64,000 nucleotides of DNA, from assembly GCF_030064125.1 (NCBI RefSeq), contig NZ_CP125957.1, positions 806,001-870,000 of the forward strand, given 5' to 3'. How positions within the stretch are numbered: position 1 is the first letter of the stretch; each line of letters starts with the position of its first letter. The stretch comes from Pseudomonas sp. G2-4 (GTDB taxonomy: Bacteria > Pseudomonadota > Gammaproteobacteria > Pseudomonadales > Pseudomonadaceae). The position numbers were made by a program, and so were the translations under genes. The notes under the pieces are model-generated. The model ran no database searches and was not told where the DNA came from. It was given only the letters and a program-made list of their open reading frames with translations. This document shows, in pieces, positions 1-64,000 of the stretch.

Positions 1-63
1 CGCCTCCATGGCTGGGCGCTGGTCAGCAAGCCAGTCCAGCGCCTGTTGTGCCGTGGCGCTCAT
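1..63 (-). CDS. Partial CDS, probable second M20-type amidohydrolase/peptidase (N-terminus only)
   Basis: The first 21 codons of a minus-strand gene run off the left edge. The visible protein starts MSATAQQALDWLADQRPAME, which resembles the N-terminus of M20 peptidases of the glutamate carboxypeptidase type; this is a weak match on few residues. Its ATG overlaps the stop of the upstream M20 peptidase gene in an ATGA arrangement, so it is very likely the last visible gene of the peptide ABC-transporter operon. No catalytic residue lies inside the window, so function is inferred from context only. Confidence 0.5.
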   Translation of the reverse strand, partial: MSATAQQALDWLADQRPAMEA

Positions 64-1484
64 TGCGCCTGCTCCCGCAACTGATGTTCCTGGGTCAGGC
101 GTGCCGCGTCGTTGCCCAGGTCCCAGAACAGCCCGGCCATGATTTGCAGGCTTTCCTTGACCACCGGTGCCAGCAAGTGCTCGTTCGGTGCATGTTGCGA
201 GCAGGCCGGGTACGAATGCGGCACCCATAATGTTGGCAGGCCGAGCACGTCCGCGAACACATCGTTGGGCAGCGAGCCACCGAGGTTTGGCAGCAGCGCA
301 GGTTTTTTGCCGGTGGTCTGTGCCAAGGAGCTGAGCGCCCAATTGACCCATGGGCTTTGCGGGTCCAGCCGCGTGGCATGCATCACATCGATGCGGCTTT
401 GCTTGACCTCGACATTGCTGAAACCATGGGCATCCAGGTGGGCGCGCACCGCCGGGATAAAGGTCGTGTAGTCGCTGTTCACTACGAAACGGATATGGCA
501 GTGGGCGTTGGCCTTGCCGGGGATTGCATGCACGGGGGCGTCCGGGTTGCCGGTCTTGAAGGCGATGACGTCGAGGGTGTTCCAGCCGAACACTTTTTCG
601 CTCAGCGAGAGCTCGGGGTTACCCCAGTTGGCGTCGATTTCCGGATCGCCCGGTCCGCCACCGACGTCAATGTCGGCCAGTGCCTGGCGAACCGGCTCAG
701 GCAGTGTCTCGGGCATCAGCCCCGCCACTTTTACCCGACCGTGTTCATCGACCATGCTCGCGATGGCATTGGCCAGAATGATGCCAGGGTTGGCCAGCAA
801 CCCGCCCCAATTGCCAGAGTGATGAGCGCCTTCGCGCAAATTGACCACCAGCTCGAAGTTGAACACCCCGCGTGAGCCGAGAAAAATCGTCGGTCGTGAG
901 GCCGCCAGGCGCGGGCCATCCGAGGCGATGAAAATATCCGCGGCGAGCTCTTTACTGTGCGCGGCACAGAATGCATTCAAGCCCGGCGAGCCTTCTTCTT
1001 CACCCATTTCCAGCAGCAATTTGACGTTGAACCCCAGCTTGCCGTTGCGCGCCTTGAGCGTTTGCTCCAGCGCGGTCAGGTTGATCAGGTGCTGGCCTTT
1101 GTTATCCGCCGTGCCGCGGCCGTACCAGCGATCGCCTTCAGCAATGACTTGCCACGGCGACAGGCCTTCACGCCATTGCGCTTCATAGCCGCGCACCACA
1201 TCACCGTGGCCGTAGCTGAGCACGGTCGGCAGTTCCGGATCCTCAATGCGCGTGGCGATCATGAAAGGGCCGCGCTCTGCCACCGGGTTGTCATAGATCT
1301 TGACGCTGAAACCCATCGCCTCGACATGGGGGGTGATGAAGTCATTGAGGTAGCGATACAACTCGGGCCGGCTGTCCGTTGCCTGGCTTTCGGTGTGCAA
1401 GGCGACGCTACGTTCGAGCAGATTGAAAAAAGCGCCGTTATCAAATTGCTCGGTGGTGTTGCTGATGGCCAGTGAACGACTCAT
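60..1484 (-). CDS. M20 family metallopeptidase
   Basis: This 474-residue protein has the M20 di-zinc signature: GHGDVV at 92–97 (metal His93, catalytic Asp95), YGRGTADNKG at 121–130 (bridging Asp127) and GEEEGS at 161–166 (general-base and ligand Glu). A dimerisation domain follows around residues 210–370, and His433 region HSYPACSQHAPNE supplies late ligands. M20 enzymes cleave dipeptides or N-acyl amino acids in the cytoplasm. The start overlaps the upstream ATPase stop by 4 bp (ATGA), tying it to the dipeptide-type ABC transporter; it probably hydrolyses the imported substrate. The exact substrate cannot be read from the sequence. Confidence 0.9.
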   Translation of the reverse strand: MSRSLAISNTTEQFDNGAFFNLLERSVALHTESQATDSRPELYRYLNDFITPHVEAMGFSVKIYDNPVAERGPFMIATRIEDPELPTVLSYGHGDVVRGYEAQWREGLSPWQVIAEGDRWYGRGTADNKGQHLINLTALEQTLKARNGKLGFNVKLLLEMGEEEGSPGLNAFCAAHSKELAADIFIASDGPRLAASRPTIFLGSRGVFNFELVVNLREGAHHSGNWGGLLANPGIILANAIASMVDEHGRVKVAGLMPETLPEPVRQALADIDVGGGPGDPEIDANWGNPELSLSEKVFGWNTLDVIAFKTGNPDAPVHAIPGKANAHCHIRFVVNSDYTTFIPAVRAHLDAHGFSNVEVKQSRIDVMHATRLDPQSPWVNWALSSLAQTTGKKPALLPNLGGSLPNDVFADVLGLPTLWVPHSYPACSQHAPNEHLLAPVVKESLQIMAGLFWDLGNDAARLTQEHQLREQAQ

Positions 1485-2470
1485 GAGTGGACAAGCTCCA
1501 GTGTTTGGGCAGGAATGTCGTGAAGGTGGCAGCGCACATTGCCGCCGATAATCGGATCATTGGCCGGGTAGGCCGTTTTGCAGGGGGCGAAGCAGCTCGG
1601 GCAGCGCGGATGAAAGGCGCAACCGGACGGCGGTGACATCGGATTGGGGAAGGACCCGTGCAGGCCGATTTCGGGAATGCCCAGGCGCGGATCGGGCGTG
1701 AGCACCGAATCCAACAAGGCGCGGGTATAAGGGTGGCCGGGTTTAGCGAATAACGATTCGCGGGTGCGTTCTTCGACGATGCGCCCCAGGTACATCACCG
1801 CGACCCGATCGGCGAGGTGTTCGATGACCGCCAGGTTATGGCTGATCAGTAGATAGGTCAGGCCGAATTCGCGCTTGAGGTCTTGCAGCAGGTTGAGAAT
1901 CTGCGCCTGCACTGAAACGTCCAGCGCCGAGGTGGGTTCGTCGCAGATCAACACATCAGGGCGCATGATCAACGCCCGGGCAATGGCCACCCGTTGCCGC
2001 TGGCCGCCGGACAGTTGGCTCGGATAGCTGTCGATGACCCGTTTGGGCAGGCCGACCACATCGAGCATCTCCTCGGTCTTCTTGCGCCGCTCGGCGGTGC
2101 TGCCAATGTCATGCACGATCAGCGGCAGGGTCACGATTTCGCGCAGCGTTTTGCGTGGGTTCAGCGAGGAATACGGGTCCTGGAATATTGGCTGGATGTG
2201 CCGGGACATTTCCTTGCGATCAGTCGCCGCCAGATGTTTGCCATTGACCAGCACATCGCCGCTGGTTGGCGGCAACAGACCGAGCAGCATCTTTGCCAGG
2301 GTACTTTTTCCGCAACCGGACTCGCCTACCAGGCCAAGGGTCTCGCCACGCATCAGGCGCAGGGAAACACCATCGACGGCCTTCAGGGTGGCGGCGGGTT
2401 TGAAAAAGCCCTTGTTGATCCGAAACTCGCGACGGATGTCGCACAGCTCCAACGCGATGTCTTTTTTCAT
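1481..2470 (-). CDS. Peptide/opine ABC transporter ATP-binding protein (DppF/OppF-like)
   Basis: A 329-residue ABC ATPase with Walker [10 protein letters not shown] (49–57), Q-loop, signature [15 protein letters not shown] and Walker [12 protein letters not shown]. The C-terminal extension with spaced cysteines ([14 protein letters not shown]) is typical of oligopeptide transporter ATPases, some of which carry an Fe-S cluster there. I start it at the ATG that overlaps the stop of the paired ATPase (ATGA) rather than at a longer upstream frame inside that gene. It would pair with the other ATPase under the two permeases to energise import. Confidence 0.92.
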
Positions 2471-3483
2471 GACCGTGCCCTCTCTTGAAGGCGAATCGGT
2501 GCCGGGGCCGGAGCGGCGAACAGGCAGCGCGCCATGTGGCCGTCCTGTTCGATTTCGGGGATGTTTTGCGCGCAGGCCGCTATCGCCTGAGCGCAACGAT
2601 TGCGGAATGCACAACCTTGCTGTTCGCCCACCAGGCTCGGCACCAGCCCTGGAATCGAACCCAGTGCCTCACCCGGTTGGGTCCGGCCAGGGATTGGAAT
2701 ACTCGCCAGCAGACCACGGGTGTACGGATGCTGCGGGTTCTCGAACAGTTGCAGGGCAGGGGCGGTTTCGACGATTTCCCCGGCATACATCACCGCGACC
2801 CGATCGGCGATCCGAGCCACCAGCCCAAGGTCGTGGGTGATGAAAATCACCGCCAGGCCGAATTCTTTCTGGATGTCGCGGATCAAGCGCAGGATCTGCG
2901 CTTGGATGGTCACGTCCAGGGCCGTGGTGGGTTCATCAGCGATGATCAGGTCCGGCTCGCACATCAACGCCATGGCGATGATCACCCGCTGGCGCAGACC
3001 TCCAGACAGTTGATGCGGATACTGGCGCAAGCGCTCGGTGGCATTGCTGATTCCGACTTTCTCCAGCATCTGCGCGGCGCGTGCCAGGGCATCCTTGCGT
3101 GACACCTTGCGATGCTGAGTCAACACTTCGCTGAGCTGATCGCCAATGCTGTAGGCCGGGTTCAGCGAGGTCATCGGTTCCTGGAAGATCATCGCCAGAC
3201 GGTTACCGCGCAGGTCGCACATGCGCCGTTCGCTCTGGCCGAGCATGTCGATGCCGTCCAGTGTCAGCCGGGACGCGGTGCGTTTGGCCTTGCGTGGCAA
3301 CAGGTCCATGAGCGCCAGCGAGGTCAGGGATTTACCGCAGCCGGACTCGCCGACGATACACAGCATTTCACCGCGCTCGACTTCAAAATCCAGACCGCGC
3401 ACGGCATGCAGCATGTCATCTGGCGTCGGGCTGTTGCCCATGGGGATGTCCACGCGCAGGTTTTCAACATGGAGTAGTGCCAT
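2467..3483 (-). CDS. Peptide ABC transporter ATP-binding protein (DppD/OppD-like)
   Basis: A 338-residue ABC ATPase with Walker A GESGCGKS (45–52), signature [15 protein letters not shown] and Walker [13 protein letters not shown]. The C-terminal oligopeptide-transport domain carries the usual cysteines ([15 protein letters not shown]). It is the first ATPase of the operon, 33 bp downstream of the DppC-like permease, and overlaps the next ATPase by 4 bp. Two different ATPases are normal for dipeptide, oligopeptide and glutathione importers. The substrate is not evident. Confidence 0.92.
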
Positions 3484-3516
3484 TGTTCGGTACCCTCTAT
3501 CAGTTACGGCGGTCTA

Positions 3517-4419
3517 TCAGTTACGGCCGTCGGGCAGGATCAGATCGCGCAGGCCATCGCCGACCAGGTTGATGCCCAGCACCAGAATCATCAGGGCGAC
3601 GCCGGGAATGGCGATGACCCACGGGGAAAAGAACATGTAGGGTTTGCCTTCAGCGATCATCAAACCCCAGGACGGCGTCGGCGGCTGCACGCCAACGCCG
3701 AGGAATGACAGGGCCGACTCCAGCAGGATCGCGTGGGCCATTTCCAGCGTCGCGACGACGATCAGCGCGCCGACCAGGTTGGGCAGGATTTCACTGACCA
3801 GAATGCGCAGGGTCGAGCAGCCAAGTGCCTGGGCCGATGCCACATATTCAGCGTCGCGAATCTGTTGCACCGAAGCCCTGACCACCACCGCGAAGCGATC
3901 CCATAACAGGCAGCCGAGCAGCACGATGACCACTTTCAGTGAACCGCCCATCAGCGAGGCCGAGGCCAGCGCGACCATTACGACCGGCATCGCCAGCCGG
4001 GTGGTGATCAGGTAGCTGATAAACGCATCGACCTTGCCGCCGTAGTAACCGGCCAACAGCCCCATGACGGTGCCGATAAAGCCGGAAATCAGCGCCGCCG
4101 CAATGCCGATGAACAGTGAAATACGGGCGCCGTAGAGCAATCGCGACAGGTAATCCCGGCCCAGTTTGTCGGTGCCGAGGACGTATTCCCAGGTGCCGTT
4201 GGCCATCCATACCGGCGGTTTCATGCGCAGCATCACGTCCTGCGCATAAGGGTCGTAAGGTGCCAGCCACGGCGCGAACAGTGCACCGGCGAAGATGATC
4301 AGCAACAACGCCGCGCCGATGGCGAAACCACGGTGACGAAAGCTCTTGCCAAGGACTCGGCCCAGGCTGCTCGGGGGTGGCAGGTAGTCATTGATCGCGA
4401 GGGTCGTGGGGGTGCTCAT
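3517..4419 (-). CDS. Peptide ABC transporter permease (DppC-like)
   Basis: A 300-residue inner-membrane protein with an N-terminal anchor helix (about 34–54) followed by the BPD_transp_1 domain. The EAA loop is visible (EYVASAQALGCSTLRILVSE). The extended N-terminus before helix 1 (OppC_N) separates DppC-type from DppB-type permeases. It follows the DppB-like permease by 9 bp and precedes the ATPases. The end of the gene carries a near-perfect 17-bp tandem duplication over the stop codon (3497–3530). Confidence 0.92.
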   Translation of the reverse strand: MSTPTTLAINDYLPPPSSLGRVLGKSFRHRGFAIGAALLLIIFAGALFAPWLAPYDPYAQDVMLRMKPPVWMANGTWEYVLGTDKLGRDYLSRLLYGARISLFIGIAAALISGFIGTVMGLLAGYYGGKVDAFISYLITTRLAMPVVMVALASASLMGGSLKVVIVLLGCLLWDRFAVVVRASVQQIRDAEYVASAQALGCSTLRILVSEILPNLVGALIVVATLEMAHAILLESALSFLGVGVQPPTPSWGLMIAEGKPYMFFSPWVIAIPGVALMILVLGINLVGDGLRDLILPDGRN

Positions 4420-4428
4420 GTAAACCTC

Positions 4429-5346
4429 CTAGCGCACGCGAATGCGCGGGTCGAGCAGTGCGTTGAGCACATCGGCCAGCAAGGTGAGGATGATGTAGAT
4501 CACCGCAATCAGCAGGACCACGGCCTGTACCACCGGAAAGTCGTCACGGGCGATGGCGTCCCAGGCGAGTTGTCCGATGCCTTGCAGGGAGAACACCGTT
4601 TCGATCACCACCGAACCGCCGAGCATGAACCCGAACTCCACCGCCGCCAGCGCGACGACCGGAATCAAGGCGTTGCGCAGTGCGTGCTTGAACAGCACGC
4701 GGGCAGGGCGCAGGCCCTTGGCGCGGGCGGTGCGGATGTAATCGGAACTGAGCACATCAAGCATGCCGGCGCGGGTCAGGCGCATGATTGCCGGCGTCGC
4801 GTAGTAGCCCAAGGCAATGGCCGGCATGACGAAGTGCAGCAGGGTCGAGTTGCCGGACACCGGCAGCCACTTGAGCGTCACCGCGAATACCACGATCAAC
4901 ATCAGCGCAAACCAGAAACTAGGCATTGCCTGACCCAGCACCGCAATGCTCAAGGCCAGTCGGTCAACCCAGGTGTCGCGCTTGACCGCCGCCAGCACGC
5001 CCAGCGGAATCGCCACCAGCAAGGCGATGCCCAGCGCCATGGCCCCTAGCCCGAGGGTAATCGGCAAGCGGCTGACGACGAGGTTGTAGACCGATTCCTG
5101 GAAGAAAAAAGAGTTGCCCAGGTCCAGCCGCAACAAATCACCCAGCCAGTTGAAGTACTGGGTCGGTAGCGGTTTGTTCAAACCGTATTGCACGCGGATC
5201 TGTTCGATCTGTTCGCTCGTGGCTTCCGGTCCGCCAATGGCCGTGGCCAGGTCGCCGGACAGGTGCAAAAGAGAAAAGCTGATCACCGACACGGTAATGG
5301 CAACGCAAACAGCGATGCCCAGACGGCGCAGAAGGAATCCAAGCAT
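4429..5346 (-). CDS. Peptide ABC transporter permease (DppB-like)
   Basis: A 305-residue inner-membrane permease with helix 1 near the N-terminus (LGIAVCVAITVSVISFSLL), the periplasmic loop typical of DppB, and an EAA loop (DYIRTARAKGLRPARVLFKH). I prefer the ATG at 5346, which has GAGGA eight bases upstream, over an ATG seven codons earlier that overlaps that Shine–Dalgarno. Together with the DppC-like protein it forms the membrane channel. It is about 105 bp downstream of the binding-protein gene. Confidence 0.9.
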   Translation of the reverse strand: MLGFLLRRLGIAVCVAITVSVISFSLLHLSGDLATAIGGPEATSEQIEQIRVQYGLNKPLPTQYFNWLGDLLRLDLGNSFFFQESVYNLVVSRLPITLGLGAMALGIALLVAIPLGVLAAVKRDTWVDRLALSIAVLGQAMPSFWFALMLIVVFAVTLKWLPVSGNSTLLHFVMPAIALGYYATPAIMRLTRAGMLDVLSSDYIRTARAKGLRPARVLFKHALRNALIPVVALAAVEFGFMLGGSVVIETVFSLQGIGQLAWDAIARDDFPVVQAVVLLIAVIYIILTLLADVLNALLDPRIRVR

Positions 5347-5450
5347 GGCAAGTTTCCTCATATCCAATGGATGACATGGGTGAGGAGGTGTCCTTGGTGC
5401 GGGTCAGTCCGCAGCCACGGCACCTCTCGATGAATCCGCTCGGTTACGGA

Positions 5451-6971
5451 TTATTTCCAACTGGACTGGACGAAACGCGGCAGCTCATCCGGGTACGGCG
5501 TGAAGGCGAGTTCGGCGGTGTAGGCGTAGTTCATCGAGTAGTTGAACAGCGGCGCCCAGTACGCCTGTTCGCTGATGCGCTGCAACGCCTTGCGGTAGTT
5601 GTCCTTGCGCACTTGCGGGTCGAGGGCATTGTCGGCGGCCTGCAACCAGCCCTGGACTTGTGGGTCCTTGATGTTGTCGTCCGGGTTGCCCTTGAACCAG
5701 GTACCGGCCGACGCCGAGGTGTCGAGGATCGAGAACGAGCCCCAGGCCTGAAACGACATGGGTACCTTGCCGCCGCGTTGCTGATCGCGCAGGGCGGCGT
5801 ACTTCAAGTAGCGGAGCTTGGCGTTGATGCCCACGGCGCGCAGGTTACCGATGATGGCTTCGACGTAATCACGGTCGCGATAAGCGAAGATTTCTGTCTC
5901 GAAGCCATTTGGGTAGCCCGCTTCGGCGAGCAGCGCCTTGGCCTTGGCCGGGTCATAGTTGTAGACCGTGGCCGCCGTGGTATCGCAGCCGAACTGGCCT
6001 GGATAACAGGCAACCTGCAAGGGTTTGGCTTCGCCACCCACCAATTGCGTGGCCAGCGCATTGCGGTTGATCGCATGGTTGATGGCCTGACGCACCTTGA
6101 GGTGCTTCATCGGCGAGTTTTCAGTGGAGGTGCCCCGGGCATCAAGAATCAGGAAACCGATGCGCATGGTTTCGCCGCTGGTCACGGTGAGATTCGGTAT
6201 ACCTTTGAGGTCGATTGCCTGATCCGAGGTGACGCGCCAGATCCAGTCGACACCGCCGGTCATCAACTCGGCCAGGCGGGTTTCTGCATCCGGGATTACC
6301 CGAAACTTGAGGTGAGCGATATGTGGCTTGCCTTGTGGGCTGTCCGGGAAGTAGTCCTTGTTGATCTCCATGCTCACGCCTTCGCCAGCCACCACCGACA
6401 CGGCTTTATACGGCCCGGTTCCGATTGGTTTGCGACTGAATTCGGCCAGGCCGACTTTCTCGAAGTACTGCTTGGGGAACATCGGAACGGCGTTGGACAG
6501 GTATTCCAGTGCCGGAGGGAAAGGTTTCTTCAAGTACAGGCGGACGCTGTAGTCACCGGTTTTTTCGGCGCTCTTGATCCAGTCTACGTTTTGCACGGTA
6601 ACGACCTTCGCTTCGGGCGACACCACGTAGTTGAGGGTGAACACCACGTCGTCGGCGGTGAAGGCGTCACCGTTGTGAAATTTGACGCCTTTGCGCAGCT
6701 CAAAGTCGATGGTGGTGTCGTCGACCTGTTTCCAGCCAGTGGCCAACATGGGTTGGTATTCGCCGCTGTTGGGATCGCGGTAGATCAGGTTGTCCCAGAT
6801 CAGCCGGGCGAGAATCACGCCTTCGCGTAAATCGTTGTGATAGGGGCTGATGTTTTCAGGCTCGCTGTCGGAAGCGTAAACCAGGGTGTCGTTGGCTTTA
6901 CCGGCATGAGCCGGAAAACTGCTGATGAGGCCCATCAGCGCAATACTGCAGGCGAAACCTTTGATGCCCAT
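5451..6971 (-). CDS. ABC transporter periplasmic substrate-binding protein, family 5
   Basis: A 506-residue SBP_bac_5 protein with a Sec signal peptide ending near Ala23 (FPAHA). Family hallmarks are LRKGVKFHNGDAFTADDV around residue 95 and the two-lobe layout with KVRQAINHAINR. It would bind a peptide, opine or glutathione-like ligand in the periplasm and deliver it to the permeases downstream. It is the promoter-proximal gene of the operon and lies head-to-head with the LysR regulator, the common arrangement for ligand-induced uptake operons. Confidence 0.92.
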   Translation of the reverse strand: MGIKGFACSIALMGLISSFPAHAGKANDTLVYASDSEPENISPYHNDLREGVILARLIWDNLIYRDPNSGEYQPMLATGWKQVDDTTIDFELRKGVKFHNGDAFTADDVVFTLNYVVSPEAKVVTVQNVDWIKSAEKTGDYSVRLYLKKPFPPALEYLSNAVPMFPKQYFEKVGLAEFSRKPIGTGPYKAVSVVAGEGVSMEINKDYFPDSPQGKPHIAHLKFRVIPDAETRLAELMTGGVDWIWRVTSDQAIDLKGIPNLTVTSGETMRIGFLILDARGTSTENSPMKHLKVRQAINHAINRNALATQLVGGEAKPLQVACYPGQFGCDTTAATVYNYDPAKAKALLAEAGYPNGFETEIFAYRDRDYVEAIIGNLRAVGINAKLRYLKYAALRDQQRGGKVPMSFQAWGSFSILDTSASAGTWFKGNPDDNIKDPQVQGWLQAADNALDPQVRKDNYRKALQRISEQAYWAPLFNYSMNYAYTAELAFTPYPDELPRFVQSSWK

Positions 6972-7157
6972 GCCGTCGTCTCCGTTGGCGAGAGTGGTTG
7001 AATCAAAGGGCAGCGAATCGCAAACGCGTAAAGGAGGATAAAAGGATCAGGTCGTGTTTTTTTTGATCTGGACACGAATGTAGGGAAAGGCTATCAATGC
7101 CACAAGAATAATATTTCGATACTTCCTTTGCCGAAAAGGCAAACCTTGGGGGCGCCG
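6972..7157. promoter_or_regulatory. Divergent promoter region, ABC operon / LysR gene
   Basis: This AT-richer 186-bp gap separates the leftward binding-protein gene from the rightward LysR gene, so it must hold both promoters and probably the LysR operator. I cannot assign a specific T-N11-A box with confidence. Confidence 0.5.
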
Positions 7158-8075
7158 ATGCAGCTGTATGGTGTGCAGTCCACGGCACTGCGCTATTTTC
7201 TTGAAGTGGCGCGATGCGGATCGATCAGCGAAGCCTCGGTACGGCTGAACGTCGCGGCGTCAGCGGTGAGCCGGCAGATTTCCAAGCTTGAGTTGGCCCT
7301 GGATGCCAGCCTGTTCGAGCGTCGTGCCCGGGGCATGGTGCTGAGCGAGGCGGGCGCGCGACTGGCGGCTTATGCGCGCAAGTCGCAGCTTGAGGCCGAG
7401 CAGGTGGTGCTGGAAATCACCGAGTTGCACGGCTTGCAGCGAGGCCATGTGCACGTTGCCTGCTCGGAAGGTTTTGCACTGGAATACATGCCCAGCAGTA
7501 TTAGCGCGTTCCGGCGTGAGTATCAGGGCATCCATTTCACATTGGAGGTCTGTGCGCCTGCGGATGCGACTGAGAAGGTGCGTTCCGGCGAAGCCGATCT
7601 GGCGATGACCTTCAGCCTGACGCCGCAAAAGGAAATCAAGGTCGAACATGTCCTGGGCGGGGCGATTTTTGCCGTGGTCTCCAATTCCCATCCTTTGGCC
7701 GGGCGTGAATCTGTCAGCCTCGCCGAGTTGCAACCCTGGCCCATTGCGTTACCCAAGGCCGATACCACGATAAGGCAACTGTTCGACATCTGTTGCGGTG
7801 TTCAGGGGTTGTTGTTCGACCCGGTGTTGACCACGAATTACGTTGCCTCGCTCTACAGCTTCGTCCGCGAAGAGGGGGGGATCAGCCTGGCCAGCGAAAT
7901 GACCTTGCACAAGCAGGTGGCAGACAAGGCACTCCAATGCTTGCCGATCCTGGATGAAGGCATGAAGGCACGGCGCATCGAACTGCAAAGCATGGCGGGA
8001 CGCAATTTACCGGCGGCGGTTTCTGCGTTCAGGGATTTTTTGATTGCTGGGTTGGCGAAGGCGAAGCGTCGTTGA
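7158..8075 (+). CDS. LysR-family transcriptional regulator
   Basis: A 305-residue LTTR: N-terminal winged helix-turn-helix at about 10–70 (ALRYFLEVARCGSISEASVR… then SAVSRQISKLE) and a LysR substrate-binding domain from about 95 on. I start it at ATG 7158 (MQLYGVQS) rather than an in-frame TTG at 7128, because the protein then begins just before the HTH as usual. It is divergent from the peptide ABC operon and probably controls it. Its 3' end lies 15 bp from the left attachment repeat, so it is the last core gene before the islands and was probably the original neighbour downstream of ssrA. Confidence 0.9.
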   Translation: MQLYGVQSTALRYFLEVARCGSISEASVRLNVAASAVSRQISKLELALDASLFERRARGMVLSEAGARLAAYARKSQLEAEQVVLEITELHGLQRGHVHVACSEGFALEYMPSSISAFRREYQGIHFTLEVCAPADATEKVRSGEADLAMTFSLTPQKEIKVEHVLGGAIFAVVSNSHPLAGRESVSLAELQPWPIALPKADTTIRQLFDICCGVQGLLFDPVLTTNYVASLYSFVREEGGISLASEMTLHKQVADKALQCLPILDEGMKARRIELQSMAGRNLPAAVSAFRDFLIAGLAKAKRR

Positions 8076-8089
8076 GAAGACGAGGTGGA

Positions 8090-8153
8090 TTTCAGGCACA
8101 AAAAAAGACGTCCGTGGACGTCTTTAGATGATGAAGTGGTGGGCCGGGGTAAT
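8090..8153. repeat. Attachment-site repeat copy A (left end of island II)
   Basis: Direct repeat of 64 bp, identical to 24332–24395 and sharing its first 53 bp with 44141–44193 at the ssrA 3' end. It holds the tmRNA terminator hairpin (AAAGACGTCC/GGACGTCTTT) and a CCACCA-like end (tggtgg on the plus strand). It marks the boundary between core DNA (LysR gene) and island II. Confidence 0.93.
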
Positions 8154-8154
8154 A

Positions 8155-8838
8155 TCAAATCGTTGCGGCAACCCTAAGTGCCAACTCTGTTCGGTTTGTC
8201 ACTTCTGCCTTGCGGAACAACGTATGGATCTGATTTCGGACCGTATTTGGGCTTGAGCCTAGTTCCCGGGCGATCTGCTTGTTGCTGATTCCGCTGGCGA
8301 CTAGCTTCAGAATTTCAACCTCCCGGGTCGTAAACTGATACCAATCCAGCCCTGCGCCTATCTGCTCGAGTGGTACACAAGGTTGGAAATCGTCAGCTGC
8401 GTGAATTTGAGCTGCATGTTGAACAAGTACTGTGACCAGGCTTTTGGCAGTTTCAACGTTGTTCCAGCGCTTAGTCGAACTAACGACTGCAAAGAGAAGG
8501 TTGTTCTCGTCGAGGTGGGTGGCGTGGACGGCAAACCTTCTACCAAGGGTCGGCTCCTGTAGGAGCAAGCGGCGTCCTATACACGTGCATTTGCCGAGGT
8601 CAATCAAGGACGGCGCTCTCACTGCAGCCCATAGGGCGAGCAGCGAAGCACAGTGGCTCTGCAGCGTTTCGGGCTCTTCGTGAATTTCGCCTTCGAGAAA
8701 AAGGATTTTCTTGAAGTGAACGGCGGGGCCATTCACAGAGGCGATACCAATGGCAGTGCAGTCCACGTCCAGGTCTAGAAAGGATGGCGTTCTTATGCTT
8801 GTTTGAAGCCCTTGCCAGCTGTTCCTGTCGCTTTCCAT
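8155..8838 (-). CDS. LuxR-type transcriptional regulator (GerE HTH at C-terminus)
   Basis: A 227-residue protein whose last 60 residues form a LuxR/GerE helix-turn-helix (FTTREVEILKLVASGISNKQ…SSPNTVRNQIHTLFRKAEV). The N-terminal about 160 residues show no family I recognise; no receiver aspartate pattern is evident. I start at ATG 8838, preceded by GGGAGAG, instead of a frame 17 codons longer. It is the last gene of the leftward island II operon, 125 bp beyond the ArsM-like gene, and its stop almost touches the attachment repeat. It is the only regulator in the island (no ArsR was found) and is the natural candidate to control the arsenic/lipid genes. Confidence 0.85.
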   Translation of the reverse strand: MESDRNSWQGLQTSIRTPSFLDLDVDCTAIGIASVNGPAVHFKKILFLEGEIHEEPETLQSHCASLLALWAAVRAPSLIDLGKCTCIGRRLLLQEPTLGRRFAVHATHLDENNLLFAVVSSTKRWNNVETAKSLVTVLVQHAAQIHAADDFQPCVPLEQIGAGLDWYQFTTREVEILKLVASGISNKQIARELGSSPNTVRNQIHTLFRKAEVTNRTELALRVAATI

Positions 8839-8963
8839 ATTCGCTCTCCCTGCCCGATGTAAGCACATCAGGAGCCTGGTTTCAGACACCTGATGTGCTT
8901 TGGACTTTGATTATATGGCCAAATGGTATCCCTCGCGACAGGCGTCGGCCGATTGGTACTGGT

Positions 8964-10028
8964 CTAACAACATCCGCTTTCTATGGGGCAGCAAGCAGCT
9001 GCCTGAGCGCCTTGAAAAGGAGCCAGCCCTTTGGTCACCTTCGGGTCTCGAAGAGCAGGTGTGTTGCAATCGAAAGGCGCGGCCTGACTCAGCGGTGGCT
9101 CGTTCACGCTGCGAAGTCCGAGGAAGGCGCCTTGGTAAGGAGCACGCATCATCAAGTCATATGTCTTTGCACATACAGCGACCCGCTCACCACGACGATA
9201 CACATGTCCATCATCATCGCGCACTTCAAGCCAAGGACCGCGATAGATAACGGCCTGTCCTAACTCCCAGCACGGGCCTTGTTTACCTTTGTATGCCTTA
9301 ACGGTGCACATGCGTACTTCAGCATCGCCAATTCTGTCGATAGCGCTTGCTGCCGTTGGCGACCAATGGACGGTGATGCCATGGAAACCGGCTTGTTCGA
9401 ACGCAGCTATCACAGCCGTTTCTGACGGTAACCGAAGTGGCGCTCCGGCAGGTGCGGACCTGACGGTGTGGTGAGAGGTCAAAGGTTCATCGCCTACAAG
9501 TACTGCGCAGACCACGCAACCGGTTAGGTTCAGAGCACGAAATGCTTCCCTCAATACCTGTTTTTCATCCTCAGCATTCACGCGATTGAGGGTGAAGTCC
9601 ATCAGGATTCGACTGGCCCAACCATCAGAAACAGCGGGCGAGCGCTCAACGCCAAATCGCAGTTTCTCCTCCAGTGCGATGTAACCATCGATGTCACGAA
9701 TTAAGGCACCCTGGAGTAGTGGCTCAATAATGTTGGCATCACGCGATAAATCAGCAAGTGCCATTAGCCGCACGCAGCGAGCGTTGTCCATCATCGCTGC
9801 GCTTTTGCGTAGTTGGCGTGGGTCGCTATCAGCGATGATCAGTTCGCCGCGCATCTTGTCTACACACATAGACAGTAATTGAGAGTACGCACCTCCCCAC
9901 CAAAGGACACGAGGTGGGGAGTCAGGCTGCTCATCAGCCTCGAGAGCGCCGTTCACTATGGCGGCGGTGTGGGTCAGTTCACGTTGCCAGGGCTCCAGTC
10001 GAGAGACCGCGGTATCAAGCATGTTCAT
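8964..10028 (-). CDS. ArsM-like (arsenite methyltransferase-related) protein with Cys-rich C-terminus
   Basis: A 354-residue protein. The middle (QVLREAFRALNLTGCVV, about 157–173) matches the late strand of class I SAM methyltransferases, and the C-terminal half (MCTVKAYKGKQGPCWELGQ, DDDGHVYRRGERVAVC, about 240–286) resembles the C-terminal domain of ArsM proteins. It ends with cysteine pairs CC-PIESG-CC (346–354), like the Cys tails of several ArsM enzymes. The SAM motif I is odd: VLWWGGAYSQ instead of a D/E-x-G-x-G loop, so methyl transfer may be altered. I start at ATG 10028, which overlaps the SDR stop by 14 bp. A role in forming or methylating a C–As bond is inferred; a non-catalytic arsenic-binding role is possible. 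Confidence 0.68.
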   Translation of the reverse strand: MNMLDTAVSRLEPWQRELTHTAAIVNGALEADEQPDSPPRVLWWGGAYSQLLSMCVDKMRGELIIADSDPRQLRKSAAMMDNARCVRLMALADLSRDANIIEPLLQGALIRDIDGYIALEEKLRFGVERSPAVSDGWASRILMDFTLNRVNAEDEKQVLREAFRALNLTGCVVCAVLVGDEPLTSHHTVRSAPAGAPLRLPSETAVIAAFEQAGFHGITVHWSPTAASAIDRIGDAEVRMCTVKAYKGKQGPCWELGQAVIYRGPWLEVRDDDGHVYRRGERVAVCAKTYDLMMRAPYQGAFLGLRSVNEPPLSQAAPFDCNTPALRDPKVTKGLAPFQGAQAAACCPIESGCC

Positions 10029-11223
10029 TGGCAGAAACGTCCCAGGCATCGAGGTGGTCACGGTATTCAGTGTGAGCAGGCAGATCCGCGCCGAAGCGCT
10101 CAAGGTACCGTTGGATGGGCTGAGAGGAACGTATAAATCGGTCTTGGCAGATCTGCAGTGTGTTCAATGTCGTTTCAGTGAAGTTCAGGCCACGTTGGCT
10201 CAAAACCTTGAGCCACTGCCGGTCGAATTGCCAAGGGTAGGCACCGATTTCGAGGTTGGTCTGAGCGAACGTCAGGTAGCCTCGCTGGCGAATGTTGATG
10301 GCCTTTAGATCAACCGCTTGGAGGCTATCGTAGAAAATCACGGTCTTGGGGCGCGTGACTTTGCAGAACAGCCGCCATAGGTCTTTCATCGACGGACTGG
10401 TCTGATCGTCAACGACCAGGTTGACGTATTCACCTTCGGGCACCCAGCGAAACACGCTGGCGATGCTGGCTTGGAAAGCGTCCTGGTGCAGGAGGTTGAG
10501 CGCTTGGTCCGTAGCGACCGTATGCAGTTCGGCGTGATGGCGATCGGAGAGTAGCCTTTCGATACCCATCCATTGCTGATAGAGGCCATAGCGCTTACCG
10601 CTGTAGCGACCATCAGCAGAGCTACCAATCACGATGGATGGTCTGACGACAAGGAATGGAATGCCACATTCAGCAACTACGCGCTCAGCTGCCCGCTTGG
10701 TCAGCGTGTAGTTGGTAGGATCGCTCGGCGGCTCGTTCAGCGCCGTTTCTGGCACTACACCTCCAGAGTAGCCAGCGGAGTAGGCCGTGGAAACGAAGAT
10801 AAAAAAGCTCACTCCTGCTTGTTTGGCTGCGACAGTAAGCCTTGCAGTGAAATCGACGTTCAGAGCTTGCAGCGCCTCATTATCGAAGTAATCGAGGCAA
10901 CCTGCGCAGTGGACTACCGTGTCCACATTTCCTGAGCGAAGCATACTTTCCAGCAGCTCTACCGATGCGGTTTCAGCACCCTGCCAGTGAACAGTGGTCA
11001 CCTTTTTCTCGAATTCGTCAGCACTTCTTCCCAATGCCAGCAGTTCCCGCTGCACTTCTTCTGGAATGCCAACGTTATGGTTACCTCGCCTGGTCGGGAT
11101 GACCAAGTGATCTGCCCAGTCATCACTAAGCGCTTGAGCAGCCATGAGTGCGCCGAGGAATCCCGTGCCTCCTGTCAGGAAGACGCGTTTTCCGTGGCGT
11201 GGGGTCTGGAGAGGCGTTTTCAT
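10015..11223 (-). CDS. SDR-family NAD(P)-dependent reductase, fatty-acyl/thioester reductase-like
   Basis: A 402-residue extended SDR with nucleotide-binding GGTGFLG (18–24) and catalytic triad Ser145, Tyr172, Lys176 (NYTLTKRAAE). The overall pattern (NVDFTARLTVAAKQAG, PFLVVRPSIVIG) fits the NAD_binding_4 / male-sterility group that includes fatty acyl-CoA reductases and thioester reductase domains. It would reduce an acyl thioester to an aldehyde or alcohol in the cytoplasm. It overlaps the upstream CC-motif gene by 4 bp (ATGA) and the downstream ArsM-like gene by 14 bp, so the three are translationally coupled. A sugar epimerase role is less likely in this company but not excluded. Confidence 0.75.
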   Translation of the reverse strand: MKTPLQTPRHGKRVFLTGGTGFLGALMAAQALSDDWADHLVIPTRRGNHNVGIPEEVQRELLALGRSADEFEKKVTTVHWQGAETASVELLESMLRSGNVDTVVHCAGCLDYFDNEALQALNVDFTARLTVAAKQAGVSFFIFVSTAYSAGYSGGVVPETALNEPPSDPTNYTLTKRAAERVVAECGIPFLVVRPSIVIGSSADGRYSGKRYGLYQQWMGIERLLSDRHHAELHTVATDQALNLLHQDAFQASIASVFRWVPEGEYVNLVVDDQTSPSMKDLWRLFCKVTRPKTVIFYDSLQAVDLKAINIRQRGYLTFAQTNLEIGAYPWQFDRQWLKVLSQRGLNFTETTLNTLQICQDRFIRSSQPIQRYLERFGADLPAHTEYRDHLDAWDVSANEHA

Positions 11224-11654
11224 CGGACCTCGCCACTCGTGGGATTAAGGTTGGTTTCAGAAGCTGCAGCCAGTGCGTTATGAATCATCGTTTGGTCTGG
11301 CACTCCACCGTAGGAGATCAGCGTCTGGTCAACAATGACGATCGGGAATGCACTCAGACCATGAGTCATGAACAACTCCGTGACTTGCTGGGCTACCGCG
11401 CCTTCTTTTGCGTTCAGCTCTGCGGATAGCTTCGGAAGGATCGATTGCGCAGTAGTCACGGTAATCGTGAGTACCGGCCAGTCCAGCTTGGCCTGCGTCA
11501 AGGCGTCACGTGCTGCCGCTTCGATCTGTTCGTCAACCTGCGTAGTGCCGGGCATACAGCAACTTGCAGAGAGCACCACGATAGCTTCGGGCCCCAATGC
11601 ACGTTTGACTTGGGTGATATCTGCGTCCGAAGTCTTTTTGAAAAAATTGAGCAT
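11220..11654 (-). CDS. Small CC-motif protein, ArsD-like / thioredoxin-fold
   Basis: A 144-residue cytoplasmic protein with a vicinal cysteine pair (SASCCMPGT, Cys32–Cys33) after the first predicted strand and a late segment (GLSAFPIVIVDQTLISYGGVP) that resembles the C-terminal strand of ArsD, the As(III) metallochaperone that also uses vicinal N-terminal cysteines. There is no ArsA ATPase partner in the window, so if it is a chaperone it serves another protein, such as the permease or ArsM-like protein. Translationally coupled to the SDR gene (ATGA). A thioredoxin-like redox role is the alternative. Confidence 0.6.
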   Translation of the reverse strand: MLNFFKKTSDADITQVKRALGPEAIVVLSASCCMPGTTQVDEQIEAAARDALTQAKLDWPVLTITVTTAQSILPKLSAELNAKEGAVAQQVTELFMTHGLSAFPIVIVDQTLISYGGVPDQTMIHNALAAASETNLNPTSGEVR

Positions 11655-11678
11655 GTCTTGCCCTCTTTATTTAGATGG

Positions 11679-12608
11679 TTACAGCACGAGTGCGACAGCC
11701 AGGCCAAGGACCAGAGCGCAAACAATGACTGTTAGCGTGTGGGCTATCACCAGGGGGAGTTTGAAAAGCCTGAACAGCAGCATGATCTCGGGAGGACTTG
11801 TGCCGATTGCCGCCACCAGAAAGGTCACAAGCGGTCCGACTGGAAACCCTTTCTCGATCAGGGCAAATCCGATTGGCAGCGCTGCTATGGGCGAGATGTA
11901 CAGCGGTACGCCGACTAAGGCGCATGCCAGATACAGCCAGCCGGCCGGTAGTCGATCGACAAGGCTCATCAGTGTGTCTTTCGGTACGGCACCGTAGATC
12001 AAGCCTCCGATAAACAAGCCGATCAGCAGATACGGCGCGACCGTCCGCAACTCCTGCTTGGCCGCAAGCCAAGCGAATCGACTCGCAGGTTGCCAACCGG
12101 GCCAAGTTCGAATCCCCTGGCCCAGGAAGGCGGCACTGCTCTTGGGGGCAGGTGCTATCGTCACGTGTCTTGCCAGTCCGAGCCTTCCTGCTGCCACACC
12201 AGCAGCGGAAGTCAGTGCCAGGCCGCCGATGATGAAAACAGCGCCAGGGACAAACCCCACAGTGAGGAACAGCAGAATAAACACACCCTCGTTCACTACT
12301 GGCGAGGCCACCAGGAAAGCGAAACTGGGCACGAAGCCAACGCCTGCCCTGAGCATGCCGCTCAGCACGGGAATCGTGGAGCAGGAGCAAAAGGGCGTGA
12401 TGACGCCCCCAACACTGGCGGCAAATGCCGACCGCCAGCCCGAGGACCCAAGTAGCGAGCCTTGTGTCGCTTGAAAGGGCATGCGTTGTTGCAGCATTAC
12501 CACAAACCAGGTGACCAGCAGGAAAAGCCCAATGAGCAGGGCACCGTCCATGAGCAGAAACTCGAAGAAGGCTTGAATCCCCTGCGTTAACGTTGTGTTA
12601 TCGGACAT
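11679..12608 (-). CDS. ArsP/YraQ-family permease (DUF318), putative organoarsenical efflux
   Basis: A 309-residue polytopic membrane protein of about eight helices with the family motif TPFCSCSTIPVLSGMLRAGV in the first half and an inverted-repeat counterpart (GVPLYISPIAALPIGFALIE) in the second. Family members include ArsP, an exporter of trivalent methylarsenicals and aromatic arsenicals; others are of unknown substrate. I start at ATG 12608, preceded by GGAGC, 13 codons inside the longest frame. It lies 43 bp after the di-iron protein gene and 24 bp before the CC-motif gene. With ArsM- and ArsC-like neighbours, an arsenic substrate is the best guess. Confidence 0.78.
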   Translation of the reverse strand: MSDNTTLTQGIQAFFEFLLMDGALLIGLFLLVTWFVVMLQQRMPFQATQGSLLGSSGWRSAFAASVGGVITPFCSCSTIPVLSGMLRAGVGFVPSFAFLVASPVVNEGVFILLFLTVGFVPGAVFIIGGLALTSAAGVAAGRLGLARHVTIAPAPKSSAAFLGQGIRTWPGWQPASRFAWLAAKQELRTVAPYLLIGLFIGGLIYGAVPKDTLMSLVDRLPAGWLYLACALVGVPLYISPIAALPIGFALIEKGFPVGPLVTFLVAAIGTSPPEIMLLFRLFKLPLVIAHTLTVIVCALVLGLAVALVL

Positions 12609-12651
12609 ATGAGCTCCGCCGGTACTGATGAGAGCGGGCTGATGCAACGCG

Positions 12652-13500
12652 TCAGGCGTTGGCCAGCCCAGCGTTCATTGACGGGGTGCCGCCATAGGTT
12701 TGCATCGACTCGATCAGTGCCGCTGTGACAAGCGGATCGAAGTTCGCTTTATCGAGGGTTTCTACGTAGGTGTCCAAAGCTTCGATGCGAATTTCGTCGA
12801 TGTCGGTCTTCAGGTCACCCAGTGAAAGAGCGCCGCAGTCAATGTTCAGTCGGTCGCAGAGGAAGTGGCAGCTGGTGCTCACCATGCTGAACAGCTCAGG
12901 CATTACACGATGGTGGGCCCATTTAAGGCTTTCATGAACACCTTCCGGGTCTTTGGCGATCAGGCCACGGATACGTGCCAGGCCGATTCCCAGATGCTCC
13001 AGTTCGTCTTCCAGAATCTTTCCGGCCAGTGCTGAAGTGTCCGGATCGCCCTGGCGCTGCAGGGTTCGGTACAGCACGATGGCCATGGTTTCGGTCATCA
13101 GGTCTTGAATGATCAGGCACGCAGCCAGATCCTTGTTTTGAACAGCCGCGCTGAAGTGGCGGCGGATGTTGAACCACTGCGGCTCCACGATCTCACGCAT
13201 CACGATGTAGTCGTGGCGTTTGCCCAGGCTGGCCAGCATCAGAATGTGTTTTGATTCTTCGTAGGCTTGTTTGACGGTTTCGATCTTGCTTTCGGTATCT
13301 GGCATCAACGGCACCATTTCCGAATAGTTCTCTACCGCCATCACCTCTCCAGCGATTGCGTTTGAAGCGATGTACGCGATCAGGTTGAAATAACCGTCGC
13401 TTTTATTGTGCTCAGTGCTCAATTCTTCTCGGCGGTTTACAGCACGTAAGTCAACGGGTACGCGGTGATTGGGCTGGGTGCTGGCAGAAACTTCGTTCAT
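12652..13500 (-). CDS. Ferritin-like di-iron protein related to aldehyde-deformylating oxygenase (ADO)
   Basis: A 282-residue helical protein. All six di-iron ligands of cyanobacterial ADO have counterparts: Glu52 (AGEVMAVENYSEMVPLMPD), Glu82-x-x-His85 (EESKH), Glu137 (LMTETMAI) and Glu166-x-x-His169 (EDELEH). The segment following Glu52 and the hydrophobic stretch DLAACLIIQDLMTETMAIVLY also follow the ADO layout. ADO turns fatty aldehydes into alkanes one carbon shorter plus formate. Here it heads the leftward operon with a strong ribosome site (GGGAGG, 8-base spacer) and is co-transcribed with an acyl-reductase-like SDR, its usual biochemical partner type. The N-terminus is about 35 residues longer than in cyanobacteria. 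N-oxygenase or another di-iron oxidase activity cannot be excluded. Confidence 0.72.
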   Translation of the reverse strand: MNEVSASTQPNHRVPVDLRAVNRREELSTEHNKSDGYFNLIAYIASNAIAGEVMAVENYSEMVPLMPDTESKIETVKQAYEESKHILMLASLGKRHDYIVMREIVEPQWFNIRRHFSAAVQNKDLAACLIIQDLMTETMAIVLYRTLQRQGDPDTSALAGKILEDELEHLGIGLARIRGLIAKDPEGVHESLKWAHHRVMPELFSMVSTSCHFLCDRLNIDCGALSLGDLKTDIDEIRIEALDTYVETLDKANFDPLVTAALIESMQTYGGTPSMNAGLANA

Positions 13501-13676
13501 TTTTATATCCTCCCATTAGGCTCAAGGACATTCCCTTGCCGCGCAATTGTCGGGAGGCTGCTGGCGTACAGCCATAGTACATAGCTTCTATTCAACGTTC
13601 GGTCCGTTCCGTCTTACGATTAGTCAGATATTGACGCATCGGTCACTCGGTGTGTCCCATGGAAATCGGGGAAGAA
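13501..13676. promoter_or_regulatory. Divergent promoter region of the two island II operons
   Basis: The two operons of island II (di-iron/ArsP/SDR/ArsM-like leftward, pst/ligase/exporter/arsC rightward) start on either side of this 176-bp gap. Imperfect inverted repeats are visible (CAAGG…CCTTG near 13522–13537 and GTAC…GTAC near 13566–13580), which could be regulator sites. No ArsR-type operator is obvious. Confidence 0.5.
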
Positions 13677-14537
13677 ATGAATACAAGAACCTGGACGGCC
13701 CGGCACGTTGGTGTGCCTGTGCTGTGGATGCTGGGTGCGTTGCTTTGCCTGTCAGGCTGCAATCGTGAGACGGATCAAAAGACTGAAGCGAAGGCCGTGC
13801 GTGTCAGCGTCGTGGGGGCCAGTACCATCGCACCGTTGATAAGTGAACTGGCTAAAGCTTATGAGCGAGAGCATCCGGGCATTAGAATCGAGGTCCAGGC
13901 CGGCGGCAGTGCTCGGGGGATCATGGATGTGCGCAGCGGTACGGCTGTGCTTGGCATGGTCTCTCGTGAGCTCAAGCCTGAAGAGGGGGATCTGCAGCAT
14001 GCGCTGATTGCCAAAGATGGCATCGGCATGATCGTTCATAAAAGCAACCCGATCACTGGCCTGACAAAAGAGCAGGTTGTCGGAATCTACACAGGCCGGA
14101 TCACCCGTTGGAAAGACGTGGGGGGAGACGATTTGCCTATCACCGTCGTGAGCAAGGCAGAGGGGCGATCGACCCTGGAAATTTTCAGTGGGTTCTTTGG
14201 TATCCCCTACAAAGATATCCGCGCCCACGTGATTATTGGAGACAACCAGCAGGGTATTCAGACTGTTGCTGGCTCTCCCGCTGCAATCGGCTACGTGTCC
14301 ATCGGTTCGGCTGAGTATGAAGCCGATCAGGGCGCCGCCATTCGGTTAATCCCTTTGGGAGATCAGATTCCATCGACAGCAGCGGTTGCGTCGGGCGAGT
14401 ACGCGATCAGCCGGGACCTGAATTTGGTTTACAAAGCGCCTCTCACAGAGCCTGTCCAGGACTTCCTGGCGTTTGCCCGCTCCAATGAAGCAGCAGCCTT
14501 TGTGACTCGCATGTATTTCATTCCGGTGACGAAATGA
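13677..14537 (+). CDS. PstS-like phosphate/arsenate-binding lipoprotein
   Basis: A 286-residue periplasmic binding protein with a lipoprotein signal peptide and lipobox LSGC (Cys28). The anion-binding pattern is PstS-like: GASTIAPLISELAKAYE, GGSARGIMDVRSG and the DLPITVVSKAEGRSTLEIF segment that provides Ser/Arg contacts. I start at ATG 13677, nine codons after an in-frame GTG. It heads the rightward operon of pst-like genes. PstS proteins bind phosphate and often arsenate; with arsC at the end of the same operon, this copy may feed arsenate into the pathway or secure phosphate under arsenate stress. Confidence 0.85.
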   Translation: MNTRTWTARHVGVPVLWMLGALLCLSGCNRETDQKTEAKAVRVSVVGASTIAPLISELAKAYEREHPGIRIEVQAGGSARGIMDVRSGTAVLGMVSRELKPEEGDLQHALIAKDGIGMIVHKSNPITGLTKEQVVGIYTGRITRWKDVGGDDLPITVVSKAEGRSTLEIFSGFFGIPYKDIRAHVIIGDNQQGIQTVAGSPAAIGYVSIGSAEYEADQGAAIRLIPLGDQIPSTAAVASGEYAISRDLNLVYKAPLTEPVQDFLAFARSNEAAAFVTRMYFIPVTK

Positions 14538-14567
14538 CGGCCAGGCGCTGCTGATCAGGCTCTCTCC

Positions 14568-15464
14568 ATGACTTTATTGACAGAAGAGGTGGTCGCGAAG
14601 GCCCATCCCGCGAAGCTGCGTGGATGGGCGTTCTGGTCGGCCATGTCCATGCTCGCTCTGATAGGCGCGGCAATCGTGTTTTTGATTGTCGCTTTCTTGT
14701 TGAGTGAGGGTTTTCCACTGATCGCCCAGGGAGGGCTTGTAAGATTTTTTACGGACGAGGGGTGGTGGCCGCGGGACGCGAGCTACAACATGGCCCCAAT
14801 GGTATTGGCGAGCCTTTACTTGACCTTGGGTGCGCTTGTCATTGCAACACCACTGAGCCTGGCCATTTCGCTGGTCACGACATTCAAGGCGCCGCCGCGG
14901 CTTGCTCGCGTGCTGCGCAATCTTGTGGAGCTCAGTGCTGCAGTGCCTACCGTGGTGTATGGACTTTGGGGCGTCAGTTCGATCGTTCCGATCGTGAACA
15001 TCTGGAGCCCGCCAGGTGCGAGCTTATTGGCCGGTATCCTCATTGTTGCACTGATGATCATTCCAACGATCACGGTGTTGACCCAATCGGCCCTTCAGAC
15101 TGTTCCGACAGCTTATGTACAGGGAGCTACAGCGCTGGGCGTTTCAACCAGCCAGACATTGCTTCGTATTGTTGTTCCTGCTGCCAGGCAGGGCATTTTT
15201 TCCGCAATGGTACTCGGTGCTGCCCGAGCAATCGGCGAGACAATGGTGGTGTTGATGGTCTGTGGCAACATTGTGCAGGTACCGACTTCGCTGTTTGATC
15301 CAGTACGAGCGTTGACGGCGAACATTGCCTTGGAAATGCCCTACGCGATGGGGGATCACCGCGCTTCCCTGTTCGTAGCCGGGCTGCTGATGTTGCTCTT
15401 GGTCAGCGCGTTGGTTGCAGTGGGCGAGTGGATCGGTATGCGTCAGAGGAAGATGACTTCATGA
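14568..15464 (+). CDS. PstC-like ABC transporter permease
   Basis: A 298-residue inner-membrane permease with six predicted helices and the PstC pattern: AAVPTVVYGLWGV, VQGATALGVSTSQTLLRIVVP (EAA loop) and GAARAIGETMVVLMVCGN. Follows the PstS-like gene by 30 bp and overlaps pstA by 4 bp (ATGA). It lacks the long cytoplasmic N-terminal insert of some Pseudomonas chromosomal PstC proteins. It is the phosphate or arsenate channel half-subunit. Confidence 0.87.
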   Translation: MTLLTEEVVAKAHPAKLRGWAFWSAMSMLALIGAAIVFLIVAFLLSEGFPLIAQGGLVRFFTDEGWWPRDASYNMAPMVLASLYLTLGALVIATPLSLAISLVTTFKAPPRLARVLRNLVELSAAVPTVVYGLWGVSSIVPIVNIWSPPGASLLAGILIVALMIIPTITVLTQSALQTVPTAYVQGATALGVSTSQTLLRIVVPAARQGIFSAMVLGAARAIGETMVVLMVCGNIVQVPTSLFDPVRALTANIALEMPYAMGDHRASLFVAGLLMLLLVSALVAVGEWIGMRQRKMTS

Positions 15465-16336
15465 GGCGCTTTCAGGTGTTCGGTTTCGACTTCCGGGATT
15501 TCGTCTGGACGTTCGTGATGTATGGTCTGACGTTGACTGCAGTTGCGATGCTCCTGTGGCCGCTGCTAACGGTGTTCGGTAACGGACTTCAGGTGCTGAG
15601 CTGGGACTTTCTGTTGGCAAGCCCGGAAGATGCAGGCCGCAGCGGGGGGATCGCCCCCATTCTCGTGTCCACCCTGGGAATTGTATTGGTCAGCTTAACG
15701 GCCGCCTTGCCCTTAGCGTTTGGCGTCGCGGTCATGTTGACTGAGGGTTTTAATCCCGCAGGTTGGCCGGCTACGACACTGCGTTGCAGCCTCGACATAC
15801 TGGCGGGCATTCCTTCGGTCGTATTTGGCTTATTTGGACTCAGCCTGTTCTGTCGGCAATTGGAGTTGGGGTATTCCATTCTGGCCGGCGGGCTGACCTT
15901 GGCCTGCATGATCCTGCCCACTTTGGCCCGTTCACTGGCATTTTCCTTGGAGTCCGCAGGTATTGCCCATCGTGCTGGCGGAGCAGCGCTCGGCCTCTCG
16001 AAACAGTCAGTTTTATGGCATGTGATGGTACCGGTAGCGCTGCCTGGCATATGCGCAGGTGTGGTGCTCGCATTGACCAGAGCCCTGGCGGAAACGGCTG
16101 TACTGCTCTTCACCAGCGGTTATTCCGACAGGATGCCCGAATCGGTTCTCGATTCCGGGCGCAGCGTCTCTGTTCATATTTATGACTTATCGACCAATGT
16201 GCCAGGCGGCACCCCTAACGCTTATGGCTCGGCCCTTGCGCTGCTGATGCTTCTGGCCTTGCTCAGCTTCACTGTGCACGCCTTGACTCGTTGGATGCAG
16301 CGACGCATGACTGGCAACACGACACGGAGTCTCTGA
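15461..16336 (+). CDS. PstA-like ABC transporter permease
   Basis: A 291-residue inner-membrane permease with PstA features: ILAGIPSVVFGLFGLSLF, RAGGAALGLSKQSVLWHVMVP (EAA loop) and LTRALAETAVLLFTSGYSD. I start at the ATG overlapping the pstC stop, with AGAGGAAG upstream, rather than 11 codons earlier. It completes the membrane channel with the PstC-like protein. The next gene starts directly after its stop. Confidence 0.87.
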   Translation: MRRFQVFGFDFRDFVWTFVMYGLTLTAVAMLLWPLLTVFGNGLQVLSWDFLLASPEDAGRSGGIAPILVSTLGIVLVSLTAALPLAFGVAVMLTEGFNPAGWPATTLRCSLDILAGIPSVVFGLFGLSLFCRQLELGYSILAGGLTLACMILPTLARSLAFSLESAGIAHRAGGAALGLSKQSVLWHVMVPVALPGICAGVVLALTRALAETAVLLFTSGYSDRMPESVLDSGRSVSVHIYDLSTNVPGGTPNAYGSALALLMLLALLSFTVHALTRWMQRRMTGNTTRSL

Positions 16337-17191
16337 ATGATGAGCAACGATAATAGAGCCATATCGCTTGAACCGTTTGTACGAGCAACATCAAGCGTGC
16401 ATGGGGCGGTTACCCACTTGAGTACGGGCGCGCAAGGGCATATCGATATCCAAGATCTCTCCGTAAGTTATGGCAAGCGCACAGTCGTTGAGGGCGTGAC
16501 GTTGCGCGTTCCACGCAATTCAGTCACCGCACTCATCGGTCCATCAGGGTGCGGGAAGTCGAGTTTGCTGTACTGCATCAACCGCCTGAACGATCTTGTG
16601 CCCGGCTGCTCGGTAGAAGGCTCGATCAACTTCAGTTGGATGGACAATAAGCGGCTGGCAAAAAACTCGACCCAGTTGCGGCGCCAGGTTGGGATGCTGT
16701 TTCAACGTCCCAATCCATTTCCATTTTCGATTCGCAAGAACCTTGAATTCGCACTCAGGCAGCACGGCATTCAAGCGCAGGCCGATATCAATAGCCGCAT
16801 TGAGTCGTCATTACGGGAAGTGGGGTTGTGGGACGAGGTGCATGATCGACTCGACAGTTCAGCGATGGCGTTGTCGGGTGGTCAGCAACAACGACTGTGT
16901 CTCGCCAGGGCGCTGGTGTTGGATCCTGATGTTTTGCTGATGGTTGAACCATGCAGCGCCTTGGACCCGATCTCGACTCAAAAAATTGAAACGCTGATTC
17001 TTGGCCTGGCTCAACGACGAACGATCATTCTCGTGACCCATAGCTTGAGTCAGGCTCGCCGTGTAGCAGACCAGGTGGCTGTATTCTGGAAGCTTGGGGA
17101 GGTGGGCAAGTTGATTGAATGTGGCAAGGCCAGGGATGTGTTTGAGCGGCCACGCCATGAGCTGACTCAGACCTATTTGCAGTTCGCTTGA
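16337..17191 (+). CDS. PstB-like phosphate ABC transporter ATP-binding protein with altered Walker B
   Basis: A 284-residue ABC ATPase with Walker A GPSGCGKSS (68–76), the PstB-specific RRQVGMLFQRPNPFPFSI Q-loop region and signature LSGGQQQRLCLARAL. The Walker B motif reads LLMVEPCSALDP: the usual Mg-coordinating aspartate is Val203, while the catalytic Glu204 is kept. This is a single GTT codon in an otherwise well conserved gene. It may reduce ATP turnover. No phoU gene follows, unlike chromosomal pst operons. The N-terminus is about 30 residues longer than typical; starts downstream are possible. Confidence 0.85.
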   Translation: MMSNDNRAISLEPFVRATSSVHGAVTHLSTGAQGHIDIQDLSVSYGKRTVVEGVTLRVPRNSVTALIGPSGCGKSSLLYCINRLNDLVPGCSVEGSINFSWMDNKRLAKNSTQLRRQVGMLFQRPNPFPFSIRKNLEFALRQHGIQAQADINSRIESSLREVGLWDEVHDRLDSSAMALSGGQQQRLCLARALVLDPDVLLMVEPCSALDPISTQKIETLILGLAQRRTIILVTHSLSQARRVADQVAVFWKLGEVGKLIECGKARDVFERPRHELTQTYLQFA

Positions 17192-17271
17192 ATTGAGCAA
17201 CAGGCGCGTTGCAGTGCCATGGTACATCGGTTCCATTGTGGGGGGAGGGCGGCGATTTCTACTATGAACGC

Positions 17272-18837
17272 ATGAACAAATACTCTCCTGACCCCGAGCA
17301 ACACCCTACCGCGAGAGTGCAAGCGCTCTCGCTTCATGTCCACGACCTGCTCAAACATGCAGCACAGGTGCATGCAGCAGCAACGGTCACTTCTGTATCG
17401 CTGGAGGGTACGGTTGAAACTCAAACCTATGCTCAGCTGGCAAAAACTGCGCATAGCTGCGCCATGGAGCTTCACGCCATGGGGCTTCGGTCTGGAGAAG
17501 CACTTGTCAGTTTTGGTTTCAGTTCGCTCGATCAAATGGCTTGGCTTTACGCAGCACTACGCCAGGGCGTGGCCACTCATTTTCTAAACCCTCAACATCA
17601 CCCAGAAGATCTCGGGCGCTTTCTTCAGCAACTGCGACCAAGCCTGTTGCTGCATGACGCTGTGACGGGGAGCGCTGCCCAGTCATTCGCAGCGTTGGTA
17701 CCGGGTACCGCGATGCGCGAGATGGCACGGCGGGGCATCGGGAGTGGCAGCGAAAGCGTCGCCGTGGAGTTTGCGGAAAATACGGTATCCCATGTCTGCT
17801 ACTCATCGGGTACCACAGGCGTTCCGAAGGTTGTTGAGTACACGCACCGTTCAACCGTGTTGCATGCCTGGGCCTGTGCCTTGCCCGACGCAATGGGCTT
17901 GAACAGTGCCGATCGGGTTATGCCGCTCATGCAGAATTTCCACGCCAGTGCATGGGGCGCTCCTTTTGTTTGCCCGCTAGTCGGTGCGTCATTGGTGCTC
18001 GTACCACCGCATCGCGATCCTGCGCAGTGGTTTCAATGGATCGAGACGCACCGCGTTACGGTCTTGGGGGCAGTCTCTGCACATTGGCTGGCGCTCGTGC
18101 GCTACATGCGAACCAACGGATTGAGCTTCAGCACCCTGCGCCGCACGGTTGTCGGTGGTACGCGACTACCTTTTGAAGTTGCTCAGTTCATCCAGGAAAA
18201 GCTTGGCGTCGAGGTATGCCATGCCTGGGGAATGACTGAGACATCACCCTTGGCCACTATCGAGCGCTTCGATAGCAGCAAGGCCTCTCTGCGTCACGGC
18301 AAACCTGTATTTGGCATTGAATTGGCCGTGCAGTGCGAAGGGGGTTTTTGCTCGACGCAGGGGACTGGTGAGCTGATGGCCCGTGGGCATTGGGTTGCCC
18401 ACAGCACAGCAAATAGCAGTAGTTGGCTGGCAACCGGGGACTTCGCGACGCTGCACGAAAACTCGGAATTAGAGGTCATCGATCGCATGGAAGATTCGTT
18501 GATCGCCGATGGTATCCCCCTCAGTTCAGCCCTTGTGGAGCATCAGGCTCGATTGGTTCCAGGTGTTGCAGATGCAGCATTGCTGGTCACCGATGTTACT
18601 TCCGGCAGGAGCGTGCTTGCTTGGGTGGCTATGCCTGAGGTCGATTCCGATTCAGTCACTGCCGAGCTCGAACAAAACCTTTCCAAGACCTTCAACGGGT
18701 GGCGTCCGACGCAGTTCACCGTCGTGGATGCGTTTCCGTATACAGCGTCTGCAAAGGTCCAGAAACACCTTCTCAAAGATCACATCGCTCAGTTGTACAA
18801 AGGCGATGCGGCTTTGACTCCCACTTCCTCCTGCTGA
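17272..18837 (+). CDS. AMP-binding acyl-CoA/fatty-acid ligase-like enzyme
   Basis: A 521-residue member of the adenylate-forming family. The AMP-binding P-loop YSSGTTGVPK starts near residue 177, followed by AWGMTETSPLATIE (A5-like), a GDFATL hinge region and a C-terminal FPYTASAKVQKHLLKD with the catalytic lysine. This is the layout of medium/long-chain fatty acyl-CoA synthetases, which adenylate a fatty acid and load it on CoA. It sits between the pst genes and the MMPL exporter, and can supply the acyl thioester for the SDR reductase of the divergent operon. Start chosen at ATG 17272; an earlier frame exists without a good ribosome site. Chain length is not predictable. Confidence 0.85.
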   Translation: MNKYSPDPEQHPTARVQALSLHVHDLLKHAAQVHAAATVTSVSLEGTVETQTYAQLAKTAHSCAMELHAMGLRSGEALVSFGFSSLDQMAWLYAALRQGVATHFLNPQHHPEDLGRFLQQLRPSLLLHDAVTGSAAQSFAALVPGTAMREMARRGIGSGSESVAVEFAENTVSHVCYSSGTTGVPKVVEYTHRSTVLHAWACALPDAMGLNSADRVMPLMQNFHASAWGAPFVCPLVGASLVLVPPHRDPAQWFQWIETHRVTVLGAVSAHWLALVRYMRTNGLSFSTLRRTVVGGTRLPFEVAQFIQEKLGVEVCHAWGMTETSPLATIERFDSSKASLRHGKPVFGIELAVQCEGGFCSTQGTGELMARGHWVAHSTANSSSWLATGDFATLHENSELEVIDRMEDSLIADGIPLSSALVEHQARLVPGVADAALLVTDVTSGRSVLAWVAMPEVDSDSVTAELEQNLSKTFNGWRPTQFTVVDAFPYTASAKVQKHLLKDHIAQLYKGDAALTPTSSC

Positions 18838-18847
18838 TGCCTGACTT

Positions 18848-21800
18848 ATGACGCAAGTAACGAAAACTGCAGCGGTAGATTCTGTTCACGAAGCCGGCAT
18901 CAAGAGTTCATTGCCCTTGGAGCGGTATGTGACCTGGGTGGTCGATCATCGGCGTTGGGTCATTGCCCTGATACTGGCTCTATCGGCGTTCTTCGGCTTT
19001 TTTGCAGCCAAACAACAAGTGATCATCAACCCTGCCGCAGTTGTTCCGCAGAGCCATCCATACATCAAGGCGACCAACACCATCGAGAGGATCTTCGGTT
19101 CGAAGTACCTCGTGGTGATCGGTCTGACCCCAGCTCAGGGCGATGCGCTGCAACCTCAGGTGCTCGAAGCCGTGAAGCGCATCACGGACAAGCTCTATGC
19201 CGCGCCATCGGTGACCAAACAGACGCTGCTGAGTCTTTCCTCGCGGCAAGCAAAGAGTATTCGTGGGAACGCCGAAGGGTTTGAGGCCAAGCCGTTGCTC
19301 GGTGATCAGATACCGACGACCGAAGAGCAACTGAGTGCCCTGAAGTCGGCCATCGATGCAAACCCGGTTTATCGGGACACCGTAATCTCCAGCGACTGGC
19401 GAACAGCTACGATCATGCTGGAGCTCAAGGAAAATCCCAATGGTTTTGGGGCAATGCTCTCGGATGTTCATCAAATCCTGAGCCAGGAGAATACGCCAGG
19501 CGTCGAGATCTCCTTGAGTGGCAATCCGGTGTTCCTGCACCAGGCTGAGGTTTTTGCAGATCGAATCAACTGGTTATTCCCCATCGCGGTGCTGGTGATT
19601 GGCTTGCTGCACTACGAAGCCTTCCGTACCCGTCAGGGACTGATTCTTCCCTTGGTCACAGCATTGCTCTCGGTGGTCTGGGGCGTCGGTATCATGGGAT
19701 TGATGAAGGTGCCGATGGATATCTTCAACTCGCCTACGCCAATCCTGATTCTTGCCGTTGCGGCTGGTCACGCCGTTCAATTACTCAAGCGCTACTACGA
19801 ACACTTCATCGAACTGGTCAACGGGCAGCACATGGCCCCAGAAGTGGCCAACCGGCTGGCGACGATTCAATCGCTCGTGGCAGTGGGACCCGTTTTGGTG
19901 ATTGCCGGTGGTGTCGCAGCTTTGGGTTTCTTCTCGTTGGTAGTGTTCGAGCTTGAAACCGTCCGGGCCTTCGGTATTTTCACGGGCATCGGCATCCTCG
20001 CCGCGGTGCTACTGGAGTTCACGTTCACTCCGGCAGTTCGTGCCAGCCTGAAACCCCCTTCGGCGGCACAGATTGATACCGAGACCAAACCGCGAATTTG
20101 GGATCGCCTGAGTGCTCGCATTGCTCATTTGGTAATCACGCCGCGCAGTCGTAGGTGGATCCTGGCGGCCTTCGTCGTATTGATAGGTGTTGCGATTGCT
20201 GGCTGGCCCAAGGTGCATGTCGATAACTCGAGCAAGAGTTTCTTCTCTGACTCACTGCCACTGCAGCGGGACGATAACCTGCTGAACGCACAGACTGGCG
20301 GTACCAACGTTCTGTATGTAATGGTCGATACAGGGCAGGCCGATGGCGTGAAAGATCCACAGATCCTGAATGCTATCCGGGAGCTCCAGGCTGATGCCGC
20401 GAAGCGCTCGATCGTGGGTAAGACCTTGTCCATCGATGACTTTCTCCAGCGCATGCACGGCGCTGCATCTGGGGACACGGGTGCTATTAATCCACTACCT
20501 GACGATCGAAACCTGATCGCCCAGTACCTGTTCCTTTACTCGATGTCTGGCGATCCGGAAGACTTCTCGGCGCATGTCGATTATGACTACCAGCGAGCGA
20601 AGATCTCGATCATGTTGCGGACCAACAGCAACGCTGAAATTGATCGGCTGGTCAACGAGCTGCGTGAAATTGCGAACCAACGCTTCCCCAAAAATGTAAC
20701 GGTTTCGTTCGGCGGGGAGGTGGCGCAGACACTGGCAGTCACTGATGTGATGGTGCACAGCAAGCTGCTGAATATCGCACAAATACTCGGTGTTATTTTT
20801 GCGGTATCCGTTATCGCCTTCCGTTCGTTCACCGCTGGCCTACTGGTGCTGTCGCCGCTACTTGTGGTCCTTTCGCTGGTCTTCGGCGTCATGGGCTACT
20901 TCGGTGTCCCTCTGAACATTCCCAACTCGTTGATCTCCGCCATGGCGGTGGGGATTGGCGCTGACTACGCGATCTATCTCATATACCGCATTGGTGAGTA
21001 CACAGCCCAGGGCAAGGCCTTGCCTCAGGCCGTAGAAATGGCAATGAAAACCGCGGGTAAAGCCTGTCTGTTCGTTGCCACTGCTGTGGCAGGTGGCTAT
21101 GCCGTCCTCATGTTCTCCTACGACTATAAGGTTCATATGTGGCTTTCTACTTTCATCGTGCTGGCGATGCTGGCAAGCGTGTTGGCAACCCTGACCCTCA
21201 TTCCGAGCGCCATTCTGACCTTCAAACCAGCATTCATTTTCCAGCGTCGCTCGGGTGATCGTGGCGCAGTGCTGTTGATCATCCTGGCTGCTATCGGCTT
21301 CCTGACTTACTCACAGGTAGGTTGGTCGGCAGAGTTGGAGGCGAAGCAAATCATGGAGCGCAATGCTGCTGTAACTCGCTTCAGCACTTCCACGGCGGAT
21401 GCAGAGTTTGTGCTGCAGACCAAGGATGGTGGTAAGCGCGTTCGCAAGTCGAACATGGCGTCGAAACTTCAGGAAAATGGGCAAGACACCATGCGTCTGG
21501 TCCGCTTCGAAGCGCCGGCAGACATTCGCGGAACCACGACTTTGCTCGTTGAACGCTCGGCCCAGGATGACGATATGTGGGTATACCTGCCGGCGATGAA
21601 ACGTGTGCGCCGCCTGGTAGCCTCGAACAAAAAAGACAGCTTCATCGGTACTGACTTTAGTTATGGCGATGTCATGGGGCACAAGGTCGGCGACTGGAAG
21701 CACACCTTGCTCAGCCAGCAGGCACGTGACGGTGTTGAGCATTACGTCATTGAGTCGGTACCCGCTGAGGATAGCGTCCGCACTAATTCGGGGTATGCCA

Positions 21801-22060
21801 AACGCATGACTTGGGTGCGCAAGGACAATTTCGCCACGACTTACGTGGAAGCCTCGGATGCTAGTGGACAGCCTTACAAACAATTCTCCTTCGCGGACAT
21901 CCAGTTGGTTGATTCAGCGAATGGAAAGTGGCAGCCAATGAAAACCGAGGGCAAGAACCTACAGAGTGGGCATACCACTACGATTACTTTCTCCAACTTC
22001 AAGGTCGGCGAGTCGCTGAGCGACAGCCTCTTCTCCGCGAACAACATAGCTTCCAAATAA
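18848..22060 (+). CDS. MMPL/RND-type exporter fused to a LolA-like outer-membrane lipoprotein-sorting domain
   Basis: A 1070-residue inner-membrane protein. Residues 1–about 800 form an RND/MMPL transporter with two repeats, each with a periplasmic loop and helix bundles (for example PTPILILAVAAGHAVQLLKR and AVGIGADYAIYLIYR). At about 806–825 a further hydrophobic stretch (AVLLIILAAIGFLTYSQVGW) is followed by SAELEAKQ, and then a LolA-like domain to the end (DIRGTTTLLVE, DDMWVYLPAMKRVRRL, FIGTDFSYGDV). Such domains bind acyl chains and are usually separate secreted proteins encoded next to MMPL genes. The stretch looks like the signal peptide of a once separate protein. The protein probably extrudes a lipid and hands it on in the periplasm. 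Confidence 0.88.
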   Translation: MTQVTKTAAVDSVHEAGIKSSLPLERYVTWVVDHRRWVIALILALSAFFGFFAAKQQVIINPAAVVPQSHPYIKATNTIERIFGSKYLVVIGLTPAQGDALQPQVLEAVKRITDKLYAAPSVTKQTLLSLSSRQAKSIRGNAEGFEAKPLLGDQIPTTEEQLSALKSAIDANPVYRDTVISSDWRTATIMLELKENPNGFGAMLSDVHQILSQENTPGVEISLSGNPVFLHQAEVFADRINWLFPIAVLVIGLLHYEAFRTRQGLILPLVTALLSVVWGVGIMGLMKVPMDIFNSPTPILILAVAAGHAVQLLKRYYEHFIELVNGQHMAPEVANRLATIQSLVAVGPVLVIAGGVAALGFFSLVVFELETVRAFGIFTGIGILAAVLLEFTFTPAVRASLKPPSAAQIDTETKPRIWDRLSARIAHLVITPRSRRWILAAFVVLIGVAIAGWPKVHVDNSSKSFFSDSLPLQRDDNLLNAQTGGTNVLYVMVDTGQADGVKDPQILNAIRELQADAAKRSIVGKTLSIDDFLQRMHGAASGDTGAINPLPDDRNLIAQYLFLYSMSGDPEDFSAHVDYDYQRAKISIMLRTNSNAEIDRLVNELREIANQRFPKNVTVSFGGEVAQTLAVTDVMVHSKLLNIAQILGVIFAVSVIAFRSFTAGLLVLSPLLVVLSLVFGVMGYFGVPLNIPNSLISAMAVGIGADYAIYLIYRIGEYTAQGKALPQAVEMAMKTAGKACLFVATAVAGGYAVLMFSYDYKVHMWLSTFIVLAMLASVLATLTLIPSAILTFKPAFIFQRRSGDRGAVLLIILAAIGFLTYSQVGWSAELEAKQIMERNAAVTRFSTSTADAEFVLQTKDGGKRVRKSNMASKLQENGQDTMRLVRFEAPADIRGTTTLLVERSAQDDDMWVYLPAMKRVRRLVASNKKDSFIGTDFSYGDVMGHKVGDWKHTLLSQQARDGVEHYVIESVPAEDSVRTNSGYAKRMTWVRKDNFATTYVEASDASGQPYKQFSFADIQLVDSANGKWQPMKTEGKNLQSGHTTTITFSNFKVGESLSDSLFSANNIASK

Positions 22061-22069
22061 GGAGAGGAG

Positions 22070-23314
22070 ATGAGCGGGTCCTTTTTGCCCTGGTGGCGGG
22101 CCGGTGCTGTCGCGCCCCTGATTCTCTGCGCGAGTGCTTTTGCCAGCGCGCCGGAAGTGACAGGTGAGGTCGCTTCAGGCGTGTGGTCATCCAACCGCAT
22201 GTTGGATGACCAACACGCGGTGTTCTCCAATCGTGCCAAGCTCAAACTGGATTGGCAGGCGTCCGAAAGCCTGCAGTTGAACAGTGAGGTCTGGGCGCTA
22301 TCGTCTCCGGAGCGTCTGGATGAGAAGCGTGAAGACGCAGGAGTCAATGAGCTGTATGTGAAAAGCAGTGAGACGGTGTGTGCGCCTGCCCTGGGCAAAA
22401 AGCTGGTGATGTGGGGGCGTGCTGATGGGATCAATCCCACCGATCAGGTTTCACCGAGCAACTACCGAAGGTTGACCCCTGAGACGACTGATCAGCGCAC
22501 GGGAAACTGGGGACTGCACCTGGACTGTGAGGTGGGCGCGGGAAAGCTGCAGGTGCATGTATTGGATCGATTCCAATTTAATGATGTGCCGCTGGAGAAG
22601 ACACCAGGTGTGGTCTTCAGGGAGCAAGATCCAGATGTGCGCCCTACCGTTGCGGTGAAGTATGACGTGCTGGGTTCTGATGCTGATTGGTCGGTGAGTG
22701 TCATAGACGGCCATGACTTGTTTCCAACCTTTGCGGTACGAAGTGCCACGCCTGAAGGCATCACGCTCGGTCAGCACGCTACTCGCATGCGCATGATCGG
22801 TAGCGACTTCACAATAGTCCGTGGGGAAATGGCCTATAGGGGGGAAATTGCTTGGGTGGATTTTGAGCAGTCATCGAATCCTGCTGTTGCCCGTCGACAG
22901 CCCTATACCTCAGCAATTGGTGGTGCTGAGTGGTATGTCGGTGACCGCGAGACTGTTTCGTTGCAGGGCTTTTGGCGGCACTTGAGGTCAGTTTCGAGTC
23001 TGTCGAACGACCCGTTGCTTGCTCAGGTACAAGCGGCACAGGCGCTGATCAGCAATGAACTCGACCGTGACCAGTATGGGGTTACGCTCAGGTATGCCAA
23101 GCCACTGTTCGACTCAAAAGCCGACCTTGATCTCTTTGCCGTTTGGACTGAGCCCCGCAACGACTGGATGCTGCGAGGAAGACTCAAATACGCATTAACG
23201 GATTCGTGGCGGGTGAGCACCGGGTTCGACATCTTCAGGGGGCCCCAGGATTCCTTCCTGGGTCATTTGAGAACCAACTCATTAACGTTCGTTGAGGCAA
23301 GTTACAGCTGGTGA
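22070..23314 (+). CDS. Putative outer-membrane beta-barrel protein (DUF1302-like)
   Basis: A 414-residue protein with an N-terminal signal peptide (cleavage near ASAFAS–APEV) and alternating hydrophobic/polar strands throughout, ending in the aromatic residues …VEASYSW expected of a BAM-targeted barrel. The EVWALSSPER and GRADGINPTDQVSPSNYR segments resemble DUF1302/alginate-export-type proteins found beside MMPL–LolA-like pairs. It follows the fused exporter by 9 bp with GGAGAGGAG as ribosome site. It likely forms the outer-membrane part of the lipid export route; export substrate inferred. Confidence 0.75.
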   Translation: MSGSFLPWWRAGAVAPLILCASAFASAPEVTGEVASGVWSSNRMLDDQHAVFSNRAKLKLDWQASESLQLNSEVWALSSPERLDEKREDAGVNELYVKSSETVCAPALGKKLVMWGRADGINPTDQVSPSNYRRLTPETTDQRTGNWGLHLDCEVGAGKLQVHVLDRFQFNDVPLEKTPGVVFREQDPDVRPTVAVKYDVLGSDADWSVSVIDGHDLFPTFAVRSATPEGITLGQHATRMRMIGSDFTIVRGEMAYRGEIAWVDFEQSSNPAVARRQPYTSAIGGAEWYVGDRETVSLQGFWRHLRSVSSLSNDPLLAQVQAAQALISNELDRDQYGVTLRYAKPLFDSKADLDLFAVWTEPRNDWMLRGRLKYALTDSWRVSTGFDIFRGPQDSFLGHLRTNSLTFVEASYSW

Positions 23315-23565
23315 TGCAGAGGCAGCAGCGCCGTGAAGTCTGGTTTTTCACCATGCAGGCCGCTGAAGCAGGGCACAGCGCTGTGAACTCCGTCGAACTG
23401 GCTATCGCTTCTGATGCTTGGGATCGCTCCCTGCGTTCATACTCTCGAGTTTGGAAAAAGTCTTCCGCCGGGTTTTCCGCACCGGCATCGTCCTGACACT
23501 ACCCATTTGCTTGCCACCCTGGCCGCTTTGGCAATCCGCCTGAGCTTCTGAACCGGAGATACTTA
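23315..23565. other. Spacer between barrel gene and arsC, no clear gene
   Basis: The 251 bp contain only a 61-codon frame (23311–23496) with no recognisable features. It may be an mRNA spacer or decayed DNA. A ribosome site GGAGAT lies just before arsC. Confidence 0.4.
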
Positions 23566-24036
23566 ATGAAAGTCTTGTTCATGTGCACCCACAACAGCTG
23601 CCGCAGCATATTGTCTGAAGCACTGTTCAATCACCTGGCGCCCGAGGCAATGGAAGCGGTGAGCTCGGGAAGTTTTCCAAGTGGCAAGGTCAATGCTCAA
23701 GCGTTGAAGACTCTGGAAGCCGCCGGCATTTCTACCAAAGGCCTATCAAGCAAGGCTTCGGATGCATTTGAAAATGCGCCACCGGACATTGTCATTACCG
23801 TGTGCGATCGAGCAGCAGGCGAGGCGTGCCCGATCTTCTTCGGCCCTTCTCTCAAAGCCCATTGGGGCTTGGCTGACCCATCCGTCGCGACCGGTAGCGA
23901 AGCGGAGATCGAAGCTGCGTTCCAAGTGACGCTAGCCAAGATCGAGGAACGGGTCCGCGCATTCATAGCCCTGCCTGTAAGGCAAATGAGTGAGGATGAC
24001 CTCAAAGCAGCGCTCGTCAGCATCGGTAGTCTCTAA
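23566..24036 (+). CDS. arsC: Arsenate reductase ArsC (low-molecular-weight phosphatase type)
   Basis: A 156-residue ArsC of the LMW protein tyrosine phosphatase fold. The catalytic loop is C7-THNSC-R13-S, the redox cysteine pair is Cys80 and Cys88 (VCDRAAGEACP), and the general acid lies in the loop LADPSV (Asp104). The length equals that of common Pseudomonas ArsC proteins. It reduces arsenate to arsenite in the cytoplasm with thiol reductants. It is the last gene of the rightward operon in island II, 251 bp behind the barrel gene, and is the firmest evidence that this operon deals with arsenic. There is no arsB/acr3 efflux gene in the window. Confidence 0.93.
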   Translation: MKVLFMCTHNSCRSILSEALFNHLAPEAMEAVSSGSFPSGKVNAQALKTLEAAGISTKGLSSKASDAFENAPPDIVITVCDRAAGEACPIFFGPSLKAHWGLADPSVATGSEAEIEAAFQVTLAKIEERVRAFIALPVRQMSEDDLKAALVSIGSL

Positions 24037-24084
24037 CGATTGGATTCAAGGGGTTGGAATGAACGACATCTGGCCAAACATTCA

Positions 24085-24222
24085 ACCAGAGCGGGTCGAT
24101 CTACCCGCCACTGAAGCCAGTCACCATCACTGAGGACGTAACCCTTGTCTCTCGGTTTGACCGCCTGAGCTGGCGGTTGGAGAGGCGGGTGGTTTGTGCG
24201 CTCAGAGAACTGCCCATGACAC
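24085..24222 (-). pseudogene. Decayed integrase N-terminus of island II
   Basis: On the minus strand this stretch aligns with the 5' end of the intact integrase at 42745–44001: QTTRLSNRQLR corresponds to QTTRLSDRQLK and, in a second frame, AVKPRDKGYVLSDGD to AVKPKDKDYVLTDGD. One base is missing in a CCGCCT(T)GAG run, causing a frameshift, the position of the start codon reads CTG-like, and homology stops after about 45 codons. It lies next to att copy B exactly where the integrase of island II should be. Island II therefore cannot excise by its own recombinase. Confidence 0.85.
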
Positions 24223-24331
24223 CGTTTGGCATTCTCAAGGTTAGCGCCGGGAGGCTGGGAATACCCAAACGGCTGGGACACAACAAGCTGTTGAGGAGCC
24301 CAGTAGCGCTGAAACCCTTGATTTCACTGGG

Positions 24332-24395
24332 TTTCAGGCACAAAAAAAGACGTCCGTGGACGTCTTTAGATGATGAAGTGGTGGGCCGGGGTAAT
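24332..24395. repeat. Attachment-site repeat copy B (junction of islands II and I)
   Basis: 64-bp direct repeat identical to copy A (8090–8153); its first 53 bp are identical to copy C at ssrA (44141–44193). The sequence just before it (CTGAAACCC…TTTACTGG-like) is also similar to that before copy C, showing that both islands share the integrase-side end. Confidence 0.93.
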
Positions 24396-24805
24396 TTGAA
24401 TGGGTTCGGTAACTTATTGATTTATAATGTTAATAACGATTTTAATTTTTGGTTGGAATACCAATTGGAATACCGCTCGGTATTAAGGGGCGATCGTCGC
24501 GTGCCGCTCTGACGATTTACATGGTCGTGAGTCTGTCTACACAGTCCACTTGGTCTATCGGCCAGGATTAAGCAAAGCCGAGGTACTTCTTACTCAGCCT
24601 CTACCAAAAAGGTGAGTGCACCGAAAATCTTTACTCGACCTTTCAATCTGAAGCTACCGAAAATGTAATGAGCGTTTTAGGCACCACGCGTCATATAGGA
24701 ACATTGTGCAGCCAAACCCTGTGCCCAGAATGTAGTTTCTACGACTGGTTCAGCACGGGGTCGCTCGTTCAAATAGGTACTGAAAATTAGCATTCGCGTT
24801 ACGGC
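24396..24805. other. Left end of island I, no gene seen
   Basis: About 410 bp of AT-richer DNA with no convincing gene. It holds two direct copies of TTGGAATACC (24453–24462 and 24465–24474), which match repeats beside the intact integrase at the far end of the island, and look like arm-type integrase sites. Confidence 0.5.
24453..24484. repeat. TTGGAATACC repeats, putative integrase arm sites (left end of island I)
   Basis: TTGGAATACC occurs twice with a 12-bp period, followed by an inverted half (GGTATT). The same word (T/CGGGAATACCA) occurs three times at 44024–44075 upstream of the integrase. Occurrence at both ends of the same island fits arm-binding sites of a P4-type recombinase. The assignment is inferred from position. 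Confidence 0.5.
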
Positions 24806-25060
24806 CTAATCAGTAGACATCTCCATCTCTGGGCTGAGGGTGCCGAGCCAGGCAACTAGAGCCATGATGATCACCGCGATCAACAGCTCTAGAATCACGC
24901 TGCGCCGCAAGGCGTTAATGGCGACACTGTGAGTGCCTGTCTGAATGGATCGTTCGAGCAGCGGACTCAGTTGAAAACGGTTCAAGGCCGCAAACATGAG
25001 CATCCCGACAAACAAAAAAATCTTTAACGACAATAGGGCACCATAGGTAGTGGTGGTCAA
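24806..25060 (-). pseudogene. copD: copD 3' fragment (copper resistance inner-membrane protein)
   Basis: An 84-codon frame with two membrane segments (LSLKIFLFVGMLMFAALNRFQL and VILELLIAVIIMALVAWLGTL) that resembles the C-terminal end of CopD; complete CopD is about 300 residues. It follows directly on a 22-codon signal-peptide stub, so a deletion seems to have removed the end of copC and most of copD. Probably not functional. Confidence 0.7.
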
Positions 25061-25125
25061 AGTCCGCTCAACAACAGACCTGCGCTGAGTGCTGCAGCAA
25101 CACTGAAGGCTTTAAGAGATGACAT
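25057..25125 (-). pseudogene. Signal-peptide stub, probable copC 5' remnant
   Basis: A 22-codon frame (MSSLKAFSVAAALSAGLLLS…) with a good ribosome site (AGGAG) that looks like a secretion signal and then stops where it meets the copD fragment. It is consistent with the start of copC or a related periplasmic copper protein truncated by a deletion. The identity as copC is inferred from the neighbouring copD piece. Confidence 0.5.
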
Positions 25126-25337
25126 GCAAGGCTCCTGCCTTGCAATTGACCGTCATCCATACCCTACATCTGAGAGTGATCCATTCCCTTCATTCGGCCA
25201 GGGCTCACTTCAGAGATTCGGTGCCAGCCGCCATTTTTCGAGCACGATGTCACATCATCTGGCTGCGCTGCGATTGAGTAGCACCCATAGATTTTTCTTG
25301 TTGTGATAGGCCGTGCCTGGTTAGCCTAACGTAGTCG

Positions 25338-25778
25338 TCAATTGCTAGGATAATCGGCGACTACTTGATCGGTACCCGTTAGGGTCTGACCTATCACCTG
25401 ATACGGCTGTTTGGTTTGGCCGTACTCCATTCCAGGCGAACCAGCGGGCATACCCGGCACCGCAACTCCGACGAGGTCGGGGTGATCCTTCAGGTCGAGA
25501 ATCTGTGCTACCGGTACATGCCCTTCGACAAACTTTCCGTCAATCATCGCGGTATGACAGGAGGCCAAGCGCGGAGCGACGCCTAGGCGCTGTTTGACTT
25601 CGCTCATGTTGGGCTCGACATGGTCGCGCACGCTGAAGCCATTGACTTCAAGATACTTTATCCAGTCCTTGCAGCAGCCGCAGCTAGGATCGCGGTAAAC
25701 GTCGATGACTTCAGCGGCTTGTGCCGCTCCGGTCATGAGTAGTGTCGTGAACACAGCAATACGCAGACTGGTATTCAT
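25338..25778 (-). CDS. DUF411 periplasmic metal-binding protein (CopG-like)
   Basis: A 146-residue protein with a signal peptide ending at about Ala21 and the DUF411 core: DPSCGCCKDWIKYLEVNGF (Cys33, Cys35, Cys36), SCHTAMIDGKFVEGHVP and a YQVIG-like tail. DUF411 proteins occur in copper/silver resistance operons and bind Cu through these cysteines in the periplasm. It is 28 bp downstream of the CopZ-like gene. Confidence 0.88.
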   Translation of the reverse strand: MNTSLRIAVFTTLLMTGAAQAAEVIDVYRDPSCGCCKDWIKYLEVNGFSVRDHVEPNMSEVKQRLGVAPRLASCHTAMIDGKFVEGHVPVAQILDLKDHPDLVGVAVPGMPAGSPGMEYGQTKQPYQVIGQTLTGTDQVVADYPSN

Positions 25779-25805
25779 GGGAGTTCTCCAGTTTAAAAAT
25801 AATGC

Positions 25806-26078
25806 TTACCGGCAGCAGCAACCGCCGCCGTTCCCGCCACAGCCCGAGGTTTTCTTACTCGCTACGCTTTCGACTGTCGCCAGCTGTGCTGGATAGCCCG
25901 CGTCCTCCAGAGCTGCAAGCAGCGCATGGCTGTCCGAATCGCCGCTGACCTTCACCCGGCCGGCTTGTAGATCCACTGTTACGTCACTGACGCCTTCAAG
26001 TGGGCGCAGCGCTTCGGTGACATGTTTGACACATGAACCACAGCTCATGCCTTGGACTTGCAGTTCAACAGTTTTCAT
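25806..26078 (-). CDS. CopZ-like heavy-metal-associated (HMA) chaperone with Cys-rich tail
   Basis: A 90-residue ferredoxin-like HMA domain with MSCGSC (Cys13, Cys16), GVSDVTVDLQAGRVKVSG and ALEDAGYPA, as in cytosolic Cu(I) chaperones. The extra C-terminus CGGNGGGCCCR adds four cysteines and is not part of the usual 65–70-residue CopZ fold. I start at the ATG preceded by AGGAG, 14 codons inside the longest frame. It lies downstream of the copper ATPase and would deliver Cu(I) to it. Confidence 0.88.
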   Translation of the reverse strand: MKTVELQVQGMSCGSCVKHVTEALRPLEGVSDVTVDLQAGRVKVSGDSDSHALLAALEDAGYPAQLATVESVASKKTSGCGGNGGGCCCR

Positions 26079-26189
26079 TGGTGACTCCTCACAACAAAGT
26101 TGATCATGGAAATGACGCATGAGGCTTTTCTGCGGCGTTGGCTTGTCCTCAACCTTGCTGCCATGGCAAGGTCAAGCGGTCGTTTTCAT

Positions 26190-28547
26190 TCAATCAATGG
26201 AAGCCTGGTGCAGACGCAAGGCGTTGAATACCACCGACGCCGAGCTCACGCTCATGGCCAGTGCGGCAATGAGCGGTGACAGAAGGTGACCGGTAAGTGG
26301 ATAGAACAAGCCGGCAGCCAGTGGGATACCCATGGCGTTGTAAAGGAAGGCGAAGGTCAGGTTCTGGTGCATATTACTCACCGTTGCGACTGACAGGCTG
26401 CGAGCACGCAGGATACCGAGCAGATCGCCCTTGACCAGGGTGACCTGAGCGCTGTTCATCGCCACGTCAGTGCCGGTGCCCATGGCGATACCTACATCAG
26501 CGCGAGCCAGTGCGGGGGCATCATTAATGCCGTCGCCGGCCATTGCCACGCGGTGTCCGGCTTGTTGCAGAGATGCCACCAGACGTTCTTTATCTTGCGG
26601 TTTGACCTCGCCGTGCACCTCCTCGATGCCCAACTGGCGAGCTACCGAACGAGCAGTCGTAAGGCCGTCGCCAGTGGCCATGATGACCTTGACGCCATCC
26701 GCCTGCAGACGCTCGACGGCCAGCTTCGTGGTGGGTTTGATGGGGTCGGCAACAGCCAGCAAACCCGCCAGGGCGCCATTGACTGCCAGGTACATGATGC
26801 TCGTACCGTCGCCGCGTAGCTTCTCGGCATGTACTTGCAAGCTCTCGGTGGAAACGCCGGCCTCCTGCATCAACGCGGTATTGCCTAGCATCAGGCGGCG
26901 ACCCTCGACCTGACCGCTTACACCAATACCTGAGGCTGACTCGAAGGTTTCAGGTGTCACCAGTTTTAGCCCTGCGGCACGAGCCTGCTCGACGATGGCG
27001 TGGGCCAATGGATGCTCGCTGCCCTGATCGAGACTTGCGGCCAGGCGCAACACTTCATCCTGTGTAAATCCGGGTACGGCCTCGACGCTATGGAATGCTG
27101 GTCGACCTTCAGTGAGGGTGCCAGTTTTGTCGACTATCAAGATGTCTATCTTGCGCAGGTTTTCGATGGCGGCGGCATCGCGAAACAATACGCCGCTGCC
27201 AGCAGCCTTGCCGGTGGCAACCATGACTGACATCGGTGTCGCTAGGCCAAGGGCACAGGGACAGGCGATGATCATGACCGCGACAGCGTTGATCAGTCCG
27301 AACACCCAACTTGGCTCGGGCCCCCACAGCCCCCAGCCGAGTAGAGTCAGCGCGGCGATAGCAATCACCACAATCACGAAGTAACTGGCAATCACATCTG
27401 CCAGCCGTTGCATCGGCGCTTTTGAGCGTTGTGCCTGCACAACCATCTGCACAATCTGTGCGAGCAGGGTCGCCGACCCTATCTTCTGCGCCTTCATCAC
27501 CAGACTGCCGTGGATGTTGAGAGTGGCGCCAATCAGCGCGTCGCCGGCTCTCTTCATGATCGGTATCGGTTCGCCGGTGAGCATCGACTCATCTACAGCG
27601 CTTTCGCCTTGCAACACCTGACCGTCGACAGGCACTTTTTCGCCCGGTCGCACACGTAACGTGTCGCCGCTGTGTACGTGTGTCAGAGGGATGTCTTCTT
27701 CCGTGCCATCGGCATTGATCCGTCGGGCAGTTTTGGGTGCCAGTCCAAGCAGCGACTTGATGGCAGCCGAGGTTTGCGAGCGAGCCTTGAGTTCAAGCAT
27801 CTGGCCGAGAAGGGTCAGTGAGATGATCACAGCCGCCGCTTCGAAGTACACACCGATGCGGCCCTCCATCATGAAGTTGCTGGGGAATACATTGGGGGTC
27901 AGGGTGGCCACGACGCTGTAAAGGAAGGCCGCCGCCGTGCCGAGGCCGATTAGCGTCCACATGTTCGGACTTCGCTGAATCACCGAACGCACACCACGCA
28001 CATAAAACGGCCAGCCAGCCCACAGCACGACGGGTGTAGCCAATCCCAGCTCGACCCAATTTTGCGTGGTGCCATGGAACAGCACCAGGGCATGGCCACC
28101 CATAGCCAGCACGGTTACGACCACTGTCAGTGGCAATGTCCACCAGAAGCGCCGGGTGAAGTCCTTGAGTTCTAAGTTCTCTTCTTCCTCCAATTCGGGA
28201 ATCACCGGCTCTAAGGTCATGCCGCACTTAGGGCAGACGCCGGGGCCGATCCGGCGAATTTCCGGATGCATGGGACATGTGTATTCAGCGGCACCCGTTA
28301 ACGGTTCTGCTGTTGTCTGAGGGATTTGTTCGATTTTCAGTTGAGATATTCGATAACGCTCGGGCGCTGCCCTGAAGGTCGTTTGGCATTTCTGGCTGCA
28401 GAACCGGTAGTTTTGCCCCTCATATTCCGTGCTGAACTGGCTGTCGTTACTGACGGTCATGCCACATACCGGGTCATGGGAGCCGGTGGGTTGGGGTTCA
28501 GAGTTCTGTATTGGGCCGTGCTCTTGACGAACCTCAGGGGTGTGCAT
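26190..28547 (-). CDS. Copper-translocating P1B-type ATPase with N-terminal YHS and CxxC metal domains
   Basis: A 785-residue inner-membrane P1B ATPase. It starts with a YHS/TRASH-like domain (DPVCGM…FCSQKC, about 24–65) and a heavy-metal-binding YTCPMHPEI…CPKCGM motif (89–110) in place of HMA domains. Transport motifs are CPC ([13 protein letters not shown]), [17 protein letters not shown], and the Cu(I) residues YN and MSVSS in the last helices. This is a Cu(I)/Ag(I) exporter of the CopF/SilP type. It is 3 bp downstream of the DUF2933 gene in the copper operon. Substrate assignment is strong from motifs. Confidence 0.93.
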
Positions 28548-28550
28548 GAG

Positions 28551-28802
28551 CTAACTCCTGTTCGCATCCTTGGTTGAGACTGAGGTTTCGCCGTGATGAC
28601 TGTGACCACCGTGGTGGTGCCCGAAAAAATGCATCAGCGGGCACAACAGCAAAATCATATAAGGCAGTAAACCCAGCATATGGCTGTAGTGTTCTCTTGC
28701 CAGATAGAACAGCACGATCACCAGCAGCATACCCAGCGCTATGCCGGGTTTGCTCCTCCAAAATGTTGGAGAGGTGTTAGCGGAATGTGGCGAATTCATC
28801 AT
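28551..28802 (-). CDS. DUF2933 small membrane protein
   Basis: An 83-residue protein with two hydrophobic segments (GIALGMLLVIVLFYLA and GLLPYMILLLCPLMHFF) followed by a His-rich tail FGHHHGGHSHHGE. This is the DUF2933 layout, commonly encoded next to copper/silver ATPases; function unknown, possibly metal binding at the membrane. It precedes the ATPase gene by 3 bp. Confidence 0.82.
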   Translation of the reverse strand: MMNSPHSANTSPTFWRSKPGIALGMLLVIVLFYLAREHYSHMLGLLPYMILLLCPLMHFFGHHHGGHSHHGETSVSTKDANRS

Positions 28803-28927
28803 GGTTCTGTACTCCTGAGGGAGTGCTGTTTAGTGATACGTCGTAAAGGTGCAACGGGCGGCAGTTTTACCCTTGGCATATTGGCTAAAGTAAAACCGTC
28901 GCTGCATTGCCTACAGGCTTGTGCGCG

Positions 28928-29329
28928 TCACTTGCTCATCGGCATGTTCATCATGCTCGTTTGCTGATCCATCATTTTCATCATCATGTTCATCATTCCC
29001 ATCTCCATGCCGTCTTTGTTGCCGTCCATGCCCATGCCCTTGCCATGACAGTTCTTATGCATCATAGCCATGCTGTCCTTCATCGTCTTCATGCTCTCCT
29101 GCATGGCGGCGTGTCGCTCGGCAGGGGTCTTGGCGGCGGCTGCCTTGTCGTGTGCAGCCTGCATTTTTTGCATTTGCTCGGTCATGACATTGTTTTGCAT
29201 CGGCGTAGCTGCTTCGCTTGTCTTGGCGGGCGCGGTCTGCCCCTCCGGGTGATGCTCATCGACTGCCGAGGCGATAAGTGGGCTGCTCACGAGCAGGGTG
29301 GCGAGGATAAATTTCAATGTGGCATGCAT
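28928..29329 (-). CDS. Methionine/histidine-rich periplasmic protein of the copper module
   Basis: A 133-residue secreted protein (signal peptide to about Ala22) with a charged helix region and a C-terminal Met-rich tract (GMEMGMMNMMMKMMDQQ). Dense Met clusters are typical of periplasmic Cu(I)/Ag(I)-buffering proteins, but I cannot place it in a named family. Start at the ATG 29329 with GGAG upstream. It sits in the copper operon between the DUF2946-like and DUF2933 genes. Confidence 0.75.
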   Translation of the reverse strand: MHATLKFILATLLVSSPLIASAVDEHHPEGQTAPAKTSEAATPMQNNVMTEQMQKMQAAHDKAAAAKTPAERHAAMQESMKTMKDSMAMMHKNCHGKGMGMDGNKDGMEMGMMNMMMKMMDQQTSMMNMPMSK

Positions 29330-29427
29330 GGCAATCTCCAAAGGGTGAGGACAACTCAGGTAATACCAAGCCGCGCCAGGTTGGCGCAGTCAGACAGTGC
29401 GCCGAAGATCGGCGCGCAGAAGGTCGA

Positions 29428-29823
29428 TTAATCGTTGAAACGGACGAAAATCAGACGTACAGGCGGTCTGGCGGGAGCCGGGCGTCGTAACGCAAGAAAG
29501 GCAAAAGCGAAGGGGTTGGCGGGATATAAAATCAGCAACGCAGGGATCAGGAGCAGAAACGTCCAACTGGACAGGTCAAAAATTTTAAGATGGAGCGACG
29601 GACTTATAACTATCGCCGCATCGGCGCAGTGCTGAAGGCAATCGAGAGCAGGAGCTTCGTGGTTATCGTGATCTTGCGCGGTGTTCAGCGAGGCATGAGT
29701 TGTAGCCGGATTGTTGCTGGGCTGTACCAGACACCCCTGGGTCGCTGCCAGACCAAACGCTAACACCCACAGCACGATGGCGAGGCGTATGAACGCTGGT
29801 TGACGATGGCGAAACCAGAACAT
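29428..29823 (-). CDS. DUF2946-like small membrane protein, first gene of the copper module
   Basis: A 131-residue protein with an N-terminal hydrophobic segment (FIRLAIVLWVLAFGLAATQGC), a loop with His/Cys (DHDNHEAPALDCLQHCAD) and a second helix (SWTFLLLIPALLILY). The CxxxC loop between two helices is seen in DUF2946 proteins near copper genes. Start at ATG 29823 with GGAGA upstream. It appears to be the promoter-proximal gene of the leftward copper operon; role unknown. Confidence 0.65.
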   Translation of the reverse strand: MFWFRHRQPAFIRLAIVLWVLAFGLAATQGCLVQPSNNPATTHASLNTAQDHDNHEAPALDCLQHCADAAIVISPSLHLKIFDLSSWTFLLLIPALLILYPANPFAFAFLALRRPAPARPPVRLIFVRFND

Positions 29824-29972
29824 GGAGAATCTCCGGTACTGATTAACGGGTTTTGATTTTTCAACATACAGCACATCGAAGTGCCAAGGTTGATCCACAT
29901 CAATTTATGCAGCCGGATGTCGACTCTTGTGGTGTGGTCAAATTGTATGGTCTACGTCGACCTTTCAGATGT

Positions 29973-30290
29973 TTACCCCTCTTTGTCGTTCTTTACTAGC
30001 AGCGTGTGGTGCACTGCCCTTTCATTGTCCTTGTGATTATGCGATTCACCTTGGCATTCCTTGAACCAGGCATAGAGTGCGTCATACACAACCAGGACGT
30101 GCGCCAGCATTTCATGGTCGTTAGTAAAACGCTGCGACAGCCCCAACGAGATTGCGTACAACCCAGCTGATTGCGGCGTCAGATCCAGGTGAGAGGTATC
30201 TGCCTCGCGTACGATCTTGGCCAGGTGCTGCAACCTCCCAATCAACCAACTTTGATGCTTGAGGCTGTACTTGACGTTTGAGATTTGCAT
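29973..30290 (-). CDS. Hypothetical protein, island-associated
   Basis: A 105-residue mainly helical, soluble protein (MQISNVKYSLKHQSWLIGRL…LTPQSAGLYAISLGLSQRF). No family recognised. Start at ATG 30290 preceded by GGGAA; an in-frame extension of 33 codons upstream is Arg/Asp-rich and less likely. It lies between the copper module and the island maintenance genes on the minus strand. Confidence 0.6.
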   Translation of the reverse strand: MQISNVKYSLKHQSWLIGRLQHLAKIVREADTSHLDLTPQSAGLYAISLGLSQRFTNDHEMLAHVLVVYDALYAWFKECQGESHNHKDNERAVHHTLLVKNDKEG

Positions 30291-30465
30291 TTCCCGCCAA
30301 ATCCTCCGATCCAGCGATCTTTGATCGCGCCGATCGGAGGGTTCACTCGCTCTTTCTCGATGCCACCTCGTACCACCACCCCATTTCAAATTTAATTAGC
30401 GCCACGCCGGCGTTTACACGTCAGTAATTACTCGCGATTGTTATCGGGGCAGTGTAGTTCCAGCG

Positions 30466-31077
30466 TCAGAGCGAAGCTTGTCCTGAGGCTATGGCTAGAA
30501 AAGTGGCGACACCGGCGACACCGGCGACAACCCAAGCAAGACGGGGCCTGGAGTGTGGCGACAAAAGTGGCGACAGTCGCCACTTTTTGCACGCTTTGGC
30601 CGTGACGCTTGACCCCCTTTTCGAGTCGGTATAAAAATTGGCGCACGGATCGCTGTCGTTGACAGCACCAGCCCAGGTAGCCCGAACCTTCAAGGCTACG
30701 CCACTTGCGTGGTGGTTCCTCCAAAGTGCGATATAGCGTCCGGCGGCTCGCACGGTCACTCCCCAAGAGTGATGGATGCCTACTCGACTTATCTGTCCAC
30801 TGCGGCAGACGATGGACTTACCTCGCTGCGCTGCAGCAACCTCACCATTCGGCACATTTCGCTGCGCCAGACCGCGCCCGTCTCTTTCTCTTGGAAAGAG
30901 ACGGGCGCTCGTACCACCGCTGCAGGACACGTCGTACATGGCATTGCCGCAACTCTCCTCGTGACAATCGATCTGACAACGCCGATTCGTCGCCATCCGC
31001 AACGACACAGGCGCCGGTGCCCCAGCCCATGGAAAGGCTGCACCTGACTGACAGTCAGGCATGTCCCAGGTGTCCAT
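30466..31077 (-). CDS. Doubtful island ORF overlapping GTCGCC repeat tract
   Basis: A 203-codon open frame with a reasonable start (AGAAGG seven bases before the ATG) and many Cys, Arg and Ser residues (SGAAFPWAGAPAPVSLRMAT near the start). It contains the 14-bp hairpin at 30874–30908, and its last 35 codons run through repeats of GTCGCC that also occur in the gene at 32724. Several other frames are open here. It might be a real island protein or decayed DNA. No function proposed. Confidence 0.3.
   Translation of the reverse strand: MDTWDMPDCQSGAAFPWAGAPAPVSLRMATNRRCQIDCHEESCGNAMYDVSCSGGTSARLFPRERDGRGLAQRNVPNGEVAAAQRGKSIVCRSGQISRVGIHHSWGVTVRAAGRYIALWRNHHASGVALKVRATWAGAVNDSDPCANFYTDSKRGSSVTAKACKKWRLSPLLSPHSRPRLAWVVAGVAGVATFLAIASGQASL
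30563..30587. repeat. Palindrome around TGGCGACAGTCGCCA
   Basis: A perfect 12-bp inverted repeat with one central base, built on the 15-mer TGGCGACAGTCGCCA. The same 15-mer recurs at 42706–42720 at the other end of island I, and half-sites (TGTCGCC) crowd 30505–30560 and 32797–32878. It could be a binding site for an island protein or a terminator-like hairpin (it runs into a T tract on the plus strand). Confidence 0.6.
30874..30908. repeat. Perfect 14-bp inverted repeat (hairpin)
   Basis: Arms GCGCCCGTCTCTTT and AAAGAGACGGGCGC flank a 7-base loop. No T tract follows on either strand, so it is not a standard terminator. It lies in DNA without a certain gene. Confidence 0.75.
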
Positions 31078-31330
31078 GTCTTTGCCTTCTCCCACTCAGG
31101 ATCTCCAGGTGCCGAACTCGTCAGTCGGCACAGCCTCCGCCCGCCCGCATTTTTGGATGCGCCAAGGAGGCCAGATTCATGGGTTCATGCCCTCGCTCTC
31201 GGTTGTAAGGAGCCGTTCGTTCCGCGTCAGTGAACACCTCACAGGCCGCAGGGGCCTTGATCCCTGATAACACTCAACAGCCGTGGCGGGAGTACGTGAG
31301 GGCAGCCATCAATCACCGAGGAGAGGGCCC

Positions 31331-32737
31331 ATGCAGCAGTTAGATCCGAAGCTTGAACTACCACGACCACCTCGACCGCTGATTGAGTCGAATTCCTTGG
31401 CCCAGCCTTATCCGGTGCAGGCACTGGGTGGGATTCTTGGGCCTGCGGTGGAGCGCATGGCCGAGGTCATCGGCGTGCCCCAGGCGCTGGCTGCACAATC
31501 GGTCTTGGCCGCCTCGGCGCTGGCCACTCAAGGGCATGCGGGCTTACAGCTCGACGGGAGAAATTACCCCCTGTCGTTGTACTTGATTACTGTGGCCGCG
31601 TCCGGTGATCGCAAGACCGCCACAGACCGATTTGCATTGCTGCCTGCACGGCAATGGGAGCGTGAGCAGTGGCAACGCTACCGCGAACAGCTTGCTCGGT
31701 ACCGCGCTGCACAGCGACAGGCACAGCGTATTAATCCTGCCGATCCCGATTTTAAAAATGATGTGCTGCGCGACGCGGAGCCCTCGGCCCCTCGGCTGAT
31801 TACCACCGATCCGACTATCGAGGCCTTAATCAAGGGGCTCTGTCACGATTTGCCGAGCATGGGCCTGTTCTGTGATGAGGGCGGACAATTCCTCGGCAGT
31901 AGCACCATGAGTCGGGATAACCGTTTGAAAGCGGTCACGACCTTGTCGTCACTCTGGGACGGCAGCCCGATTGATCGTGCTCGTTCGATGGCCGGGGAAA
32001 GCCTGCGGGCCTATGACCGGCGCGTGAGCCTGCACTTGATGCTGCAGCCGTACTTGGCCATGCAGTTACTCAGTGACCCGTTGCTGCAGGGGCAAGGCAT
32101 CCTCGGTCGCTGCCTGATGACCTGGCCTACCAGCCTGGCCGGACAGCGCAGTTACCAGGCCGTCGACTTGTCCAAAGACGCCGCCCTGAAGCGATATCAC
32201 CGTCGGCTTTCGGCCCTGTTTTATCAGCCCTGGTCACTTTCCGCTGACGGTGCCTTGCAGCTGTTACCGCTGAGCCTCAGTCCGCTGGCTCGTCGTCGCT
32301 GGATTGATCTTCATGATGCCATCGAAGCCCAGATGGGTGAGTTTGGTGAGCTGGCCAGCGTGCGGCCCAGCGGATCTAAGGCCGCTGACAACCTGCTGCG
32401 CGTCGCCGGCATTTTGGCCGTGGTGGAGGAGAGCAGTGTCGTGGAGGTCGACCATATCCAACGGGCCTCGACCTTGGTTGGCTACTACCTCACCGAGATC
32501 CAGCGCCTGACCGAACGGGAACCGGTGTGCCGGGTAAAGGAAGAGGCGGACCGGCTGTTGCGCTGGCTGCAGGTCAAAGAGTGGAAGCGCTTTAGTATTC
32601 GAGACCTGAACCGCAACGGTCCCCGCTTTGCCCGAAAGAGCAGTCGCCATGCCACCAAGCTGTTAGTCGAGCTGCTTGATCATCAGTGGCTGATCACCGA
32701 CGGCCACACCTTTGAGGTGCGTCATGTTCAATCTTGA
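31331..32737 (+). CDS. DUF3987 (YfjI-like) island helicase/primase-like protein
   Basis: A 468-residue protein of the DUF3987 family common in genomic islands and prophages. A degenerate Walker A (AASGDRKTATD) is near residue 95 and a Walker B-like FCDEGGQFL near 180. A C-terminal winged-helix-like stretch (KRFSIRDLNRNGPRFARKS) follows. I start at ATG 31331 behind GGAGAGG. The family is thought to act in replication or mobility of the element; enzymatic activity is not shown by the sequence. It heads a four-gene set with overlapping ends. Confidence 0.8.
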   Translation: MQQLDPKLELPRPPRPLIESNSLAQPYPVQALGGILGPAVERMAEVIGVPQALAAQSVLAASALATQGHAGLQLDGRNYPLSLYLITVAASGDRKTATDRFALLPARQWEREQWQRYREQLARYRAAQRQAQRINPADPDFKNDVLRDAEPSAPRLITTDPTIEALIKGLCHDLPSMGLFCDEGGQFLGSSTMSRDNRLKAVTTLSSLWDGSPIDRARSMAGESLRAYDRRVSLHLMLQPYLAMQLLSDPLLQGQGILGRCLMTWPTSLAGQRSYQAVDLSKDAALKRYHRRLSALFYQPWSLSADGALQLLPLSLSPLARRRWIDLHDAIEAQMGEFGELASVRPSGSKAADNLLRVAGILAVVEESSVVEVDHIQRASTLVGYYLTEIQRLTEREPVCRVKEEADRLLRWLQVKEWKRFSIRDLNRNGPRFARKSSRHATKLLVELLDHQWLITDGHTFEVRHVQS

Positions 32738-33077
32738 TGAAGCGTTGCGTAACCATCTGGCTCAGCGCCAAAAGGAGCCGAAAGCGCAGTTTGTCGCCGC
32801 TACTGTCGCCACTTTGTCGCCGCCCTCAAAGCCAGGCAGCACAAGGGTTGTCGCCACTGTCGCCGGTGTCGCCACCACCCAAAAAGTTATTGCCTCGACG
32901 GCAGCCATCATTCAGCGGTTGAAAGAAGAGGGCGCGCATCTCTACGTCATCAATAACACGCTGTGTTTTCGTCCGACTGATTGGGTCCAGCTCGCCATCG
33001 TGAGTGCGAACTGGCAAGCCCTCTTGCGTGATCTCGCCGCAGTCGATCAGGAGCAGAAAAATGGCTCGGGTCGGTAA
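32724..33077 (+). CDS. Hypothetical protein with VATVAT tract, partner of DUF3987 gene
   Basis: A 117-residue protein whose 5' end overlaps the DUF3987 gene by 14 bp. Residues about 27–60 come from GTCGCC(ACT) repeats (FVAATVATLSPP, VVATVAGVATT), the same DNA word that forms palindromes elsewhere on the island. The C-terminal part (AAIIQRLKEEGAHLYVINNTL…) looks folded. Function unknown; probably an island maintenance accessory. Confidence 0.65.
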   Translation: MFNLDEALRNHLAQRQKEPKAQFVAATVATLSPPSKPGSTRVVATVAGVATTQKVIASTAAIIQRLKEEGAHLYVINNTLCFRPTDWVQLAIVSANWQALLRDLAAVDQEQKNGSGR

Positions 33078-34041
33078 GCGAGCTGGCCGTAATTTTGGCT
33101 TCGGTCGCCAGCTCAGCTATGCCGGACTGCAAGCTTTGAAAGATCTATTTGGCGACGGCCATTTTGCTTCCGTCAAAGCCCATAGTGATCGGTGGCAGGC
33201 TTTCGTGAATTGGTGTCGTTCAGAGGAAGGGCCGAGGCTAAATGACGCGCGACAGATCGATCGTGACGTCCTCATGGGGTACGCCACTTATGTTCGTAAG
33301 CAGGTTGATCAGGGCAACGTCGGCATCGCTACCGCCCAGAATCGCCTATCCAGCGTGAACCGAACGATGGCCGCGCTGCGCGGTGATCATCACGTCAAAA
33401 TTTCCAGTCCGAGCAAGGCGCTAGGCCTACAGCGTTCAAGCGTTCGTAGTGAGGCACCGCAAGGCCAAGACCGTGTGCAGGTCAGGCTGATTGTGCAAGC
33501 GCTGTCAGAGCGAGGCCAGCAACGAGTGACCGCAATTGTCCACCTGGCCCGGGAAACCGGCATGCGCCTGCGTGAAGCGATCTTGGCGGACCTGCCGCGG
33601 CTGCAACGAGAGGCTCAACGACTGGGGAGGATCAATATCCAAGACGGCACCAAAGGCGGTCGATCAGGCGCGTCCGCACCGCGTTGGATTACGGTCACGG
33701 AACAAGTCCGCAGTGCCCTCGATAGGGCCACGGAGGTCTCACCCAAGGGCAGTCGGAATTTGTTGGCACCCAACGAAAGCTACAAAGACTTCATACAGAC
33801 AGTCGTGCGACCGGCACGGGCCCTCCTGCATGAGCAGGGGTTGAAAGGTTTTCATGAGCTACGGGCGGCTTACGCCTGTGAGCGCTATGAGCAACTGACC
33901 GGCTGCCCTGCACCCGTGAATGGCGGTCGTTGTCACCGAGAACATCGAGAGCTTGATCAGCGTGGACGACAGCAGATCAGCCACGAGTTGGGACATAACC
34001 GCATCGATGTGGTGAGTGCCTACATCGGAGGTCGGCGATGA
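33061..34041 (+). CDS. Tyrosine-recombinase-fold integrase domain protein
   Basis: A 326-residue protein with tyrosine recombinase active-site elements: Arg in RETGMRLREAI, HELRAAYA (His-x-x-Arg) and HELGHNRIDVVSAYIG (His and nucleophile Tyr). This is the integrase-domain type often found with DUF3987 genes inside Pseudomonas islands and is distinct from the P4-type integrase at the island end. It overlaps the upstream gene by 17 bp, start at ATG 33061. It may resolve multimers or move a sub-element; target unknown. Confidence 0.78.
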   Translation: MARVGKRAGRNFGFGRQLSYAGLQALKDLFGDGHFASVKAHSDRWQAFVNWCRSEEGPRLNDARQIDRDVLMGYATYVRKQVDQGNVGIATAQNRLSSVNRTMAALRGDHHVKISSPSKALGLQRSSVRSEAPQGQDRVQVRLIVQALSERGQQRVTAIVHLARETGMRLREAILADLPRLQREAQRLGRINIQDGTKGGRSGASAPRWITVTEQVRSALDRATEVSPKGSRNLLAPNESYKDFIQTVVRPARALLHEQGLKGFHELRAAYACERYEQLTGCPAPVNGGRCHREHRELDQRGRQQISHELGHNRIDVVSAYIGGRR

Positions 34042-34307
34042 AGTCCGAGTTCGATATGGTGGTGTTTCTGAGCCCGGTGCTCAAAGGTGCACATGCCACG
34101 CGGCAGCGGCACATCAGACAAGCAGAAAGGATGCACGAGTCGATTGGTGAGCGCTGGGGTTGCGCGACTCCTTGGTCTTGGCGGGAAAAGCACGTCAAAT
34201 GGTTTTTGGAACACTCGCTGCGCTGCGCTGCACCAGCGACCGTCTACTACTACGGATTAACAGCAGAATTGATCCGCCGTAGAAAAGCGCAACTCGTGGC
34301 TGTATGA
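34038..34307 (+). CDS. Small hypothetical protein coupled to the integrase-domain gene
   Basis: An 89-residue basic protein that overlaps the preceding recombinase gene by 4 bp (ATGA). The segment MHESIGERWGCATPWSWREKHVKWFLEH followed by SPATVYYYGLTAELI-like residues is reminiscent of SAM-like N-terminal domains of recombinases, but this is a weak impression. It is probably a helper of the upstream protein. Confidence 0.6.
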   Translation: MKSEFDMVVFLSPVLKGAHATRQRHIRQAERMHESIGERWGCATPWSWREKHVKWFLEHSLRCAAPATVYYYGLTAELIRRRKAQLVAV

Positions 34308-34793
34308 ACGTCGTGCGAATGACGCTTTTACATCATGGTGCACCTTTTTGGAATGCAATGGCTCACATATAAACAATTTCGGTGCGACATTTTGCTCGTG
34401 CCCCTATTACTGTCCGCTATGAGGGAGTAATAGGGTTTGGAGTCGCTAGTATATTGGCGTTCATCAATAGCGCTTTTGAAACTCTTCCTTCAAAACATAG
34501 AGTTGCCCAGCCGAGCTTGCCTTGTTGTGCACTTAAATGGCGCGCAGCTTGTTGAGGAGATGCACCAAAATAGTGATGAAACATGCGGGCTGCGGGAACG
34601 TCGAAAGAGTTTTTGGAGGGTGTTGAGATTAAATAAAAAATAGTGAGATTTTTTCTATATAAATCAATGCGATGGACAGTCGGTCTAACAGTCCATAATG
34701 CAGATTGGATCCAAAATTGTCTTCGAGGGCTTTACAGGCATTCCAAATCTCAGTAGCTTTTTATGCATTGAGATTTCAATGACAAGGAAAGTT
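34308..34793. other. AT-rich gap before the HpaB-type cluster
   Basis: About 490 bp with clearly lower GC than the surroundings. No convincing gene; a 68-codon TTG-started frame at 34437–34643 lacks support. The end (TTGAGATTAAATAAAAAATAG and CTATATAA near 34624–34665) could hold the promoter of the biosynthetic cluster. The base composition marks a border between the maintenance module and the cluster. Confidence 0.5.
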
Positions 34794-36221
34794 ATGAGTA
34801 ATCCTAGGGACACCTATCTCCAGCGCTTGGTCGCACCTCGAAATATTTGGCTGAATGGTAAAAGGGTCAATAACGTTCTACAGGAGTCTGCCTTTCAGGG
34901 GGCTATTGAAAATACGCTGTCCTATTACGATATGTTGGAAAGCCCAGAGTTTCACTTCGACTACAAGGGCAGTCCTGCCGCAATAAGCTTGATGGTGCCA
35001 GGCACTGTCGATGATCTGGTTCGCAAACGTAATGCTTATAAAAAAGTGGCTGATAGTTCATTCGGGATGTTGGGAAGAACTCCCGATTTTATCAATGCCG
35101 GCTTGAGCGCCATGCGTTCCCATGCGACATTCTTCGGGCGTGATGAATATGCGGACTACTCGGCCAACGTTATTGATTTCTATGACCGTTGTGCCAAGGA
35201 GCATTTGTTCGTCGGCCACGGTGCAATCAACCCGCAGATTGATCGTTCCAAGCCCATGGGGCTTCAGTCCAACCTTTATGCCGGCGTCAAATGCGTAAAC
35301 ATCAGTGAGCGGGGGATCGAAGTCAGCGGGGCCAAAATGATTGTGACCCTTGCTCCCATCGCTGATCAATTACTGATCTTCAACATGCCCGGTCTGACTG
35401 AGCATGACGCCGATTATGCGCTGGCGTTCGCCGTCCCGACTGATGCGCATGGATTGAAGATCATTTGTCGCAAGAGCCTGGTACATCCCGAATCTTCTGA
35501 GTTCGACTACCCGCTTTCGAGCAAAATGGATGAGATAGACGCCTATCTCGTGTTTGATCAGGTGCGTATTCCTTGGTCTGATGTGTTCATCTTTCGCGAC
35601 ATTGCCAAATCCAATCAATTCTACGACGTGACCCGCACCCGCCATCATACTGGTCACCAAGGGGTTGTCCGGGGGCTAGCCAAGGCCGAGCTGCTGATTG
35701 GCGTTGCGGACAGTCTTGCTCGAAACCTAGGTCTTTCCTCCTACATTAATGTCCAGGAACAACTGGGGGAATTGACCACCGCCTATGAGCTTATCCGCGG
35801 TGCCGTAATGCTCTCTGAACTCGAAGCTCAAGTTGACGCCGAAGGCGTGTGCAACCCAAGTATTCACGCGATCCAGGCAATTCGCTGTCATTTTCCGAAG
35901 TGGTACCAGAAAATGTTGCAGACTGTTCAGTCCCTAGCGGCGGGCTCAATGCTGGCCGTGCCTCACGGTGATGATTTTCATAATGAGAACGAAGCCTGCC
36001 TGCAACAGGCGTTACAAAATCCGTTTTTGTCACCGTTGGACAGGGGCAAGTTACTCAACTTGGCGTGGGATGTAAGCGGTGATGGTTTTGGTCAGCGCCA
36101 AATGATCTATGAAACCTATCATGCTGGCGATCCTATGCGTATTGCTGCAGCGCACTACAGCAACTACAACAAGCAAGCCATGTCGGATTCGGTGGGGCGT
36201 GCGCTTAAAGGCAATCACTAA
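34794..36221 (+). CDS. HpaB-like flavin-dependent monooxygenase (FADH2-dependent)
   Basis: A 475-residue member of the 4-hydroxyphenylacetate 3-hydroxylase family: N-terminal RDTYLQRL…RNIWLNGKRVNNV, central acyl-CoA dehydrogenase-like domain (DAYLVFDQVRIPWSDVFIF) and C-terminal helices. Such enzymes use reduced flavin from a separate reductase to hydroxylate phenols or amines, or N-oxygenate substrates. A matching flavin reductase is encoded at 38663. Start at ATG 34794 with AAGGAAA upstream, 32 codons inside the longest frame. First gene of a six-gene cluster; substrate unknown. Confidence 0.87.
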   Translation: MSNPRDTYLQRLVAPRNIWLNGKRVNNVLQESAFQGAIENTLSYYDMLESPEFHFDYKGSPAAISLMVPGTVDDLVRKRNAYKKVADSSFGMLGRTPDFINAGLSAMRSHATFFGRDEYADYSANVIDFYDRCAKEHLFVGHGAINPQIDRSKPMGLQSNLYAGVKCVNISERGIEVSGAKMIVTLAPIADQLLIFNMPGLTEHDADYALAFAVPTDAHGLKIICRKSLVHPESSEFDYPLSSKMDEIDAYLVFDQVRIPWSDVFIFRDIAKSNQFYDVTRTRHHTGHQGVVRGLAKAELLIGVADSLARNLGLSSYINVQEQLGELTTAYELIRGAVMLSELEAQVDAEGVCNPSIHAIQAIRCHFPKWYQKMLQTVQSLAAGSMLAVPHGDDFHNENEACLQQALQNPFLSPLDRGKLLNLAWDVSGDGFGQRQMIYETYHAGDPMRIAAAHYSNYNKQAMSDSVGRALKGNH

Positions 36222-36334
36222 ACTTTTATGTGTAGGTGGTCGGCCTGATACGTAATATTAGATTAAGTTTTCAGTCTGGTGTGTGCCTGCGTCGTCGGCT
36301 GCATGATATTTAAAATCAAAGGAACTGACTGTTC

Positions 36335-37555
36335 GTGATCTATAATCTTGGCAAACTCTCCAGTGTCTTGGATTCGCAAGATATTGATATGTTGTTAGTG
36401 TCCACTCGCGAAAATATCAACTACTTCACGGGTATCAGGCCCGTGATCAAGGAGTTAAATCCTTATTATGGCGAGTGCTACCTGGTCATTTGTCGTCAGA
36501 GTCCAGATGTTGTGCATGTCGTGCATTCTTGTGGAGAGTGCGATCAGATTACCGAGTCTAAAACCTCCATAGGCCTTGTTCACACCTACGGTACTTTCCA
36601 TCGCGAGTTACCCGATGCCAGCGTGTTGCGCGGGGACGAAGTTGCCATCCATACATGGACCAGCAACTCGGCTCGGCACTTGAATGCCCAGCAGGCGCTT
36701 TCTTCTCTGTTGCAAGAATTGGGTGTTACACCGTCGACCCGGATCGGTTTTGACGAGGACGGTATCGCCCACTCCACCCTGGCCTCAATGCAGGAACAGT
36801 TCGGCCGAGACACTCTCGTTCTGGCATCAGCACTGATCCGACAGATACGCCGCGTCAAGACCCCTTATGAGGTCGAGATGCTGACCTTGGCAGCCCGCTG
36901 TAACGAAGCGGCGATCAAGCAGGTGACAGACGCGGTGCATGTGGGCATCAGCGAGGTGCAAATCGGCAAGATCTTCGAGTCCGCCGTAGTCGGCCTTGGC
37001 GGCCGACCTGAGCTAACGATGATCAAGATTGGTCGTGAGGCCGTCGGCGGGCAGCGCCAACAGCGGGCAGACATTACCTTGCAACGTGGCGACCTGCTCT
37101 GGTTCGACTCCAACACCCGATATCAAGGGTTCTGGGCAGACTTGGCGAGGGTCTACGCCTATGGCGATGTCACCGATGCGACTGCCCGGCGCTATGCCGC
37201 GTTGCGTGAAGGGATGCTGCACGCTGGGCGGTTGATCAGGCCCGGGATGTCCGGCAAGGACGTTTTCAACATGACCATGGAGTGCGTGAGAAGCAACGGA
37301 TTTCCTGCATACAGGCGTCATCACGTCGGGCATGGCATAGGCCACGAGGCCTATGAGCGGCCGATCCTGGCGCCTGGCGAAGACGCGCAGGTTGAGCAGG
37401 GCATGGTGATCTCGGTAGAGACGCCTTATTACGAGTTTGGCCTGGGAGCCTTGCACCTTGAGGATCCATTACTCGTCGGTGTTGAGGGCAATACTTTTCT
37501 GACCAAGGATCCGTGTCCCGAGCTTGGGATTATCGCTACGTCATCGTTTCGATAG
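36335..37555 (+). CDS. M24-family metallohydrolase (Xaa-Pro aminopeptidase/creatinase-like)
   Basis: A 406-residue pita-bread-fold protein. The metal ligands are all present: two Asp in WFDSNTRYQGFWADLARVY, His in HHVGHGIGHEAYE, Glu in VISVETPYYEFG and Glu in LHLEDPLL. An N-terminal creatinase-like domain (ENINYFTGIRPV) precedes. It begins with GTG at 36335, preceded by AAGGA. M24 enzymes cleave Xaa-Pro bonds or C–N bonds such as in creatine. Inside a biosynthetic cluster it may trim a precursor or release a protected product; this is inference. Confidence 0.85.
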   Translation: MIYNLGKLSSVLDSQDIDMLLVSTRENINYFTGIRPVIKELNPYYGECYLVICRQSPDVVHVVHSCGECDQITESKTSIGLVHTYGTFHRELPDASVLRGDEVAIHTWTSNSARHLNAQQALSSLLQELGVTPSTRIGFDEDGIAHSTLASMQEQFGRDTLVLASALIRQIRRVKTPYEVEMLTLAARCNEAAIKQVTDAVHVGISEVQIGKIFESAVVGLGGRPELTMIKIGREAVGGQRQQRADITLQRGDLLWFDSNTRYQGFWADLARVYAYGDVTDATARRYAALREGMLHAGRLIRPGMSGKDVFNMTMECVRSNGFPAYRRHHVGHGIGHEAYERPILAPGEDAQVEQGMVISVETPYYEFGLGALHLEDPLLVGVEGNTFLTKDPCPELGIIATSSFR

Positions 37556-37575
37556 GAAATGAAGGGAGTCGCCTC

Positions 37576-38607
37576 GTGAAGAGCATTTTGGAAACCATTG
37601 GATCGTGTCCAGTCCTTGAGCTTTCCCACTCGCTGGTGCCCAGCGGCAAGAAGCTCTATTTGAAGCTGGAGCAATTTAACCCCAACCACAGCATTAAGGA
37701 CCGGACCGCTCTGGGCCTGGTGCTGGCGGCCCTGGAGTCCGGCCTTTTGGCGCCTGGTGGCACCTTGATCGAATCCACCTCCGGCAATCTCGGCAAATCC
37801 CTGGCGATGATTGGCGCGGCGATGGGCTTGAAAGTGATCGTGGTGGTCGACCCTAAGGTTAGCTCTAGTGCAATCAATTGGTACAAAGCCTATGGCGCGC
37901 AGGTTGACTTGGTGACAGCGCCGGACGGTCAGGGAGGCTATCAACGGGCGCGGATCGAAAGGGTCCAGCAACTGCTGCACGAGTACCCCGGTGCCTACTG
38001 GCCCAACCAATATGACAATCCGCATAACCCGGCTTATCACGAGAAGGCCTCGGCCAAGGAATTCGCCAGTCTCGATTACGACGTGTTAGCCGGCTGCGTC
38101 AGCACGGGTGGGCATCTGTCCGGTATCGCCAGGGGTATCAAGCTCGAACGCCCGCAGGTCAAGATCCTGGCGTGCGATGTGGTGGGGTCTGCGGTTCTGG
38201 GCGGGGCATTTTCGCCTTACTTGCTCAATGGTGTCGGCCTGGCCTGGCGTTCGGCCAATACCCACCTGGATTGTTTTGACTACCACAGCTTGATTGATGA
38301 CCACCATGCGATCTCGATGTGCCGGATTCTGGCCCGTGAAAACGGTTTGCTACTGGGCGGTTCGGCGGGGCTGGTGGCCTACGGCGCGCTGCAATGCCTG
38401 TATGGCTCCTCGGCGAAAAGTGTCCTGGCAATCATGCCTGACAGCGGCACCAACTACCTCGATACGCTGTATGACGACCGTTGGGTAGACGAAAAACAGA
38501 TCCAGTTGTACGGCGTCGAGGCACTGCGCCAAGACCTGCAGGCCAGCGAGTTCAAAAGGTCCAGGCCGGGAATGGACGCCGAACACTTGGCTTCGATGAG
38601 CTATTGA
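37576..38607 (+). CDS. PLP-dependent cysteine-synthase-like enzyme (CysK/SbnA type)
   Basis: A 343-residue fold-type II PLP enzyme: NPNHSIKDRTAL with the Schiff-base Lys41, the phosphate/substrate loop ESTSGNLGKSLAMI, and CVSTGGHLSGIARGIK as the PLP phosphate loop. The family makes beta-substituted alanines from O-acetyl- or O-phosphoserine (cysteine, 2,3-diaminopropionate precursors). I start at GTG 37576 with AAGGGAG upstream. It follows the M24 gene by 20 bp. No SbnB-like partner is present, so the nucleophile is open. Confidence 0.85.
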   Translation: MKSILETIGSCPVLELSHSLVPSGKKLYLKLEQFNPNHSIKDRTALGLVLAALESGLLAPGGTLIESTSGNLGKSLAMIGAAMGLKVIVVVDPKVSSSAINWYKAYGAQVDLVTAPDGQGGYQRARIERVQQLLHEYPGAYWPNQYDNPHNPAYHEKASAKEFASLDYDVLAGCVSTGGHLSGIARGIKLERPQVKILACDVVGSAVLGGAFSPYLLNGVGLAWRSANTHLDCFDYHSLIDDHHAISMCRILARENGLLLGGSAGLVAYGALQCLYGSSAKSVLAIMPDSGTNYLDTLYDDRWVDEKQIQLYGVEALRQDLQASEFKRSRPGMDAEHLASMSY

Positions 38608-38662
38608 AGCGCAACACCTCCCTTTGCGTTTCGTTTGTACTGTTCATCCATGAGGATGCTGC

Positions 38663-39169
38663 ATGTTTGACTTCATTCAGACCGAGGCCATATCCCGGCA
38701 GGATTATCACGACGGCATGGCTAGGCTCGCGGCAGGCGTTTGCATCATCACCACGCGCATCAATGGTTGTCCTGAAGGCATGACTGCCACGTCCGTCTGC
38801 AGCGTATCGGATGCGCCGCCGACGTTGCTGGTGTGCCTCAATCAACGGTCGAGCACTTTCCAGGCGTGTCTGCAGAGCGAAATATTAAGCGTCAATGTGC
38901 TGGGCCCCCATGCCGCTGAGCTGAGCGAGATATTCGCCAAACCCCGTAGCACTGTCGAAAAATTCTCTTTTGGCCAATGGCATACCGGGACCACAGGCTC
39001 GCCCTTGCTCACGGATGCGTTGGTGATTTTTGATTGCCGGATTGTCTCCACTCACCGTGTTCACTCCCACGGAGTGCTGTTCTGCGAGCCCGTGACTGTG
39101 CAGGTAGGTAGCAAGCAGGAAGGGTTGGGCTACTTCAACCGGCGCTTCATTCGCATGGCGGCGCTATGA
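38663..39169 (+). CDS. Flavin reductase (HpaC-like)
   Basis: A 168-residue flavin reductase-like domain: GMARLAAGVCIITTRINGCPEGMTATSVCSVS, a typical FMN-binding start, then LLVCLNQRSSTF and FSVN-like SVNVLGP, ending in LGYFNRRF. It would reduce free FMN/FAD with NAD(P)H and supply FADH2 to the HpaB-like monooxygenase four genes upstream. Separation from the oxygenase by two genes is unusual compared with hpaBC pairs. Confidence 0.87.
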   Translation: MFDFIQTEAISRQDYHDGMARLAAGVCIITTRINGCPEGMTATSVCSVSDAPPTLLVCLNQRSSTFQACLQSEILSVNVLGPHAAELSEIFAKPRSTVEKFSFGQWHTGTTGSPLLTDALVIFDCRIVSTHRVHSHGVLFCEPVTVQVGSKQEGLGYFNRRFIRMAAL

Positions 39170-39234
39170 GCCGGCCTGCGCTTTTTTAGTTGTTCGATGC
39201 TTAACGAGTTTCCCTTACACCAGGAGATAACACT

Positions 39235-41091
39235 ATGTGCGGAATGGCGGGTTGGCTTTCTTACTCAAGGGATCTGAGGCTGCACCGGGACACTGTCCAG
39301 CGAATGACCGATACCATGGCCCTGCGCGGTCCTGACGGTGAAGGCTTGTGGATCGAGGGGCCAATTGCCCTGGGCCATCGACGGTTGTCGGTGATCGATT
39401 TGGAGGGAGGCAGGCAACCTATGGCTGCCAACCAGCCGGGTCACGACAACGATGTAGCCGTCATCAGCTATGTCGGTGAGGTCTACAACTTTCGCGAGTT
39501 GCGTGCTGAGCTGGTGAGCAAAGGGCATCATTTCAAAACCAACAGTGATACCGAAGTGGTGCTGCGGGCCTATGTTGAATGGGGGGAGCAGTTTGCCGAG
39601 CGCCTGAATGGCATGTACGGTTTTGCCTTGTGGGATATACGCAAACAAGAGCTGCTGCTGGTCCGTGACCGGATGGGCGTTAAGCCGCTGTTCTACTTTC
39701 CTACCGCTGATGGCGTGATCTTCGGCTCGGAGCCCAAGGCCATCCTGGCTAACGCCCTGGTGCCCCGGCGAATCCAGGCCGACGGCATGCGCGAGCTGTT
39801 GGAACTGGTCAAGACGCCAGGGCAGGCGATCTTCGCAGGCATGCGAGAGGTGCTGCCAGGTGAGATTGTCAAGGTCAACCGCGATGGCATCAAGACTCGC
39901 CGTTATTGGCAACTAGAAGCCCGCGAGCACGGTGATTCGCTGCAGCAAACCATCCAGCACACCCGTGATTTGCTCGAAGACATTGTAGATCGCCAGATGA
40001 TCACCGATGTGCCTCTGTGCGTGCTGCTGTCGGGCGGTCTGGATTCGTCGACCATTACATCCCTGGCCTCTAAAAAGCTGTTGGCCCAGGGTAAGGAAAA
40101 TGTTCGTACGTTCTCCCTCGACTTCAAGGACCACGGTGAAGAGTTCGTCAGTGATGGCTTCCGCCTTACCCCCGACACACCCTTTGTCTGGGACTTGGTC
40201 AAGTGGGTGGACTCCAATCACGGCCAGATCATCCTAGACAGCCGAGAGTTGGCCGATCCGGCATTGCGTCTTGCCGTCGTCCGCGCGCTTGACTTGCCGC
40301 CGGCCTATTGGGGGGACCTTTATCCTTCGCTTTACCGCCTGTTTGAGGAAGTGCGTAAACAATCCACGGTTGCACTGTCTGGCGAGGCCGCAGACGAGGT
40401 ATTCGGTGGGTACCGCTGGTTCCATGATCCGGCTGCCATTCCCGCCGATACCTTCCCATGGATGTCTACGGCGACGGTCAAGTTGTTCGACGGCAAGAAC
40501 CTGTTCGATCAGGGCCTGCTGACGAAACTGGATATGCCCGCTTTCGTGCAAGACAGCTACCACCAAGCACTCGATTCGGTGCCGGAATTGCCGGGAGAGG
40601 ACGCGACCAACCGGCGCATGCGCCAGATCACCCATATTCATCTGACGCGTTACGTGCAGTCCCTGCTGGACCGTAAGGACCGTATGAGCATGGCCGTGGG
40701 GCTCGAACTTCGGGTGCCTTTCTGTGATCACCGGTTGGTGGAATATGCCTTCAATATTCCCTGGGAAATGAAAACCTTCGATGGACGGGAGAAGAGTATC
40801 TTGCGTGCGGCGGCACGGGACTTGCTGCCGGATTCCATCGTGCAACGTATCAAAAACCCTTATCCAGCAACCCAGGATCCGGCCTACGAAAAAGAATTGC
40901 GTTCGGCCATGTCCAGTATTGCGGCGGACCCGAATGCACCAGTGCGCCAACTATTGGACCTGGGCCGAGTCAAGGACACATTGGGCAGGGAGGCGGGGAA
41001 AGTCTCCCCGTTGCACGAACGAATGGGCATGGAGCGGGTGGTGGGCATGAACAGTTGGCTCGCCGAGTATGATGTGTCCGTGGATATCTAA
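39235..41091 (+). CDS. Asparagine synthetase B-like amidotransferase (glutamine-hydrolysing)
   Basis: A 618-residue AsnB-family protein. The N-terminal glutaminase begins MCGMAGW with nucleophile Cys2 and has RGPDGEG; the synthetase domain has the PP-loop LLSGGLDSST near residue 265 and SGEAADEVFGGY. All catalytic motifs are intact. In secondary-metabolite clusters such proteins often form amide bonds on a specialised acid rather than plain asparagine. It lies 65 bp behind the flavin reductase with AGGAG at the start. The acceptor is unknown. Confidence 0.9.
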   Translation: MCGMAGWLSYSRDLRLHRDTVQRMTDTMALRGPDGEGLWIEGPIALGHRRLSVIDLEGGRQPMAANQPGHDNDVAVISYVGEVYNFRELRAELVSKGHHFKTNSDTEVVLRAYVEWGEQFAERLNGMYGFALWDIRKQELLLVRDRMGVKPLFYFPTADGVIFGSEPKAILANALVPRRIQADGMRELLELVKTPGQAIFAGMREVLPGEIVKVNRDGIKTRRYWQLEAREHGDSLQQTIQHTRDLLEDIVDRQMITDVPLCVLLSGGLDSSTITSLASKKLLAQGKENVRTFSLDFKDHGEEFVSDGFRLTPDTPFVWDLVKWVDSNHGQIILDSRELADPALRLAVVRALDLPPAYWGDLYPSLYRLFEEVRKQSTVALSGEAADEVFGGYRWFHDPAAIPADTFPWMSTATVKLFDGKNLFDQGLLTKLDMPAFVQDSYHQALDSVPELPGEDATNRRMRQITHIHLTRYVQSLLDRKDRMSMAVGLELRVPFCDHRLVEYAFNIPWEMKTFDGREKSILRAAARDLLPDSIVQRIKNPYPATQDPAYEKELRSAMSSIAADPNAPVRQLLDLGRVKDTLGREAGKVSPLHERMGMERVVGMNSWLAEYDVSVDI

Positions 41092-41178
41092 CGTAGAAGG
41101 TGTCGAACCCATTCGCGCCGCGCCAGTGACGCGGTGGGTTCACGATGACTCAGCAGTGAACAAGGAGGGACATTACCG

Positions 41179-42360
41179 ATGGTCAGCTCAGCCTTGCGGA
41201 TATGGTGTGCAGTCAGTGTGCTGTGTATGGCCTCATTCACGATGGTGACGTCCGAGTTTGCCCCTATTGGTTTGTTGTCGCAGATATCATCTGACCTGGG
41301 TCAAACCCCGTCCACCGTCGGGCTGACGGTGACGTTGTACGCATGGATTGGGGCTGCCAGCGGCTTGCTATCTAACTGGCTGAACCGCTGGGTTCCCCGC
41401 AAGACGCTGCTGATCGCGTTGATGCTGATACTGGCCGTATCCAACGGCCTGGCGGCGTTATCCCCCGAATTTTCGACGCTGCTAGGCGCGCGCGCCTTCG
41501 GCGCATTGGCTCATGGTGTGTTTTGGGCAATCGTGGCTGCCACTGCCGCGCATATTGTGCCCCTGCATCGCATGGGGCTAGCCACTTCGATCGTGTTGGG
41601 CGGAATTACGATCGCCACGGTCATGGGCGTTCCGTTGATCAATCTGGTGGGCCAATACGATGGTTGGCGCACGGCCTTTGTGTGCCTGGCGTTGATGTGT
41701 GTTGCCAGCGCCGGTGCGATAGCACTGGTGCTTCCCTCCATGCAGATTCATTCGCTTGCCAAGGGTGTCGGGTTTGCAGCGGTACTGCGGCGTAAGGATC
41801 TGTTGATCACTTACGTCATCACCGGGTTGACTGCGGCTGCGCATTTTGGTGCCTACACTTTCGTCGAGCCGTTTATTGGCCAGGTACCTGGGATTACGGC
41901 GTACTTGATTGCAGTCTTGCTGTTCGCCTTCGGGGCCGCAGGTTTCCTGGGCAATCTGCTTAGTGCGCTCTTTATTGATCGCTACTTGAGCGCTTTCATT
42001 CTGATAGCGTTGATTGCGATGGCATTGGCCTTGGTTACCTTGGGCATTTACGGTCCTCTTCTGGGTATCGTGCCGGTGGTTGTCTTGCTGGTGATCTGGG
42101 GTGTGGCCATTTCCGCTTTGTTTACCGGCCTGCAGACCTGGGTCTTGAGGATTGCCGGTGATCACACGGTACCGGCCACAGCAATCCATACAGCTGTACT
42201 GAATAGCGCGATCGGGCTGGGTGTGATTATCGGCGGAGGAGCGCTGAATGTGGCCGGCTTCAAGGGGGCGATGTTATCGGCCAGCGTGGTGATTGTCCCT
42301 GCCATCGTCCTGATGGTTGCCGCAGGAGTTCGCGCTCGGACAGAACCCGTGTTCTTGTGA
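41179..42360 (+). CDS. MFS transporter, DHA1/AraJ-like exporter
   Basis: A 393-residue 12-helix MFS protein (ASFTMVTSEFAPIGLLSQIS in helix 1, FGALAHGVFWAIVAATAAH in helix 4) resembling sugar-efflux/arabinose-efflux and chloramphenicol-exporter types. Start at ATG 41179 with AAGGAGG upstream. As last gene of the cluster it likely exports the product and may give self-resistance. Confidence 0.85.
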   Translation: MVSSALRIWCAVSVLCMASFTMVTSEFAPIGLLSQISSDLGQTPSTVGLTVTLYAWIGAASGLLSNWLNRWVPRKTLLIALMLILAVSNGLAALSPEFSTLLGARAFGALAHGVFWAIVAATAAHIVPLHRMGLATSIVLGGITIATVMGVPLINLVGQYDGWRTAFVCLALMCVASAGAIALVLPSMQIHSLAKGVGFAAVLRRKDLLITYVITGLTAAAHFGAYTFVEPFIGQVPGITAYLIAVLLFAFGAAGFLGNLLSALFIDRYLSAFILIALIAMALALVTLGIYGPLLGIVPVVVLLVIWGVAISALFTGLQTWVLRIAGDHTVPATAIHTAVLNSAIGLGVIIGGGALNVAGFKGAMLSASVVIVPAIVLMVAAGVRARTEPVFL

Positions 42361-42628
42361 AGCGGGAGGACGTGGATATCTTTGGCTAATATCTCAGTTG
42401 CAAAGGCTTAGGCGGGCAGATTGCCCCTTCAAAACGGTCACCAGCCTGCAAGTGGCCACCGGCGTGTGCTTAGGTATCATCTGGGCTATTAAAACCGTGA
42501 TCGCGGGATCCTCGAGCCGGAACAGTTGGGTCATCGGCGGAGGTTGGAAATTGCTCTACCCCTCCTTGAGGTGAGTACGGCTTTTACAATAGGTTTAGGT
42601 GTTTAGCCGTTCGCCGTCTTTTAAAAGT

Positions 42629-42675
42629 AAGCCCCTGCACACGGGAATGCGGAGCCTTCCCGTGTGCAGGGGCTT
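42629..42675 (-). terminator. 19-bp perfect stem-loop, probable terminator after the integrase gene
   Basis: Arms AAGCCCCTGCACACGGGAA and its exact complement with a 9-base loop. On the minus strand it is followed by TTACTTTT, as for an intrinsic terminator of the integrase transcript; it would also block read-through from the MFS gene. Confidence 0.65.
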
Positions 42676-42705
42676 GGCATGAGTAGCACAGGCAAGCAGA
42701 CGATT

Positions 42706-42720
42706 TGGCGACAGTCGCCA
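42706..42720. repeat. Second copy of TGGCGACAGTCGCCA palindrome
   Basis: Identical 15-mer to the one at 30568–30582. It lies 25 bp past the 3' end of the integrase gene on the minus strand. Confidence 0.6.
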
Positions 42721-42744
42721 GCGCTACCGCCATCCAGTGATCCC

Positions 42745-44001
42745 TCAGCGTATCGGGACGACATTGCGGCCCCTGGTTTGATTGATGGCAGATGCCGACA
42801 GGCTGCCCGTGGCCGCTTTCTGGATATGTTCACTCCACCAAGCCATCATCGGACGCCGGCGTTCGATGTAATTCGCCCGGTTGTAGGCGCTTCGAACTTC
42901 GTCTTTATCGACATGCGCCAGCGCGACTTCGATTAGCTCCGGATCCCACCCATGCTCGTTCAGGATTGTGCTGGCCATGGAGCGCATGCCGTGGCTGACC
43001 AAGCGATCCTGGAAACCCATCCGTTTCAACGCCATGTTGGCTGTCTGGCTATTCGCGTGGGTGCGCGGGTTTCTATCTGACGGGAACACATATTCCCTGT
43101 GGCCGCTATGGGTCTTGAGTGTCTCCAGTAACGCGAGTGCCTGTTCAGTCAGCGGGATGGTATGCGGGCGACGCTTTTTCATGCGCTCCGGTGGGATGGT
43201 CCAAATGCGTTTGTCGAAATCGATGTCTGTCCACCGAGTGGTGGCTGCCTCGACAGGGCGGGTCATAGTGTGTAGCTGCCATTCGATCAGGCAGCGCGTG
43301 ACTCGCTTGATGCTGGCATTCGCGATCTCCATCATGAGCTCGGGGAGCTCGTCAGGTCGTAGCGCGGCCATGTTCTCTTTCTTGGGTTTCTTGAAAACCG
43401 CCCGGATGCCGCTGAGGGGGTTGGCAAAGATCATCCCGGAATTGACCCCGTAGGTCATGATCTCGTTAAGGCGCTGGCTTACCCGCTTCACGGTCTCGAG
43501 GCTACCTTTGGCCTCAATCGGACGAAGCAACTTGATGACCATCGGGGCATTTACTTCCGACAACGGCGTTGATTTCATGCTCGGAAATACATGCAGCGTG
43601 AGTGAGCGCCAGATGTCTTCGGCATACGCTGGCGTGACGGAATCCTTCTTCAGCTCGAACCAGGCGGTGGCCACGTTCTCGAAGGTGTGTTCCGTTTCTG
43701 CTCGTTTGGCTTCCTGCAGCTCATTGCGCTGAGCTTTTGGGTCGATGCCCTGTGCAAGCAGCTCTCTGGCCTCAACGGTTTTCTTCCTCGCTTGCGCAAG
43801 AGAAACCTCGGGATAAGAGCCGAGTGCCATGTTGATTCGATTCTTGGTGACGGGATGCCGGTAGTTGAAATTCCACTGCATTGAGCGATTGACCCTGACT
43901 CGCAGCTGGAGCCCGTCGCCATCCGTGAGGACGTAATCCTTATCTTTCGGTTTGACCGCCTTGAGCTGGCGGTCGGAGAGGCGGGTGGTTTGAGCGCACA
44001 T
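42745..44001 (-). CDS. P4-type tyrosine integrase of island I
   Basis: A 418-residue integrase with an N-terminal DUF4102-type arm-binding domain (TTRLSDRQLKAVKPKDKDYVL), SAM-like core-binding domain and catalytic domain: Arg in MTRPVEAATTRW, HGMRSMAST (His-x-x-Arg), ALAHVDKDEVRSAYNR (His, nucleophile Tyr). It sits 187 bp from the ssrA 3' end, reading away from it, the classic position of integrases that insert at tmRNA or tRNA genes. Repeats GGGAATACC precede it. Full length and intact, so island I may still be able to excise. Confidence 0.95.
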   Translation of the reverse strand: MCAQTTRLSDRQLKAVKPKDKDYVLTDGDGLQLRVRVNRSMQWNFNYRHPVTKNRINMALGSYPEVSLAQARKKTVEARELLAQGIDPKAQRNELQEAKRAETEHTFENVATAWFELKKDSVTPAYAEDIWRSLTLHVFPSMKSTPLSEVNAPMVIKLLRPIEAKGSLETVKRVSQRLNEIMTYGVNSGMIFANPLSGIRAVFKKPKKENMAALRPDELPELMMEIANASIKRVTRCLIEWQLHTMTRPVEAATTRWTDIDFDKRIWTIPPERMKKRRPHTIPLTEQALALLETLKTHSGHREYVFPSDRNPRTHANSQTANMALKRMGFQDRLVSHGMRSMASTILNEHGWDPELIEVALAHVDKDEVRSAYNRANYIERRRPMMAWWSEHIQKAATGSLSASAINQTRGRNVVPIR

Positions 44002-44023
44002 GAGAAGTACTCCATGACACTTT

Positions 44024-44075
44024 TGGTATTCCCAAGATTAGCCCTAGGTAGCCGGGAATACCATTGGGAATACCA
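44024..44075. repeat. GGTATTCCC/GGGAATACC repeats, putative integrase arm sites (ssrA end of island I)
   Basis: TGGTATTCCCA (44024–44034) in one orientation and CGGGAATACCA (44053–44063), TGGGAATACCA (44065–44075) in the other, between the integrase start and att copy C. The last two have the same 12-bp period as the pair at 24453–24474. A degenerate set remains at 24227–24266 beside att copy B. Confidence 0.55.
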
Positions 44076-44140
44076 AACCGCCTGGAACTCAAAAAACCTG
44101 GAAAGCCTCCAGCAGCCCTGAAACCCCCGTATTTACTGGA

Positions 44141-44193
44141 TTTCAGGCACAAAAAAAGACGTCCGTGGACGTCTTTAGATGATGAAGTGGTGG
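44141..44193. repeat. Attachment-site repeat copy C (ssrA end of island I)
   Basis: 53 bp identical to the first part of copies A and B. It covers the last six bases of the tmRNA gene (CCACCA) and its downstream terminator, so insertion leaves the tmRNA intact and places a terminator copy at each island end. Confidence 0.93.
44151..44176 (-). terminator. ssrA rho-independent terminator
   Basis: Hairpin AAAGACGTCC–AC–GGACGTCTTT followed by TTTT on the minus strand, 12 bases past the tmRNA CCA end. It is copied in the att repeats at 8090 and 24332. Confidence 0.88.
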
Positions 44194-44584
44194 AGCCGGG
44201 GGGATTTGAACCCCCGTCCGCCAGTACTCCGCTGTCGGTACTACATGCGTAGCCGTGTCTATTAAGTTAACCCTCAGCGACCCGACGGGCAGGGTGCTTT
44301 GGGCGAGTTGTGTAAGTTTTAGCCGATTCGTCCACAACGTACTGCACGGCGATTCTGTTCTATATGACAATCACTTTGGGTTTACAGACATCCCCTAATG
44401 ATTGCTGGACCCGAAGGTACCAGAAGCTCAGGCGTTAAGGCTGCTTACGCAGCGATAGCGTAGTCCTGGCCGTAGTTTTCGTCATTGGCAACTATAGAAG
44501 TTGCAACAGTGGATTTACGAGTTCTGTTACCAACTCGGCATGCACCTAGAGTTTCGCAACCAGCGTCGAATCCTAAACGGCCCC
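44188..44584 (-). ncRNA. ssrA: tmRNA (transfer-messenger RNA)
   Basis: A 397-nt tmRNA. The 5' end GGGGCCGTTTAGGATTCGAC and the 3' end with T-loop GGTTCAAATCCCCCCGGCTC plus CCACCA form the tRNA-like domain. The tag frame at 44445–44489 codes ANDENYGQDYAIAA then a stop, with resume codon GCC. tmRNA rescues stalled ribosomes with SmpB, encoded at 53945–54427. Its 3' end is the insertion target of both genomic islands. A TTGGCC-N17-TACACT promoter-like pair is upstream. Confidence 0.97.
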
Positions 44585-44650
44585 GAACCTGTCGCTTCGT
44601 GAATCTACTGAAGCGGCAGGCATTTGCAGTGTACGCCAATACGCGGCAGA

Positions 44651-44670
44651 GGCCAACCCGAAGGTTGGCC
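44651..44670 (-). terminator. Short UUCG-type stem-loop after the small periplasmic gene
   Basis: Perfect 8-bp stem GGCCAACC/GGTTGGCC with a TTCG loop on the minus strand, 11 bp past the stop of the gene at 44681. No strong T run, so termination is likely but not certain. Confidence 0.5.
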
Positions 44671-44680
44671 GGACGCGAGA

Positions 44681-44971
44681 TTACGGCTGATCGCCCTTGG
44701 TATTGTTCTGCAGTTTCTGGAGCGCCTGGGTGGTCAGCGAGATGCAGTTCTTGGTGCCTTCCTCGGTGCCTTTGGCCTGCTCGGCCGTGGCCTGCCCGAC
44801 GGTGGCGTCAGTATCGGCCTTCAAGCTTTCGCTCATTTGCTCGGTACTGACTTTGGCGTCCTTGATTTTCTGCAGATTGATCTGGCAAAGGTCTGCCTGG
44901 CTATCTGCAAACACCGGAGAGGCCAACAGCGCAGCGGAAATGAACAAGCCAGCAAATGCAATGTGCTTCAT
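44681..44971 (-). CDS. Small secreted protein of unknown function
   Basis: A 96-residue protein with a clear signal peptide (MKHIAFAGLFISAALLASPV, cleavage after AFA around residue 22) and a helical mature part with two cysteines (LCQINLQKI…NCISLTTQAL). Start at ATG 44971 with AAGGAG upstream. It lies between ssrA and the lactate operon. No named family recognised. Confidence 0.75.
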   Translation of the reverse strand: MKHIAFAGLFISAALLASPVFADSQADLCQINLQKIKDAKVSTEQMSESLKADTDATVGQATAEQAKGTEEGTKNCISLTTQALQKLQNNTKGDQP

Positions 44972-45068
44972 GTGTATCTCCTTGAACGTATGGTCTCGGT
45001 GCTGTCGGAGGATCACGGACAGGCCCGAGTCTATGAGGGGCCCAACGGAGTAGGGCCTATTCAAGGGA

Positions 45069-47932
<2,864 letters not shown>

Positions 47933-47936
<4 letters not shown>

Positions 47937-48604
47937 TGGTCCTCCAGAATCAAAACCACCAGATCCTTCGGGCCGTGCGCGCCGTAGGCCAGGACTTGCT
48001 CGATGTCGGCGGTTTTCGAGGGGCCCGACACCAGCAGGGCGTTGGTAGGCATGCCCTGGGCCCATTCGAACTCCTGTTGCACTTCATAGAAGTTGTCGCG
48101 AATCTCGCTGGCCTTGAGCAGGGCGAAGTGCACCGGTGGCACCAGGCTCATCAGGCGGGGTTCTTCCCGCGTCGGCCAGAGAATCAGGCTACCGGTCGCG
48201 GCGATGGCGCCGAGGGTTCCGGTCAGGCTGGCGGGTGTGTCGTTGAACAGTTCGGCTTTCCATTCCTCCACCGGCCGGTCGTAAGCCTTGAGGGTTGGCA
48301 GGTCCGGATTGGTCGCCCAGAACTGTGTGATTTTTTGCCCGTGTGCGGTGGTCGGGGCGATGAGCAGGCTCGGCAGCTGACGGTCGCGCAGTAATTGCGC
48401 CAGCAGGGCCGGCCAACCTTCATCGGAAGTCAGGTGGATTTCGGTGTGCACCGCTTCCATCAGCTTGCGCAACTGCGGGATGTGTTCTTCCGGCGCGTAG
48501 CGGTAGGTTTGCGTCACCAGTTCGACATCGAAATTGTCGGCAACGGGGGTGGCGCCCGTCAGGCTTTTACGCAATTTGGCGAGGATATTTTCCTTGGCGC
48601 TCAT
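47933..48604 (-). CDS. lutC: Lactate utilisation protein C (LutC/YkgG)
   Basis: A 223-residue LUD-domain protein (DUF162) of the three-part L-lactate oxidase LutABC: ITATGSLILW-like GAIAATGSLILWPTREEP and ALLVSGPSKTADIEQVLAYGAHGPKDL match the family. It overlaps lutB and the dehydrogenase gene by 4 bp each. No Fe-S motif, as expected for this subunit. Confidence 0.9.
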
Positions 48605-50058
48605 CGGCGGTCTCCCTGCTGGTTCAGGTGTTCGCGGGCCAGGTCATGCAATGAGCGGGCGGCGGGTTTCGGGGCGCTGTGGTTTTGGGTCCAGGGGCCG
48701 ACGTTGTCGGGCGTCAGGGCGCGCAGGCGCGTGGCGAGGAAACCGAACAGCCGATACAGGCGTGGTGAGCTGTTGAGCCAGGCCCAGGCATTCCAGATGA
48801 AGCGTTCCTTGGGCGAGTATTTGCTGCCCTGGCCGCGCATCACTGGGTTCGGGCTGCCCGGCGCCTTGACGTTTTCTTCCCGCAGCCGCCGCAGCAGCGC
48901 GGGGATCGGGATTTTCACCGGGCAGACTTCACCGCAGGCGCCGCACAACGAAGACGCGCTCGGGTGGTCCGGCACTTTGGCCAGGCCGACCATGTGTGGT
49001 GTGATGATTTTTCCGATGGGCCCCGGGTAAACCTCGCCGTAGGCATGGCCGCCGATTCGGGTATAGACCGGGCAATGATTCATGCAGGCGCCGCAGCGGA
49101 TGCAGTTCAGGGTCTGGCGCAGTTCACTGTCGGCAAACGCCTGGCTGCGACCGTTGTCCAGCAGCACCAGGTGGACTTCCTGGGGGCCGTCCAGTTCGTC
49201 AGCCTTGCGCGGGCCGGAGATCATGTTGACGTAGGTGGTGATCGGCTGGCCGAGGGCCGAGCGGGTCAGCAGCGAGAGCAGCGGCACGACATCGCGAAGG
49301 TTCTCCACGACTTTTTCGATGCCGGTGACGGCGATGTGCACCGGCGGTACCGTGGTGGACATCCGGCCGTTACCTTCGTTTTCCACCAGCAGCAGCGTGC
49401 CGGTTTCGGCGACGGCGAAGTTGACGCCCGAGACGCCGACGTCGGCCTCGAAGAATTTCTGTCGCAATACCTTGCGACCGATCTGAATGAGTTGGTCAAC
49501 GTCCTTGGTGTACTCCACGCCGAGTTTGTCGTGGAACAAGGACGCGACCTGACCGGCGTTCTTGTGGATCGCCGGCATAATGATGTGTGAAGGCTTCTCG
49601 TGATCGAGCTGGACGATGTACTCCCCCATGTCGGACTCAAGACTTTCAATGTCCCGGGCCTCGAGGAAGTGGTTCATCTCCATCTCTTCGCTGACCATCG
49701 ATTTGCCCTTGATCACTTGCCGCGCCTCGTGAGCACGGATGATCGAGAGGACGATGCCATTGGCTTCGTCCACCGTCTCCGCCCAGTGCACATTCACACC
49801 GTTGCGGGTCAGGTTGGTTTCAAGTTGCTCGAGCAGGTCGGGCAGCTTGGATAACGCACGGGCGCGGACGGCATTGCCCAGCACTCGCAAGTGTTCTCTT
49901 TCGTGGGCATCGCTGAAGGACGTTGCCCGCTTGGTCATCAGTGAATCCATCGCACTGCGAAAGTTGTTTCGCAGTTGCGTGTCGTCCAGGGCCTTGTGGG
50001 CTCGGGCGCGAAAATCCTCTTGCACCTCAACAGTCGGGATCAGCGTCGGCGTGCTCAT
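48601..50058 (-). CDS. lutB: Lactate utilisation iron-sulfur protein B (LutB/YkgF)
   Basis: A 485-residue protein with an LUD domain (GVSGVNFAVAETGTLLLVENEGNGR) and two 4Fe-4S motifs, CIRCGACMNHCPVY near 310 and CGACGEVCPVKIPI near 365, plus a C-terminal extension. It carries electrons in the LutABC L-lactate oxidising complex. Overlaps with lutA and lutC by 4 bp show tight coupling. Confidence 0.93.
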   Translation of the reverse strand: MSTPTLIPTVEVQEDFRARAHKALDDTQLRNNFRSAMDSLMTKRATSFSDAHEREHLRVLGNAVRARALSKLPDLLEQLETNLTRNGVNVHWAETVDEANGIVLSIIRAHEARQVIKGKSMVSEEMEMNHFLEARDIESLESDMGEYIVQLDHEKPSHIIMPAIHKNAGQVASLFHDKLGVEYTKDVDQLIQIGRKVLRQKFFEADVGVSGVNFAVAETGTLLLVENEGNGRMSTTVPPVHIAVTGIEKVVENLRDVVPLLSLLTRSALGQPITTYVNMISGPRKADELDGPQEVHLVLLDNGRSQAFADSELRQTLNCIRCGACMNHCPVYTRIGGHAYGEVYPGPIGKIITPHMVGLAKVPDHPSASSLCGACGEVCPVKIPIPALLRRLREENVKAPGSPNPVMRGQGSKYSPKERFIWNAWAWLNSSPRLYRLFGFLATRLRALTPDNVGPWTQNHSAPKPAARSLHDLAREHLNQQGDRR

Positions 50059-50879
50059 GCCACACCTCCGGTACGCTGCCAGAGGAAACTCGCCAGATGC
50101 TGGCCCCGTAGCGCTTCCTGCTGTTTCTCCAGTGCGCCGTTGATGTTCATCAGGCAGCCACAGTCGGCGCTGACGACCTGATGGGCGCCGGATTCCTTCA
50201 GCGCTTGGGTCTTGTCAGCCACCATCGCTCCGGAAATATCCGGCATGCGCACGCTGAACGTCCCACCAAAACCACAGCATTCGCTCTCATGACTGTGTTC
50301 AACGCGCTCCACGTTGCGCAGCTGCGCCAACAACGCGCGGCCATGCAGGTGGGTGTTCATTTCACGTCGTGCCGAGCAGGACGTGTGCAACGCGATCTTC
50401 ACCGGTTTGCCGCTGTCCTGAAGCTGCACCTTGCAGACAAACAACAGGAACTCGGCCAGTTCATAGGTCCGGGCAGCCAGGGCCTGGACCTGCTTGAGCG
50501 TGTCGGGCTCGTCCTTGAACAGGTCGGCGTAATGCTCGCGCAACATGCCAGCGCAGGAGCCCGAGGGCACCACCACCGGATAATCCCCGGCAAACAAGGC
50601 CAGTTGCGCCCGTGCCACCGTCCGCGCCTGCTCGGTGTAACCCGAGGTGTAGGCCGGCTGACCGCAGCAACTTTGCCCTTGCGGGTACTCCACCCGGATG
50701 CCTTCGCGTTCCAGCAGGTGAATCGCATCCATCCCGGCCTCGGGATAGAACAGGTCCACCACACACGTTCCGAACAGGTAGACCCGTTGCGGTTTTTCGC
50801 TGGGGTACTGCCGAGGCTCGGGCAATGGCGGGGCGACACGGGTCGCGTTCGGCACGGCGTTGTAAAAAAGCTCGCTCAT
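50055..50879 (-). CDS. lutA: Lactate utilisation protein A (LutA/YkgE, CCG domain)
   Basis: A 274-residue protein with two CCG cysteine-rich domains (SCCGQPAYTSGY and CCGFGGTFSV), the hallmark of LutA/GlpC/HdrB-type subunits. I start at ATG 50879 (MSELFYNAVPN), 32 codons inside the longest frame. It lies 151 bp behind the permease gene with stem-loops between, and overlaps lutB by 4 bp. Confidence 0.92.
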   Translation of the reverse strand: MSELFYNAVPNATRVAPPLPEPRQYPSEKPQRVYLFGTCVVDLFYPEAGMDAIHLLEREGIRVEYPQGQSCCGQPAYTSGYTEQARTVARAQLALFAGDYPVVVPSGSCAGMLREHYADLFKDEPDTLKQVQALAARTYELAEFLLFVCKVQLQDSGKPVKIALHTSCSARREMNTHLHGRALLAQLRNVERVEHSHESECCGFGGTFSVRMPDISGAMVADKTQALKESGAHQVVSADCGCLMNINGALEKQQEALRGQHLASFLWQRTGGVA

Positions 50880-50919
50880 CAGGCGTGTCTCCGGGTGGTC
50901 CCGGTTATCCGTCCGCTGA

Positions 50920-51004
50920 GGCTGCTGAAATATAGACAGGAAATCTTTCAGCAGCCTTGCAGACCCGGTGATCAATAGCAGACGCCGAATCGAAGTTCGG
51001 CGTC
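50920..51004 (-). promoter_or_regulatory. Two stem-loops between lldP and lutA
   Basis: Stem-loop 1 has arms GGCTGCTGAAA/TTTCAGCAGCC (50920–50930, 50946–50956) and stem-loop 2 arms GACGCCGAA/TTCGGCGTC (50981–50989, 50996–51004). A T run follows stem 2 only on the plus strand. In the leftward operon they may protect the 3' end of lldP mRNA or partly terminate, lowering expression of lutABC. Confidence 0.45.
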
Positions 51005-51030
51005 GGTTTTTTCGCTGTTGCCTGTCGTAC

Positions 51031-52725
51031 TCAGTGCACCAGCATGCCGGTTAACCAGTAGGCCTGGGCCAACGTGATCAAGCCAACGATCGTTGCAAAG
51101 AATAGGCTGTGTTTGAGGGTGAAACGGAACAGATCCGATTCCTTGCCCACCAACCCGGTTGCCGCGCAGGCCACCGCGATCGATTGCGGCGAGATCATCT
51201 TGCCGGTCACGCCGCCGCTGGTGTTCGCTGCAACGAGCAAGGTGTCGTTGACGCCGATCTGGTGCGCGGTGGTGGCTTGCAGCGAACCGAACAACGCGTT
51301 GGACGACGTATCGGAACCGGTCAGGAATACGCCCAGCCATCCCAGGAACGGCGAGAAGAACGGGAACGCTGCGCCCGTGCCAGCCAGCACCAGGGCCATG
51401 GTCGATGACATACCCGAGAAGTTGGTGACGAAGGCGAATGCCAGCACCATACCGATGGACAGGATCGGCCAGCGGAGTTCGTAGAAGGTCTCTTTTAAAG
51501 TGGTAAGACCAGTTCTAAGGTTGATCTTCAGCACCAGCATCGAGATCAGCGCCGAGAAGAAAATCGCCGTGCCGGTGGCTGAAATCGGATCAAGCTTGAA
51601 CACGGCCGGAATGGCGGTGGGGTTGATCACGATTGGAGCGACTTTGATCACCATCTGATCCAGGTGCGGGATGGCGAAGTTGAACACCCAGCCGTACATC
51701 GATCCGCCCGCGGCGAACATCGCCTTGAATGGCTTCAGGGTCCAGATCGTCACCAGCACGGTGAGAATCAGGAACGGCGACCAGGCCTTGATAATTTCCC
51801 CCAGGCTGTAGGGCGAAGCCACGGTGCTGCGAGGCTGGCCGAAACCGCCGACACTGGCGGTGATGGCTGCGCTGGATGTGGCGCCGGCAATCTGCGCGCC
51901 GGCGGTGCGCTTGGGTTGCCAGACTTTCAGAAACAGTGTGAGGGAGACCAGGCTGGCCAGGGCCGAGGTGATGTCCGGCAGTTCTGGGCCGATGAAGTTG
52001 GAGGTGAAGTATTGGGTGATGGCGAAACTCAAGCCTGCCACCAGCGCCGCCGGCCAGGTTTCCCGCACGCCGCGCAGGCCGTCCATCATGAACACCAGCC
52101 AGAACGGCACGAACAGCGACAGCAATGGCAGTTGGCGACCGGTCATGGCGCCGATCTTGAACGCGTCGATCCCGGTGACCTGTCCGGCCACGATAATCGG
52201 AATACCCAGCGCGCCGAACGCCACCGGGGCGGTGTTCGCGATCAGGCACAGGCCGGCGGCGTACAGGGGATTGAAGCCCAGGCCGACCAGCAGCGCCGCT
52301 GTGATCGCCACTGGCGCACCGAAGCCGGCGGCACCTTCCAGGAATGCGCCGAAGCAAAAACCGATCAGCAGCACTTGCAGGCGCTGGTCATCGGTAATCG
52401 ACAGCACCGAGCTGCGGATCACTTCGAACTGGCCACTCTTGACCGTCAGTTTGTACAGGAACACCGCGGCGACGATGATCCAGGCGATGGGCCACAGGCC
52501 GTACGCAAAACCATAACCGGCGGCGGCGAACGCCATGTCGGCAGGCATCTGGAACGCAAAGATCGCCACGGCAATTGCCAAGGCCAGGGTGATACTGCCG
52601 GCCACGTGCCCCTTGAGGCGAAACACCGCCAGGGCCAGGAAGAAAAATACGATGGGAATGACGGCCGCAAGTGCGGACAAGCCGAGGCTGCCGAGCGGGC
52701 TGTAGAGCTGTTGCCAGGTTTGCAT
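51031..52725 (-). CDS. lldP: L-lactate permease (LctP family)
   Basis: A 564-residue membrane protein with 12 or more helices and LctP motifs ([22 protein letters not shown] near 130, [20 protein letters not shown] near 465, [19 protein letters not shown]). It imports lactate or glycolate with protons. It is the first gene of the leftward lactate operon and is divergent from the FadR-family regulator, with the operator in between. Confidence 0.95.
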
Positions 52726-52776
52726 AGTGGGTGGGCCCCTAATTGTTGTTGGTCAGGCACTGCCAGCGCTTTGGTT

Positions 52777-52793
52777 AATTGGTAATACCAATT
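52777..52793. promoter_or_regulatory. LldR/PdhR-type operator palindrome
   Basis: AATTGGTAATACCAATT, a perfect 17-bp palindrome between lldP and lldR. FadR-subfamily repressors LldR and PdhR bind sites of the form TTGGT-N3-ACCAA. Position 51 bp before lldP fits repression lifted by lactate. Confidence 0.85.
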
Positions 52794-52986
52794 TACATTC
52801 GCTGTTGGCTAGGGTAAAAGCCTTGGTTGTCGTGTGTCAATTTGCCGCCCTGAAACTTTCGTCGAATAAGCGGTGCAGATGGCATCTGATCCGTTTGCAC
52901 CAACGGCTTTTGCTGGGTGTGAACAACGCCCGGATGGGCCAGAATAGAGAGCCCGGCGAGCCGTCGGGATCGTGGAGAATCGAGTT

Positions 52987-53754
52987 ATGGGGTTTGATCA
53001 GATTCGTCAGCGCCGTTTGTCTGACGATATTGTCGAGCGGCTTGAAGGAATGATCCTTGAGGGCACCTTGAAGTCTGGCGAACGGCTGCCGGCCGAGCGG
53101 ACCCTGGCCGAACAGTTCGGCGTGTCACGCCCTTCGTTGCGCGAGGCGATCCAGAAACTGGCCGCCAAGGGCTTGCTCGTCAGTCGTCAGGGCGGCGGTA
53201 ACTATGTCGTGGAGTCATTGGGCTCGACGTTCAGCGATCCGCTGCTGCAACTGCTGGAAAGCAACCCCGAAGCGCAACGTGACTTGCTGGAGTTCCGCCA
53301 CACCCTGGAGGCTTCCTGCGCCTATTACGCGGCACAACGGGCCACGGATGTGGATCGCGAGCGGCTGACGGCGGCGTTCGAAGAGCTGCAGGATTGTTAT
53401 TCGCGCCACGAAGAGGTGAGTCGGGCGGAGGAGGGCGCGGCGGATGCCCGGTTTCATCTGGCGATCGCCGAGGCCAGTCATAACGCGGTGCTGCTGCACA
53501 CTATTCGTGGGTTGTTCGACCTGCTCAAGCGCAACGTGGTGACCAACATCGGCGGCATGTACAAGCAGCGCAGTGAAACCCGCGACATGCTGATCAGCCA
53601 GCATCGGGAGTTGTACCAGGCCATTATGGGCGGGCACGCCGAGCAGGCACGGGAAGTATCCAGCCGACATATTCTGTATGTGCAGGAAGTGTTGGAAGAG
53701 GTGCGTCAGGAAGTGCAGCGGGTGGCGCGGGCGGAGCGGCGCAAGGGGATGTAG
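52987..53754 (+). CDS. lldR: FadR-subfamily GntR regulator of lactate use (LldR)
   Basis: A 255-residue regulator: N-terminal winged helix (IVERLEGMILEGTLKSGERLP, then SRPSLREAIQKLAAKGLL) and C-terminal FCD domain with metal-binding His (FHLAIAEASHN…). Start at ATG 52987 with GGAGAA upstream, five codons inside a GTG-started frame. Divergent from lldP with an AATTGGTAATACCAATT operator between, so it is most likely the lactate-responsive repressor. Confidence 0.9.
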   Translation: MGFDQIRQRRLSDDIVERLEGMILEGTLKSGERLPAERTLAEQFGVSRPSLREAIQKLAAKGLLVSRQGGGNYVVESLGSTFSDPLLQLLESNPEAQRDLLEFRHTLEASCAYYAAQRATDVDRERLTAAFEELQDCYSRHEEVSRAEEGAADARFHLAIAEASHNAVLLHTIRGLFDLLKRNVVTNIGGMYKQRSETRDMLISQHRELYQAIMGGHAEQAREVSSRHILYVQEVLEEVRQEVQRVARAERRKGM

Positions 53755-53765
53755 TGCTCGGACCC

Positions 53766-53794
53766 TGTGGGAGCGAGCTTGCTCGCGAAAGCGG
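53766..53794 (+). repeat. REP element 1
   Basis: Pseudomonas REP sequence GTGGGAGCGAGCTTGCTCGC followed by GAAAGCGG; first of three between lldR and smpB. Together with the inverted second copy it forms a BIME-like pair. Confidence 0.88.
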
Positions 53795-53823
53795 CCTGTC
53801 TGACACATCAATGCTGGATGTGT

Positions 53824-53854
53824 CGCCGTCATCGCGAGCAAGCTCGCTCCCACA
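53824..53854 (-). repeat. REP element 2 (inverted)
   Basis: Same REP unit in inverse orientation (GCGAGCAAGCTCGCTCCCAC), 30 bp after REP 1. Confidence 0.88.
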
Positions 53855-53899
53855 CTGGATCATTGTCGTGCACATATTCTGTGTTCGCAAAAGATCCAA

Positions 53900-53928
53900 T
53901 GTGGGAGCGAGCTTGCTCGCGATAGCGC
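53900..53928 (+). repeat. REP element 3
   Basis: Third REP unit (GTGGGAGCGAGCTTGCTCGC then GATAGCGC), ending 16 bp before the smpB stop. Confidence 0.88.
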
Positions 53929-53944
53929 TCTCAAGGCGGAAGAA

Positions 53945-54427
53945 TCAGTCTTCCTTGCCCTTGTTGCGCACCGCACGTTGCAGTTCGCGACCGGCATCGC
54001 GTTCGCGTTCGGTATCGCGCTTGTCGTATTCCTTCTTGCCTTTGCCCAGTGCAATCTCGCACTTGATCAAGTGCTTGCTCCAGTACAGCGATGTACAGAC
54101 GCAGGTGTAGCCCTTCTGTTGCACGGAGGCGAAGAGCTTTTCCAGTTCGCGCTTGTTGAGCAGCAGCTTGCGCGAGCGCACCGGGTCGGCAATCACGTGG
54201 GTACTGGCGGTGGTCAGCGGCGTGATATGGCTGCCCAGCAACCAGGCTTCGCCGTCCTTGAGCAGCACATAGCTGTCGACCAGTTGCGCCTTGCCGGCAC
54301 GCAAGCTTTTTACTTCCCAGCCGGCCAGGACCATGCCAGCCTCGAAACGTTGTTCGATGAAGTAGTCGTGTCGCGCCTTTTTATTTTGCGCGATGGTCCC
54401 TGTGGGGTGTTTCTTCTGTTTAGCCAT
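53945..54427 (-). CDS. smpB: SsrA-binding protein SmpB
   Basis: A 160-residue SmpB: N-terminal [23 protein letters not shown]-fold body with [19 protein letters not shown] and [30 protein letters not shown], and basic C-terminal tail that enters the mRNA channel. I start at ATG 54427; 77 further upstream codons in frame are not SmpB-like. It binds the tmRNA encoded about 9.4 kb away. Separated from the divergent sodium transporter gene by 118 bp. Confidence 0.96.
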
Positions 54428-54545
54428 AGGGGCGGCATTATAGGCAGTTGCGCGCGTGTCGGCTACGGTGAAGCTGCATGCTTGAGCGCGTTGAATGAAT
54501 CCCGGACAATGCGGCCTCTTTTTCGAACGCTTGGGCGTGATCACG

Positions 54546-55949
54546 ATGGCGACAGACAAGGTTTCTGTCCACGGCAGTTGGGCTAGCCGCTGGGTCTTTA
54601 TATTTGCTGCAACCGGTTCAGCGGTGGGGTTGGGCAGTATTTGGAAGTTTCCGTACATGGTTGGCGTCTACGGTGGCGGCGCCTTCGTGCTGATGTTCCT
54701 GGCATGCATCGCGCTCATCGGCGCACCCGTGATGCTGGCCGAAACCCTGATCGGTCGTCGTGCCCGGCAGAGTCCGGCCAATGCCTTGAAAGTGCTGGCA
54801 GTGGCGGCGGGACACTCGCCCAAGTGGTCGTGGGGCGCGTTCGCCGGGATGATCACGGCGCTGCTGATCCTGTCTTTCTATAGCGTGGTCGGCGGCTGGT
54901 CGCTGGACTACATCATCGACATGGGGCGTGGGGATTTTCAGGGCGCTACGCCTGACCAGGTGGGCGCCTATTTCGGCGACGTGATCTCCGATCCCTGGAG
55001 ACTGACCCTCTGGCACACGATTTTCATGGTGCTCTCCGCCGTGGTGATTGCCCGTGGCGTGGTTGCCGGGCTCGAGCGCAGCCTGCGGATCATGATGCCG
55101 TTGCTGTTCGTGATGATCCTGGTGCTGCTGGGGTACAGCATGACCACCGGGCATTTCATGGAGGGCGTGCATTTCATGTTCGACTTCAAACCGGAGAAAG
55201 TCCTCGACGGCTTGCTGCCGGCCATGGGGCATGCGTTTTTCTCCCTGAGCGTCGGGGTCGGCTCGATCATGATCTACGGCGCCTATATGCCCAAGAGCGC
55301 GTCCCTGACCCGGACCGTTGTGGGTGTTGCGTTGCTGGATACCTTCGTGTCGCTGTTGGCCGGTCTGGCATTGTTTCCGATTGTGTTTGCCGCCGGCCTG
55401 AATCCCAGCGAAGGGCCGGGGCTGATGTTTGTCAGCCTGCCCTTTGCCTTCAGCAGCATGGCGTTCGGCCAAGTGATGGGCGTGGTGTTTTTTGTCCTGG
55501 TGGCTATCGCGGCCTGGAGTTCGGCCATTTCCTTGTTGGAACCCATGGTGGCTTACCTGGTTGAGCGGAGCCGTCTCAGTCGCGCCTGGGTGACCTTTTG
55601 GCTGGCCTTTACGTGCTGGTTTGTCGGTCTGGGTACGGTGTTTTCTTTCAATATATGGAAGCAGGCGAAGTTTTTCGTGAACGAAGACGGGCTGTTCCGT
55701 CTCTACCAGTGGGGAGCAACCGGAGGGCTGGATTTCTTCGGCGTGATTGATTTCTTCACGTCACGGATCATGCTGCCGCTGGGTGGTTTGTGTTTCGTGG
55801 TGTTTGCGGGATGGATCATGGGGCGTGAAGCGGTGCGTGATGAATTGTCGCTGCGCAGCCCTGTATTGTTCGCCTTGAGCCTGTTCTTGATGCGCTATGT
55901 GGCGCCCATCGGCATTCTCGTAGTGTTTGCCACCCAGCTGTGGAAGTGA
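54546..55949 (+). CDS. Neurotransmitter:sodium symporter family transporter
   Basis: A 467-residue 11–12-helix SNF-family protein with [20 protein letters not shown] and [20 protein letters not shown] near the N-terminus, matching the Na+ and substrate site of LeuT-type carriers. It couples sodium to amino acid uptake; the amino acid is not predictable. Start at ATG 54546. It is followed by ratA 8 bp downstream. Confidence 0.92.
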
Positions 55950-55956
55950 CGCTTAC

Positions 55957-56400
55957 ATGACGACACATATTCAACGCTCGGCCTTGCTGCCCTACCCGGC
56001 GCAGGCGCTGTATGACCTGGTCAATGATGTGGCGAGTTATCCGCAATTCCTGCCTTGGTGCTCTTCTGCCGAGGTGCTTGAGAGTTCCGAGACCCACATG
56101 CGTGCCAGCCTTCACATCGCCAAGGGCGGGTTGAGCCAGCGCTTCGTCACTCGCAATACCCTGGTGCCGGGGCAGTCCATCGAAATGAACCTGGAAGAGG
56201 GGCCTTTCAACCAGCTCCATGGCGTCTGGGTATTCAAACCGCTGGGTGAGAAAGCCTGCAAGATCAGCCTGGATCTGTCATTCGACTACGCCGGCCCGCT
56301 GGTGCGAGCCACGCTGGGGCCGTTGTTCAATCAGGCGGCCAATACCCTGGTCGATGCGTTTTGCCAGCGCGCCAAGCAGAATGCCGAGCTCAAGCGTTGA
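55957..56400 (+). CDS. ratA: RatA-like SRPBCC (START-fold) protein
   Basis: A 147-residue polyketide cyclase/COQ10-type protein (RSALLPYPAQALYDLVNDVASYPQFLPWC, then LDLSFDYAGPLVRATLGPLF). E. coli RatA is described as acting on 50S subunits, while homologues bind ubiquinone; which role applies here is open. It overlaps rnfH by 4 bp and follows the sodium transporter by 7 bp. The ratA–rnfH–bamE neighbourhood next to smpB is conserved in gammaproteobacteria. Confidence 0.9.
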   Translation: MTTHIQRSALLPYPAQALYDLVNDVASYPQFLPWCSSAEVLESSETHMRASLHIAKGGLSQRFVTRNTLVPGQSIEMNLEEGPFNQLHGVWVFKPLGEKACKISLDLSFDYAGPLVRATLGPLFNQAANTLVDAFCQRAKQNAELKR

Positions 56401-56699
56401 TTGATGTAGAAGTGGTGTATGCCTCTGTCGAACGCCAAGTCTTGCGCTCATTTAAAGTGCAGGAGGGCACGAGTGTTCGTGCGGCGCTGCTGGCATCGGG
56501 TATTGCTGATGCGTTTCCGGAGCTGGACCTGGCGACTTGCCCGGTCGGGATTTTTGGCAAGGTGGTTGCCGACCCGGATCGCCAGGTGGTGCAGGCGGCT
56601 GACCGGCTGGAGATTTATCGACCGTTACTGGCTGATCCGAAAGAAATTCGTCGCCTGCGTGCGGCCAAGGCCGCCCAAGCGCGTCAATCGGAACAATAA
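56397..56699 (+). CDS. rnfH: RnfH/RatB family ubiquitin-fold protein (UPF0125)
   Basis: A 100-residue beta-grasp protein: VEVVYASVERQVLRSFKV, TCPVGIFGKVVADPDRQV and LEIYRPLLADPKEIRRLR. The best start is TTG 56397, overlapping the ratA stop (TTGA); no ATG exists near the conserved N-terminus. Function is unproven in the family. Ends before a bidirectional terminator shared with bamE. Confidence 0.88.
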   Translation: MIDVEVVYASVERQVLRSFKVQEGTSVRAALLASGIADAFPELDLATCPVGIFGKVVADPDRQVVQAADRLEIYRPLLADPKEIRRLRAAKAAQARQSEQ

Positions 56700-56721
56700 C
56701 CCGATCTGGATCGCAGGCATT

Positions 56722-56747
56722 AAAAAACCCGGCATGCCGGGTTTTTT
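56722..56747. terminator. Bidirectional terminator between rnfH and bamE
   Basis: Perfect 26-bp palindrome: A6-CCCGGCATGCCGGG-T6, giving a GC stem with a T run on both strands. It serves both converging genes. Confidence 0.95.
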
Positions 56748-56758
56748 ATTGTCGCCGT

Positions 56759-57286
56759 TTATTGCGGCGAGGTATCCAGAGGTTCTGGTGTCGGGACAGG
56801 TACGGTCTCGACTTTGTCCACATCCTTCTGGATCTGGTCCAGCAACGAACCTGGCTTGACCGGTTTTTCCGGTTTTGGCTGCTCGGTATTCTGGGCCGGG
56901 TCGGTGACGGTCGTGCCGCTGTCCTTGCCCATGATGGCTTCATCGCGGCTCACGCCAGGCATGAAATCGCCCGACAGGCTGACGAGTTGGTCATCGGGGC
57001 TAAAGATAACGCTGATGCGTTCCTGCTGGCGCTCACCGCCGCCTGGCTGCAAGCTGTACAGATAATCCCAGCGATCGGCATGGAACGTGTCGGTCAGCAG
57101 GGGGTTACCCATGATAAACCGTACTTGCCGACGGGTCATTCCCGGGCGTAACTGGTCTATCATGTCCTGCGTGACGACATTGCCCTGCTGGATGTCGATT
57201 TTGTAAACCCCGGGGAATGAACAACCGGCGAGTGCGAGCAGTCCCACAAAGGTGAAACTGGTTAGCAAGAGCTTGGTGTTTTGCAT
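56759..57286 (-). CDS. bamE: BamE/OmlA outer-membrane assembly lipoprotein
   Basis: A 175-residue SmpA/OmlA lipoprotein: lipobox LAGC (Cys22), the conserved [22 protein letters not shown] and [16 protein letters not shown] segments, then a Pro-rich tail (about 130–175) typical of Pseudomonas OmlA. It is a part of the BAM complex that inserts beta-barrel proteins. Divergent from fur, as in other pseudomonads. Confidence 0.95.
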
Positions 57287-57383
57287 CGGTGGGCGACTTC
57301 CACTATCTTGGCTGGGACAACGTAAACGCCGATCATACCCGCATTAAGAGAAGCTGCGAAGCAGCATCGCGAGAAAGCTGACC

Positions 57384-57788
57384 ATGGTTGAAAATAGCGA
57401 ACTACGCAAAGCCGGCCTCAAAGTGACCCTTCCACGGGTCAAGATTCTACAAATGCTCGATTCTGCTGAGCAACGCCACATGAGTGCCGAAGATGTCTAC
57501 AAGGCACTTATGGAAGCTGGCGAGGACGTTGGTCTGGCCACGGTTTACCGTGTCCTGACTCAATTCGAGGCAGCAGGTCTTGTGGCTCGTCACAATTTCG
57601 ATGGCGGTCATGCAGTCTTTGAATTGGCTGACGGGGAACACCACGATCACATGGTGGACGTGGAAAGCCGTGAGGTCATCGAATTCATCAGTCCGGAAAT
57701 CGAAGCGCTGCAAAAAGAAATTGCTGAAAAGAATGGCTTCGAGCTGATCGATCACCATCTCGTTTTGCATGTACGCAAGAAGAAGTAA
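57384..57788 (+). CDS. fur: Ferric uptake regulator Fur
   Basis: A 134-residue Fur repressor: DNA-binding domain with RVKILQMLDSAEQRHMSAED and DVGLATVYRVLTQFEAAGL, and the metal site HHDHMVDVES. It contains no cysteine at all, so the structural CxxC zinc site of enterobacterial Fur is missing, as in other Pseudomonas Fur. It controls iron uptake genes with Fe(II) as corepressor. Divergent from bamE across a 97-bp gap. Confidence 0.96.
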   Translation: MVENSELRKAGLKVTLPRVKILQMLDSAEQRHMSAEDVYKALMEAGEDVGLATVYRVLTQFEAAGLVARHNFDGGHAVFELADGEHHDHMVDVESREVIEFISPEIEALQKEIAEKNGFELIDHHLVLHVRKKK

Positions 57789-57821
57789 GCACGTCGCGTG
57801 AGCCAAAAGCTCTCGAAACGA

Positions 57822-57849
57822 AAGAAGGCGACCCCAGGGTCGCCTTCTT
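57822..57849. terminator. Terminator between fur and recN
   Basis: 13-bp perfect stem AAGAAGGCGACCC/GGGTCGCCTTCTT with a 2-base loop between the converging fur and recN genes; T-rich flank on the recN strand. Confidence 0.85.
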
Positions 57850-57864
57850 GCTATGCGGCGTTTG

Positions 57865-59538
57865 TCAGGCTTTCGCTGCAACAACCATTTTTTTCGCGTG
57901 GGCCAGGGATTCCTTGGTGAGGTCGATCCCCCCCAGCATCCGCGCTACTTCCTCCACGCGCTCGTTTTTGTTGAGTTTGGACACCGTCGTGCGTGTAGCT
58001 TCCTGGTCGCGCACTTTGTGCACGAATAGATGCTGGTGTCCCTGCGCGGCGACCTGGGGCAGGTGAGTGACCGTCAGCACCTGGCCACGCTCCCCCAGCC
58101 GACGTAGTAACTGGCCGACAATTTCCGCCGTTGGTCCACCAATGCCCACGTCCACTTCGTCGAATACCAGCGTAGGTACGCGCGAGGTCTGCGCCGTAAT
58201 GACCTGGATGGCCAGGCTGATCCGTGACAGTTCACCGCCGGACGCAACTTTTGCCAGTGCCTTGAGTGGTTGCCCGGGGTTGGCGCTGACCAGCAACTCC
58301 ACCTGCTCCATGCCGTTGGGCTGAAGTTCGTCGCCGGCGTTGGGGCGCAATTCGATGGTGAAGCGACCGCCCGGCATGCCCAGCCGCTGGATTTCCTGTT
58401 CCACGGCGCTGGCCAGGCCAGTCGCGGCATGACGACGCAGTTCGCTGAGCTCGTTGGCTTTTTCCTGGTAGTGGCGGGCGTAGGAGGCCAGTTCGTCCCC
58501 CAGGCGCTCGATGGATTCATCGTTGGCGTTCAGGGTTTCCAGTTCTTCCAGCAAGCGTTGCTGGAGTTCGGCGACATCGGTTGGTTGGACACGGTGCTTG
58601 CGTGCCAGCGTATAGATAGTGTCCAGGCGCTCTTCCAGGTATTGCAGGCGTGCCGGGTCGGCGTCGAAATGATCAAGGAAGCGGTTCAGTTCCCCGACGG
58701 CTTCTTCGACCTGGATCTGTGCGCTCGTCAGCAGGTTGGTCGCTTCGCTGAGGGCACCCACCGAATTGTTGACGCTGGAGAGTCGGTTCAGGCTTGTCGT
58801 CAGTGCGTTGAGCACGTTGCCCGAATCGTTCTCGCTGCATTGCTCGACCACTTGTCGGCAGATGCCCAGCAGGGTTTCGGCATTGGTCAGGTTCTTGTGT
58901 TCCTGTTCCAGCTCTTCCAGTTCATTTTCACCCAGGGCCAGATTCTCCAGTTCTTCGAGCTGATAGCTCAGTAACTGATGGCGGGCTCGCTGCTCATCAC
59001 CGGAATTGGAGAGTCGATCCAATTCCTGGCGGGTCTGGCGCCAGCGTTGGGCGGCTAGCTGAACCTGGCGGGCCAGATCGGTGGCGCCGGCGTATTCATC
59101 GAGCAGGCGGCGATGGGTATCGGTCTTGAGCAGGGACTGGTGTTCATGCTGACTGTGGATGTCGATCAGCAGTTCGCCAAGGGCCTTGAGGTCGCCCAAG
59201 GGGCAGGGCGTTCCGTTGATATAACCCCGGGAGCGGCCTTCGGCGGTGATGACGCGGCGCAGGATGCACAGGCCGTCGGTGTCCAGGTCGCGTTCGGCCA
59301 GCCAGATGCTGGCCTCGGGGATGTCGACCAGGTCGAAGGTCGCCAGGATGTCGGCCTTGTCCGCTCCGGGACGCACCACGCCACTGTCGGCGCGATCGCC
59401 GAGCGTCAGGCCCAGGGCGTCGAGCATGATGGATTTGCCGGCACCGGTTTCACCGGTGATCACGCTCATGCCTCGATCAAGTTCGAGGTCGAGGTGTTCG
59501 ACGATGGCGTAGTTATGTACGGACAGGTGCACCAGCAT
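57865..59538 (-). CDS. recN: DNA repair protein RecN
   Basis: A 557-residue SMC-like ATPase: Walker A TGETGAGKSIML near residue 30, long coiled coils in the middle, signature SGGELSRISLAIQ and Walker B TLVFDEVDVGIGG near the C-terminus. It acts in double-strand break repair. A LexA box 24 bp before the start makes it SOS-controlled. Divergent from grpE. Confidence 0.96.
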   Translation of the reverse strand: MLVHLSVHNYAIVEHLDLELDRGMSVITGETGAGKSIMLDALGLTLGDRADSGVVRPGADKADILATFDLVDIPEASIWLAERDLDTDGLCILRRVITAEGRSRGYINGTPCPLGDLKALGELLIDIHSQHEHQSLLKTDTHRRLLDEYAGATDLARQVQLAAQRWRQTRQELDRLSNSGDEQRARHQLLSYQLEELENLALGENELEELEQEHKNLTNAETLLGICRQVVEQCSENDSGNVLNALTTSLNRLSSVNNSVGALSEATNLLTSAQIQVEEAVGELNRFLDHFDADPARLQYLEERLDTIYTLARKHRVQPTDVAELQQRLLEELETLNANDESIERLGDELASYARHYQEKANELSELRRHAATGLASAVEQEIQRLGMPGGRFTIELRPNAGDELQPNGMEQVELLVSANPGQPLKALAKVASGGELSRISLAIQVITAQTSRVPTLVFDEVDVGIGGPTAEIVGQLLRRLGERGQVLTVTHLPQVAAQGHQHLFVHKVRDQEATRTTVSKLNKNERVEEVARMLGGIDLTKESLAHAKKMVVAAKA

Positions 59539-59561
59539 AAGGCCGCTCCCAGGCTTTAGGT

Positions 59562-59577
59562 CTGGTTATTTATACAG
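59562..59577. promoter_or_regulatory. LexA (SOS) box upstream of recN
   Basis: CTGTATAAATAACCAG on the recN strand, matching CTG-N10-CAG with the AT-rich core of gammaproteobacterial LexA sites. Confidence 0.85.
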
Positions 59578-59697
59578 TGTTTTGTTTCGGGCTGACAATG
59601 CCTTCGCTTAGCTCGATTTGCTTGAATGGATGAGTTTCTTAGCGCTGCCTGGAATGGAATGCAGCTGTTTTTTGTAAGGTTAATTCGTCGGACGGCC

Positions 59698-59726
59698 CTT
59701 GAAGCTTAAAAACCCGGCCCCATATA
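59698..59726 (+). promoter_or_regulatory. Heat-shock sigma-32 promoter upstream of grpE
   Basis: CTTGAAG, 13-bp spacer, CCCCATATA: a near-consensus RpoH promoter 53 bp before the grpE start. It should drive grpE and, with read-through, dnaK. Confidence 0.85.
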
Positions 59727-59778
59727 CCGGGGCAGAAGCGCGAGTTGAGCTCGCGGACGAAGTTGAAAGGAGAAATCT

Positions 59779-60345
59779 ATGGCTGACGAACAGACGCAGG
59801 ATACGCAAAATCTAGACGCCAATCAGGCTCCCCAGGATTCGGGTGACGACCTGGCGGCACGTGTACAAGTGCTCGAGGAGCAGCTGGCCGGTGCGCAGGA
59901 TCAGGCGTTGCGTGTAGCAGCCGACCTGCAGAATGTCCGCCGTCGCGCCGAGCAGGATGTAGAAAAGGCTCATAAATTCGCCCTGGAGCGTTTTGCCAGC
60001 GACCTGCTGCCGATCATCGACAGCCTGGAGCGCGGCCTGGAACTGTCCAATCCGGACGACGAAAACATTCGCCCGATGCGTGAAGGCATCGAGCTGACCC
60101 TGAAAATGTTCCAGGACACCCTCAAGCGCTATCAGCTCGAAGCCATTGATCCACATGGCGAGCCCTTCAATGCCGAGCACCATCAGGCCATGGCGATGCA
60201 GGAAAGCGCAGACGTCGAGCCCAACAGTGTCTTGAAGGTTTTCCAGAAGGGCTACCTGCTCAATGGTCGCCTGTTGCGCCCGGCCATGGTTGTGGTCAGC
60301 AAGACGCCGGCACCGGTATCGCCTTCTATTGATGAGCAGGCTTGA
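59779..60345 (+). CDS. grpE: GrpE nucleotide-exchange factor
   Basis: A 188-residue GrpE: acidic N-terminus, long helix ([16 protein letters not shown]…) and C-terminal beta domain with [20 protein letters not shown]. It releases ADP from DnaK. Ribosome site AGGAG; preceded by a sigma-32 promoter and followed by dnaK 102 bp later. Confidence 0.97.
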
Positions 60346-60447
60346 AATCGGTCGAAACGGCCCCCATTAAGAAGTCAAGCGTTTAAGTGCTACCGCAGTT
60401 AGCCACCACTGCTGCGGCAACAAAATCCAAGTTCCGGGAGAGTTAAC

Positions 60448-62364
60448 ATGGGCAAGATTATCGGTATCGACCTGGGGACCACCAACTCGTGCGTCTCCGT
60501 GCTGGAAAACGGCAAGGCCAAAGTGATTGAAAACGCCGAAGGCGCGCGCACCACGCCGTCGATCATTGCGTACGCCAACGATGGCGAAATCCTGGTCGGC
60601 CAGTCGGCCAAGCGTCAGGCAGTGACCAATCCGCATAACACCCTGTACGCGGTGAAGCGTCTGATCGGTCGCAAGTTCGACGAAGAAGTCGTTCAGAAAG
60701 ACATCAAGATGGTGCCTTACAAAATCGCCAAGGCTGACAACGGCGACGCTTGGGTTGAAGTGAACGGCCAGAAAATGGCGCCACCACAGATCTCGGCTGA
60801 AATCCTGAAGAAAATGAAGAAAACCGCCGAAGACTATCTCGGCGAGGCGGTGACTGAAGCGGTCATCACCGTTCCTGCATACTTCAACGACAGCCAGCGC
60901 CAGGCAACCAAAGACGCCGGCCGCATCGCGGGCCTGGACGTAAAACGTATCATCAACGAACCGACCGCAGCCGCTCTGGCCTACGGTATGGACAAGGCCA
61001 AGGGCGATCACACCGTGATCGTTTATGACCTGGGTGGCGGTACCTTCGACGTCTCTGTGATCGAGATCGCTGAAGTCGATGGTGAGCACCAGTTCGAAGT
61101 GCTGGCGACCAACGGCGACACCTTCCTCGGTGGTGAAGACTTTGACATCCGCCTGATCGACTACCTCGTCGATGAGTTCAAGAAAGAAAGCGGCATGAAC
61201 CTCAAGGGTGACCCGCTGGCCATGCAGCGCCTGAAAGAAGCCGCTGAAAAAGCCAAGATCGAGCTGTCCTCGAGCCAGTCGACCGACGTGAACCTGCCGT
61301 ACATCACTGCAGACGCCACCGGTCCGAAGCACCTGAACGTGAAAATCTCCCGCGCCAAGCTTGAAGCGCTGGTGGAAGACCTGGTTCAGCGCACCATCGA
61401 GCCATGCCGCATCGCGATGAAAGATGCCGGTATCGACGTTGGCGCGATCAACGACGTGATCCTGGTCGGCGGTCAGACCCGTATGCCGCTGGTCCAGAAG
61501 CTGGTGACCGATTTCTTCGGTAAAGAAGCGCGTAAAGATGTGAACCCGGACGAAGCCGTTGCCATGGGTGCTGCCATCCAGGGCGCCGTTCTGGCCGGTG
61601 ACGTGAAGGACGTTCTGCTGCTCGACGTCAGCCCGCTGACCCTGGGTATCGAAACCATGGGTGGCGTGATGACTGCGCTGATCGAGAAAAACACCACGAT
61701 TCCTACCAAGAAATCCCAAGTGTTCTCGACCGCCGATGACAACCAGGGCGCCGTGACCATTCACGTGCTGCAAGGCGAGCGTAAGCAAGCGACCCAGAAC
61801 AAATCCCTGGGCAAGTTCGACCTGGCCGAGATTCCACCAGCTCCACGTGGCGTGCCACAAATCGAAGTGACCTTCGACATCGACGCCAACGGCATCCTGC
61901 ACGTCGGCGCGAAAGACAAGGCCACCGGCAAGACTCAGTCGATCGTGATCAAGGCCAACTCCGGTCTGTCCGAGGAAGAAATTCAGCAGATGGTTCGCGA
62001 TGCTGAAGTCAACGCCGAAGAAGACCGCAAGTTCGAAGAGCTGGCCAGCGCCCGCAACCAAGGCGATGCCCTGGTGCACTCGACTCGCAAGATGATCGCT
62101 GATGCTGGCGAGAAAGTGACTGCGGAAGAGAAGACTGCCATCGAAGCGGCCGTAGTTGCCCTGGAAGCTGCCGTTAAAGGCGACGACAAGGCGGCCATCG
62201 AGGCCAAGATCGAAGAGCTGTCCAAGGTCTCCGCGCCAGTGGCTCAGAAGATGTATGCCGAACAGGCTCAGCCCGCTGAAGGCGCAGCTGCCCAAGGCGA
62301 ATCGGCCGAAAAAGCCGACGATGTCGTGGATGCCGAGTTCGAAGAAGTGAAAGACCACAAGTAA
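60448..62364 (+). CDS. dnaK: Molecular chaperone DnaK (Hsp70)
   Basis: A 638-residue Hsp70: N-terminal [23 protein letters not shown] in the ATPase domain, [20 protein letters not shown] in the peptide-binding domain and an acidic C-terminus [15 protein letters not shown]. Full length, with codon use biased to frequent codons as in highly expressed genes. Confidence 0.98.
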
Positions 62365-62686
62365 TCGCTTGTTGGTCGGCCGGTTGACTGCACTTGTGCG
62401 GTGGCTGGTAGGATGTCGCCGCGCGGGAGCTTGCTCCCGCGTTGGCGTGTCTGGAGCCAATGAATTTTTACAGCATGCGACAACGCTCGGATGCTGGCGG
62501 TGTGATCGGGAATGCTCCTGCTTTCCGAACGACGGACACTGCGTTTTGGCCGGGGCCCTGGCTGAAAAACTTAAGACCAGGATCGTTGAATTGACGTGAG
62601 TTGGGTCCGGGCCTGTATTGGGGCTCAACGAGTTTGGCAAGGTTCAGGAGAGGTTTGCCGGACGTCCTATAAGAGTGCAAAGACTA
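62365..62686. other. dnaK–dnaJ intergenic region with REP-like hairpin
   Basis: 322 bp without a gene. A short inverted repeat CGCGGGAGCTTGCTCCCGCG (62422–62441) resembles a REP core and may uncouple dnaJ levels from dnaK. No other structure recognised. Confidence 0.55.
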
Positions 62687-63811
62687 ATGGCAAAGCGTGA
62701 CTATTACGAAGTATTGGGTGTGGAGCGGGGGGCCAGCGAGGCGGACCTGAAAAAGGCCTATCGTCGCCTGGCGATGAAGCACCACCCGGACCGTAATCCC
62801 GACGATAAAGCGTCGGAAGAAATGTTCAAGGAGGCCAATGAGGCCTACGAAGTACTGTCCGATTCGAGCAAGCGCGCGGCGTACGACCAGTATGGTCATG
62901 CCGGTGTCGACCCAAGCATGGGCGGCGGCGGTGCCGGTTTTGGCGGTCAGAATTTCTCCGATATTTTCGGCGATGTGTTCAGCGATTTCTTCGGCGGTGG
63001 TCGCGGCGGTGCCCGTGGTGGTGCCCAGCGTGGCAGCGACTTGCGCTACACGCTGGAGTTGAACCTGGAAGAGGCGGTGCGCGGTACCACCGTCAATATC
63101 CGCGTTCCAACACTGGTCAATTGCAAGCCGTGCGATGGCTCGGGCGCCAAGAAGGGTTCCTCGCCTGTCACGTGCCCAACCTGCGGCGGTATCGGTCAGG
63201 TCCGCATGCAGCAGGGCTTCTTCTCGGTGCAGCAGACCTGCCCGCGTTGCCATGGCCAAGGCAAGATCATTTCCGATCCGTGCGACTCCTGCCACGGTGA
63301 AGGGCGTGTCGAAGAGTACAAGACGCTTTCGGTGAAGGTGCCGGCCGGTGTCGATACCGGTGACCGCATTCGCCTGTCCGGCGAAGGCGAGGCGGGTGCC
63401 CAGGGCGGCCCGACCGGCGACCTGTACGTCGTCATCAATGTGCGCGAGCACGCAATTTTCCAGCGCGACGGCAAGCACCTGTTCTGCGAAGTGCCAATCA
63501 GTTTTGTCGATGCAGCCTTGGGTGGCGAGCTTGAAATTCCGACCCTCGACGGTCGCGTCAAGCTGAAAATTCCTGAGGGTACGCAGACCGGCAAGCAGTT
63601 CCGGATTCGCGGCAAGGGTGTTGCGCCAGTGCGTGGCGGTGGTGCAGGCGACTTGATGTGTCGGGTGGCGGTGGAGACTCCGGTGAATCTAGGCCGACGC
63701 CAGCGTGAGTTGCTGGAAGAATTCCGCAGCTCGCTGGCGGATGACAACAGTCATTCCCCGAAAACCACCGGTTGGTTCGAAGGCGTGAAGCGCTTCTTCG
63801 GCGATCTGTAA
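62687..63811 (+). CDS. dnaJ: Chaperone DnaJ (Hsp40)
   Basis: A 374-residue type I DnaJ: J domain with HPD at 33–35, Gly/Phe-rich region ([20 protein letters not shown]), four zinc repeats ([32 protein letters not shown]) and C-terminal substrate domains. Start at ATG 62687; 23 upstream in-frame codons are not J-domain-like. Followed by dapB nine bases later. Confidence 0.98.

Positions 63812-64000
<189 letters not shown>

Follow-up and report, generated by a model that had tools for sequence, protein, structure and literature searches.

Why do genes for handling arsenic lie together with genes for fatty-acyl chemistry and lipid export in a Pseudomonas genome? We investigated this question in 64,000 nucleotides of Pseudomonas sp. 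G2-4 (GCF_030064125.1, NZ_CP125957.1, forward strand, 806,001-870,000), hereafter the window, and in related loci from other genomes.

A gene set between ssrA repeats

We identified a gene set at 8155-24036 that sits alone between two repeats of ssrA-end sequence, indicating that it forms one mobile unit. All the genes named in the original prediction were present there as open reading frames and matched the families named. The features are as follows.

8086..8149, no strand: left direct repeat, a copy of ssrA (tmRNA) 3'-end sequence, mostly downstream flank; left border of the island
8155..8889, minus: LuxR-type (GerE) regulator (profile match)
8964..10028, minus: putative ArsM-fold protein; its SAM motif I is degenerate and its tail carries vicinal cysteines, ..CCPIESGCC (sub-cutoff NCBIfam matches, structure model)
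10015..11223, minus: SDR of the thioester-reductase / fatty-acyl-reductase type, NAD_binding_4 (profile match, motifs)
11220..11654, minus: small thioredoxin/ArsD-like protein with one CC pair, C32-C33 (weak profile matches)
11679..12647, minus: ArsP_1-family permease, candidate organoarsenical exporter (117.8 bits versus cut-off 32.3)
12652..13500, minus: ADO-like di-iron protein (Ald_deCOase, PF11266, match; di-iron ligands aligned)
13523..13538, no strand: inverted repeat CAAGG-N6-CCTTG in the divergent promoter region, weak candidate operator
13573..13594, no strand: conserved element GAATAGAAGCTATGTACTATG, reading towards the ADO-like gene, candidate promoter/operator (by-eye comparison)
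13650..14537, plus: PstS-type oxyanion-binding protein (profile match)
14568..15464, plus: PstC permease (over NCBIfam cut-off)
15428..16336, plus: PstA permease (over NCBIfam cut-off)
16337..17191, plus: PstB-type ATPase (profile match)
17209..18837, plus: acyl-CoA/AMP ligase (AMP-binding match)
18848..22060, plus: MMPL/HAE3 transporter with a fused C-terminal LolA-like domain (profile match)
22070..23314, plus: outer-membrane barrel-type protein (weak relation to type B proteins, 26-42 bits)
23566..24036, plus: ArsC, LMW-phosphatase type arsenate reductase (LMWPc match, catalytic residues)
24328..24391, no strand: right direct repeat, right border of the island
42745..44001, minus: phage-type integrase adjoining ssrA, at the end of the neighbouring unit (recognised by eye)
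44188..44584, minus: ssrA (tmRNA), with a third repeat copy at about 44137-44200

Family matches in Pfam and NCBIfam upheld the proposed identities of the ArsP permease, ligase, SDR, ADO-like protein, PstSCAB and MMPL transporter. ArsC does retain the catalytic residues attributed to it, with a Cx5R loop (C7THNSCR13, including C12) and the further redox cysteines C80 and C88; it scores 78.5 bits against the LMWPc cut-off of 23.2, and stays under the NCBIfam equivalog cut-off (TIGR02691, 72.1 versus 174.3 bits). The CC pair of the protein proposed as ArsD-like was confirmed, but its likeness to ArsD is weak (E ~0.009, below cut-offs). Motifs are intact in the SDR (GGTGFLG and Y172-x3-K, YTLTK) and present in the ligase (SSGTTGVPK and AKVQK), and the barrel-type protein has no Pfam match.

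A 47-base core of the repeats is identical at 8090, 24332 and 44141. Within the genus the island is uncommon, being present in 5 of 398 Pseudomonas genomes. In a search of eight other Pseudomonas-type sequences, the only repeat like those of the window was one imperfect copy, beside the tmRNA of P. farris. Carriage on plasmids was considered and rejected, with no match to the ADO-like protein in 72,556 plasmid records (tblastn, E 1e-20). The inverted repeat recurs at the same place in only five related loci (L001, L002, L008, L017 and L018), and is weak evidence for an operator because two further copies lie elsewhere in the window; 400 kb of control DNA held 2 copies. Ten of 23 related loci contain a relative of the LuxR-type regulator, as do the flanking regions of three type B loci (defined below).

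Related loci and their arsenic genes

We identified nearly the same island in Pseudomonas and Lysobacter as well as in burkholderial genomes; Actinobacteria, Myxococcota and Sphingomonas also have the ADO-SDR pair. At 21 of the 23 loci, the distance from the ADO-like gene to the SDR gene downstream is no more than 2 kb. Two export sets were distinguished: type A, with an MMPL-LolA protein and a barrel, as in the window, and type B, with an FtsX/MacB-type ABC transporter, a LolA_like protein and a DUF1302-type barrel. The pumps of the two types are unrelated whereas the LolA and barrel parts are related, the C-terminal part of the window's transporter finding LolA_like relatives in type B loci.

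Arsenic marker genes were found at 13 of the 23 related loci (8/23 within 10 kb), or at 17 if the ArsM-like protein is counted, some of the marker queries being derived from the same loci that were later counted; none of 20 control windows, each 20 kb long, held a clear arsenic marker. At L001, L002, L007, L008 and L017 the markers came from flanks beyond 10 kb, save for a 32-bit ArsC end in L002. The outcome that was to count against the original prediction, homologues lying mainly away from arsenic genes, thus did not arise, although ten of the 23 loci held either the ArsM-like protein only (four) or no marker at all (six). The latter are L009, L011, L014, L015 and L019, extra flanks included, and L022, which lies on a contig of only 4 kb; the extra flanks of L020, L021 and L023 likewise gave no further arsenic marker with the query set used.

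An ArsP_1 permease was present in 16 of the 23 loci and arsenite oxidase in two (L006 and L016), and in P. farris (SWRI79, L001) the ArsC orthologue lies between arsB and arsH, so that in relatives a classical ars operon is joined to this set. Two actinobacterial genomes encode the ADO-like domain and an arsenite methyltransferase as a fusion in one frame, with ArsM parts that exceed the NCBIfam cut-off of 263 (267.3 and 277 bits). A further locus (L013) has an ArsM-type protein between ADO and SDR at 247.5 bits, slightly under the same cut-off, and the neighbourhood in the cyanobacterium Adonisia contains an ArsM (265.9 bits), two desaturases, the ADO-like protein, a fatty-acid ligase-ACP and a PKS. 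The marker counts, the controls and the ArsM-ADO fusions bear out the proposal that arsenic genes and acyl/ADO chemistry belong to a single conserved unit. A chance gathering of genes was rejected, as more than one class and phylum shows the ADO-SDR pairing, fusion to ArsM and the export theme.

We additionally surveyed three groups for the ADO-like family. Of 386 cyanobacterial genomes one held a member, and the matches in 14 others were canonical ADOs; 396 actinobacterial genomes yielded only the member already known; and 188 myxococcal-group genomes yielded the known member and a very divergent one (G1273), near which no arsenic gene was recognised by eye. One genome (G021) contained a second, weak ADO-like match of 37.7 bits in a different context.

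The ADO-like protein and its ArsM-like partner

The ADO-like protein has the di-iron ligands E52, E82, H85, E137, E166 and H169, a pattern (E, E-x2-H, E, E-x2-H) kept in all 26 family sequences, that of the window included. It reaches the Pfam gathering score of PF11266 and its structure model has the ferritin-like ADO fold, while it falls below the NCBIfam equivalog TIGR04059 (53.5 bits versus a cut-off of 222.65). It carries three added cysteines (C211, C215 and C222), a triad present in 25 of 26 family sequences and in none of 15 canonical ADOs, and C128 is also invariant across the family. In a quick tree that has one very long branch, the 15 canonical ADOs group apart in a clade of their own (SH-aLRT 100). 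A misread canonical ADO is ruled out by the TIGR04059 cut-off, the triad and the tree; judged by sequence, the protein is a distinct branch of the ADO fold. It can moreover be treated as a separate family because the Adonisia genome that has an ADO-like gene also holds two canonical ADOs. By hand alignment with the channel as depicted in passages of PMC5007808, the triad begins beside a residue that faces substrate C9-C10 in canonical ADO, and not at the iron site. The added cysteines hint at novel di-iron chemistry.

The ArsM-like protein exists as an open frame, as predicted, but its assignment held less well, with no Pfam match at E 0.1 and NCBIfam scores below cut-offs (61.8 versus 500 for NF040538, 24.6 versus 400 for NF038099). 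SAM motif I, LDLGxGxG, reads LWWGGAYS in the window's protein, and the motif I Asp is Trp in all 12 ArsM-like sequences (the window's and 11 matches of 46-92% identity). At each of six columns in the N-terminal and methyltransferase parts where three canonical relatives of our choosing all have cysteine, cysteine occurs in 0/12 of these sequences and 0/9 further relatives. With its structure model, Foldseek returned ArsM or AS3MT as the first 13 PDB matches, at TM-scores of only 0.36-0.45, and VIA-align placed other class I methyltransferases above ArsM. The protein shares a C-terminal domain and CC tail with ArsM relatives, whereas it is without the motif I Asp and the canonical cysteines of ArsM and AS3MT.

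An ArsM elsewhere in the genome was considered as methyl supplier, and no canonical ArsM was found in the window's genome (E 1e-20), nor in nine of the ten type A genomes at the same threshold, several of these being MAGs. Methylation by type A islands is doubtful, to judge from these sequences, because SAM motif I is lost and canonical ArsM is missing in 9/10 genomes. The original prediction of dimethylarsinoyl alkanes as the island's product was not borne out in that form, because the ArsM-like protein has lost the methyltransferase hallmarks and canonical ArsM is missing from the genome. In all 10 type A loci it is the ArsM-like protein that bears the vicinal CC tail, and in all 13 others an ADO-like protein does; because the type A loci make up one clade, this complementarity may be a single event.

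Possible products and known systems

We consider it probable, if only just, that this is a mobile system making an arsenic-bearing lipid and delivering the product to the outer membrane or the cell exterior. The PstSCAB-type transporter would import arsenate, although beside ars genes it could simply favour phosphate, and ArsC, with its catalytic residues in place, would reduce arsenate to As(III). The vicinal-cysteine tails, given their distribution, may hold As(III) on the ArsM-like partner here and on the ADO-like enzyme elsewhere. From their families and motifs, the ligase would activate a fatty acid and the SDR would reduce the thioester to an aldehyde, from which the ADO-like enzyme, with its fold, ligands and cysteines, might remove the aldehyde carbon as formate; either the substrate would be an arsenic-tipped fatty aldehyde, or an alkyl fragment would pass to bound As(III). 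The MMPL-LolA protein and barrel would then export the product, and ArsP stray organoarsenicals. This Cn-1 logic would fit arsenic hydrocarbons with C13, C15 and C17 chains, the lengths implied by the formulas of AsHC304/332/360 in passages of PMC6611760.

A more specific version, which we regard as unlikely, has the ADO-like enzyme itself forming C-As bonds: a flexible CC tail, either its own or the one on the ArsM-like partner, would deliver As(III), the C211/C215/C222 triad would hold it, and the alkyl fragment from fatty-aldehyde deformylation would be captured, giving odd-chain alkylarsenicals. Such a SAM-independent, oxygen-dependent C-As bond-forming enzyme would be the missing step to arsenic hydrocarbons.

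It is possible, though on the whole improbable, that the island makes a plain lipid or hydrocarbon without arsenic, one that shields or reshapes the membrane during arsenic stress, with the arsenic genes only as trigger and companions. Ligase, reductase and ADO follow alkane logic in an ADO fold, lipid exporters need no arsenic, and six relatives are without an arsenic marker; the triad, absent from 15 canonical ADOs, and the frequent CC tail of the ADO-like family nevertheless speak against it, as do the two methyltransferase fusions and a genome that keeps an ADO-like gene near ArsM despite two canonical ADOs. Distinctly unlikely, in our view, is a detoxifying oxygenase that oxidises As(III) or methylarsenite or removes organic groups from arsenicals, the acyl genes serving another step: tails and triad hint at contact between arsenic and the enzyme, and the ArsM fusion and the frequent ArsP_1 permease agree, but its constant partner, a thioester-reductase-type SDR, points to an aldehyde, and the recurring LolA/barrel genes would be left unexplained. 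Mere co-travel on a mobile element, without a common pathway, would suit the ssrA-bounded unit and its rarity, yet is very improbable given that the ADO-SDR pair spans Alpha-, Beta- and Gammaproteobacteria, Actinobacteria and Myxococcota, that fusion with ArsM occurs, and that the export theme persists although the pump changes.

If the arsenic-bearing lipid is real, it could help explain how arsenic-containing oils are made biologically, and the conserved set of arsenite methyltransferases, thioester-reductase-type enzyme and ADO relative would make the origin of arsenic hydrocarbons testable with four or five genes. Even with an arsenic-free product, we know of no precedent for an ADO relative at the core of a lipid-based response to arsenic. 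In searches of an open-licence library we recognised no paper describing such a cluster.

Parts of this system resemble known ones. MerA-type proteins have flexible C-terminal tails with a CC pair, thought to pass a thiophilic element to the active site; C-terminal CC pairs occur likewise on proteins of the island family, and may by analogy act similarly. Like the island, the arsinothricin cluster arsQML and arsenosugar ArsM-ArsS are compact units for arsenic biosynthesis that lie near ars genes and include an ArsM-type protein, while no radical SAM enzyme, the kind that forms C-As bonds there, was found among the 14 island proteins by profile search. Compared with the cyanobacterial alkane pathway of acyl-ACP reductase and ADO, the island's reductase comes from another family (NAD_binding_4), its ADO-like family adds the triad and often a CC tail, and arsenic genes and lipid exporters surround it; Synechocystis is reported without arsenic hydrocarbons in passages of PMC11009773. 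These compounds occur in seaweed and fish, some being reported as strongly cytotoxic, and their formation is called unclear or unknown (passages of PMC6611760 and PMC11009773).

Bacterial C-As bonds otherwise come from SAM-dependent enzymes or the bisenarsan route, according to passages of a review (PMC12159101). The bisenarsan (bsn) cluster of Streptomyces, as presented there, employs EPSP-synthase, mutase and decarboxylase homologues and a PKS, none of which was found among the 14 island proteins by profile search. In those same passages bsn joins arsenic resistance genes to acyl chemistry, giving a lipid-like arsenical, and this combination of arsenic genes and acyl chemistry is also that of the island.

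Gene content and boundaries of the island

We identified every gene of the putative arsenic-lipid set as an open frame within 8155-24036, confirming the gene content of the original prediction. The window (G000:C1:806001-870000) lies in a complete genome of 6.65 Mb, and the genes are arranged in two divergent arms:

Island, minus strand: LuxR regulator, ArsM-like protein (8964-10028), SDR (NAD_binding_4, thioester-reductase type), small CC protein, ArsP_1 permease, aldehyde-deformylating oxygenase (ADO)-like protein
Island, plus strand: PstSCAB, AMP ligase, MMPL-LolA fusion, barrel, ArsC
About 8086-8149, 24328-24391 and 44137-44200: longer, nearly identical copies of the sequence at the ssrA 3' end
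24.4-44.1 kb: second mobile unit, with copper genes and an integrase adjoining tmRNA (named by eye)

The SDR, the ligase and ArsC all have intact catalytic motifs. With a likely start at 10028, the ArsM-like gene would overlap the SDR gene at the latter's end. The divergent promoter region between the two arms (13501-13649) contains a CAAGG-N6-CCTTG repeat kept in five loci, and a conserved GAATAGAAGCTATGTACTATG element oriented towards the ADO-like gene.

The 47 bases that run up to the 3' end of tmRNA (44141) recur perfectly at 8090 and 24332, each time inside one of the longer copies listed above. Between those two sites we recognised the arsenic-lipid genes and no other gene. The three ssrA 3'-end copies delimit two adjacent mobile units, the first of which is exactly the arsenic-lipid island; the interval originally proposed is thus one mobile cargo. 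Within the second unit, a gene run at 34698-42360 resembles by eye a small-molecule cluster, with flavin hydroxylase-like, M24 peptidase-like, cysteine-synthase-like and asparagine-synthetase-like genes and an MFS exporter. In P. farris, the arsenic genes run on as arsB-arsC-arsH, after which come two more genes, then an integrase identified by eye, and finally tmRNA.

Distribution and neighbourhoods of the ADO-like family

The ADO-like family is rare in genome surveys. We found it in 5/398 Pseudomonas genomes (including the window's own and one with an identical score), 1/386 cyanobacterial, 1/396 actinobacterial and 2/188 myxococcal-group genomes, one of the latter very divergent, and it gave no match in 72,556 plasmid records (tblastn, E 1e-20). 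Several database proteins named as Pseudomonas share 96-98% identity with the island protein. Searches of an open-licence library of published papers, few of them subscription ones, brought up none that we recognised as a description of such a cluster.

When the species-genome collection was scanned once for two short peptide patterns, 23 loci (L001-L023) emerged; this is a lower bound, as the patterns miss divergent members. An SDR lies within 2 kb downstream of the ADO-like gene on the same strand in 21 of the 23; the two exceptions are L023 and L022, the latter a contig of 4 kb. The genes for the CC protein and ArsP_1, each present in 16/23 loci, sit between the ADO-like gene and the SDR in most loci; the ArsM-like protein occurs in 10/23. 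Loci with the window's type of island (type A; L001-L008, L017 and L018) carry the PstSCAB-ligase-MMPL arm in 8/10 cases, the exceptions being L018, cut by a contig end, and L005, which lacks the arm in the DNA read. Loci with another pump (type B; L009-L015) contain the ADO-like gene, mostly ArsP and the CC protein (not L013), and the SDR, followed in family scans of L009/L069 by an amino-acid-type binding protein, an OsmC-like protein, an FtsX/MacB-type permease, a LolA_like protein and a DUF1302-type barrel; other type B loci showed similar genes. At L009 13407-16998 and in other type B loci, the binding protein, with ABC permeases, and the OsmC-like protein follow the SDR.

L013 encodes an arsenite-methyltransferase-type protein between the ADO-like gene and the SDR (247.5 bits, cut-off 263). 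In the actinobacterial L020 and L021, one frame (540 and 553 residues, respectively) encodes both ArsM and the ADO-like protein, and the SDR comes after it. At L023, the ADO-like protein is accompanied by ArsM (265.9 bits), two desaturases, PKS genes and a fatty-acid ligase with ACP. Two adjacent ADO-like genes occur in L016, L019 and probably L022. In a further myxococcal-group locus (L104, 10042-10776), a very divergent ADO-like protein, cysteine-rich in the same region, adjoins by eye a BtaA-like gene (betaine-lipid synthase, DUF3419), with no arsenic gene recognised.

Association with arsenic genes

Taking ArsC, ArsB or ACR3, ArsH, canonical-type ArsM and AioAB as arsenic markers, and reading extra flanks for 16 loci plus L020, L021 and L023, we identified a marker in 13/23 loci (L001, L002, L006, L007, L008, L010, L012, L013, L016, L017, L020, L021 and L023). 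In eight (L006, L010, L012, L013, L016, L020, L021 and L023) it lies inside the first 10 kb per side, where L002 additionally has a 32-bit ArsC end. L003, L004, L005 and L018 have the ArsM-like protein only, L005 also an aquaporin-like gene, and no marker was present in the DNA fetched for L009, L011, L014, L015, L019 and L022. AioBA arsenite oxidase was located in or near L006 (14496-17494, by similarity) and L016 (15730-18726, scanned).

No clear marker was found in 20 control windows (20 kb each, drawn from the window's own genome and nine of those with a locus), in a comparison where several queries were drawn from the loci themselves, the query set lacked ArsB, and the extended flanks were longer than the controls. 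One control window gave a 126-bit AioA-like match, against 809 and 1903 bits in the loci (the latter a self-match), and was taken as a generic oxidoreductase. Canonical-type ArsM matches elsewhere in the genome (E up to 1e-20) were found in 9/24 genomes, just one of them among the ten type A genomes (G002), and at the same threshold the window's own genome has none. The comparative evidence supports the arsenic-lipid coupling well.

The ArsM-like protein, CC tails and candidate product

The model of the ArsM-like protein (pLDDT 88.1) matched only ArsM/AS3MT at Foldseek ranks 1-13 (TM 0.36-0.45), while VIA-align placed other class I methyltransferases first. We compared 12 close sequences, comprising the window's and 11 database matches assigned to type A by similarity rather than by locus. 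In all 12, the SAM motif I Asp is replaced by Trp, and C252, C285, C320, C352 and C353 (numbered from one codon after the 10028 start) are kept; none retains any of the six cysteines common to three canonical relatives. Nine further relatives also lack these six, indicating that the loss predates the island.

A C-terminal or near-terminal CC pair was found on some protein in every locus (23/23): on the ArsM-like protein in 10/10 type A loci, whose ADO-like protein has none, and on an ADO-like protein in 13/13 others (near the end, not at it, in L016). We infer that the tail acts in cis or in trans to serve the ADO-like enzyme. The split between type A and the other loci may be a single event, since type A is one clade.

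By hand alignment, with which the profile alignment was concordant up to that helix, P201 of the ADO-like protein aligns with P175 of SeADO, and C211 comes directly after the V184 position. PMC5007808 describes V184 as a channel residue pointing at substrate C9-C10. This placement of C211 argues more for arsenic being held at the far end of a substrate than for its capture at the iron, even though in the model the local helix is different. We consider an arsenic-bearing lipid slightly more likely than not as the island product. Canonical ADO converts a Cn aldehyde to a Cn-1 alkane, according to PMC4286721, and PMC6611760 gives arsenic hydrocarbons of MH+ formulas C15H34OAs, C17H38OAs and C19H42OAs, as well as intermediate masses such as AsHC346. 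Minus two methyls, these formulas leave C13, C15 and C17, one carbon below common fatty acids, and such chain lengths, short of proof, agree with an ADO-type last step.
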